A DNA stretch of 34,499 nucleotides from a virus (IMGVR_UViG_3300026124_000005:1-34499); one strand, 5' to 3'. Numbered from the stretch's first letter, positions 1 through 34,499 are shown. Translations and numbers: made by a program. The notes: a model not told the origin generated them from the sequence alone.

Positions 1-54
1 TACAATCGAGAGGCCGAGTACATTCGTGAACACATTGATGTTGGAGACGATTAA
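1..54 (+). CDS. C-terminal end of an unknown protein (partial)
   Basis: The frame is open from the first base and ends with TAA at 52-54, leaving only 17 residues (ending in the acidic tail HIDVGDD). The gene continues beyond the left edge, so no function can be assigned. The next small reading frame overlaps its end, as is usual in this virus. Confidence 0.5.
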   Translation, partial: YNREAEYIREHIDVGDD

Positions 55-154
55 ACAGTATTGGAATAGATATGTGGAATGGCGCGAACAGATGCTAAAA
101 GAGGCATACAACATAGACGATGACACTGAACAAAGCACCGAAAATCGAGACTGA
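38..154 (+). CDS. Small hypothetical protein, 38 residues
   Basis: An ATG at 38 opens a 38-residue frame that overlaps the end of the preceding gene by 17 bases and the zinc-ribbon gene at 120 by 35 bases. It begins MLETIKQYWNRYVEW, a likely amphipathic helix, and has an acidic C-terminal half. It fills the gap between its neighbours, which favours a real gene, but it is short and the overlap with the next gene is longer than usual here. No family recognised. Confidence 0.35.
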   Translation: MLETIKQYWNRYVEWREQMLKEAYNIDDDTEQSTENRD

Positions 155-317
155 TTGGGAGGACAATATCAGTGGTACGGATTTAACGAGACACATCTGT
201 AAGCACGTCTGTCCAAACTGCGACAGTGACCTCGAATTGGAATCGAAAGCAACGTGGGTTCGGAACTGTCCGAATTGTAAATATAGATGGAATCCGCCAC
301 ACGACAACGTATCATAA
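120..317 (+). CDS. Small zinc-ribbon protein, 65 residues
   Basis: Two CxxC knuckles are visible (C31-P-N-C34 and C50-P-N-C53), 15 residues apart, a normal zinc-ribbon arrangement; C27 is extra. Such small proteins in archaeal viruses usually bind DNA, RNA or another protein, but the partner cannot be told from sequence. The gene ends with TAA at 315-317, and the TATA box of the kinase gene follows at once, so it is the last gene of its operon. The ATG at 120 is the only start giving the complete ribbon without running further into the upstream frame. Confidence 0.7.
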   Translation: MTLNKAPKIETDWEDNISGTDLTRHICKHVCPNCDSDLELESKATWVRNCPNCKYRWNPPHDNVS

Positions 318-320
318 CTT

Positions 321-355
321 TTTTATAGACCTCCCCCATAGACATCAGTGTATGG
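321..355 (+). promoter_or_regulatory. Promoter of the nucleotide kinase gene, with inverted repeat over the start codon
   Basis: TATA box TTTATA at 322-327 lies 25 bp before the ATG at 352, so the transcript should be leaderless or nearly so. CCATA at 336-340 and TATGG at 351-355 form an inverted repeat with a 10-base spacer. The right arm contains the start codon. Confidence 0.7.
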
Positions 356-1002
356 TAGAACACGTATTCGCTGTTGCAGGTCCGTTGGGTAGTGGCAAAT
401 CGACTGCGGCGAAGATGATCGCCTCGATTATTCGCCACGACGGTCGGTTTGCACGCGTCGTTGAAATGTCCGACTACGTTCGCTCCGAGTACAACGCGTA
501 TTGTGACGACGGTGCCTCGGACAACGAACTTGGTGAGTGGGCGGCCAAACAAAAGGACGCTGACGGGGCGGGCTGTTTTGCCTCCGACATCGCGGAACTA
601 TACGACGGCGATGATGCGGAGTTGATCGTGAGTGGGATTCGTTGTCCCGAAGAAATCGATGCCCTCGAAGCTCACTACGGTGCTGATTCTGTCACGACGG
701 TCGCTGTCTGGACGCTTCCTGAACTTCGGTTCAAACGCAAGTACGGTGACACAATGCACGCCCAACACGAGCAGTTCGACACGTTCATGGAACGTAACGA
801 CCGTGAACTGTCCGAGTGGGGTTGTGAGGAAATCTATATCGATGATGATACCGATTTCGTCATTGCCAACAACGGGGGCGAGGTTAATCTACAACGACAG
901 CTACTTATCGCAGTCGATTCGGTGTATGGGACAATCCTCGAAAACCCGCTGAAAAACCCGTTCGAAGAAATGGATATCGAACACGTTCGGTCGTTTTTGT
1001 AA
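352..1002 (+). CDS. P-loop nucleotide kinase (dNMP kinase-like)
   Basis: A 216-residue protein with a Walker A motif GPLGSGKST at residues 10-18, directly after a short hydrophobic first strand, as in nucleoside monophosphate kinases and dephospho-CoA kinases. A later segment around residues 90-97 (ELIVSGIR) fits the second strand, and the stretch near residues 125-155 is rich in Arg and acidic residues like a lid. It would phosphorylate (deoxy)nucleoside monophosphates in the cytoplasm to feed replication; the exact substrate is not predictable. The ATG at 352 is chosen over upstream in-frame starts because the TATA box at 322-327 is 25 bp before it and Walker A then lies at the normal distance from the N terminus. 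Confidence 0.75.
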   Translation: MVEHVFAVAGPLGSGKSTAAKMIASIIRHDGRFARVVEMSDYVRSEYNAYCDDGASDNELGEWAAKQKDADGAGCFASDIAELYDGDDAELIVSGIRCPEEIDALEAHYGADSVTTVAVWTLPELRFKRKYGDTMHAQHEQFDTFMERNDRELSEWGCEEIYIDDDTDFVIANNGGEVNLQRQLLIAVDSVYGTILENPLKNPFEEMDIEHVRSFL

Positions 1003-1004
1003 TC

Positions 1005-1041
1005 CGAAATCTTTTTATACACTGCTATAGTATTGTTGGGC
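1005..1041 (+). promoter_or_regulatory. Promoter of the terminase-like ATPase gene
   Basis: BRE-like CGAAAT (1005-1010) and TATA box TTTATA (1014-1019) lie 23 bp before the ATG at 1042. CTATAG at 1025-1030 takes the place of the CCxTA motif found in sister promoters. No good inverted repeat over the start codon here. Confidence 0.65.
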
Positions 1042-1692
1042 ATGGAAACGTGTCCAAACTGCGGTTACACTGACGAGGGTAATGAATACGTCGAGGATTT
1101 CTTTGGTGCTGACGGGAAGCATATTATCGCCAAGGGACGACAAGTTGGTGGGACGACGATGATTGTCAATAATGCAATTGAGGATGCGAAGAAAGGAAAA
1201 AGGGTTGCGATCGTTGCACCAAAGCAAAATCAAGTATTTGAATTGGTAGATAGATTCACAAAAAGGGAGAGTTGGGAACGTAACTACCGTACTCGGCTCC
1301 TTCACAAAAGTGGTGGTAAGGTTCGTTTTTTCAGTTCGTCTAAAAACATCGAGTTTGATCATAGCAATATAACACCAGACTCTATTTATGTCGATGAGGC
1401 ACAAGAAGTAAAACAAAAAACAATATTAGGTATTGAAAATATTGGGCAACAAACGTTAGTCTTCGTCTATACGCCCCACGAACAGTCTACGCTTCTTAAT
1501 GGATATATGCAGTATAATCCAACATATGAAACGTGGCATATACCAACATCTGCTGCGAACCATATATGTGATGAAAAGATAGAACAACAATATGATTATC
1601 TTTTAAGAAGACATTTTTATCGAGAAATAGAAGCCCGATATTGGAACGACACACGGGATATCATTCCAGACCACGACTATTCGCAATCGTAA
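1042..1692 (+). CDS. Terminase-like ATPase without nuclease domain
   Basis: A 216-residue protein. An N-terminal CPNCG (C4, C7) is half of a zinc knuckle. It is followed by GRQVGGTT (32-39), a Walker A variant like that of large terminase subunits, VAIVAPKQNQ (55-64), Walker B DSIYVDEAQE (113-122) and LVFVYTPHEQS (139-149), which matches the terminase coupling motif (usually STPxG). The end (HFYREIEARYWNDTRDIIP) fits the close of a terminase ATPase domain, but the RNase H-like nuclease domain is absent. Codon use is clearly more AT-rich than in most neighbours and resembles the HNH gene next to it. It may be a packaging-related ATPase or a helicase-like relic; a true terminase is expected outside the window. 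The ATG at 1042 is preferred over an upstream TTG because of promoter distance. Confidence 0.65.
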   Translation: METCPNCGYTDEGNEYVEDFFGADGKHIIAKGRQVGGTTMIVNNAIEDAKKGKRVAIVAPKQNQVFELVDRFTKRESWERNYRTRLLHKSGGKVRFFSSSKNIEFDHSNITPDSIYVDEAQEVKQKTILGIENIGQQTLVFVYTPHEQSTLLNGYMQYNPTYETWHIPTSAANHICDEKIEQQYDYLLRRHFYREIEARYWNDTRDIIPDHDYSQS

Positions 1693-1695
1693 CTG

Positions 1696-1726
1696 TTTTA
1701 TACACCACTCCCCTATCGTTGAGTAC
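1696..1726 (+). promoter_or_regulatory. Promoter of the first HNH endonuclease gene
   Basis: TTTATA at 1697-1702 is 25 bp before the ATG at 1727, and CCCCTAT at 1710-1716 lies between them. CCC (1711-1713) and GGG after the start codon form a weak inverted repeat. Confidence 0.65.
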
Positions 1727-2161
1727 ATGGGCGATAATTTCAAAGACGAAAGTATCTTGAGACATTTATATTGTGAAAAGGGAATGACGGATAAAGAGAT
1801 AGCAAATAAGTTTAATGTATCTAAAGGAACGATATCTTATTGGAGAAATAAGTTTAACATAGATAGTTGGTCGCCAGAAAAGTATGCGTCTTTTAGACCA
1901 GCATCATATCGTGTTAGTGTATTAGGATATCCTTATTGGGATGGAAGTAGTAATGATAAAACAGTAGTTTGTTATGTTCATAGGCTACTGGCTGTATCAG
2001 AGTACGGTTTTGATGCGTTGGATAATTCTGTAGAAATACATCATAAAAATGGTGTAAAGTGGGATAACAGGTCAGAAAATATAGAGTTGATTGAAAAAAG
2101 TGAACACAGAAAAAAGCACGGAGAAGAACGTAGAAATCCTGATACTGGAAAGTATGAATAG
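1727..2161 (+). CDS. HNH endonuclease with N-terminal HTH (homing type)
   Basis: A 144-residue protein with two parts. Residues about 18-42 form a helix-turn-helix (MTDKEIANKFNVSKGTISYW). Residues 83-131 form an HNH nuclease with VHRLL, the catalytic H105-H106, N-D-N-R-S-E-N around 112-118 and H127/H131. This is the layout of free-standing homing-type HNH enzymes common in viruses. It is AT-rich, has its own promoter and sits between unrelated genes, as expected of a mobile nuclease gene. It shares the same architecture with the gene at 9306, so the two are probably paralogues. It would cut double-stranded DNA at a site that is not deducible here. Confidence 0.85.
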   Translation: MGDNFKDESILRHLYCEKGMTDKEIANKFNVSKGTISYWRNKFNIDSWSPEKYASFRPASYRVSVLGYPYWDGSSNDKTVVCYVHRLLAVSEYGFDALDNSVEIHHKNGVKWDNRSENIELIEKSEHRKKHGEERRNPDTGKYE

Positions 2162-2165
2162 AAAC

Positions 2166-2200
2166 ATTTATATGCAAGGAAACTATAGGACATAGTACAG
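2166..2200 (+). promoter_or_regulatory. Promoter of the large P-loop ATPase gene
   Basis: TTTATA at 2167-2172 is 29 bp before the ATG at 2201. ACTAT (2182-2186) and ATAGT (2192-2196) form a 5-bp inverted repeat placed slightly further upstream than in the sister promoters. Confidence 0.6.
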
Positions 2201-4150
2201 ATGGGAGATTTTGAAATCCAACTTGACGATCAAACCGCACCATCGTATGATATCGCAGACAATTTTGCGGAAAACCTCGTTGACGTAATCCGATCAGAAA
2301 TGGTTGGCAACGAGTCCCAATACCTTGCATTAAATGCAGCCTATGCGAGTGGGCTGTCACGACGACCAGACGAGTATCTACAGATTATCGTTCGGGGCAA
2401 GTCGGGTGAGGGTAAGACGGAACTAAAGCAGAACGTTGATAAACTATATCCGAACCATTGGCTGCTCCGAGTCGGCTCAACGTCGGATATGGGGCTGGTC
2501 GATAGTGGCGACATATGGGACGGGGCCTATATCGGTGCCTTTGCAGAGTTTCAGCAGATGCAGGGGAAAATGTTAGAAATGGTCAAATCGTCTGCGGGTG
2601 ACGACGCTGACGAGGAAGGTGTTGGGTTCTCGCACACACGTAACGTAGACGACGGTGACGGTGGTCGTGAGGCCGACGAGATCGAGAAACAAGCAATGCC
2701 CACCGTCTTTCTCTTTGCGGACGAGAACAACGCTGAGATCCCCAAAGAGCTTCAGACACGACAGATGGTGATCCGCGTCGAGTCCGATAAGGGACTCAAC
2801 AAGGCTGTTGCGAAAACGATGTTCGACCATCGTGAGGTGCGTGTCGATAATCGTGACTACGAATACAACTTCAACTTCGAGGATGGGGTCCAAGCCGTCA
2901 AAAATCACATCTCGAACATTCCGAAGCCACTCGATCCGCTGTGGGACCAAGATCCAAAGCAGTATTCCTATCCCGTCGTCATCCCGTACGACGAGGGTAT
3001 CGAGTGGCCGATCAACAGCCATCCAGATATCGACTCGTATGGGTGGGACGTGTTCGAGGTCGTTCAAGACATCCTCAACTACGAGAAGACTGAATCGAAA
3101 CGTGGTGCAAAGGCCATCGCAAACCACATTCGCGGGCAGACGCGACTCAACTACCACAACCGCGATACGATGGACATTAACGGCGTCACACACTACGTTG
3201 CTGATCCCCAAGACGTAGCCAACGTGCTCGCCTATCGGGATCTGCTGTTGGCCGTCACGCACGATATGAACGAACAGAAGTTGGCCGTCATCGATGCGCT
3301 CACCGATGAAGATAACGGCGTTGGCGGTGTCGGCCCGAACGGTGGTCTGCAAGCCCCACACAAGGACATTCGTGAGTACATCCAAGACTATGCCGACATT
3401 ACCGAGGTGAGTAAGGCCCAACTCACTGGACACGGACGACAGTCGAATGGTATCCTCGAAGATATGGAACAAGATTATCTAATCGAGGTCCACGAAAACG
3501 AGGGTGAGAACGGTGCCCACCTCTACGAGTTTTTGGGCGGATCGACGTTCGGGCACCCGAATCTCGACATCTATAGGGAGTTGTTCGAGCACTGTACTGA
3601 TCCGATTCGGGATCAGCCTATCGCACAGACTGTTGGCGAGTTTAAAGACTCGTTGTCCGTCACGACGACTGATGATCTGCTCTCGGACGACCCGATTGAT
3701 TCGGTGGTGTCCGAGTCCACTGAGGACAACACAGACGACGCAAAAGACGATCTGAGTGCGTTCGGTGGCGGGTCCGATGAATCTACCACGGAGTTCGATG
3801 AAGTCGATGGGGCGGTCCACGAGAGGCTTTGTGACACGCTTGACGATAATCGCATCACCGTCGAGGACATCGATGCGTTGAAGACGACACATCTGCTCGG
3901 TGCGAGTCCCGTCGAGATGTACACTGACGACGCTGGCTTCAACTTCATCCGTGCGGAACGGGCCGCCGAGAACGCTGACACGAACGGCACGATCTTCGAC
4001 CCCGACGACCCGATGTGGGGTGATCTATCGGACGGCCAAGTGCTCTCCCGCATCGAAAACTCGATTGCGAAGCTCCGATCCGAAGACATCTTCGAGATCC
4101 ACGACGATGGCGATAACACGAAGTACATCGTCGTCCACGACATCGAATAA
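2201..4150 (+). CDS. Large P-loop/AAA+ ATPase, possible replicative helicase
   Basis: A 649-residue acidic protein. A Walker A motif GKSGEGKT lies at 66-73; a hydrophobic strand ending in an acidic residue (YIGAFAEF, about 110-117) may be Walker B. TVFLFADENN (168-177) looks like a sensor strand, followed by RQMVIRV with candidate finger arginines R187 and R192. Residues about 400-470 resemble a winged helix; the C-terminal 200 residues are acidic, low in order and end with a second possible DNA-binding fold. The nearby DNA polymerase and resolvase suggest replication initiation or DNA unwinding. An MCM- or DnaA-like origin ATPase are both possible; I could not fix the family. Confidence 0.55.
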   Translation: MGDFEIQLDDQTAPSYDIADNFAENLVDVIRSEMVGNESQYLALNAAYASGLSRRPDEYLQIIVRGKSGEGKTELKQNVDKLYPNHWLLRVGSTSDMGLVDSGDIWDGAYIGAFAEFQQMQGKMLEMVKSSAGDDADEEGVGFSHTRNVDDGDGGREADEIEKQAMPTVFLFADENNAEIPKELQTRQMVIRVESDKGLNKAVAKTMFDHREVRVDNRDYEYNFNFEDGVQAVKNHISNIPKPLDPLWDQDPKQYSYPVVIPYDEGIEWPINSHPDIDSYGWDVFEVVQDILNYEKTESKRGAKAIANHIRGQTRLNYHNRDTMDINGVTHYVADPQDVANVLAYRDLLLAVTHDMNEQKLAVIDALTDEDNGVGGVGPNGGLQAPHKDIREYIQDYADITEVSKAQLTGHGRQSNGILEDMEQDYLIEVHENEGENGAHLYEFLGGSTFGHPNLDIYRELFEHCTDPIRDQPIAQTVGEFKDSLSVTTTDDLLSDDPIDSVVSESTEDNTDDAKDDLSAFGGGSDESTTEFDEVDGAVHERLCDTLDDNRITVEDIDALKTTHLLGASPVEMYTDDAGFNFIRAERAAENADTNGTIFDPDDPMWGDLSDGQVLSRIENSIAKLRSEDIFEIHDDGDNTKYIVVHDIE

Positions 4151-4173
4151 CTCAAACTACTACGTATTTGCCT

Positions 4174-4272
4174 ATGTCACACCTAAACGACTGTCCTGAG
4201 TGCGGCGCACCGTTGGCTTTCATCGAGGGCTGCGAAAAATGTTCGGCACACTGCGGGTTCAGTTTGTGCTGA
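4174..4272 (+). CDS. Zinc-binding microprotein, 32 residues
   Basis: ATG at 4174 opens a 32-residue frame ending in TGA at 4270-4272. It contains CPECG (C7, C10) and CEKC (C20, C23) plus C27 and C32, so almost one residue in five is Cys. The two CxxC pairs nine residues apart make a minimal zinc ribbon. It follows the ATPase gene by 23 bases without a promoter of its own, so it is likely co-transcribed. Function unknown; it may bind nucleic acid or a protein partner. Confidence 0.65.
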   Translation: MSHLNDCPECGAPLAFIEGCEKCSAHCGFSLC

Positions 4273-4303
4273 AAAACCACTGATTGAAATTCTGCTGTTT
4301 TTT

Positions 4304-4342
4304 CGAAACCTTTAACTATCACTACCACGTATAGATTCATGT
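4304..4342 (+). promoter_or_regulatory. Promoter of the 4343 operon
   Basis: BRE CGAAAC (4304-4309) directly followed by TATA-like TTTAAC (4311-4316), 27 bp before the ATG at 4343. CCACGTATAG (4325-4334) occupies the position of the CCxTA motif. Confidence 0.65.
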
Positions 4343-4687
4343 ATGGCACGAGGATACGCTTCAGATATTGATGGCTGCGAAAGAGTGATGGAAAGCCCGC
4401 ACGGATCTTTGTTTATCGATTTCAACAACCTTCCTAAAATGCAAGGAGAACGTCTTGCTGTGTTACTACATAACGCTGACGTTGGCGATTTGAGTGACGA
4501 GTGGGTTGACGACATCCGTCTTTCATTAGAAAGAGGTGAACAGTATGATGGCAAACTACCGACTGCAAATATTCATATCGATATTCAGAACCTCATTATG
4601 ATTCTGAACGAGGCGGGTATCGCTAACATCCCGACTGGTACCGAATCGGAAGATACAAGTACACCCGAACCGAAGGAGGAACTGTAA
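4343..4687 (+). CDS. Hypothetical protein, 114 residues
   Basis: First gene of a three-gene operon. It has no recognisable family. Residues 20-45 (SLFIDFNNLPKMQGERLAV) and 75-95 (IHIDIQNLIMILNEAGI) look like ordered strand-helix segments, and the last 20 residues are a charged, Pro- and Thr-rich tail. Its TAA overlaps the next ATG (TAATG), and the end of the gene carries a strong Shine-Dalgarno GGAGG (4675-4679) for that gene, which indicates translational coupling. Confidence 0.75.
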   Translation: MARGYASDIDGCERVMESPHGSLFIDFNNLPKMQGERLAVLLHNADVGDLSDEWVDDIRLSLERGEQYDGKLPTANIHIDIQNLIMILNEAGIANIPTGTESEDTSTPEPKEEL

Positions 4688-5247
4688 TGGACGAACTAAC
4701 TGTCGGTAACGTATTCGAGTTTGCTGCCGAACAAGTCGAGATCGAGTCAGAAGACGCATCCCACGAGATCCCCAACCACGCCGAGACGATCGTGAATACG
4801 CGAGTGGCTGATATGCTTCGGACGGTCAAGAACATCGAGATGGCCGTCGAGAACGACGAGATCGATAGTGCAGACGACGAACGTGCGAAGGACGCACTCC
4901 AAGCTGATGTCGTTGACGTGCTGTTGGCGCTTGGGGCCTTCGTTTCGGAACGGGATCTCGATATCGAAACCGAGCTACGTGATCGGATTGACGAGATCGA
5001 GTCGCTTCGGGAGTTTGAGGCTCGGTTGGACGAGTGTGAATCTGACGAGGAAATCGTTGATGCCCTCGAAGACACGATGGGTGAGGATATCGAAGATCAT
5101 CCGATGGTCCAACAGATGCAGAGTGGCGTCGAGACAGGCGATAACGTCGATATGGACGACTACCCCTCTGACGGGTCCGTCAGAGATCCGTCAAGGGATG
5201 ACGAGGCATCGCCTCGACGGGATGGCGACCAACGAGGTGTCTACTGA
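4687..5247 (+). CDS. Acidic helical protein, 186 residues
   Basis: Very rich in Asp and Glu with long predicted helices (around residues 35-65 and 85-125) and a disordered, charged C-terminal 40 residues. No family recognised. The start is supported by GGAGG seven bases upstream (4675-4679) and by the TAATG overlap with the preceding gene. Its TGA overlaps the ATG of the next small gene. It could be an adaptor or a nucleic-acid-mimicking protein, but there is no motif to decide. Confidence 0.75.
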   Translation: MDELTVGNVFEFAAEQVEIESEDASHEIPNHAETIVNTRVADMLRTVKNIEMAVENDEIDSADDERAKDALQADVVDVLLALGAFVSERDLDIETELRDRIDEIESLREFEARLDECESDEEIVDALEDTMGEDIEDHPMVQQMQSGVETGDNVDMDDYPSDGSVRDPSRDDEASPRRDGDQRGVY

Positions 5248-5354
5248 TGGCTGACAGCCCCTACGCAAACATCATCGAAAATCCCGTTCGAGCAGGCACG
5301 AACGTCGATGCGCCGTGGTATCACCACGATGATGTGAACAAATCGTACTGGTAA
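5247..5354 (+). CDS. Small hypothetical protein, 35 residues
   Basis: ATG at 5247 overlaps the stop of the preceding gene (TGATG). The product begins MADSPYANIIENPVRAG and ends with an aromatic, His-rich part (PWYHHDD then SYW). The coupling and the fact that it fills the gap before the next promoter support it. No function recognised. Confidence 0.55.
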   Translation: MADSPYANIIENPVRAGTNVDAPWYHHDDVNKSYW

Positions 5355-5368
5355 TCACAATCACAACT

Positions 5369-5400
5369 TTTATATACACTACTCCCGTATAGGGTAGTGT
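5369..5400 (+). promoter_or_regulatory. Promoter of the 5401 operon with imperfect palindrome
   Basis: TTTATA at 5369-5374 is 27 bp before the ATG at 5401. CACTAC (5377-5382) pairs with GTAGTG (5394-5399), and CCC (5384-5386) inside pairs with GGG (5392-5394), giving a compact dyad around CCCGTATAG. Confidence 0.7.
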
Positions 5401-5571
5401 ATGGACGACAGTAAATCAGACGAAATTCACCTCGCTATCGAGTCCGAGGAACGTGCTGAACGATTTGAGGTGGATGGGTACGGAGTTGTTGATCGTGAAG
5501 ACTCCGAAGACGAATGGATGGCAACTTACGACGCCCCTACCAACATCAAGGACGATGAAGACGCCGAGTGA
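5401..5571 (+). CDS. Small acidic hypothetical protein, 56 residues
   Basis: First gene after the promoter, with its ATG exactly at the expected leaderless position. It is highly acidic: 21 of 56 residues are Asp or Glu. No family recognised. Its end overlaps the start of the DUF1599 gene by 17 bases. Confidence 0.65.
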   Translation: MDDSKSDEIHLAIESEERAERFEVDGYGVVDREDSEDEWMATYDAPTNIKDDEDAE

Positions 5572-5974
5572 TATCCTCGAACGGTTGAAGGGCGTCTTTC
5601 AAGAGAAAAACGAAGACTACGGCAATTCGTGGGAGAAAGTTAGTGTCATCAAACGTGTGATGGCCGACCAACACGGACCTGACGTTGTGTGGGTTGCGGG
5701 CACAGACGTGTACGAGTCGCGGTCATCTGCCCCCGAGCACGCGGTCGAAGCAGTCGTCTTGGCCGACACGCCAACAAACACCTCAACCTTCGAGCAGAAC
5801 GCCGATGATCTCATCACGCGGCTACTCGACAAGCTAATTCGCTCGTATAATCTGACGCTGATGAAAGACGAACCCGAGTTGGAGAACGAATCGACGTTGG
5901 ACGCGTGGGAAGATATGACGGGCTATAGTGCGATGGGTACTGCACTCGTTGAGAGGCACGCAGACGATGAGTGA
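5555..5974 (+). CDS. DUF1599 / nucleotide modification-associated domain 1 protein
   Basis: A 139-residue protein with the family signature KNEDYGNSW at residues 18-26, then RLLDKLIRSYNL (89-100) and ESTLDAWEDMTGY (112-124). These are the metal- and nucleotide-binding parts of the all-alpha, MazG-related DUF1599 fold. Members occur in phages with nucleotide metabolism or base-modification genes. It probably acts on nucleotides or their modified forms; the substrate is unknown. The start at 5555 is chosen because it places the signature at the usual distance and gives only a 17-base overlap with the upstream gene. It sits close to HD and MazG-like genes. Confidence 0.75.
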   Translation: MKTPSDILERLKGVFQEKNEDYGNSWEKVSVIKRVMADQHGPDVVWVAGTDVYESRSSAPEHAVEAVVLADTPTNTSTFEQNADDLITRLLDKLIRSYNLTLMKDEPELENESTLDAWEDMTGYSAMGTALVERHADDE

Positions 5975-6128
5975 ACGATACACATACGACGATGAGGCGA
6001 AAAACGCTGCGTGGAACGCCTATTGGGACGGCTATCAATTAGGCTACGGTGTTGAAGAAACGAAGCCGATTAACGAATCCACCGCTAACGATAATTTCGA
6101 ATGGTGGTGGAATAACAACAGATCGTAA
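5967..6128 (+). CDS. Small Trp- and Tyr-rich protein, 53 residues
   Basis: The ATG at 5967 overlaps the end of the DUF1599 gene by 8 bases, as with other coupled genes here. The product is unusually aromatic (AWNAYWDGYQLGY, then FEWWWNN near the end). No family recognised. It is the last gene of its operon; the next TATA box follows directly. Confidence 0.6.
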   Translation: MSERYTYDDEAKNAAWNAYWDGYQLGYGVEETKPINESTANDNFEWWWNNNRS

Positions 6129-6129
6129 C

Positions 6130-6159
6130 ACTTATACTGTCACGGCTATTACCGTATGT
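6130..6159 (+). promoter_or_regulatory. Promoter of the HD phosphohydrolase gene
   Basis: TATA-like ACTTATAC at 6130-6137 ends 23-24 bp before the ATG at 6160. ACGG (6142-6145) and CCGT (6152-6155) form a small dyad, nearer the TATA box than in other promoters. Confidence 0.55.
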
Positions 6160-6768
6160 ATGGAGTTAGAATTAAGAGATGACACGTACGCACCGTCATC
6201 TCGTGAGGAAGCAATCGAGTGGTTCCCCGAAGTAAACGACATTCAAAACGATCGGCTTCGGGAAACGACGATCGGTGTCATACAGCAGTTCCCGAACTAT
6301 TTTTGGATGGCACCCGCTGCAAGTAGACATCATCCGCCTGAACATCGTATTCGTCACGGACTCGTGTTGCACACGAAACGGGTCTGTACGGCCTTCGAAC
6401 GCACTGCCGAGTCGATGGTGCAACAGAATCACTTGAGTTGGGACGAGGTGGATATGGGCCGTGCTGCGTGCATTTGTCACGATGGAATGAAATATGGATC
6501 ACCGCCAACGTCAACGGAATCGACAGTCTATAACCACGATACGATTATGGGAGAATGGCTTGAGAAAAACACACAGATGCCCGAAGAAGTCGTTGGCGCA
6601 GTCGAGGCGCATAACGGAAGCTGGTATAAAGGCAAGTCACCAGAAACGCACCTCGAACAGATGGTCCACGTTGCTGATATGCACGCCTCTGATGAAAACG
6701 TCCGAATTGCGGTCAAAGAGATGAATGACGTGCTTCGAGAGCAGTTCCCAAGAGTTTCAGAACGATAG
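6160..6768 (+). CDS. HD-domain phosphohydrolase
   Basis: A 202-residue protein with the full set of HD-superfamily metal ligands: H71 (GLVLHTKRV), H107-D108 (CICHDGMKYG), H126 (YNHDTIM), H151 (VEAHNGSW) and D173 (HVADMHA). This resembles the HDIG/YqeK-type phosphohydrolases that act on nucleotides or nucleic acids. In this context, between DUF1599 and MazG-like genes, a nucleotide phosphatase role is likely, though a cyclic nucleotide or nucleic-acid signal as substrate cannot be excluded. Of two nearby ATGs (6156 and 6160), only 6160 is in frame. It is transcribed alone. Confidence 0.8.
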   Translation: MELELRDDTYAPSSREEAIEWFPEVNDIQNDRLRETTIGVIQQFPNYFWMAPAASRHHPPEHRIRHGLVLHTKRVCTAFERTAESMVQQNHLSWDEVDMGRAACICHDGMKYGSPPTSTESTVYNHDTIMGEWLEKNTQMPEEVVGAVEAHNGSWYKGKSPETHLEQMVHVADMHASDENVRIAVKEMNDVLREQFPRVSER

Positions 6769-6770
6769 TC

Positions 6771-6808
6771 TTTTATACGTGTAGTCCATATAATATGTTG
6801 TATGGACT
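6771..6808 (+). promoter_or_regulatory. Promoter of mazG-like gene with perfect inverted repeat over the start codon
   Basis: TTTATA at 6772-6777 is 25 bp before the ATG at 6802. AGTCCATA (6783-6790) and TATGGACT (6801-6808) are perfect 8-bp inverted arms with a 10-base spacer, and the right arm covers the start codon. Confidence 0.75.
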
Positions 6809-7137
6809 TTAGCACCTACCAAATGCTGTCTCGTGAAACAGCAAAGGAGTATGCTGATCCTGATGTTGGTGACGAAGAAACGACTGCACTCTTTTTGGCG
6901 TTAGCCACAAACGGTGAGGCGGGCGAGTTGGCTGAAAAGGTTAAGAAGTACGTTCGAGAGGACGATGAACAGTATCTCGATGATGCGGTCTACGAGATCG
7001 GTGACATTCTATGGTATCTGAGTCAGATGGCAACGTTGCTCGATACGGATCTCAACAGCATAGCCGAGCAGAATATCGACAAGCTGATGGACCGAGACGA
7101 ACGACTTGAAATATTTGGTGAAGGAGATCATCGATGA
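6802..7137 (+). CDS. MazG-like NTP pyrophosphohydrolase
   Basis: A 111-residue all-alpha protein with the MazG signature: NGEAGELAEKVKK (37-49) and EIGDILWYLSQMA (65-77), providing the EExxE/ExxD-type magnesium ligands. It would hydrolyse NTPs or dNTPs to monophosphates, adjusting pools or removing unusual or alarmone-type nucleotides during infection. Length is normal for the single-domain phage form. The ATG at 6802 lies in the promoter palindrome and fits a leaderless transcript. Its stop overlaps the next start (ATGA). Confidence 0.85.
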   Translation: MDFSTYQMLSRETAKEYADPDVGDEETTALFLALATNGEAGELAEKVKKYVREDDEQYLDDAVYEIGDILWYLSQMATLLDTDLNSIAEQNIDKLMDRDERLEIFGEGDHR

Positions 7138-7388
7138 ATATTGCTGACCTATCGGAAGGCGACAAAATCGAGATTGACTCACACCCGCTGAGAGGCTGCC
7201 CACTACGAGTATGTGACGTAGCCGAGGCAGACATCGGATTGACTGACGTAACGGCGTGTACGCTGTCTGACGGCGAACGGGAGTATCTGCTGCAAGGTGC
7301 ATCGCACTCAGAACAAGCAGACATCGTTGATCTCGATGCGGATGAAACGCTTGAACCAGTTTCGGTAGAAGAAATACGAAAGGTTTAA
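7134..7388 (+). CDS. Hypothetical protein, 84 residues
   Basis: Second gene of the mazG-like operon, joined by an ATGA overlap and preceded by a Shine-Dalgarno AGGAG (7122-7126). The product is a small, acidic, probably beta-rich protein (KIEIDSHPLRGCPLRVCDV in its first half). No family recognised. A possible TATA box overlaps its end and may serve the RNA gene downstream. Confidence 0.7.
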   Translation: MNIADLSEGDKIEIDSHPLRGCPLRVCDVAEADIGLTDVTACTLSDGEREYLLQGASHSEQADIVDLDADETLEPVSVEEIRKV

Positions 7389-7457
7389 GTTAATCGGGCT
7401 ATTATAATGTAGTGTGTCGAGAGGACTGATGTGACCTTCGGCGTTGGTTTAGCACAT

Positions 7458-7467
7458 CTATAAATAC
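7458..7467 (+). promoter_or_regulatory. TATA box, candidate promoter of the non-coding RNA
   Basis: CTATAAATAC is the best archaeal TATA box in the gene-free stretch and would place a start near 7487-7490, just before the largest hairpin. An alternative box, TTTAAG, lies around 7384-7389. Confidence 0.45.
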
Positions 7468-7733
7468 TGAAACGCGGGCCACTATAAACACGATGGTTAT
7501 GGTGAGGGGGTAGAAACCCCGTGGCTGCCATCGGTGAAATGTGGGTAAGCTCTATGACCGATCGGTTATTGATATCCGTAATGGGGTTGAAGCCTACTGG
7601 ACCATATCTGCCAAACCACTTGTGAAAGTAGTGTTTTCCAAGTGTATCTCGGTGCCGACATAGTAGTTAGCGAAACGCGCTGCTATGGAGTAGCAACCGA
7701 TACGACTAACGGGTGTGGGAGTAGGAATAGTTC

Positions 7734-7742
7734 TTTTTTTTT
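7734..7742 (+). terminator. Oligo-T terminator after the candidate RNA
   Basis: A run of nine T, the type of signal that ends archaeal transcription, lies 39 bases after the last hairpin (7681-7695) and directly before the next gene's BRE and TATA box. Confidence 0.5.
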
Positions 7743-7790
7743 CGAAAGTCTTATTAGTTACCCGATACTATATACATTTGTATGGGTGAC
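7743..7790 (+). promoter_or_regulatory. Promoter of the 7782 operon
   Basis: BRE-like CGAAAG (7743-7748) and TATA-like CTTATTAG (7750-7757) lie 25 bp before the ATG at 7782. GTTACCC (7757-7763) and GGGTGAC (7784-7790) form a near-perfect inverted repeat whose right arm overlaps the start codon. Confidence 0.65.
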
Positions 7791-8093
7791 ACTGCGATCA
7801 ACATTCCGATTGAGATCAGAAGCCACGAATCGGCACAGTTAGTGCGGTTTGTGGAAAAACTCGTTAGACGGTTCACGAACCGTGAGACGGAACAGAAGGC
7901 CGATGAACTACGGCGCGTGTACGACGAGCACATTTATGGAATGAGTGAGAGTGAAGCTGACTACTTGTCGATGCCGATTGACGATTGGCGAACGCTCGTC
8001 AGTAGTCTATCATACATCGATGATGGACTGCGAGGCTGGTGGCTACAGACGAAGTTAGTTGAACGACTGCGAGCAAAGTCGGAGGCACTATGA
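7782..8093 (+). CDS. Hypothetical helical protein, 103 residues
   Basis: It starts at the expected leaderless position after the promoter and runs mainly as charged helices (residues about 15-55 and 75-103). No family recognised. Its stop overlaps the next start (ATGA), and its end carries the Shine-Dalgarno GGAGG (8081-8085) of that gene. Confidence 0.75.
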   Translation: MGDTAINIPIEIRSHESAQLVRFVEKLVRRFTNRETEQKADELRRVYDEHIYGMSESEADYLSMPIDDWRTLVSSLSYIDDGLRGWWLQTKLVERLRAKSEAL

Positions 8094-8347
8094 ATCCCGA
8101 AAACTATCCAGACAAGACACTTTCCGAGATCGAGGACAGTGACGAATACGACGATTTCGATGTCGATGTCGATGACCGAGACGAGTTTTTCGAGGAAGTC
8201 GATGAATATCGAAACTCGGTAGAAATACTTGCCTCGTCAATAATGCTTGCTCGGATGTTTGAAGACGACTATATTACGTTTCGTGAGTACATTCGGCTAA
8301 CGAACTACGTCGAGGACTTCGAGGCTGAACGAGGCACCGTACTCTAA
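8090..8347 (+). CDS. Hypothetical acidic protein, 85 residues
   Basis: Coupled to the gene before it by an ATGA overlap, with GGAGG four bases ahead of the start. The first 40 residues are extremely acidic (EDSDEYDDFDVDVDDRDEF), and the second half is helical (YRNSVEILASSIMLARMF). It could be a DNA-mimicking or charge-shielding protein, but this is a guess from composition only. Confidence 0.7.
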   Translation: MNPENYPDKTLSEIEDSDEYDDFDVDVDDRDEFFEEVDEYRNSVEILASSIMLARMFEDDYITFREYIRLTNYVEDFEAERGTVL

Positions 8348-8357
8348 AACACAAGTC

Positions 8358-8396
8358 TTTTATACCTATGTCCCATAGTGTAGGCTGTAATGGGAC
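8358..8396 (+). promoter_or_regulatory. Promoter of the 8390 operon with perfect inverted repeat
   Basis: TTTATA at 8359-8364 is 26 bp before the ATG at 8390. GTCCCAT (8370-8376) and ATGGGAC (8390-8396) are perfect 7-bp inverted arms, and the right arm starts at the start codon. Confidence 0.75.
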
Positions 8397-8773
8397 TGAC
8401 TGACCTATTCGGTTCGTCCGAACCGAACGACCCGATCGAAGAACTACGACAACTGTTTGACGAACGAGAGACGACGCTGCGTCTGGAAGCCGAGTACGGA
8501 ACGCCCAATCCGAATACCCAAGACGAACCGACCGTGACGTTCCCGTACACGGTTTATACGTCGGACGGCGAACGGTATTCGAGTGGGCAGAAGGAGTTTG
8601 TCATCCCCGATGACGGACTGCTTGACCGCGAATCGGCGTTGGTCGATTTCCTCTCGAAAGTTCACTCGATCCCGAGAGACGACGTGACGTTTGACCATCT
8701 GATTGCGGTTGATGGACACGTTGCTGGTGCTGAGTTGAACAACCACGGCGATATCGTTGTGGGGGCTATCTGA
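8390..8773 (+). CDS. Hypothetical protein, 127 residues
   Basis: First gene of a two-gene operon. A charged helical N terminus (EELRQLFDERETTLRLEAEY) precedes a beta-rich part (TVTFPYTVYTSDGERYSSG, then EFVIPDDG) and a mixed end. No family recognised. Its TGA overlaps the start of the HhH gene (TGATG), so the two are probably made together. Confidence 0.75.
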   Translation: MGLTDLFGSSEPNDPIEELRQLFDERETTLRLEAEYGTPNPNTQDEPTVTFPYTVYTSDGERYSSGQKEFVIPDDGLLDRESALVDFLSKVHSIPRDDVTFDHLIAVDGHVAGAELNNHGDIVVGAI

Positions 8774-9267
8774 TGTCAGTCGTCGCCGTATTTGGTATCA
8801 CTGTCGCCTCCGCAGCTACCGCTGTGGGTGCGTATCTGTACCTTCGTGGAGATGGTAAGACGACAGTTGCAGAGACGCCCAACGATGATCCGAGAGACGA
8901 TGGCGAAGGAAATGAATCGGAAAATGGTGAGTATTTCCAAACAAAACGATTTAGGACCGTCGAACACGATGGCGAACACCTTGTCGTTGGTGAAGATGAG
9001 ATAGAATTTTCCGACGAGGTTGATGAACCAGACAACGGTATCATCACCGACGACAAAGACAATCCGAGTGGCAAGACGGATCTAACGAACGTCAAGGGAA
9101 TCGGCGAGACGCGAGCCGAGTCATTCCGCGAAGAAGGCTTCGGCACGCCTGATGATCTCTATTACGCTACCGACGAAAATTTGTGCGAAGTGAACGGTAT
9201 CGGGGATCTGACAGTGAGTCAGATTCGTGACGATATCGGGTCGGTTGACGAAGACGGCTACGAGTAG
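8773..9267 (+). CDS. Membrane-anchored helix-hairpin-helix protein
   Basis: A 164-residue protein in three parts. Residues 2-26 are a hydrophobic helix (VVAVFGITVASAATAVGAYLY) that would anchor it in the cell membrane. Residues 27-100 are an acidic linker. Residues about 102-160 hold two helix-hairpin-helix motifs (LTNVKGIGETRAESF and LCEVNGIGDLTVSQI), a fold that usually binds the DNA backbone without sequence preference. The arrangement suggests tethering viral DNA to the membrane. The HhH could instead mediate protein contacts. Coupled to the preceding gene by TGATG. Confidence 0.7.
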   Translation: MSVVAVFGITVASAATAVGAYLYLRGDGKTTVAETPNDDPRDDGEGNESENGEYFQTKRFRTVEHDGEHLVVGEDEIEFSDEVDEPDNGIITDDKDNPSGKTDLTNVKGIGETRAESFREEGFGTPDDLYYATDENLCEVNGIGDLTVSQIRDDIGSVDEDGYE

Positions 9268-9269
9268 GA

Positions 9270-9305
9270 CGAAACCCTTTTAACTTCTGATACCGTAGTA
9301 CTGTT
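9270..9305 (+). promoter_or_regulatory. Promoter of the second HNH endonuclease operon
   Basis: BRE CGAAAC (9270-9275) and TATA-like TTTTAAC (9278-9284) lie about 23 bp before the GTG at 9306. ACCGTAG at 9292-9298 takes the place of the CCxTA motif. Confidence 0.6.
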
Positions 9306-9722
9306 GTGAAGAAGTACAAAAACAAGTCTTGGCTTCGTAGGCAGTATGTTGAAAGCAGAAAGACCACATATGAAATAGCAGAAACGTGTGGTGTAACTGC
9401 GACTACTATTCAAAATTGGCTGGATAGGCATAGCATTGATAAAAGAAATCGTTCAGATTGTCAAATAAAAAATCGAAAAGAAGCACCAACAATGACAATT
9501 GACGGAGATGGATATGAAAGATTTTTCGTTCACAACGGTGGTAAACGTCGCGTTGTGTATGTCCATCAACTGACAGCAATCGCTAATGGTGCTGATCCGT
9601 CAGACATTTTTGACGGATATGACGTTCATCACAGAAACGAAGTACCGTGGGATAACAGAGCAGAAAACTTGGAAGTATTGACGCACGGAAATCACCGAAA
9701 AATACACAGTAATAACCAATGA
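9306..9722 (+). CDS. HNH endonuclease with N-terminal HTH (homing type)
   Basis: A 138-residue protein with the same design as the gene at 1727: an N-terminal helix-turn-helix (about 20-41, TTYEIAETCGVTATTIQNWL) and a C-terminal HNH nuclease with YVHQL (85-89), H108-H109 (DVHHRNE), WDNRAENLE (115-123) and H130/H134. The start is GTG at 9306, supported by the promoter distance; no ATG lies nearby in frame. AT-rich codon use sets it apart from the neighbours. Its stop overlaps the next start (ATGA), so the nuclease gene was placed in front of, or captured, the deoxyribosyltransferase-like gene in one operon. Confidence 0.85.
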   Translation: MKKYKNKSWLRRQYVESRKTTYEIAETCGVTATTIQNWLDRHSIDKRNRSDCQIKNRKEAPTMTIDGDGYERFFVHNGGKRRVVYVHQLTAIANGADPSDIFDGYDVHHRNEVPWDNRAENLEVLTHGNHRKIHSNNQ

Positions 9723-10123
9723 GCACAGTATACCTATGCGGGCCCATTCAGCACTCCGCAGACCGTGGTAAGGGATGGCGACAGCGGGTCAAAGAAATCG
9801 ACGGTTTTGAATGGATCGACCCGCTCGAAAAGTATGACAATAGTTGTGACGAGTCAGAAGAATGGTCGAACACGAAAATCGTTGAAGAAGACCTATCGCT
9901 CATAGACCGCGCAGACGCCATCTTAGTCCATTGGGAGGAAGTGCCGACGTGTGGGACTCCGATGGAACTTCGATACGCTCACGAGTGGCTCACGCCCGTC
10001 GTGGCCCAAACAACAGTACCGACCGAACGGCTGAGTCCGTGGTTTACCTACCACGTCGATGTGATCGAAGAAACGTTCGAGGATGCGTGTTTTGCCCTCG
10101 ATGATGTGTTGAAACACCGATGA
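9719..10123 (+). CDS. Nucleoside 2-deoxyribosyltransferase-like protein
   Basis: A 134-residue protein that begins with the family's first strand and loop, VYLCGPI (4-10). It also has IVEEDLSLIDRADAILVHW (54-72), with the acidic residues that bind ribose, and CGTPMELRYAHEW (78-90), holding the nucleophile-type Glu (E83). Enzymes of this family exchange bases on deoxynucleosides or hydrolyse the glycosidic bond; some members act on modified nucleotides. It probably takes part in nucleotide salvage or editing along with the kinase, MazG and HD proteins. Coupled to the HNH gene by an ATGA overlap. Confidence 0.75.
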   Translation: MSTVYLCGPIQHSADRGKGWRQRVKEIDGFEWIDPLEKYDNSCDESEEWSNTKIVEEDLSLIDRADAILVHWEEVPTCGTPMELRYAHEWLTPVVAQTTVPTERLSPWFTYHVDVIEETFEDACFALDDVLKHR

Positions 10124-10278
10124 ACGAACGCTCTAAAGACATGGTTGTAGATAGAACACTCAACAATATCGCAATGTCGTTAGAAATGATCGATTCGTGT
10201 GAGAAACCACACGAGAAACAATTACTACAAGGTGCAACGTTAGACTGTTTGCGATTAGTCTGTCTGTTAGAACCATAA
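10120..10278 (+). CDS. Small hypothetical helical protein, 52 residues
   Basis: It starts within an ATGA overlap with the deoxyribosyltransferase-like gene and ends at TAA 10276-10278, just before the polymerase promoter. The product is mainly helical (NNIAMSLEMIDSCEK; LLQGATLDCLRLVCLLEP) with three Cys. No family recognised; small helical proteins at such places are often adaptors. Confidence 0.6.
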   Translation: MNERSKDMVVDRTLNNIAMSLEMIDSCEKPHEKQLLQGATLDCLRLVCLLEP

Positions 10279-10280
10279 CG

Positions 10281-10315
10281 TTCTTATACTACCGTCCCAT
10301 ATACAGCAGTATATG
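10281..10315 (+). promoter_or_regulatory. Promoter of the DNA polymerase gene with perfect palindrome over the start codon
   Basis: TATA-like TTCTTATAC (10281-10289) lies 25 bp before the ATG at 10313. CATATAC (10298-10304) and GTATATG (10309-10315) are perfect inverted arms four bases apart; the right arm ends with the start codon itself. Confidence 0.75.
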
Positions 10316-13057
10316 GATTCGTTAGCGGACTTCACTCGGGATACGACTCAACTACACGTTATGGGGGTCGAATACGAGGAACGATTTGGTGAAACGGTCG
10401 TGCATCTGTTTTGCCGAAACCGTGATGACGAACACGTATGGGTCGAAGTAACGGGTCATTCACCTTCGTTCTATATCCCTCGTGAAGCAGCAACCAGAAA
10501 GATTGCTAATCATCAATGGGTTACGAACATCGAAGATGGGTACCAATCGATCCACCAAGACCCGTTGGTCCGAACTGAGACGAAGCTTCCCAAACACATC
10601 AGTGGTGACAACAATACAAAGGGCCTCCGAGAGTACTTCGATACGACCTATGAAGCCGATGTGTTCTACGACACACGGTTTCTGATCGATACGGGCATCA
10701 AGACGCACTTCGAGTACAACAAGGCTGACGTAACGGACGGGCAGCACATCAGTGGCGACTTTCAACTGGACGTGTCCGATATACGGGCGGTGGATGACCC
10801 TACTTGGCGTGCAACCCCAAGGGTTGTGACGATAGATATCGAGGTTCTTTCGCCAGACGGGTTCCCCGAACCAGACGAGGCCAATCAGCCCGTCACCGCC
10901 ATCACAGCCTACGATAATTACGCAGACGAGTACACTGTGTGGGTCCGACGATGTGAGTCGTGGACACAAACGGACACGGAGATATCGAATATGGCTATCG
11001 AGGAACGGCCAGCAAACTCGACCATCAACGAGGTCCGCGTGTTCGATGCAGCCAATGAAGACCAGATGCTCGACTCGTTTAATCGATACGTCGAGGATAA
11101 ACGACCTGATCTCCTTAGTGGGTGGAACAGTTCTGCTACCGATATGGGTGGGGCCTTCGACTACCCGTATCTTATCAACCGCTGTCAGTCACTCAACGTG
11201 CTCAGTTTCAGAGAGTGGTCCCCAATGGGGCAAGTGTGGGACGGCAGTTGGGGGCCGAGTGGCAAGGGCGTCGAGATGTTCGATATGATGAAGGCGTACA
11301 AGAAGACGCAGTTCTCGAAGCCGAACGGTGGCTACGGACTCGAAAACATCGCCTCGAAGGAACTCGACTACGGCAAAGAGGACATCGATGACATTGACGA
11401 GGCGTATGTGGAAGACCCACGAACGTTCCTCACATACAATATGCGGGACGTGAGTGCAGTCGTTGGGATTGACGAGAGTGCGGAAGTTATCGATCTCTTT
11501 CAGAATATCAGAGCCTTGGCGGGCGTGCAGTTCGAGAACTGTCATAACCCGATCGATACGCTCGATCCCTACATTATCCGCTTTGCGAACCGAAACGGGT
11601 TTGCGCTGCCCACCAATGAGAAACCAGAACGCGGGTGGTTCTATGGCGGCCACGTCTTCGAACCCGAGTTGGGTCGGCACCCGAACGCTGTCTATCCCGA
11701 CGTGTGGTCTGAGTATCCCAACGCATTTCGTGTCTGCAACATCTCCCCCGAGACGGCGGTCGGAACAAAGTCGGATCTCGAAGCCTCCGAGTACACTGAA
11801 GACGACTGCCGATGGTCCTATATCGATACGCGACAAGATAACGTAAAAAAGGAAGACGATCCAGATTACGAGAAATTCTACTATCTCAAACCCGAGATCA
11901 AAGAAGGGTTTATGTCACAAGTAGTTGATCACGTTATGGGACTCAAAGACGCCTACGATGGCACGCCACTCTACGGGCCTGCAAAGATAATCGTAAACGC
12001 AACGTGGGGTGTCTTTGGCGACTCAGATAGCTACGGAAAGGGATATCGGCTATTCGATTGGCGGTTGGCCGAGTCCATTACGCTGTACGGGCGTAAGACG
12101 ATCCAGTACACTGCATCGAAATATGTAGATGCCCTCAACGACCTCAAGGACGAGTACGGATACGATGGAAACAATGCGTATCAGGTCGGCGGGGACACGG
12201 ATAGTGTAATGACATCCATCCCGTTTATGGACGCCGATACGAGAGCAGATCAAGCACAGATCGTGGATCTCGCTATCGAGGCGTGTGACATCGTGAACGA
12301 CTCGTATGACGACTTTGCGGACGAGATGTTCAACTCCGATGGCGAGTATATGGAGTTGGAGATCGAGTCGTATGCGCCGTGGCTGTTCGTTCCGAAAGGC
12401 GTTACCAAAGAGAAGGCCAAAAAGAGGTACGCAGAGATCATCGCGTGGGACGAGGGCGATTGGTACGACCCACCCGAGTTTTCCGTCACGGGCATCGACA
12501 TCGTTCGCTCCGACCGTGCTGACGTGACCCGATCCGTCCTCGAAGACGTAATCACAACGATTCTTCGAGAGGACGACAAAGAAGTGGCTCGAAACAAAGT
12601 CTATGAGACGATTAAATCGAAGGTCGATGCGATAAAGAACGGTGAAATAGCCAATTCCGAAATTGCTCGCCCGAAAGGAATGTCGAAAGAACCGACCGAA
12701 TACGGGTCGGTCGATGACACGCCGATGCCGACCTATCGTGGTGCCAAATACGCGAACCAACACTTCGAGTGGGAGAATCTCGGTGAGGGATCGAAACCGC
12801 AATTGCTCTACATCGACCGCGTTCGAGGCGAGTACCCATCGAGTTACACAGCAGAGACGAAGGAAGATGGGCGCACGGTCGATGCAATCGCCTGTGAGCA
12901 GCCTGACGCCGTTCCAGATGCGTTTGTGGTGGACACATCAAAGATGATTGAGAAAGTCCTTGAAGACCCACTCACGCCGATCTTAGAGGCAATGGGGTGG
13001 TCGTTCGATGAGGCGCTATCAGACTCTACGCAAGTGGGAATAGAAAGCTTTATGTAA
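10313..13057 (+). CDS. polB: Family B DNA polymerase
   Basis: A 914-residue replicative polymerase. The 3'-5' exonuclease motifs are present: Exo I TIDIEVL (D175, E177), Exo II with the usual NSSATDMGGAFDYPYL region (about 270-287), and Exo III YNMRDVS (about 374-380). Then come the linking YGGH motif, polymerase motif A DVWSEYPNAF (D463), motif B with KIIVNATWGVFG (about 557-568) and motif C GGDTDS (D628, D630). All catalytic residues appear intact, so it should both copy and proofread. Its size is normal for a haloviral PolB. It has no intein visible. The start is set by the promoter palindrome. It is the only polymerase in the window; primase and clamp are not seen, so host factors or genes outside may serve. 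Confidence 0.95.
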   Translation: MDSLADFTRDTTQLHVMGVEYEERFGETVVHLFCRNRDDEHVWVEVTGHSPSFYIPREAATRKIANHQWVTNIEDGYQSIHQDPLVRTETKLPKHISGDNNTKGLREYFDTTYEADVFYDTRFLIDTGIKTHFEYNKADVTDGQHISGDFQLDVSDIRAVDDPTWRATPRVVTIDIEVLSPDGFPEPDEANQPVTAITAYDNYADEYTVWVRRCESWTQTDTEISNMAIEERPANSTINEVRVFDAANEDQMLDSFNRYVEDKRPDLLSGWNSSATDMGGAFDYPYLINRCQSLNVLSFREWSPMGQVWDGSWGPSGKGVEMFDMMKAYKKTQFSKPNGGYGLENIASKELDYGKEDIDDIDEAYVEDPRTFLTYNMRDVSAVVGIDESAEVIDLFQNIRALAGVQFENCHNPIDTLDPYIIRFANRNGFALPTNEKPERGWFYGGHVFEPELGRHPNAVYPDVWSEYPNAFRVCNISPETAVGTKSDLEASEYTEDDCRWSYIDTRQDNVKKEDDPDYEKFYYLKPEIKEGFMSQVVDHVMGLKDAYDGTPLYGPAKIIVNATWGVFGDSDSYGKGYRLFDWRLAESITLYGRKTIQYTASKYVDALNDLKDEYGYDGNNAYQVGGDTDSVMTSIPFMDADTRADQAQIVDLAIEACDIVNDSYDDFADEMFNSDGEYMELEIESYAPWLFVPKGVTKEKAKKRYAEIIAWDEGDWYDPPEFSVTGIDIVRSDRADVTRSVLEDVITTILREDDKEVARNKVYETIKSKVDAIKNGEIANSEIARPKGMSKEPTEYGSVDDTPMPTYRGAKYANQHFEWENLGEGSKPQLLYIDRVRGEYPSSYTAETKEDGRTVDAIACEQPDAVPDAFVVDTSKMIEKVLEDPLTPILEAMGWSFDEALSDSTQVGIESFM

Positions 13058-13080
13058 ACGTAGGATGTATATGTTCGTGT
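13048..13080 (+). promoter_or_regulatory. Weak promoter of the 13081 gene
   Basis: CTTTATG (13048-13054) overlaps the last codons of polB and lies 27 bp before the ATG at 13081. No clear inverted repeat. Confidence 0.4.
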
Positions 13081-13344
13081 ATGACAGAAGTATTCCACTC
13101 AAACGCACAAGTGTCTGTGTGGCTCAAACACGAACGTGAAGACAATCCGCTACACGACGGTCGTGCTATCGAGTACACAATCACAATCGATGACGGACTT
13201 CCGTCGTCGTGGCAACGAACACTATACGAGGACGGTTCAGTGCTGGCAACACATTCATCGACTAACGTAGGCGCTGTGCCACACTACGTTCGTGACAACG
13301 TTGAGGAACAGATGATACCGAAAGGCGCGTGGCCTGACCAATAA
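13081..13344 (+). CDS. Hypothetical protein, 87 residues
   Basis: A beta-rich small protein (QVSVWLKHERED, AIEYTITIDDGLP, TLYEDGSVLATHSS) with no family match known to me. It stands alone between two promoters. The ATG at 13081 agrees with the TATA-like box inside the end of polB. Confidence 0.7.
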   Translation: MTEVFHSNAQVSVWLKHEREDNPLHDGRAIEYTITIDDGLPSSWQRTLYEDGSVLATHSSTNVGAVPHYVRDNVEEQMIPKGAWPDQ

Positions 13345-13350
13345 TATTCC

Positions 13351-13393
13351 GAAGCCTTTATATACGTAGCGTTCCTATATGCTGATATGGAAC
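13351..13393 (+). promoter_or_regulatory. Promoter of the 13387 operon with near-perfect inverted repeat
   Basis: TTTATA (13357-13362) is 25 bp before the ATG at 13387. GTTCCTATAT (13371-13380) and ATATGGAAC (13385-13393) match as inverted arms except for one extra base, and the right arm covers the start codon. Confidence 0.7.
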
Positions 13394-13482
13394 GCGATGA
13401 CAATAGCAACCGAGACGTATTTCGTGATATCATTACAATCGGTGGGCACGCACCAACAGAGCTTCCCTTGGGTGCATATTGA
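13387..13482 (+). CDS. Small hypothetical protein, 31 residues
   Basis: A 31-residue frame at the leaderless position of a good promoter, ending in a TGATG overlap with the nuclease-like gene. It may be a real small protein or a leader frame whose translation brings ribosomes to the next gene. Nothing in the sequence gives a function. Confidence 0.5.
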   Translation: MERDDNSNRDVFRDIITIGGHAPTELPLGAY

Positions 13483-14165
13483 TGCAGAAGACACAAATAG
13501 ACCCCGATACGCTCAATCGAGAAGACTGGAATAGCCTCAAGGCCAACTACTCCAAACACGACATCGCGGAAGCCTACTTTAAAGGTCGAGTCGATCAGAT
13601 CGGCCTTCACGTCGAACAGTGGGGTATCGATGAACGTAACAACGACAACGGCCTGATCTTCGACAATAAGATGGATTTGCGGCTGTGGGAGCCGATTGAC
13701 GGTCAAGAACCGCCGTCGCAGTGGCCGAGTGACTATTGTGACGGCGTTATGCACCACTACGGAGAGGATGGTGAGAGATGGAATTTGCGTGGCGTCATCG
13801 ACGTAAAGTCCAAAACAAACAGTGATTGGTTCGGGATCTGCAACCTCCGTCACTACATTCACTACGCCGAGTGGGCACGCGAGTACGATGTGCCCGTGTT
13901 TATCTACTTCACGATGGTCGATACGGATGCGGAATCGGTTGGCGAGCAGAACGTCCTCGTACCGATCGAACCGTTCGAGTATCTCGACACGTACGCAGAT
14001 CATTATGATCGAGACTCGTCGTTTAGTATGGACAATCTGTACGATATCGAAGACGACTCGCCGCAAATCGAACGGGCGTTTCGGGCACCAGATGGCAACG
14101 TAGTCGTGAAGTTCGAAGAACGGTTGTGGGAAAACTTTGATTGGTTCGTGGAGAACGTACTATGA
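13482..14165 (+). CDS. Putative PD-(D/E)XK nuclease-like protein
   Basis: A 227-residue protein. The core looks like a restriction-endonuclease fold: a helix with E45 (HVEQWGID), D65 in KMDLRL, then GVIDVKSK with D107 and K109 (the D/E-x-K motif), followed by a helix with aromatic residues (RHYIHYAEWA) and a strand (VPVFIYF). It would be an endonuclease or exonuclease for viral or host DNA. The identity is inferred from motif order only. ATG 13482 is preferred over the TTG three bases upstream. It follows the 31-codon frame by TGATG coupling. Confidence 0.55.
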   Translation: MQKTQIDPDTLNREDWNSLKANYSKHDIAEAYFKGRVDQIGLHVEQWGIDERNNDNGLIFDNKMDLRLWEPIDGQEPPSQWPSDYCDGVMHHYGEDGERWNLRGVIDVKSKTNSDWFGICNLRHYIHYAEWAREYDVPVFIYFTMVDTDAESVGEQNVLVPIEPFEYLDTYADHYDRDSSFSMDNLYDIEDDSPQIERAFRAPDGNVVVKFEERLWENFDWFVENVL

Positions 14166-14191
14166 CTGCTAACAACACGAGATAATCATAT

Positions 14192-14326
14192 ATGAGTCAC
14201 GCAATGTGTCGTTATTACGGGCACGAGTATCACAAACACGATCTGCTTACCTCGAAGGCCAAACACGGCTATCGGATCGAACGATGCAGTCGATGTGGTG
14301 ACACTCGTCGTGTGTGGAAAGGATGA
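14192..14326 (+). CDS. Small zinc protein, DUF1660-like, 44 residues
   Basis: Begins MSHAMCRYYGHEYH and ends CSRCGDTRRVWKG. C6, H11, C32 and C35 make a C-x4-H ... CxxC zinc site, the pattern of the small DUF1660-type phage proteins (Cys-x-x-x-Gly-His near the start and CxxCG near the end). Function unknown. It is the last gene of its operon, 26 bases after the nuclease-like gene. Confidence 0.65.
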   Translation: MSHAMCRYYGHEYHKHDLLTSKAKHGYRIERCSRCGDTRRVWKG

Positions 14327-14346
14327 ACGAAGTGAGTCGTTTCCGC

Positions 14347-14412
14347 ACCGATTGACACGAAGTGTCTGAGATTTGGAAAGGGTAGATCGGTCCTAATTAC
14401 AATTCTGTCTTT
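14347..14412 (+). terminator. Nested hairpin and oligo-T after the 14192 gene
   Basis: ACCGAT (14347-14352) pairs with ATCGGT (14386-14391), enclosing a perfect hairpin GACAC-GAA-GTGTC (14354-14366). A T-rich stretch follows at about 14408-14414, just ahead of the next BRE. It is a likely transcript end for the preceding operon. Confidence 0.4.
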
Positions 14413-14414
14413 TT

Positions 14415-14452
14415 CGAAACTCTTTTACGTCTATAACCCGTAGTAATGGTTG
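14415..14452 (+). promoter_or_regulatory. Promoter of the 14453 operon
   Basis: BRE CGAAAC (14415-14420), TATA-like TTTTAC (14423-14428) and CCCGTAG (14437-14443) are spaced as in the other early promoters and support a start at ATG 14453, rather than the out-of-frame ATG at 14446. Confidence 0.6.
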
Positions 14453-14737
14453 ATGACGGACGTAGACGAACAACTACAGCCAGCAGAATACGGAACGGTG
14501 CGGATGGACGGACAGTACTCCCAAATTTCGACACTGCTATTGGAAATGGCGGAAGATATCGAACGACACGGAGAGGTTCACGCGAACTTCAAAGACGTTG
14601 ATGGGGAAGTCGAGTGTCGTTTGGGGACGACTGTCATTCTCCCGTATGGAGTCAAGGTCTTCGACGGTGACCAGTGGCATCCGTTCACAGAGATGCAGCT
14701 TATTGGATGGGACGTTCCGATGGAGGTGTATCACTAA
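14453..14737 (+). CDS. Hypothetical protein, 94 residues
   Basis: A small protein with a helical part (ISTLLLEMAEDIERHGE) followed by strands (VECRLGTTVILPYGVKVFD). No family recognised. The end of the gene carries GGAGGTG (14722-14728), a strong Shine-Dalgarno for the next gene, whose ATG overlaps its stop (TAATG). Confidence 0.7.
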   Translation: MTDVDEQLQPAEYGTVRMDGQYSQISTLLLEMAEDIERHGEVHANFKDVDGEVECRLGTTVILPYGVKVFDGDQWHPFTEMQLIGWDVPMEVYH

Positions 14738-14952
14738 TGGCGGGCGTCGTTGTTTCGCAAGGCGAAGACGCTACCGTTCAGAAGAACGGTGATTCGTGGG
14801 ATTATATGTCGGTTGGCGATGGCGTCGTTATTGTTCGAATTTTGGACGAAGATGATGAACCTATTGGTGTCGAATATCCACTTCACTCGGTGTCTCAGAT
14901 CGTTCAAGTGTCCGACGAAGACGCTGAAATGTTGGAACGAGAACTGTCGTAA
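14737..14952 (+). CDS. Hypothetical protein, 71 residues
   Basis: A small, likely all-beta acidic protein (AGVVVSQGEDATVQKNG; GVVIVRILDEDDEPIGV) with a helical C terminus. The start at 14737 is set by the Shine-Dalgarno at 14722-14728 and the TAATG overlap. No family recognised. Confidence 0.7.
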   Translation: MAGVVVSQGEDATVQKNGDSWDYMSVGDGVVIVRILDEDDEPIGVEYPLHSVSQIVQVSDEDAEMLERELS

Positions 14953-14954
14953 TT

Positions 14955-14997
14955 CGAAACACTTTTCTTGTTAGAGATCCTATATACTATATAGGAT
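14955..14997 (+). promoter_or_regulatory. Promoter of the 14996 operon with a 10-bp-arm palindrome
   Basis: BRE CGAAAC at 14955-14960 and a poor TATA box (CTTTTCTTG). A perfect palindrome has arms 14977-14986 and 14988-14997 around a single central C. The right arm ends inside the start codon at 14996. This is the longest dyad of all the promoters. Confidence 0.65.
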
Positions 14998-15418
14998 GGA
15001 CTATCGACAACTGAAACAATCCGTTGGAACCGAACCAACGCTGTTGTTTGGCTGTTCGCCACCAGACGAGACGATTGGCCCGATTAAACCAAAATCGATC
15101 CAGTACGGCGTGCAGCACACGCCCGTTGGATACCGATTGGGTACGAAAATGGAGGCCGCGTTGTTCCTTAACTTCGACACGTATCGGACTGATCTGCCAC
15201 CGTGGGAAAAGGTCAGAGAAATCGTGTTAGCCAACAAGACTGATGGGCAAAAGTACTGTGCGACACTTACGGATATCGGTGATTGTTCGATGGCGACGAC
15301 GGGCGATCTTAAAACCGTTTCCGTTGTTGCGGGCACGATAGTTGGTGGACTTGAACAATTGTCGATTATTGACCGCTCGAACGTTGGTCGTGGCTTCCAA
15401 GGTGATACGTATGAGTGA
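14996..15418 (+). CDS. Hypothetical protein, 140 residues
   Basis: First gene of a four-gene operon that ends with an Hjc-like resolvase and a zinc-ribbon protein. It has a globular, beta-rich look (TLLFGCSPPDETIGP; VGYRLGTKMEAALFLNF) and a glycine-rich strand near the end (VSVVAGTIVGGLEQL). No family recognised. Its end overlaps the next gene by 8 bases and carries GGTGAT (15401-15406) for it. Confidence 0.75.
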   Translation: MDYRQLKQSVGTEPTLLFGCSPPDETIGPIKPKSIQYGVQHTPVGYRLGTKMEAALFLNFDTYRTDLPPWEKVREIVLANKTDGQKYCATLTDIGDCSMATTGDLKTVSVVAGTIVGGLEQLSIIDRSNVGRGFQGDTYE

Positions 15419-15740
15419 TGTGTATCGACGCCGAGAAGACGCCGATTATGTAATTAAGAAACTGTCAGAAGGTAACACAAACTGGATATTCGAAGACAAA
15501 CGTGTTGGACATAAATTTGTGTTTACACACGTCCAACCACACGGCTTCAAAGAGTCCGTGTTTCTTCGAAAACTATCACCATACGAACGACAAAACGATC
15601 AAAACCTATCGACGGGTAACAGAGTCGCCATTTTAAACAAAGAAGAACTACCGACGTGGGTAATTGCGGAGTTTGAGTCGATTCACGAAGATGGCGATCT
15701 GACGCCACAGACCGATCCACGTTCGATAGGTGATTGTTAA
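15411..15740 (+). CDS. Hypothetical protein, 109 residues
   Basis: Coupled to the gene before it; the ATG at 15411 is five bases after GGTGAT. Basic and aromatic N-terminal half (YRRREDADYVIKKL; VGHKFVFTHVQPHGF) and a less ordered end. It might bind nucleic acid, judging by charge alone. Its TAA overlaps the ATG of the resolvase gene. Confidence 0.7.
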   Translation: MSDVYRRREDADYVIKKLSEGNTNWIFEDKRVGHKFVFTHVQPHGFKESVFLRKLSPYERQNDQNLSTGNRVAILNKEELPTWVIAEFESIHEDGDLTPQTDPRSIGDC

Positions 15741-16288
15741 TGGGGAAAGGCAAACGGTATGAATTAGCCATCAAAAACGCCATCAACGAAGACACACGGC
15801 GCTGTGTGAAGGCGCATAGACCAGACTTTTCTGGATCGAGTACGGGTGAAGTAGCCGATGTAATGGTGGTTTGGGAGAGTGAAATAGAACGAAACGTTGC
15901 GTATTTGGAACTAAAGAAACGTGACGCCTCGAAGCGCGGTAACAGAGCTACGGTAATGAGTGGCTCATCCGATGGCGATAGTGGCCTCGATGAACTACAG
16001 TCGTTGCTTGCCCAAACGCCATCGTGGACGAGCAGATACGTCGTGTTCAAGTTCCCGAACACCGAACCACTGATCTACGAGGCTCGCAATTTCGAACAGT
16101 ACTTGACTGATGGCGACTACGATGACGATATCGAGTACTTTGGCGCTCGATTAACGCCCTCGAACAACGTATCGATACGCAAACCCCTACTGTCGGAGGC
16201 GAAATCCGCATCCGCAGCAGACGCCGACCACATCGAAATCTGTAAAGCAGTTGGGATCGAAGACTACTACCACACAACCAATGAGTGA
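15740..16288 (+). CDS. Hjc-like Holliday junction resolvase
   Basis: A 182-residue protein whose first 80 residues match the archaeal resolvase pattern: KGKRYELAIKNAI with E8, a basic turn with a Ser (RPDFSGSS, S31), VADVMVV with D40, and LELKKR with E57 and K59. This is the PD-(D/E)XK core that cuts four-way junctions. The C-terminal 100 residues are an extra, acidic part beyond the usual 120-150 residue length. It would resolve recombination or replication intermediates before packaging. ATG 15740 is preferred over a TTG at 15734 because of the TAATG overlap and GGTGAT (15729-15734). Confidence 0.75.
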   Translation: MGKGKRYELAIKNAINEDTRRCVKAHRPDFSGSSTGEVADVMVVWESEIERNVAYLELKKRDASKRGNRATVMSGSSDGDSGLDELQSLLAQTPSWTSRYVVFKFPNTEPLIYEARNFEQYLTDGDYDDDIEYFGARLTPSNNVSIRKPLLSEAKSASAADADHIEICKAVGIEDYYHTTNE

Positions 16289-16643
16289 CCAGTGTCCAGA
16301 GTGCGGATACCGAGATGGATTGGAAGTCAAAAAGAAAGTCGAAGAAAACGAGGTAATCGGAGGCGGCAAATACTGTCCAGACTGCCAAACGGAATTTGAT
16401 GAAGATACAGTTGTCCAGTGGGATAATCTTGAGTTTCCGATCTGGATCTCAATAGAGTCATACAACGACGACTGGCAGATGTACAGAGATTTTCTGTATG
16501 AGTCGAATCTCTACGACGGCGACTATAACGGGATTCCAAACGCGAGGCAAATGAAATACTGTGTTTTTTCAGTTTACTTCAAAGTCAACGAAGATGGGTC
16601 AATAGATGGCCCATACGACGAGAAGTACGGCGAGTTGATATAG
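16281..16643 (+). CDS. Zinc-ribbon protein, 120 residues
   Basis: Begins MSDQCPECGYRDGLEVKKK, with CPEC (C5, C8) and CPDC (about C34, C37) making a zinc ribbon. A mixed globular domain of about 75 residues follows (EFPIWISIESYNDDW; YCVFSVYFKVNEDG). Last gene of the plus-strand region, overlapping the resolvase gene by 8 bases, so it may be a partner of that enzyme. No specific family recognised. Confidence 0.7.
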   Translation: MSDQCPECGYRDGLEVKKKVEENEVIGGGKYCPDCQTEFDEDTVVQWDNLEFPIWISIESYNDDWQMYRDFLYESNLYDGDYNGIPNARQMKYCVFSVYFKVNEDGSIDGPYDEKYGELI

Positions 16644-16649
16644 CCGCTG

Positions 16650-16727
16650 AGACGACGCTGACGCTATTCATTTTTGTTGCGAGAGGGAATCATCGGATAC
16701 ACAAAACAACCGTCGTGAGCGTCGTCT
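16650..16727. terminator. Inverted repeat at the convergent junction, possible two-way terminator
   Basis: AGACGACGCT (16650-16659) and AGCGTCGTCT (16718-16727) are perfect 10-bp arms, 58 bases apart, lying exactly between the last plus-strand and last minus-strand genes. The loop holds a T5 run on the plus strand and a T-rich stretch on the minus strand, as needed to end transcripts from both sides. Confidence 0.4.
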
Positions 16728-16736
16728 GAAACGCCT

Positions 16737-16997
16737 TCAATAGGAACTGACGAATCCGCCGACCATCCGAATACGGTTTTCACCGTACCAGCCACTATAT
16801 TCGGATCGGCGGTGTTCCCACCACTGTTCCCACTCGGTTCTCTGCCCCCGAGACTGCGGTACACCACGAACGTGTCCACATTCAATACACACCTTATCGT
16901 AATCGTATTCGACGTAGGTGTCTTCGCCGTCACAAATCGGACACGTCATTAGTTCCTCGTCATCGTACTCAACCGATGGTGCTGTCTCAAGTTTCAT
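16737..16997 (-). CDS. TFB-like zinc-ribbon protein (mini-TFB)
   Basis: An 86-residue protein. C19-P-I-C22 and C37-I-E-C40 with 14 residues between, and GHVRGV after the second knuckle, match the N-terminal ribbon of transcription factor B/TFIIB. The following PQSRGQRTEWEQWW resembles the reader segment, where TFB has a conserved basic part then EW. The two cyclin folds that bind TATA-bound TBP are missing. Such a protein could bind RNA polymerase at the dock and block or redirect initiation. A generic ribbon of other function is possible. The ATG at 16997 overlaps the nuclease gene upstream by 11 bases, so it is the last gene of that operon. Confidence 0.55.
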   Translation of the reverse strand: MKLETAPSVEYDDEELMTCPICDGEDTYVEYDYDKVCIECGHVRGVPQSRGQRTEWEQWWEHRRSEYSGWYGENRIRMVGGFVSSY

Positions 16998-17958
16998 ATT
17001 CGAAGTCCTCCACAAGTGCCTCGAATTGCTCGTATAGTTCGGTGTAGGAATCCGACCAGTACTTCGTTTCGTGAACATCGCGTTTACCGACTGCTTTATC
17101 TGACGTGTGTGCAACAGCACAGCCCGTTCGTGGATGTGTTCGATGCACTTCGAGTCTATCGACCGCGATATTCATCTCCCGTTCGATTGCTTTTGCGTAG
17201 GCAGCCCCTTGGACTTGATGTTTCTCGTAGCAGCCTGATGAGCTTTTGAGATCCGCCACGACCGTATAGCCATCGGGGTCTTCGTACACCAGATCGACTT
17301 GACCCGCATAGCCGACCTCGGTATCGAATAAATACTGTTCTGCGGTGATAACAGTGTCGGAGTTTACACCGAGGTCTGCCCACAGGTCGAGTTGGGCGTG
17401 TTTAAAGAACGAGACATCGGCTTCGACGCGTTCGATAAGGCCTTTGGTGTAGAAATCGTGTGGTCGATGTGGTGGATACGCGTCGTAAAACTCGCCCCAC
17501 GAATCGACTGTGCCGCCGTATTTTTTCGTATCACCCTTCAACACCGAATACAACACGTCTCTCGGCGTTGCATCGTGTATTTCGGTATGATTTGACCCAT
17601 CGACCTCAACGCCATCAAAAACGTACGTGTCGTCGTCCTCTATTACGTCGATATTGTTGAGTACAGCCAACGAAGATGCTTCGTCATCAGTCCACTCGAT
17701 ATCCGCCAACTCCGATAGGGCATACCAATGAGATAGGGTACCAAGATTACGGGAGTACCAGAACAGATATTCGTGGTATGAGTTATCGTCCGTTCCATCG
17801 TTACGGTCTTGCCAATTGTAGAGGCCACTCTTGTCGTCTTCGAGTGTTTTCAAAACCGTTGTAACTGATGGCAATTTATGACCGTTATAATTGTACAATC
17901 GAACGTTGATCTCGTTTGGACCAACGCCGTCTATCACGTCTCGACTAATACCATCCAT
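16987..17958 (-). CDS. PD-(D/E)XK exonuclease, Cas4/RecB-nuclease-like
   Basis: A 323-residue protein. N-terminal LPSVTTVLKTL (29-39) is typical of phage and RecB-type nucleases. H77 (GTLSHWYAL), E207, D222 (GYAGQVDLV), D236-L-K238 (VVADLKSS) and the QGAAYAKAI motif (Q250, Y254) complete the RecB/Cas4 set. No four-cysteine iron-sulphur cluster is apparent, unlike true Cas4. It is likely a DNA exonuclease in recombination or end processing. First candidate motif before its ATG is CCCCTA (minus strand, 17975-17970) at the same 12-base distance as in the plus-strand early promoters. Confidence 0.85.
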   Translation of the reverse strand: MDGISRDVIDGVGPNEINVRLYNYNGHKLPSVTTVLKTLEDDKSGLYNWQDRNDGTDDNSYHEYLFWYSRNLGTLSHWYALSELADIEWTDDEASSLAVLNNIDVIEDDDTYVFDGVEVDGSNHTEIHDATPRDVLYSVLKGDTKKYGGTVDSWGEFYDAYPPHRPHDFYTKGLIERVEADVSFFKHAQLDLWADLGVNSDTVITAEQYLFDTEVGYAGQVDLVYEDPDGYTVVADLKSSSGCYEKHQVQGAAYAKAIEREMNIAVDRLEVHRTHPRTGCAVAHTSDKAVGKRDVHETKYWSDSYTELYEQFEALVEDFEYET

Positions 17959-17996
17959 ATAATAGTTGTTAGGGGACGGTACTACTTATGTGTTAC
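17959..17996 (-). promoter_or_regulatory. Possible early-type promoter of the exonuclease gene
   Basis: On the minus strand CCCCTA (17975-17970) and TATGG over the start codon (17959-17955) form the same 10-base-spaced dyad as in plus-strand promoters, with one mismatch. The TATA box is poor (ACATAAG), and it overlaps the end of the small membrane protein gene. Confidence 0.4.
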
Positions 17997-18156
17997 GATC
18001 CGTGTCGAGGTTGAATATCTTAGTTGCGATTTGGTGAACGCCGTTCTTTGCGTATCGTGCCCACAGATACGGCGATGTGAAAGCACAAAGCAGTGCAAAC
18101 CACAGCGGCACGTGTTGACTCAAGAAATCGAGGCTTGGTTCAAATCCGTATGTCAT
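17986..18156 (-). CDS. Small membrane protein, 56 residues
   Basis: The minus-strand ATG at 18156 overlaps the stop of the 169-residue gene (ATGA), and the frame runs to TAA at 17988-17986. Residues about 16-34 (VPLWFALLCAFTSPYLWARY) form one likely transmembrane helix, followed by a basic, helical tail (YAKNGVHQIATKIFNL). A single-span protein of this size could be a holin-like or regulatory membrane protein; sequence alone does not decide. Confidence 0.6.
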   Translation of the reverse strand: MTYGFEPSLDFLSQHVPLWFALLCAFTSPYLWARYAKNGVHQIATKIFNLDTDRNT

Positions 18157-18662
18157 TGTTCGTTGTATAGGATGTTGTTTCGCTCAAAGATGTCCCTAAT
18201 TCTATTTGTGGGATCTTCGAATTTGTAGTTCGGTTCGGTGAGATGATCCATTCCCTTCCGAACGGACGTTTCGGTGTGGCTATATACGTCTGTATAGCCG
18301 TCTTTGGTGTCGAATAACGTGACGTGCTGTTGCCATCGTGTGTGAACGGGGTCGAGTACGTAGGCACCGTTCGCCCACTGCTTACCACCACTGTGATGTT
18401 TTCGATAGGCTCGACACGATGCCAAATTACGTTGGAAGCCTTCAGCCGACAGCACTTGTTCTATCGTATCTGAATCTGCCTTGGCATCACATAGCAAATC
18501 TTTTGCAGTCTTTTCGACGGTGAAGCTATGCCAGCGTCCAAATAGGCTCTCAGCGGCTTCGTATGCAATTCGTCTGTCGTTTTCGACCCAATCATCGTCT
18601 GGACCAAGAAACCGCTCTACGAAGCGTACAGCGGTTCCAAATGATTCGATGATGCTATTCAT
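18153..18662 (-). CDS. Hypothetical protein, 169 residues
   Basis: First gene of the short minus-strand operon. It has a helical N terminus (IIESFGTAVRFVERFLG), several His and aromatic residues in the middle (RAYRKHHSGGKQW) and a beta-rich stretch (RWQQHVTLFDTKDGYTDVY). No family recognised. A TATA box TTTAAA lies 24 bp before the ATG. The operon also encodes a membrane protein, an exonuclease and the mini-TFB. Confidence 0.7.
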   Translation of the reverse strand: MNSIIESFGTAVRFVERFLGPDDDWVENDRRIAYEAAESLFGRWHSFTVEKTAKDLLCDAKADSDTIEQVLSAEGFQRNLASCRAYRKHHSGGKQWANGAYVLDPVHTRWQQHVTLFDTKDGYTDVYSHTETSVRKGMDHLTEPNYKFEDPTNRIRDIFERNNILYNEQ

Positions 18663-18691
18663 ATTATTGTATCAAGTACTTCAAATTTAAA
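18663..18691 (-). promoter_or_regulatory. Promoter of the short minus-strand operon
   Basis: Minus-strand TTTAAA (18691-18686) is 24 bp before the ATG at 18662. The spacing fits a leaderless transcript. No CCxTA dyad is seen. Confidence 0.55.
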
Positions 18692-18748
18692 CCGTCGAAG
18701 CGGCTACTGGCCATCACCCGTATTTATTTCATTGTAGGCCGAATGAAA

Positions 18749-18764
18749 GAGGTGTTAGAACCTC
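18749..18764 (-). terminator. Hairpin after the last virion gene
   Basis: GAGGT (18749-18753) and ACCTC (18760-18764) form a stem with a six-base loop right after the stop of the 18767 gene; TTTC follows on the minus strand. It is a probable end of the virion operon. Confidence 0.4.
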
Positions 18765-18766
18765 AC

Positions 18767-18970
18767 TCAGAGTAGATCGTTGTCCTCGGGGATCGGTCCC
18801 GTCTCAGCGGTAACTGTTTCCCCGTCATAGTGGTAATCTACTGAGACGTTATCTTCGGTCACATTAGGCCACTCACTATCAGGGATTTGTGCCCACTCGT
18901 CGCCTGATTTACTGCCGTTGTATATTGTCATAATACGCCCGCTACCGTCCGTTTTGATAGATTTTGTCAT
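18767..18970 (-). CDS. Small acidic protein after the tail fibre, 67 residues
   Basis: Coupled to the fibre gene by an ATGA overlap. It starts MTKSIKTDGSGRIMTIYNGS and is acidic toward the end (GPIPEDNDLL). Small genes directly after a fibre gene often encode a fibre chaperone or a fibre-tip partner; there is no motif to confirm this. Last gene of the virion operon. Confidence 0.65.
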   Translation of the reverse strand: MTKSIKTDGSGRIMTIYNGSKSGDEWAQIPDSEWPNVTEDNVSVDYHYDGETVTAETGPIPEDNDLL

Positions 18971-20670
18971 TGGTTCGTCTCCCTTTGTGTGCTGTAGTTG
19001 CCTGTGAGTGTGCTACCTGCCACCTGTGGTTGCTCGTTGGGTCCACGATATAGCGGTATCCATCCCACACTATCGGCCACGTACAAGCGAGCAAACCGCT
19101 CAACTGCATCGATTGCCCGCAACGTATTGTCGTGAGACCCGACATATACCACTCCATCTACGACCGTCGGTGAGGAGAACACGGTGTCTGAGAAGCCGCT
19201 AAACGACCAAATCTCTGTGCCGTCGGACGCGTCGATTGCCCGCAACGTATTGTCGTCAGACCCGACATATACTACTCCATCTACGACCGTCGGTGAGGAG
19301 AACACGCGGTCTGAGAAGTCGCTAAACGACCAAATCTCTGTGCCGTCGGACGCATCGATTGCCCGCAACGTATTGTCGTAAGACCCGACATATACCACTC
19401 CATCTACGACCGTCGGTGAGGAGAACACGGGGCCTGAGAAGCCGCTAAACGACCAAATCTCTGTGCCGTCGGACGCATCGATTGCCCGCAACGTATTGTC
19501 GAAAGACCCGACATATACCACTCCATCTACGACCGTCGGTGAGGACCGCACGAGGTCTGAGAAGCCGCTAAACGACCAAATCTCTGTGCCGTCGGACGCA
19601 TCGATTGCCCGCAACGTATTGTCGTCAGACCCGACATATACCACTCCATCTACGACCGTCGGTGAGGAGAACACGGGGCCTGAGAAGCCGCTAAACGACC
19701 AAATCTCTGTGCCGTCGGACGCATCGATTGCCCGCAACGTATTGTCGAGAGACCCGACATATACCACTCCATCTACGACCGTCGGTGAGGACCGCACGGG
19801 GCCTGAGAAGCCGCTAAACGACCAAATCTCTGTGCCGTCGGACGCATCGATTGCCCGCAACGTATTGTCGAGAGACCCGACATATACCACTCCATCTACG
19901 ACCGTCGGTGAGGACCGCACGAGGTCTGAGAAGTCGCTAAACGACCAAATCTCTGTGCCGTCGGACGCATCGATTGCCCGCAACGTATTGTCGTCAGACC
20001 CGACATATACCACTCCATCCACGACCGTCGGTGAGGACCGCACGAGGTCTGAGAAGCCGCTAAACGACCAAATCTCTGTGCCGTTAATATTTGTCCGTTT
20101 GGCTATCTTAATGCGCTCATCAACGGGTTCTGCATTATTGATAGCCGAGACGGTTGTGATCCGTGCATTGCCTGTACTGACCGTGGCAGCATCTATCGAA
20201 TTAGGTGATAAATCATCTTCTTGATGTGTTCGATTAGACAAATTGTTGTGGTCTATAGTCGTTTCGTCTAATCCAATAGTTTCTGACCCACCAAGCTCAA
20301 CATTTCCACCACCAGTTAATTTTTCATTTGTATTAATTGTAACAGAATCGTTTTCCAAACGACTTTGTGGAATATATGTGTTAGTTTCATCCCACACAAT
20401 TTCTCCATCTGCTGCAACTAAATTTCCTTGGAGACCACCACCATCAACTATTGATTGTGCTTGATCTGCATTATCAACAGTTCCATCTTCGTTACTATCG
20501 ATATCAGTAAGTGCGTCACGAGTATCGGTTTCTAACCGTTCGACGTTGTGCCACAACGCATCAAGGTGCTTTTCGTTAACTTGATCGCCGCCCGTATAGA
20601 AAAATCCATCGGGCGGAAATTCACCTTCTTCACCCCACGTCGGGAATCGGTTGTCGATAGTCCAAGCCAT
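18967..20670 (-). CDS. Tail fibre with an eight-bladed PQQ-like beta-propeller
   Basis: A 567-residue protein. Residues 1-50 are an attachment part. D56-D69 (DIDSNEDGTVDNAD) looks like a calcium-binding, dockerin-type loop. Residues 110-170 hold a fibre-type stretch (KLTGGGNVELGGSETIGLD; IDHNNLSNRTH). Residues 197-524 are eight tandem blades of exactly 41 residues (GTEIWSF, SSPTVVDGVVYVGS, DNTLRAIDASD), a PQQ/WD-like blade type. Eight blades close one ring, which is the usual number for PQQ propellers. The blades differ almost only in loop residues (positions 9, 12, 13, 15 and 30). The last 43 residues form a separate end. It most likely binds the host surface. The N-terminal third is visibly more AT-rich than the blade part. 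Confidence 0.85.
   Translation of the reverse strand: MAWTIDNRFPTWGEEGEFPPDGFFYTGGDQVNEKHLDALWHNVERLETDTRDALTDIDSNEDGTVDNADQAQSIVDGGGLQGNLVAADGEIVWDETNTYIPQSRLENDSVTINTNEKLTGGGNVELGGSETIGLDETTIDHNNLSNRTHQEDDLSPNSIDAATVSTGNARITTVSAINNAEPVDERIKIAKRTNINGTEIWSFSGFSDLVRSSPTVVDGVVYVGSDDNTLRAIDASDGTEIWSFSDFSDLVRSSPTVVDGVVYVGSLDNTLRAIDASDGTEIWSFSGFSGPVRSSPTVVDGVVYVGSLDNTLRAIDASDGTEIWSFSGFSGPVFSSPTVVDGVVYVGSDDNTLRAIDASDGTEIWSFSGFSDLVRSSPTVVDGVVYVGSFDNTLRAIDASDGTEIWSFSGFSGPVFSSPTVVDGVVYVGSYDNTLRAIDASDGTEIWSFSDFSDRVFSSPTVVDGVVYVGSDDNTLRAIDASDGTEIWSFSGFSDTVFSSPTVVDGVVYVGSHDNTLRAIDAVERFARLYVADSVGWIPLYRGPNEQPQVAGSTLTGNYSTQRETNQ
19099..20082 (-). repeat. Eight tandem 123-bp repeats inside the fibre gene
   Basis: The same 123-base unit occurs eight times without spacers; the marker AAACGACCAAATCTCTGTGC recurs at 19201, 19324, 19447, 19570, 19693, 19816, 19939 and 20062 (the last followed by a different sequence). 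Units differ by only a few bases, mostly amino-acid-changing ones. They encode the propeller blades and are prone to unequal recombination. Confidence 0.95.
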
Positions 20671-20683
20671 TTGTTTCTATATG

Positions 20684-20753
20684 AGTAGTAGTCGTGGTTT
20701 TCTCGCACGATCAAACCACTACAGAGTTGCGTTCACGAACGCAACGAAGTTTG
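20684..20753 (-). promoter_or_regulatory. Two-hairpin leader element before the tail fibre gene (copy 1)
   Basis: On the minus strand: hairpin GTTGCGTT-CGTG-AACGCAAC (plus coordinates about 20733-20752), then GTAGTGGTTT pairing with AAACCAC...CTAC, then GACTACTAC, ending about 14 bases before the fibre start codon. A near-identical copy lies at 29390-29455. It may control translation or transcript processing. Confidence 0.6.
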
Positions 20754-20770
20754 AGTTTCTTATGAGTTAA

Positions 20771-21394
20771 CTATTCTAAAATATCTTCTGACAACGTTCC
20801 ACCTTCGTCTATATCGTCAGCAGTAAGTCCTTTTGTTGGATCGTCTCCTTCGCCATCTTCTTTCAACTGTAATGTTCCGCCTTCGACAACTTCAACTCTG
20901 TGACCAGCAGGAACTCCTTTTTCTAACAGCGAAACAATTTCTTCGGCTGTAAATCCAACAGAATTATATACATCCCCGTCAGCACCAACAATTACTGTTG
21001 CTGGTTGGGATTCATATGGTGTGTTGAAGTTTAGATTAGCAACGTCTGTTTGGAGAACGCTCGTACAAAACTCAACATATTGGTCAAACGTTGCGCCCAT
21101 AGTTGAGGCACGAAACGTTGCTTTGATTCGAGCACGGTATTTTGCGTCGGACTCGTTGCTTTTCCGTTCGACGTTTACTAACTCACCAAACTGGTCTAAT
21201 TCAGCACCCGTTGCCGAGTTGATGTGCGTTTGCTCGTACAGTGACTCAATGTCGTCATCGACACTATTATATGAACTTAAGAGTGCTTTAAATAGTGTGT
21301 GTGTATTCGATCCGCCAGTAAACGCAAGTGCCGAGTCCCAATTCTGTTCGGCGTATCGGATATTTCGTTCGTCTGGAATGTCGTTGTGAACCAT
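20771..21394 (-). CDS. Baseplate/tail protein I-like
   Basis: A 207-residue protein directly after baseplate J, coupled by TAATG. The region SATGAELDQFGELVNVERKSNESDAKYRARI (60-90) is the typical start of the phage tail protein I / Mu gp48-type family, which links the J wedge to the fibre. The C-terminal third is a more variable acidic part that probably contacts the fibre. Located between J and the fibre gene, as expected. Confidence 0.75.
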   Translation of the reverse strand: MVHNDIPDERNIRYAEQNWDSALAFTGGSNTHTLFKALLSSYNSVDDDIESLYEQTHINSATGAELDQFGELVNVERKSNESDAKYRARIKATFRASTMGATFDQYVEFCTSVLQTDVANLNFNTPYESQPATVIVGADGDVYNSVGFTAEEIVSLLEKGVPAGHRVEVVEGGTLQLKEDGEGDDPTKGLTADDIDEGGTLSEDILE

Positions 21395-23223
21395 TATCGT
21401 TCTCTCGTGTTGATTGTAATGGTCGCATCACTTGCGTCGGTCTGTGCCACTTCGTTTTCACCCACATCAATAATGTCAAGACCATCGACCGTCGTCGTTG
21501 CAGGCGTCGTTTCAATCGGCGTTCCATCGACAGATTTGTCGAATCCAAGCACGCCGTTATCGTCACCAACGACAATATCGCGGATCTTATCGACACGCAC
21601 GTCTTCGCCAACACCGATCCCAATCGTAGTCGAATCGTTCGATAACGTGCCACCGACGTATTGGGTTATCTGATCTCGAATGTCGTCATCACCGATGTAT
21701 GAATCATCGATAACGACATCCAGACTCATCGACACGTCGAGCTTTGTCGGTCGAGAAAACGTAATATCTCTCGTCTGTCCATTCGAATCAGCAGTGACGG
21801 TTACGGATACCGCAGTACCATTCGCACCGCCATAGTCGCGTGCTGTGATGGCCTTTTTGTCGAATAGTGCGTTCGCCACGTCTTCATCAGTACCACCATA
21901 GACGACCGCCTCGAACGACACGGATGGCAGTCCACCACTACCCGTGTTGTCGATGTCAGTTTTGTTCTCGTAGACGGTGACGGAACTAACATTATCGACG
22001 TTGTTCGTCAACTCCGCAACGATTGCATCGTGGGTTGCATCACCACCACCAGTGACCGCTTCAGAGGCTCGGTTCCGAAGTTCCGAGTCGGTTTCTTCGT
22101 CCGTTCCGACAGCAAAACTATTTTGATCGCGGTCTTCGTATTGGGGATCGCCCGTAGGATACAGATTCGTCGTTCGATCGACGTTCGACGGTGGTGAAAC
22201 GAGTTGTTGAATCGAGTTGGCACCGACGTTGCCTTCCACACCGCCTTCGATGGCACGGATATTGGCGCTCACTTCCGAAGTGGTATACCAATCGAACGAC
22301 TTACTACTGTTCGCATCGTTGGACTTAAAGCCCGCATAGCCTCGTGTGTACGTATCGTCGTCGCCGCCCAACGTCGATAACTCATTTCCATCGGCGTCGG
22401 ACACGGTGATGCCGATATTGTTCGTTATCGACCAGTTAATTTCGACCTCGTGAAATTCGTTTGCGGTAATTGTTGTCGCAGCAGTGTCAATAGTACTCGT
22501 AACCGTATTGCCCTCGACTACTTCAAGCCGTGTTTCTTGGGCAGCTTCATCGAAAACGATTTGATAGTAGTTCGACGCATCGAACGGGTCCATTCCGAAA
22601 ATGACGGTCGGCTCCGTACCCGCAGTTGGACGCACGTCGCAGTGATACACCGAGCCTTGTTTTTGCTCGATGTCGTCTTTGTAGATGACAGCGCCGTCCG
22701 TGGCGTCCATTGTAAGGACGTTATCGCCGTCTGTGGCCGATCCATCGACGTTTACGGTGGCTGCACCAACGTCGCCACTGTAGTCGCTTAGATCGCCGCT
22801 CTCGAACGAATCAACGAGATTCATAACCGCCACTTCGCTCGTCTCGAACTGGATGGGTTGTCCTTCAGTTTGGACCGTCGTGCCGCGTTGAATCACGTAA
22901 TCTTGGTCGGCCTTATCGACGCCGATAAAGCATTGGACGCCTGTCGAATGGATCGCAGAACGACGCTGAATCCCGATAATCGAAACCACGTTATCGAGGT
23001 CTTCACCCGTTGCGGTATCGAGGAAAGCAGCATCGTAGACTTCCGCAATCGATTCTTCTTGATTGTCAGCGAGCGTCGAGGCGAGAACAGCAGTCAGCGT
23101 CGAGAACACTGACGACTGCGTGAGGTCGATATCGGCCCCAAACTCCGCTCGCAGTTCGTCTTCGAGGTCGTTTCGAATCTCTGCTTCCGTCTGTTGTCTG
23201 TATGAACCGTTTACGATTGGCAT
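21394..23223 (-). CDS. Baseplate J-like protein with an inserted jelly-roll-like domain
   Basis: A 609-residue wedge protein. Residues 1-130 carry the J start (AEIRNDLEDELRAEFG, FLDTATGEDLDNVVSIIGI, GTTVQTEGQPIQFET). The core resumes at about 320 (ANIRAIEGGVEGNVGANSI) with EETDSELRNRASEAVTGGG (about 370-390). Between them, residues 136-318 form an extra beta-rich domain with the look of a LamG/ConA-type carbohydrate-binding fold (SFESGDLSDYSG, GSVYHCDVRP, FHEVEINWSITNNIGI). TSEV occurs at both ends of the insert. Coupled by TAATG overlaps to the gp25-like gene before and the I-like gene after it. Confidence 0.85.
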   Translation of the reverse strand: MPIVNGSYRQQTEAEIRNDLEDELRAEFGADIDLTQSSVFSTLTAVLASTLADNQEESIAEVYDAAFLDTATGEDLDNVVSIIGIQRRSAIHSTGVQCFIGVDKADQDYVIQRGTTVQTEGQPIQFETSEVAVMNLVDSFESGDLSDYSGDVGAATVNVDGSATDGDNVLTMDATDGAVIYKDDIEQKQGSVYHCDVRPTAGTEPTVIFGMDPFDASNYYQIVFDEAAQETRLEVVEGNTVTSTIDTAATTITANEFHEVEINWSITNNIGITVSDADGNELSTLGGDDDTYTRGYAGFKSNDANSSKSFDWYTTSEVSANIRAIEGGVEGNVGANSIQQLVSPPSNVDRTTNLYPTGDPQYEDRDQNSFAVGTDEETDSELRNRASEAVTGGGDATHDAIVAELTNNVDNVSSVTVYENKTDIDNTGSGGLPSVSFEAVVYGGTDEDVANALFDKKAITARDYGGANGTAVSVTVTADSNGQTRDITFSRPTKLDVSMSLDVVIDDSYIGDDDIRDQITQYVGGTLSNDSTTIGIGVGEDVRVDKIRDIVVGDDNGVLGFDKSVDGTPIETTPATTTVDGLDIIDVGENEVAQTDASDATITINTRER

Positions 23224-23549
23224 TATAGTATCAACTCGATTGTGAAATCTTCATTATTTGTCACAACGACATCCAACTGCACCGCACCCGTGTCCGTATT
23301 GTACTCGGCCACCGATACGTTAACGACGTTTTCGATTTGTGGATCGGACTCCAACGATGTACGGACACGTTCCTCTAACAAGCCAACGTTTGTACCCGTC
23401 AATCTCCCACCCGAGAACTGCTGTGCTTGGTTGAGCACGTCCAACGCAGTCGATTGTTCTAACTGCTCAATGCCGCTAATCGTGGCAAGATCGTTTGCAC
23501 CGTCGAGGAACGTGTCCAAGTTTTCATCTACTCGTAGGTCAGTAACCAT
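23223..23549 (-). CDS. gp25-like baseplate wedge protein
   Basis: A 108-residue protein of the gp25/gpW-baseplate family: LATISGIEQLEQSTALDVL near the start, then GTNVGLLEERVRTSLESDPQIENVVNVSV in the centre, which is the family core, and a closing strand pair. It starts contractile sheath assembly on the baseplate in contractile tails. Its place between spike and J genes is the usual one. Overlaps both neighbours by a shared base (TAATG). Confidence 0.85.
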   Translation of the reverse strand: MVTDLRVDENLDTFLDGANDLATISGIEQLEQSTALDVLNQAQQFSGGRLTGTNVGLLEERVRTSLESDPQIENVVNVSVAEYNTDTGAVQLDVVVTNNEDFTIELIL

Positions 23550-24391
23550 TAAATACCATCTCTCCGTACCGTAAAGTCATTTGTTCGTGGATCACCGAGT
23601 AATGTCTTATCCGAACCACTATCTTGTCGAACCCGTGCTGTAACGGTATCTCCGTCTGATAGTTTTTCGTTGTATGAAATGTCCAACGATAGTTCCTCTT
23701 TAACGACGCTTTGGCGGGCCTTTCGTTTAACCAACTCGTCGTTCACGAATAACCCAATATTGTACGTGTTGTTCTGACCAGCGTTCGGGAACAGACACGA
23801 CGCTGTAATATTGTACGACCCGCCTTCTTTGAGTGTAAACGTATCAATATTGTACAAATCTACGTCGTCGTATTTTTCACTATTATACTCGATTATTTCA
23901 AACGTGTCACCACCACTGATCGTTTGATCCGTCGTTTTTTCAATCGAGGCTGTTTGGCTGTCAATATCGACACGCTGTTGTTCAGCAGTGCGGATCGAAA
24001 TACGCCCGTCGTCGTGAACAGTGACGTGGGAGCCGCTGTGGTTGCCGAGTCGAATATCGCCAACGTCGTAGGATGGCAAATCAACATCGCCGTCTTCGAC
24101 ACGATCTAACGCATACCACGATCCGACTACCCACGGTTTGTCGGACTGTGTAAAAAGTACAGCTACGTCATCGCCTTTCGAGGGAATCCAGACAGATCCA
24201 ATCATCGGCGTCAGTACGGGTGCCAAATATGATGTGCCATCGCCGTAGACGCGAATTCGAACCGTATGGAAGCCGTTACAGTCGTCACAGCGAGCATTAA
24301 CAACTCGTGCTTTTGAGATCGGCATCTGAATGTCCTTCGACGTGTGATTTCGATCTCGGGTGTAGGGGTTGGATGGGTTATTACGAGCCAT
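23549..24391 (-). CDS. Baseplate spike protein (gpV/gp5-like)
   Basis: A 280-residue protein. Residues about 25-110 form the OB fold of gpV/gp5 spikes (KARVVNARCDDCNGFHTVRIRVYG; MIGSVWIPSKGDDVAVLF; PWVVGSWYAL). Two Cys pairs (C34, C37) are an extra. GDIRLGNHSGSHVTVHDDGRI (120-140) would begin the trimeric beta-spike. Residues about 165-280 form a separate beta-rich domain (GGSYNITASCLFPN, NNTYNIGLFVNDEL) similar in look to C1q/TNF-type or carbohydrate-binding folds. It probably pierces or contacts the host envelope. Confidence 0.75.
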   Translation of the reverse strand: MARNNPSNPYTRDRNHTSKDIQMPISKARVVNARCDDCNGFHTVRIRVYGDGTSYLAPVLTPMIGSVWIPSKGDDVAVLFTQSDKPWVVGSWYALDRVEDGDVDLPSYDVGDIRLGNHSGSHVTVHDDGRISIRTAEQQRVDIDSQTASIEKTTDQTISGGDTFEIIEYNSEKYDDVDLYNIDTFTLKEGGSYNITASCLFPNAGQNNTYNIGLFVNDELVKRKARQSVVKEELSLDISYNEKLSDGDTVTARVRQDSGSDKTLLGDPRTNDFTVRRDGI

Positions 24392-24412
24392 AAACTTGTT
24401 TATTGGTCGTCA

Positions 24413-26173
24413 TTATGTTTCTCGGTATTCGGATTCGACGTTTATTAGCCGATCCTCGACGGCGATAGAGACGGTGAGATCCGTACTATACTGCTCACCG
24501 ACGTGGCGTTTGTGATGGACGCCGTTTACTTCCCACTCGATTGGTTGGGCGTTTACATTTTCGTACGTTTCGTTGCAAACTGGGGTCGAAACGATGTAAT
24601 CGAACGGTAGTATGTACGGTTCGCCTTTAATTGTAATCGATCCTTCAGTTTCCTCGGCCAAGTGTTTTCGAAACTCTTTAATTGCAGCGTTTTCTGCTCT
24701 ATCAAGAAAGATGTTGTCGGACTCAATCGGTTGGGCCGTATATTCGTATCCGCTTGCACGTTCCAACAGTGGTGTGTATTGAACCTTGACAAACGGATAT
24801 TCTTCAGTATAGGCACCGACAGACGACGCTTCACTAAAGTCGTTTAGTCCGAAAATACTGTACCGTTCACGGAACGTTGTCCCTTCACCATACAGTTCCA
24901 ACGTGTTAAACGGTTTTATATCGGCCAACGCATTGTTATTGAGCGTTCGTACTTGCTCGAAAATGTTGTAGTTGTGCGGTGGCAAGTAGTCTTCGGGAAT
25001 CGTGTCACCAAGTTGGAAATCAGCTTGATCTCTTTCGGCCACCGTCGTTGTGATGAAATCGTCACTAATGCCATCATCACGACGCTCTGCTTCTTCCAAC
25101 ATTGCTGCACCGCGTGCTTCCTCTTGGACATCTCGCCAATCATCGACCGTCTGTTGGTCAACGAAGTATCGACGGTCGTAACTGTTCGTTGCAGCGCCGT
25201 CACGGATAGCAGACGCATCGACAACAAGAACGGGCGCATCAGCAAACGGTTCGAACCACCATCGGCCATCAACAAGCGACGTGACCCACTCCATATAGTC
25301 AATCATATTGTGACGGTTAATCTGGAACCGCTTGTTGCTATCGAGAGCGATTTTGTCGATGATAGAGCGGAGTGAGTCGATTGCATCGCCAACGGTTTCC
25401 GAAAGCGGGTTGATGATAGATTCCCACGCCCATTGACTGCCGATACTCCGAACCGCCTCACTCTGCTCTGCCACGTCTTCTGTCTGTGGGATCTCGGTAC
25501 GAATATTGGACTTTTTCTGTGCTGGAATGTCAGTAATACCGAACACCGTGTAGTTTATTATATCCCACGGCGTTCGGTTTTGAATACCCACTTTGTTGCC
25601 GTTCTCATCCGTGCCTCGAACCGCAAACTCCAACGCCGTATAGAGACTCGGTTTGTTAAATCCGTTCGAAACAGCAACACCTTTCATCAGATCAGCAACG
25701 TCATACACCCAAAACTTGCCTGTCCCGTTGTCAGATGGCCCAACACCACCGACATAGCCGTGATGGGCTATCTGCCATTCGTTATCGGTTGTTGGAGAGT
25801 CGTCCCAAAAGTATATTCGGCACTTATCATACGAATCGTTCTGTTCTTCGAACCCGTTTTGGCTGCGGAACCCGTTGATGAACTGTACTATCGAGACGCC
25901 ACCCCACTCCATCGGAAACTGTACTTTGGCTGTCCGAGTAATATCTGCTGGCCCGTCTTTGTTAATCCACTCGTCAACACCGCTAACGGGAATCCGTATC
26001 CACTTATCGTCTTGGCTGATATCGACAACCGTTTCAGGATTTGATCCTTCTCCTTTACACGAAAAATCCAGATCAACGGGTGGCAACGACTCGGCTTGCG
26101 TACCAACAAAATCGTCATCGCTGACAGTAAGCCCGCTACCACTCGTAAGTTCTTCAAGATTAACTGTTGTCAT
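24413..26173 (-). CDS. Baseplate hub protein (gp27/gpD-like)
   Basis: A 586-residue protein located just before the spike gene, where the hub is found in contractile tails. An early stretch (TRTAKVQFPMEWGGVSIVQF; YDKCRIYFWDD; HHGYVGGVGPS) has the tube-like beta fold of hub proteins, and the middle is long and helical (SLRSIIDKIALDSNKRFQI). The end again is beta-rich (YGEGTTFRERYSIFG). The ATG at 26173 is preferred over a GTG at 26182 because GGGTGAG nine bases ahead is a good Shine-Dalgarno. Overlaps the preceding gene by 14 bases. Confidence 0.65.
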   Translation of the reverse strand: MTTVNLEELTSGSGLTVSDDDFVGTQAESLPPVDLDFSCKGEGSNPETVVDISQDDKWIRIPVSGVDEWINKDGPADITRTAKVQFPMEWGGVSIVQFINGFRSQNGFEEQNDSYDKCRIYFWDDSPTTDNEWQIAHHGYVGGVGPSDNGTGKFWVYDVADLMKGVAVSNGFNKPSLYTALEFAVRGTDENGNKVGIQNRTPWDIINYTVFGITDIPAQKKSNIRTEIPQTEDVAEQSEAVRSIGSQWAWESIINPLSETVGDAIDSLRSIIDKIALDSNKRFQINRHNMIDYMEWVTSLVDGRWWFEPFADAPVLVVDASAIRDGAATNSYDRRYFVDQQTVDDWRDVQEEARGAAMLEEAERRDDGISDDFITTTVAERDQADFQLGDTIPEDYLPPHNYNIFEQVRTLNNNALADIKPFNTLELYGEGTTFRERYSIFGLNDFSEASSVGAYTEEYPFVKVQYTPLLERASGYEYTAQPIESDNIFLDRAENAAIKEFRKHLAEETEGSITIKGEPYILPFDYIVSTPVCNETYENVNAQPIEWEVNGVHHKRHVGEQYSTDLTVSIAVEDRLINVESEYRET

Positions 26174-26624
26174 CTTGCTCACCCGTTTGGATCTGAAACA
26201 CGAACGCTAACTTTTCTTCACCGTTTTCGATATAGTGTGTAATATCAGTATTTTGCTCAATCGTTAGTCTGCCAACGTATATCGGACCACTATGCACGTC
26301 GGAAATGAGTGTGGCATCGGCGTTTTCAAACGATTTTAGTTTCGGAAGTTGCTCGGACGTAATAATGCCCTCAATCGTCATCTCTGGTCCTTCATCGGCG
26401 TCACGACGTTTCTCCGTTTCGCCACAGACCGTCTTTGTTTGTGAAATGTCACCTTGATGATCGTACTCGACTCGTTGGGCTACTTTGGGTTTAAATACGT
26501 CATCGTCGTCTTCAGAAATGGCCCCATCGCCGTCAATTCTACCACGGACAATTGCTGCTTTTCGTGACAGTACTTCCTTCCGTATATATTGTCCGTTTTG
26601 GTCACGGACGCGTATTTCAGCCAT
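26160..26624 (-). CDS. Baseplate hub-associated protein, 154 residues
   Basis: Between tape measure and hub, the place of LysM/tube-initiator proteins (gp53, gpX or similar). The sequence has KLKSFENADATLISDVHSGPIYVGRLT, close to the tube-type beta fold, and TEKRRDADEGPEMTIEGII. It has no clear LysM. Its start shares a base with the tape measure stop (TAATG). It probably sits at the tail tip, linking tube to hub. Confidence 0.6.
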   Translation of the reverse strand: MAEIRVRDQNGQYIRKEVLSRKAAIVRGRIDGDGAISEDDDDVFKPKVAQRVEYDHQGDISQTKTVCGETEKRRDADEGPEMTIEGIITSEQLPKLKSFENADATLISDVHSGPIYVGRLTIEQNTDITHYIENGEEKLAFVFQIQTGEQDDNS

Positions 26625-28423
26625 TAGTTTTCACTCCCCGTCGTTCGTCCATTACGCCAACTTGCATACCGACCGTTCGATCTATCTTTGTTCGGATCAC
26701 CACTCGACTCGATAATAACATTTCCGTTCGGACCCGTCACCGCAGCACTCGGGGCAGAAGGACCGCTACCACCACCGCCGTCATACGGATTGAATCCATC
26801 ATCGCCTTGGGATGAGACTCTGTTAAACTCGCCCATCGCATCAGCGGCGTAGTTGATCGAATCACCGAGCGACGTGAAAGATGACGCCGCACTAAGTGCC
26901 ATCGGGACGAGCACTGCTCCTAACACACCCAACGACGCTAACGTCAAGAACGCCGCTAACGCCTTGGTTGAGAACAGTATCGATGCTCCAAGTGTTCCAC
27001 TTGCACCAGCAGCACTAATTGCAGCGGCAATATAGTTGTACAATCCAATTATAGCTTTCCCGATGGTTGTTGTCGCAAATGCGGTCATCACACTACCAGT
27101 TCTGACCAACGAAAGGAAGAAGAAATACATCGAAGATATTGCGGACGCCATTGCCGACGCCACAAACGAGTTGAGTGCGGTATTCGTAAGCGCAATTGCT
27201 GAGGCGAGTGCTAACATCGAACCGACAACAATGCCCAACATCTCGGGCGAGATACCGATCATTCTCAAGAACGAACCGAGGACACTCAACGCGTCCATAA
27301 TGGCGTTCGAGACTATCGCAAACCCGATAGACATCTTAATAATGTACGGAATGGCCGAAATAATCGTATCTGCCATCTGCCCAATAGCGGGGATGACTTC
27401 CATTGTGAGACGCGTTAACGTTCGTAGTACTTGCGCGTCATCGAGTGCGTCACCAATGGCTCCAAAGACGGGCGAGAAGGCTTCTGCCATTGACGCCATC
27501 GCCGTCAGTACCTCGGGCACCCAATCCATCATAAACTGCCCGAACGCTCGTGCATCGTCCGTCAACTCCATTAACGCATCGCCTTGACGGGAGATCGCGT
27601 TGAAAAAGAGCGTCATTGCGTCGGCAGCGTCACGGAAGATCGGTTCGAGGCGTTCGGCTAACGGCGCAAACGCATCGAGGAAATCACGCCGAAGATCGTC
27701 CATCACTTCGGACAGATTTTCCATATCAAACTCACCGCCCTCCATTCCAACACCAAGTGCTCCGAAGCCAGCAATGGCGAGTAGTGCCGAGGCAGCCGAG
27801 ATAGCAGCGGTTGCGAGTCCAGCAAGTGCTGTTATAACAGCAGGCACCGCACCGATGAAGACGAGCAGTAGCGGCACAAGACGGGCCAACATATTGTGCA
27901 TATCGGTCATCCGAAGATCAAACGCACTCATTTCTTCCTTCGCGTCTGTTACGCTTTTCTTAAAGTTCCGTAAAACGTCTGCAAAATTTTTATCAGAATC
28001 CTCACCAATATTAAAGTCTCCAAGAGACGACATTGCTTGCATTGACATATCGCCAAAGTCGCCTTGTGGGATCACCCGCGTTGCTCGCTTGACATCAGTC
28101 GATATCGTTATACCTTCCGATGCGCGTAAGGCTGCCAACTGCGAACGAACTTTCGCAACCTCGCCACTCAATCCTTCGAGATCCACGTCTATCTCAAGAT
28201 CGTTAGTGGCCTCAAATGCTTCCAGTTCGGTCGCTATGCGCGTTAGTTCTTGATCGAGATCATCAAGTCGCGTGTTGATATTGATGCCCTTAGAACCGCG
28301 TGTATCGACGCTCTGTATCTTGTCAGCCAAGTCGGACAGTTCTTGCTGTAGCTCTTGGAGGTTCGACAGCGCCGATGCGATATCGACATCAACAACGAGT
28401 TTAAGATTTTCTATGGCGGAAAT
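26624..28423 (-). CDS. Tape measure protein, start codon uncertain
   Basis: About 600 residues: an N-terminal coiled coil (IQSVDTRGSKG; LDDLDQELTRIATELEAF), then three long hydrophobic stretches (LLLVFIGAVPAVITALAGL; MLGIVVGSMLALASAIAL; ASLGVLGAVLVPMALSAAS), the usual features of tail-length rulers that also enter the host membrane. The frame has no ATG or GTG near its beginning. An upstream ATG (28430), five bases after a strong AAAGGTGAT, is one base out of frame through a CCCC run. ATT at 28423 is the first codon that could start it in frame; a TTG at 28330 is the next. Length implies a tail of roughly 90 nm. Confidence 0.8.
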   Translation of the reverse strand: MSAIENLKLVVDVDIASALSNLQELQQELSDLADKIQSVDTRGSKGININTRLDDLDQELTRIATELEAFEATNDLEIDVDLEGLSGEVAKVRSQLAALRASEGITISTDVKRATRVIPQGDFGDMSMQAMSSLGDFNIGEDSDKNFADVLRNFKKSVTDAKEEMSAFDLRMTDMHNMLARLVPLLLVFIGAVPAVITALAGLATAAISAASALLAIAGFGALGVGMEGGEFDMENLSEVMDDLRRDFLDAFAPLAERLEPIFRDAADAMTLFFNAISRQGDALMELTDDARAFGQFMMDWVPEVLTAMASMAEAFSPVFGAIGDALDDAQVLRTLTRLTMEVIPAIGQMADTIISAIPYIIKMSIGFAIVSNAIMDALSVLGSFLRMIGISPEMLGIVVGSMLALASAIALTNTALNSFVASAMASAISSMYFFFLSLVRTGSVMTAFATTTIGKAIIGLYNYIAAAISAAGASGTLGASILFSTKALAAFLTLASLGVLGAVLVPMALSAASSFTSLGDSINYAADAMGEFNRVSSQGDDGFNPYDGGGGSGPSAPSAAVTGPNGNVIIESSGDPNKDRSNGRYASWRNGRTTGSEN

Positions 28424-28467
28424 GGGGCATCACCTTTGTTCTATGTATGTAGTAGTCTCAGATAGAT

Positions 28468-28508
28468 CGAAACCTTTATTATCCTATAACCCCTACAACA
28501 ATATGGGG
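28468..28508 (+). promoter_or_regulatory. Early-type plus-strand promoter inside the virion operon
   Basis: BRE CGAAAC (28468-28473), TATA-like TTTATT (28475-28480), CCCCTA (28490-28495) and TATGGGG (28502-28508) match the plus-strand early promoters, especially the one at 4304. It points against the virion genes. It could drive the 26-codon frame at 28503 or an antisense RNA. Confidence 0.45.
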
Positions 28509-28583
28509 CGGTGCGTGTGTGGGTTCTATTCCATAGAATCCCACAATCGAAGGAAACGTAGAATTACGTTTCCGATTAGGTGA
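28503..28583 (+). CDS. Possible 26-residue protein on the plus strand
   Basis: ATG at 28503 follows the early-type promoter by 23 bp and opens a 26-residue frame (MGRCVCGFYSIESHNRRKR at the start) ending at TGA 28581-28583. The product is basic with one CxC. The DNA of the frame is made of two strong hairpins, so it may equally be only RNA structure. Low confidence. Confidence 0.25.
   Translation: MGRCVCGFYSIESHNRRKRRITFPIR
28517..28582 (-). promoter_or_regulatory. Two-hairpin leader element before the tape measure gene (copy 3, different sequence)
   Basis: GGAAACGTA and TACGTTTCC form a perfect nine-base-pair stem with a four-base loop, and GTGGGTTCTAT pairs with ATAGAATCCCAC (one bulge). 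On the minus strand GACTACTAC follows, then ATAGA and the start region, as in copies 1 and 2. The arms differ in sequence but keep the design. Confidence 0.5.
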
Positions 28584-28593
28584 GGGAATGTTG

Positions 28594-28809
28594 TTAGAAC
28601 GGTTTGGACTGATTAAATTGGTTTGCTTGTTTAAGACCGTGTGGGTCTGAATGGGCCTGTTGTGGGTCTTCCTCGTGGTGGTCTTTTGCCATTATGTACA
28701 CAAATCGTTGCATCGGTGTACATTCTTTGGCCGACGTGAATAACTTTCGACCATTGTCGTGCAACAGATACATTTCTTTCCCCATTGGCGATTCCGCCAA
28801 CTCCCTCAG
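28594..28809 (-). CDS. C-terminal extension of the tail-assembly chaperone, read by -1 frameshift
   Basis: This frame is entered when ribosomes slip back one base at GGGAAAC (28815-28809) at the end of the 29372 gene, adding 71 residues (LRELAESPMGKEMYLL at its beginning) to make a 259-residue fusion. The arrangement equals lambda G/GT, where the extended form loads the tape measure onto the assembly complex. It contains a hydrophobic, helical middle (QRFVYIMAKDHHEED) and a basic end. There is no ATG at its beginning, which supports frameshift entry. Confidence 0.7.
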   Translation of the reverse strand: MRELAESPMGKEMYLLHDNGRKLFTSAKECTPMQRFVYIMAKDHHEEDPQQAHSDPHGLKQANQFNQSKPF

Positions 28810-28815
28810 TTTCCC
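28785..28815 (-). other. Programmed -1 frameshift signal
   Basis: Slippery heptamer G-GGA-AAC (minus strand, 28815-28809) directly before the stop codon TGA (28808-28806). Eight bases later TTGGCG and CGCCAA (28800-28795, 28790-28785) form a perfect six-base-pair hairpin with a GAAT loop. Heptamer, spacer and stem-loop are all as required for -1 frameshifting. Confidence 0.8.
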
Positions 28816-29372
28816 TCGTCGTCCAAGGTCGCTCCGAGAACCTTAATACCGATGGCAAACGACGTAAAGTCAGTCGAGTTGTCTATCATCGGGCCAATAA
28901 TGTGGTCGTTCACGTATTCTTCAGCATCCTCGTTGGACGTACCACCATACAACTGATCAATGTCGTCAGTAAAGTTTGCCAATGCGTACCGAACGTCCTC
29001 CGCGTCTGGCTCGACACCGTATTTTGCAGCCGTCACAAGACCGTCGAACGTGTCCTTCGAAAGTGTATCGAAAATGTTAATATCAGCCGACTCGACTTCC
29101 GACTGTAGTTCTTCAAGCCGTTCACGTTCCTCACCCGAAAGATTGTCTTTGGACTGCAACTCGTCGTATTCTTCCATCAGATCCTCGGGCAGTTCACTCT
29201 GCAGTTCGTCAAGTTCGTCCGTGTCAACCAGACTCATCACTTCCCAAAACTCGGGATCGACCAACTGACGAACAGTTAGTTCGTGATGTTCGTCATCGAC
29301 AACGACATCAATTTCGCCACGCCAATCAGCACCCGACTCGGTTTTATTACGAACTTCAAATAGGTCGCTCAT
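28806..29372 (-). CDS. Tail-assembly chaperone (gpG-like)
   Basis: A 188-residue acidic protein between the tube and tape measure genes, the usual place of tail-assembly chaperones. It starts MSDLFEVRNKTESGADWRG and has a long charged helix (LPEDLMEEYDELQSKDN, then GEERERLEELQSEVE), a globular middle and a flexible end. It would coat the tape measure protein before tube assembly. It ends in TGA just after a slippery heptamer, so part of the product is extended into the -1 frame. A two-hairpin leader element precedes it. Confidence 0.75.
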   Translation of the reverse strand: MSDLFEVRNKTESGADWRGEIDVVVDDEHHELTVRQLVDPEFWEVMSLVDTDELDELQSELPEDLMEEYDELQSKDNLSGEERERLEELQSEVESADINIFDTLSKDTFDGLVTAAKYGVEPDAEDVRYALANFTDDIDQLYGGTSNEDAEEYVNDHIIGPMIDNSTDFTSFAIGIKVLGATLDDEGN

Positions 29373-29389
29373 TGATCTCTCTATTAAAG

Positions 29390-29455
29390 TAGTAGTCGTG
29401 GTTTTCTCGTGAAAGTAAAACCACTACAGAGTTGCGTTCACGAACGCAACGAGGT
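29390..29455 (-). promoter_or_regulatory. Two-hairpin leader element before the chaperone gene (copy 2)
   Basis: Nearly identical to copy 1 at 20684-20753: hairpin with GTTGCGTT and AACGCAAC arms, second hairpin with GTAGTGGTTT, then GACTACTAC and ATAGA before the start codon (minus-strand reading). The distance to the start codon is about the same. Confidence 0.6.
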
Positions 29456-29487
29456 CGTAGTTATTATGAGAAAAGAAACCGACCGAC

Positions 29488-29562
29488 AAAAAAAAGTAGT
29501 TTCCTATCAGCGTGTAGACTCTATGTAATCGAGTCTCACGATGGGAGAAAACGGTAGTTTTC
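29488..29562 (-). terminator. Double hairpin and T8 run after the tube gene
   Basis: Just after the tube stop: GAAAAC-TACC-GTTTTC (29562-29547, minus reading), then AGACTC pairing with GAGTCT (29536-29516), then eight T on the minus strand (29495-29488). It is a likely full or partial terminator limiting transcription from the strongly used sheath-tube genes into the downstream genes. Confidence 0.55.
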
Positions 29563-29564
29563 GA

Positions 29565-30005
29565 TCAGACAGTTCCTTGGTCGCGGCCCGTCGCAATGCC
29601 CTCGACTTGGAACTCAGTCGGGTCGCCACTCGAACCCGAGTAGGTTCGGGTACCAGCGCGTGCGCCAACCATCTTGTCCTTGTAATCCTCTGCTCGGATT
29701 AGAATCTCTAACTCGACGGAACGGCCCGTCTCGTCGGAAGCGAGATCCTGAAACAGATCGGCGTCTTCACCTTGGACCATAAAGGAGAACGTGTGTTCGA
29801 TATCACCACGAGAGATGCCAAGCGGTTCGGAGTTACCGATGCCACTCAGCCCCTCAAGATCCTCCTCGGTGCCAAGCTCGAAGTCGTCAACGGTGATGGC
29901 AGCCGACGTACCGATCGTCGTTGCGCCCGTTCGAGTACCGTCCTCGTCACGTTCGACGCGACTCACGATCAGCGTCACGTCGTTCGCGTTAGTTGGATGC
30001 CACAT
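29565..30005 (-). CDS. Tail tube protein
   Basis: A 146-residue protein directly after the sheath gene, coupled by TAATG with GGAGGTG ahead. The beta-rich sequence (NDVTLIVSRVERDEDGTRTG; HTFSFMVQGEDADLFQDLA; RSVELEILIRAEDYKDKMVG) fits the tube protein family of contractile tails. It would form the inner tube for DNA passage. The transcription stop signal follows immediately, as expected for a gene whose product is needed in many copies. Confidence 0.8.
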   Translation of the reverse strand: MWHPTNANDVTLIVSRVERDEDGTRTGATTIGTSAAITVDDFELGTEEDLEGLSGIGNSEPLGISRGDIEHTFSFMVQGEDADLFQDLASDETGRSVELEILIRAEDYKDKMVGARAGTRTYSGSSGDPTEFQVEGIATGRDQGTV

Positions 30006-31303
30006 TAGGCGACACCTCCGTTACGGACGACATCGCCAATGATTATCTCTACGTCGATAAAGTCCATCAGTCCAATCACATCGAGTCCAATTGTCATATC
30101 AACCTCAAAGTCAGTTGCGCCCTTTTCGACTTGGACGTAGTAGTCTTCGAGCAGATCGTCGTCGGACAACTCCTCGTACGAAGACGTATGCGACTCCCGA
30201 AGGAGCAGTCGATTGTCTTCGGTGTTCTTTTCACCAGTGAAGTTCTCCGAAATCTGTCTCGAAATCTCAGTCGCCTCGTCAACGATTTCCGAGGCGTAGA
30301 TCCGTTCGAACTGCGGATCAGTCGAGGTCGTCATATCTTTAATGACCTTAACTCCACCACTTTCCTTGAGCGGAAGCACTTGTTTGTCAACAAGTGTCTG
30401 GATCTCAGTGTTGAGATACGACGTTCGCAGCGACGTGAATCCGTTAAGCGACTCGTAGGTGGTTGAGTCACCAAGTGCCTTGCTTGCTTGTTTGCCCACG
30501 AGTGCGCCGATAGTGTAGGCTTCTTCGGTTTCGGCAGCATCGAGATAGCCTCGTGAAGAAGCAACGACGGACAGACGACGATCGTCAAAGGAATCGTCGT
30601 ACGTGTTCGCATCCGTCTCGGGCATCGCACCGATAAGACCGTGCATAAACCCGAAGTCAGTATCGTAACTATTGGCCTCGGTTAGCCAATCGTTGCCAAG
30701 CGATTCGTTGGCTGTCGCAACACCAACAATACGCGGCTGTAGTTCGGCTGCTTGCTTGATGGCACCCGAATAATCGCCGTACGTATAGTCGATCTCGTAG
30801 TCCGAGGACTCATCAGCCTCCCATTCGCCCGTCACGGGGTTCAGATTAATGGAATTGGCTTCGGACGGCGTTGCGATGTCATCCCCTTCGTCGTAGACGA
30901 TGCTGACATCGACCGTTGTTGCTTCAGTCGTGTCGGTTGCGGTAACGTCGTGTTCTTCGTGAACGTTCGGATCAAAGACGGGCGCGTTATTGAGTGCACC
31001 GCTTGCAGCCCCCGAAACAACGTCCGTTTCTTCCGTTTCGGTCACGGGAATCGCATACAGCGTGCCAACGCCATTTGCGAAGGCCCCTCGACATTGCCGA
31101 GCCAGATCCGAGTTGTCACCGAACAGCGTATCGACGTTGTTGGAATTGGTAAGGGTCTGCACTTCACCTTCCGTTGCCGATCCTTCAGCAACGTTCATCT
31201 CACCAACGATGGCACCAGTTCGTTCAAAAGCGGCACTAACTGCCGTTACACCGCCACTCTTGACGGTCGCTTCGTATTGAATATTTCCGTATGTTTCGCT
31301 CAT
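30005..31303 (-). CDS. Contractile tail sheath protein
   Basis: A 432-residue protein with the sheath layout. N-terminal KSGGVTAVSAAFERTGAIVGEM and TLTNSNNVDTLFGDNSDLARQC are typical of the first domain. An inserted variable domain follows (about 110-180). The C-terminal conserved core includes LNTEIQTLVDKQVLPLKESGGVKVIKDMTTS (about 305-335) and the closing strands MDFIDVEIIIGDV. The next gene is the tube, the usual pair. This gene is the main evidence that the virus is a myovirus. Confidence 0.9.
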   Translation of the reverse strand: MSETYGNIQYEATVKSGGVTAVSAAFERTGAIVGEMNVAEGSATEGEVQTLTNSNNVDTLFGDNSDLARQCRGAFANGVGTLYAIPVTETEETDVVSGAASGALNNAPVFDPNVHEEHDVTATDTTEATTVDVSIVYDEGDDIATPSEANSINLNPVTGEWEADESSDYEIDYTYGDYSGAIKQAAELQPRIVGVATANESLGNDWLTEANSYDTDFGFMHGLIGAMPETDANTYDDSFDDRRLSVVASSRGYLDAAETEEAYTIGALVGKQASKALGDSTTYESLNGFTSLRTSYLNTEIQTLVDKQVLPLKESGGVKVIKDMTTSTDPQFERIYASEIVDEATEISRQISENFTGEKNTEDNRLLLRESHTSSYEELSDDDLLEDYYVQVEKGATDFEVDMTIGLDVIGLMDFIDVEIIIGDVVRNGGVA

Positions 31304-31306
31304 ATA

Positions 31307-31837
31307 TTACTCTATTGTTCGTTGTTCGTCAGTCGTTTGATTGATCGTGTCCATTGGGTCAAGTTCTTGTGTTTGTTGTCTGGTATGAAAAACCGAAATG
31401 TCCATCGCATCACCACGACCGCGTGGTGTGCGGTCTTCAAAATTGGTCGGCGTCGAGTCACTTACTGTGATTCGATACGCATCGGCGTTTACGTCGGATT
31501 CGTCGTTAATCGGATGTGCAAAGGATTCAAAATACTCTCTGATAGATCCGTACACATCTTCACGACGCAGTTCATCCGAGTCTACGATTTCGATGCTGAA
31601 CACGCCTTCCATCACCGTCGAGTACGTCTCAAGCACCGTCCCGTCTTGGAGTGTTTCAGTATTCGTTGGTGCAGACCGATTGTTCATCGGAACCTCTCGA
31701 TCCGCATATGAGTACACAACAGCGGGATAGGCTTCTTCCGAGTTAGGATACTCGGTAGTAATATGCGCGTCGTAGGTGTCAAGCACCGCGTTAATCGACG
31801 CAATAAAATCCTCTTTGATAGCTTTGCGTGTTGCCAT
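31307..31837 (-). CDS. Tail terminator/completion-like protein
   Basis: A 176-residue protein between the gp10-like neck gene and the sheath, the place of tail terminator proteins that stop tube and sheath growth. It has AIKEDFIASINAVLDTYDAH, YPAVVYSYADREVP and VFSIEIVDSDELRREDVYGSI, a helix-strand pattern similar to the lambda gpU/terminator fold. Assigned by position and fold impression, not by a clear motif. Coupled to the gene before it by TAATG. Confidence 0.6.
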   Translation of the reverse strand: MATRKAIKEDFIASINAVLDTYDAHITTEYPNSEEAYPAVVYSYADREVPMNNRSAPTNTETLQDGTVLETYSTVMEGVFSIEIVDSDELRREDVYGSIREYFESFAHPINDESDVNADAYRITVSDSTPTNFEDRTPRGRGDAMDISVFHTRQQTQELDPMDTINQTTDEQRTIE

Positions 31838-32475
31838 TATCGTGCCACACTCCGTAGTGCGTTTTGGGCTGCTTCTTTAATGAGCAGTTCGTTGTCGAAA
31901 TAGGCGGGTCGGAGAAACGGATGCGCGTAGTTACCTTTTTCAATAATTTCGGCAGCGATGTAGGCCGCTGAGACAAAGTAATTGCCGCTTTTCGGCGTCA
32001 ACGGCTTTGTTCGCATCCATTCCTCGATGTATTTTGTAAATCCGTAGAACTTCTCGTAGCCTTGCGTGTCCGAGGGATCGTCAGTGTTGTACGGAATGTC
32101 AGGACTCTCGTACGGGAAGTCTGAGGGCACTGAGTCGTACATATCAGGTGGGATCGGTTCCGAGCCTTCAAACGGCGTGTTCGTCTTGAGGCCGCTACCA
32201 AACTCAACCACAGCGGCGTATTCGGATCGACGCCGATTCACTTCGACGGCAAACTCCATCGACGTACTACCAATCGATTCGGTAAAGTCAGTACTTTGCA
32301 TCAATTCGCCACTAACGTGTGGGTCGGACGCGATATATCCTAACGCATCTTTCCACATCACACGAACGGCGTTAGAAACTTTCCGCCGAAACTCGGTCTT
32401 AACGTCGTCTTGTACGTCATCGACGCTTTTGATGACCGAATCGATGTTCGAGGACACGCCGACTTTAACCGTCAT
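31837..32475 (-). CDS. HK97 gp10-like neck/tail-completion protein
   Basis: A 212-residue protein. The signature near the end, GNYAHPFLRPAYFDNELLIKE, matches the HK97 gp10 family (H-PFLRPA followed by a helix), and the start VKVGVSSNIDSVIKSVDDV is the usual first strand and helix. The middle (about 95-150) is an extra loop rich in Pro and Asp. It would join the head and tail. The ATG at 32475, not an ATG further upstream, gives an ATGA overlap with the previous gene. Confidence 0.75.
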   Translation of the reverse strand: MTVKVGVSSNIDSVIKSVDDVQDDVKTEFRRKVSNAVRVMWKDALGYIASDPHVSGELMQSTDFTESIGSTSMEFAVEVNRRRSEYAAVVEFGSGLKTNTPFEGSEPIPPDMYDSVPSDFPYESPDIPYNTDDPSDTQGYEKFYGFTKYIEEWMRTKPLTPKSGNYFVSAAYIAAEIIEKGNYAHPFLRPAYFDNELLIKEAAQNALRSVAR

Positions 32476-32876
32476 TGTCGCCTCGTGAACGTGATTACCC
32501 AAAAGTCAGTGTTGGGTGATGCAGTACCATCGGGTTCGTCGTCATCTGGATGGCCAACGATGGTATCGATCTCGTATTCAACCCCACCGTGCGTTACTCG
32601 ATCGTTGTGAGACAGATCTACCGTATCAGCAGCAACGCAAAGGCCGTTCAGTGCGCCGTCAAGCCGTTCGCCAACGACTTCCGTCCCAATACCCTCGTTC
32701 GGTGCAAACAGCCACAGCGACTCGATGTGCTCCGATTCGAGGCTTTGTTCAGTATTGCCGAGTGAGTTAGTCGTTTCCTCATAGCGGCGTATCTCCTTCG
32801 ACGTGGCTCTTGAGGAAATGATACGACTAATGCCGCCCAACCCACGTCGTCTTGGAATGCCGCTCGATCTACTCAT
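32472..32876 (-). CDS. Head closure/head-tail joining-like protein
   Basis: A 134-residue protein. A basic, flexible N terminus (MSRSSGIPRRRGLGGISRI) precedes a beta-barrel-like part (DTVDLSHNDRVTHGGVEYEI, DFWVITFTRRQ), typical in type and place of head closure proteins (gp16 of SPP1, HK97 gp7-type). It would plug or extend the portal channel. Overlaps both neighbours by four bases. Confidence 0.6.
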   Translation of the reverse strand: MSRSSGIPRRRGLGGISRIISSRATSKEIRRYEETTNSLGNTEQSLESEHIESLWLFAPNEGIGTEVVGERLDGALNGLCVAADTVDLSHNDRVTHGGVEYEIDTIVGHPDDDEPDGTASPNTDFWVITFTRRQ

Positions 32877-33295
32877 CCGATGTAATTACTCGTGTTTTGA
32901 AGCGGGAGATCGGTTCTCTTTTCGAACGTTACTTCGGACTCGCTCAACGCACGATCAGCCTCAGCACTCCACGATTGAATCTGTTGGGAACTGTCTGGAT
33001 CGGCGTTCGAAAAGGAAATCGATTCGTCACCGATACCGTACTGGTCGATGTTAATGTTTTCGACGGCTTCTTTGGCCTTCATTGCTGTAATGGCAACGAG
33101 GGCCTGCCCGTACGCAACGTCCTCGTACCAGCGTTCCGAACCCGTCTTCATATACAAATGACGCTTGGCATCTTCAATATTGCCCGTCGCTTGCGTTGTC
33201 GGCCATTCGTCGCCGCTGTCTGCATACGACGTTTTATCACGGACGGCTGTCTCTAACGCAGCATCGTCCGTGATGGCAAATGATGGCAAGTCCAT
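32873..33295 (-). CDS. Head-tail adaptor-like protein
   Basis: A 140-residue mostly helical protein (ITDDAALETAVRDKTSYADSG; ERWYEDVAYGQALVAITAMK; AKEAVENINIDQYG) following the capsid region. Helical proteins of this size directly after the capsid genes are usually the first connector (HK97 gp6/SPP1 gp15 type). The assignment rests on gene order and on the helical pattern with a Trp-Tyr segment typical of connectors. Confidence 0.6.
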   Translation of the reverse strand: MDLPSFAITDDAALETAVRDKTSYADSGDEWPTTQATGNIEDAKRHLYMKTGSERWYEDVAYGQALVAITAMKAKEAVENINIDQYGIGDESISFSNADPDSSQQIQSWSAEADRALSESEVTFEKRTDLPLQNTSNYIG

Positions 33296-33469
33296 TTATA
33301 GTAGGGAACTGAATGTCGAAACGATTTCTGCCCCGTCCGCAACGAGATATCCAAACCCAATCAGTGCGATTTTTTCGAGTCTGGTAATTCGGGTTTCGTG
33401 ATCTTCCAACGTCGCATCAACGTTCGATTGTCGATACGACGGATCGTACGATTCTCGTCCCATTCCCAT
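33296..33469 (-). CDS. Small coiled-coil/membrane-type protein, 57 residues
   Basis: Minus-strand ATG at 33469, seven bases after the capsid gene stop; it ends at TAA 33298-33296, immediately before the next ATG. Residues 19-33 form a charged helix (ATLEDHETRITRLEK), and residues 34-54 a hydrophobic one (IALIGFGYLVADGAEIVSTF). It may be a minor virion or membrane protein. No family recognised. Confidence 0.65.
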   Translation of the reverse strand: MGMGRESYDPSYRQSNVDATLEDHETRITRLEKIALIGFGYLVADGAEIVSTFSSLL

Positions 33470-33475
33470 CAGACC

Positions 33476-34499
33476 TTAGAATAGGGAACTGACGTTTTCG
33501 ATCTTGATAGCGTCGTGAGCGATACTACCACCCGCACCGTCGTCGGTCTGGTGGGACCCGAAGCCGTATGCCTGTCCAGCACGCCAGTAGTACTCGTATT
33601 CGAGTGCGCCTCCGTTCTTCCGAATCGGCTCCTGAATAAGCGTCGGTTCGGGATGCTCGTACATCTCGAAGAAGTCGCCACCGTGGTCGGGGAGCAGCCA
33701 CATCACGTCGTCGTCAGCCCCGTTCGAAGCAGTGGGGAGGTTGCCCGTAATGTCGAACTTGAGCGTCTCATCGGCGTCGGGCGCAGTCCGAAGCCCCGTG
33801 TGGCTCGGGATGGTAAACTCGCCACTGACGCCGACGTTATCGGAGTCGTCACCGAAGTTCGCCCACTGGGACTTGAGTGCGGCACCACTGTTCGCGTCGA
33901 TGGTGTTCCACAGCGCCTCGACGTTGTGGGGGTACAGCGCCATATCCCATCCATCGTCAGCGTAGATGCCCGTAGTCTTGCCGTAGGCGACACGCTGAAC
34001 GATGTTCGACGGCTGTCCACCGCTGTCAAGCCGATAGTTGTCGTAATCGGTGTTGGCGGCATTAATGACGTTTTCGTCGGGGATGTTGTCGTCCATCCAC
34101 TCGAAAACGCCCTTCTGGACCTGATTGCCGTTCTCGTCACTAACGCCGAGAAGGAACTGAAGATCAGCCTGAATGTCGAACATCTCCATCACGGCGTCTT
34201 GGGCACGGCGAACCTTCTCGTTCGCGTTCCCAAGCTGAAGATCCTCCGCGTCCACGGTCATCCCGTGAGTCATACGGGGAATAATCACGTCGTCGCCCGT
34301 GTAGCGGACAATATCGACGTTACCGAGGACCTCACCAACGCCAGTCTCGGCGGTCGGCATATCGGACTGCGGGGCGACATAGATACCGTCACCCTCCTCG
34401 ATACGCCGAGTACCCCGCTCCATCTCGGTCAGCGGGGCGATTTCACGACGAAGGCCACGACGGTCACGGCCTTCTCGCTCAAGCATTACATCTTCGTCG
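33476..34499 (-). CDS. Major capsid protein, HK97-fold type (5' end cut by window)
   Basis: At least 340 residues, with no stop before the right edge; an ATG at 34486 may be internal or the true start. N-terminal part is charged and helical (REIAPLTEMERGTRRIEEGDG). VDIVRYTGDDVIIPRMTHGMTVDAEDL fits the E-loop/spine region, AQDAVMEMFDIQADLQFLLGV the long helix, and GWDMALYPHNVEALWNTI the axial domain of HK97-type capsids. The end (PIRKNGGALEYEYYWRAGQAYGFG) is the typical closing part of haloviral capsid proteins. It is the first complete-looking virion gene here, with neck genes following. Confidence 0.75.
   Translation of the reverse strand, partial: DEDVMLEREGRDRRGLRREIAPLTEMERGTRRIEEGDGIYVAPQSDMPTAETGVGEVLGNVDIVRYTGDDVIIPRMTHGMTVDAEDLQLGNANEKVRRAQDAVMEMFDIQADLQFLLGVSDENGNQVQKGVFEWMDDNIPDENVINAANTDYDNYRLDSGGQPSNIVQRVAYGKTTGIYADDGWDMALYPHNVEALWNTIDANSGAALKSQWANFGDDSDNVGVSGEFTIPSHTGLRTAPDADETLKFDITGNLPTASNGADDDVMWLLPDHGGDFFEMYEHPEPTLIQEPIRKNGGALEYEYYWRAGQAYGFGSHQTDDGAGGSIAHDAIKIENVSSLF

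Follow-up and report, generated by a model that had tools for sequence, protein, structure and literature searches.

Inverted repeats laid over the start codons of early genes raise the question of whether a virus uses symmetry in its promoters as the binding site of a regulatory protein or to some other end. The question is posed here by IMGVR_UViG_3300026124_000005:1-34499, a 34.5-kb virus record that was analysed at its full length (hereafter the window). The window is a haloarchaeal tailed virus. Its plus strand encodes a DNA polymerase B (PolB), a MazG-like protein, a nucleotide-kinase-like protein and two HNH endonucleases, and its minus strand carries a tail-gene region. In a phage collection, PolB best matches Halogranum tailed virus 1 (38.8%) and Haloarcula tailed virus 2 (Soleiviridae; 36.2%), and the only named-virus match of the protein of gene 24413-26182 is the baseplate hub of Haloarcula tailed virus 2. 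The nearest environmental contigs share 63-66% PolB identity with the window, and a search of genome contigs by PolB alignment found no provirus. The HNH endonuclease genes at 1727-2161 and 9306-9722 look related, each with an N-terminal helix-turn-helix and a TATA promoter of its own. Between two early genes, about 390 bases (7390-7780) hold no convincing gene; no Rfam family matched 7300-7900, and no tRNA was found in the window. At the end of the tail region, the minus-strand gene 18967-20670 contains many near-identical repeats (VVDGVVYVGSDDNTLRAIDASDGTEIWSFSGFS) and resembles a PQQ-type beta propeller; its product is possibly a receptor-binding protein.

The early genes of the window have TATA-like boxes about 27 bp 5′ of the ATG, the spacing that marks haloarchaeal leaderless promoters, and from this spacing transcription is predicted to start at the ATG. 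In Haloferax volcanii, leaderless promoters likewise place the TATA box some 27 bp 5′ of the start, add a weak -10 element and have the ATG at the transcript start (PMC4983044), a likeness that accounts for the CnTA portion of the left arm of the viral repeats. The initial annotation had placed the dyads at the expected transcription start and start codon, in agreement with the TATA spacing. The repeats span about -24 to +8, their loops or spacers vary from 1 to 13 nt, their centres shift and bulges occur (Table 1).

Table 1. Inverted repeats at gene starts of the window (positions from its first nucleotide; RNA folding energies in kcal/mol).
Arms	Position	Strand	Start codon and gene	Stem	RNA fold
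CCATA / TATGG	336-340 / 351-355	+	over ATG 352, nucleotide-kinase-like gene 352-1002	5 bp	-8.5, z -1.8
TATCG / CGATA	1714..1736	+	over ATG 1727, HNH endonuclease gene 1727-2161	weak	z -0.9
ACTAT / ATAGT	2182..2196	+	just 5′ of ATG 2201	weak	
TACACTAC / GTAGTGTA	5375-5382 / 5394-5401	+	ends on the A of ATG 5401	8 bp, perfect	-12.1
AGTCCATA / TATGGACT	6783-6790 / 6801-6808	+	over ATG 6802, MazG-like gene	8 bp, perfect	-15.2, z -4.4
GTTACCC..GGGTGAC	7757..7791	+	over ATG 7782	bulged hairpin	-13.2, z -3.3
GTCCCAT / ATGGGAC	8370-8376 / 8390-8396	+	over ATG 8390	7 bp, perfect	-11.5
CCATATAC / GTATATGG	10297-10304 / 10309-10316	+	over ATG 10313, DNA polymerase B	8 bp, perfect	z -4.0
GCGTTCC / GGAACGC	13369-13375 / 13389-13395	+	over ATG 13387, short 31-aa ORF leading into 13482-14165	7 bp, perfect	-15.0, z -4.0
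ATCCTATATA / TATATAGGAT	14977-14986 / 14988-14997	+	reaches into ATG 14996	10 bp, perfect, 1-nt spacer (counted as 9 bp under a 3-nt minimum loop)	
CCCTA..TATGG	17955..17974	minus	upstream of and touching ATG 17958, PD-(D/E)XK nuclease gene	short core	

Of the 16 early starts, 6 have a perfect stem of at least 7 bp. Dinucleotide shuffles predict 0.43 and did not reach the observed count in 1000 rounds, so the dyads exceed chance. The corresponding frequency at 925 other ATGs is 1.8%; some ten early starts are without a long perfect dyad. When ten start regions were folded as RNA, those at 6802, 7782, 10313 and 13387 lay more than 3 sd below shuffles and the other six were weaker. The dyads first listed are mostly exact. 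Among six examples, five stand, one of them (10298-10304/10309-10315) being in fact the 8-bp repeat of the polymerase gene; the sixth (13371-13380/13385-13393) includes a bulged T, and its likely start codon is ATG 13387 rather than 13379. That list missed the 8-bp repeat at 5375-5401 and the bulged hairpin at 7782, and its figure of at least eight early starts with a CCxTA/TATGG core was too high: the pattern CCNTAN{10,14}TATGG is found only at 336, 5385, 6786 and 10297 and at the minus-strand gene 17958, and the right arm at 14977-14997, TATATAGGAT, falls outside the strict TATGG core.

The shared CCxTA/TATGG core is largely a promoter element near -12 standing opposite the start codon plus G. 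A TA-containing element (CCTA, CGTA) is present near -12 in most promoters of the relatives and a G often follows the start codon, so that CCxTA faces TATGG by consensus. Pairing matched to the individual gene was measured by a half-exchange, in which upstream and downstream halves of promoters were swapped between genes of one virus with both consensus parts preserved. Native promoters are more self-complementary than these chimeras in the window and also in relatives that had not been used in forming the idea. Across 156 promoters from ten viruses, the window included, z was -6.3 for the sense and -5.9 for the antisense strand; after correction for composition, it was -6.8 for the relatives alone (n = 196) and -3.9 for the window. 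The pairing extends into the codons past the ATG (z -4.6 with the sequences cut at +3). Pair counts at fixed centres reached only z 1.75 because the centres vary. Other halovirus records (HVTV-1, HRTV-25, HRTV-26, HCTV-1, HHTV-1, HSTV-2, PhiCh1, and VOLN27B) had too few TATA promoters for such a test.

The positional control in the same viruses is not free of signal: at shifted positions z averages -2.2 (sd 1.5) and falls as low as -5.6 at -70. Measured against this background, the peak at the start rises about 3 sd rather than 6. The lowest value marks a second zone of gene-matched self-complementarity in the relatives, some 70 bases 5′ of TATA starts (z -5.6), to which tRNA genes and the ends of upstream genes may contribute. 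With composition correction, no gene-matched excess was found at operon-internal starts of the same viruses (z -0.5), at starts of the Shine-Dalgarno type (z 0.0) or at other non-TATA starts (z +1.6), which rules out a general trait of viral gene starts. Nor was any found in 127 promoters of haloarchaeal genomes (z +0.45); a trait of haloarchaeal promoters at large is ruled out on 20 genomes, and the host promoters tested here differ from the viral ones in having no gene-matched inverted repeats. The viral TATA matrix, applied to haloarchaeal genomes, retrieved only 11 promoters.

These results bear on the reading that the pairing is a by-product without function, produced by promoter consensus, start codon and the local self-complementarity of these genomes, or by mutation that perfects quasi-palindromes. 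Chimeras do keep much structure (-5.96 against -7.08 for natives), CnTA near -12 is common in the relatives and some excess appears at unrelated positions, all in its favour. We nevertheless consider it rather unlikely, given that the gene-matched excess peaks at the start after composition correction, that orthologs keep their pairing and that operon-internal starts of the same viruses have none. Consensus by itself explains part of the core, and as a full explanation it is ruled out by the composition-corrected half-exchange.

Among orthologs, the sequences of the arms diverge and self-complementarity is kept. Eight sets of orthologs were compared, each with promoters of two to seven viruses, and natives fold better than chimeras made between orthologs (-9.08 against -7.68 kcal/mol; P 5e-5 by permutation), genes 2201 and 6160 being the two that lack this excess. 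In gene 7782 of the window, the codons GGT GAC face GTTACCC; in its orthologs, GGA GAC faces GTCTCC (L037), TGGGAG faces CTCCCA (L024), or the hairpin lies just 5′ of the ATG (L027). The arms at PolB are CCATATAC/GTATATGG in the window, CCGCCC/GGGCGG in L004, and CTGCT/AGCAG in L024. The viruses L002 and L045 (HATV-2) have two kinds of start, one with a TATA box, several with strong hairpins, and one with GAGGA shortly before an almost unstructured ATG; folding energies in HATV-2 are -14 to -17 kcal/mol for several of the TATA starts and near zero for starts preceded by GAGGA. Among the closer relatives of HGTV-1, promoters turn over fast and hairpins are mostly weak.

The initial annotation had proposed a virus-wide operator for a dimeric regulator. 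Much of its interpretation holds: the symmetry exceeds chance, is matched gene by gene, with arms that differ between genes yet stay complementary beyond the core in the window and in the relatives, and is replicated with positional, gene-start and host controls. The single operator is not supported. Arm sequences change from gene to gene and from one ortholog to the next, loops range widely, centres shift and some stems are bulged, and it is hard to see how a single sequence-specific dimer would recognise such a set of dyads. In its broader form, with one dimer of relaxed specificity or several different regulators covering the transcription start, the operator reading draws on the overlap of the dyads with the start point, on the recurrence of the CCxTA/TATGG core and on inverted repeats near a leaderless start of plasmid PL6, taken as regulatory in the passage that describes them (PMC5974055). 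Even so we regard it as quite improbable: half-sites, spacers and centres are unlike one another between genes and orthologs, with no common half-site or constant spacing, stems are bulged, and the recurrent core is in part promoter consensus. By contrast, one near-identical repeat is common to the two late promoters, which is the pattern to be expected of an operator. Upstream of the genes starting at 20670 and 29372, the minus strand at 20668-20735 and 29370-29437 carries a near-identical block in which the inverted repeat GTAGTGGTTT..GAAAACCACGACTAC is followed by TACT..ATAGA, with 21 bp identical where 0.01 matches were expected. This block looks like a real operator or activator site and is a candidate for one; an exact-pattern search did not find it in the relatives.

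Self-complementarity that persists without conserved sequence, with loops and centres that vary and stems that may be bulged, is therefore better fitted by a nucleic-acid hairpin than by one dimer, and it suggests a hairpin switch over leaderless starts rather than the binding site of one repressor. The left arm lies in the stretch that separates TATA box and start codon, and the right arm would be formed by the start codon and codons 2-4. Transcription from the gene's own promoter would begin at or beside the ATG and yield a leaderless mRNA that lacks the left arm and leaves the start codon free, and read-through RNA from upstream genes would contain both arms and hide it. Since the start codon would be hidden in such read-through RNA, we propose that the main template for translation of each gene is its own mRNA. 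Four steps of this scheme are inferred: an RNA start at the ATG, the presence of read-through RNA, folding of the hairpin in the high salt of the cell and an effect on translation. Upstream stop codons on the same strand are often no more than 30-45 nt away from the start, which makes read-through plausible, and bridged mismatches lean weakly to G.T over A.C, the direction expected of sense RNA. A promoter inside a hairpin, with the start concealed in read-through mRNA and translated from the leaderless mRNA, is in our judgement the best explanation, to which we would give somewhat less than even confidence.

Divergent first genes are a difficulty for this explanation. Sense read-through should not reach them, so the similar effect that they show (mean -1.15 ± 0.5, against -1.57 ± 0.36 and -1.36 ± 0.41 for same-strand genes) counts against a read-through model, and HATV-2 gp91, a divergent first gene with a perfect TGGCGA/TCGCCA, is a counter-example to that model in its pure form. 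The nearly equal antisense signal, the excess at shifted positions, the two orthologous genes without effect and the early starts that lack a long stem weigh against the explanation as well. The main rival is a hairpin or cruciform of the DNA itself, which would form in the melted promoter region and aid or regulate opening, start-site choice or escape with no need of read-through RNA. Such a structure would affect divergent first genes as well, and it agrees with the nearly equal sense and antisense signals, with the finding that admitting G.T pairs does not strengthen the signal over plain Watson-Crick scoring, and with the stretch that the repeats cover. Its absence from host promoters of the same basic type and the weak lean of mismatches towards G.T speak against it, and we know of no archaeal precedent for a DNA hairpin at promoters; we judge it unlikely.

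The preferred reading, a start codon hidden in read-through RNA, has a close parallel in phage T4, where the starts of e, soc, 49 and I-TevI are sequestered in long transcripts and an embedded promoter gives a short transcript without the 5′ arm; segB and mobE of phage Aeh1 also have start-sequestering hairpins with embedded promoters (PMC3014915, PMC2988022). The window resembles T4 in having an inverted repeat through which the start-codon region can pair with upstream sequence, a promoter whose spacing predicts a transcript without the 5′ arm and genes that lie behind others on the same strand, and it looks as if the two arrangements work alike. On the one hand, what T4 hides is a Shine-Dalgarno site, the genes concerned are a few late ones and the hiding takes place in early transcripts, as experiments have demonstrated. 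On the other hand, the window has leaderless starts, early genes and many gene-specific hairpins, predicted here from sequence. Among archaeal elements, passages on Haloquadratum PL6 (inverted repeats proximal to R4; PMC5974055) and on some HF2 promoters (PMC8707807) describe repeats at leaderless or mapped transcription starts, as in the window; unlike those of the window, they concern single loci, the PL6 repeats are centred at -16 to -25 and read as regulatory, and the passages concerned mention no gene-by-gene pattern (PMC5974055, PMC8707807). No earlier report of gene-matched start-codon hairpins was found in the open literature searched, most subscription journals lying outside it.

More tentatively still, a group of archaeal viruses may carry a different hairpin at each of many early promoters and so confine each gene's translation to its own leaderless mRNA, checking transcript identity across the genome by means of a structure that is conserved and a sequence that is not. 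Symmetry in a promoter need not imply a repressor site. If the proposed mechanism is true, archaeal viruses would have reached the same trick as T4 and extended it over much of the early region. It would explain how closely packed leaderless genes escape unwanted translation from read-through RNA, and would provide a case in which structure distinguishes leaderless from leadered translation of one and the same gene.
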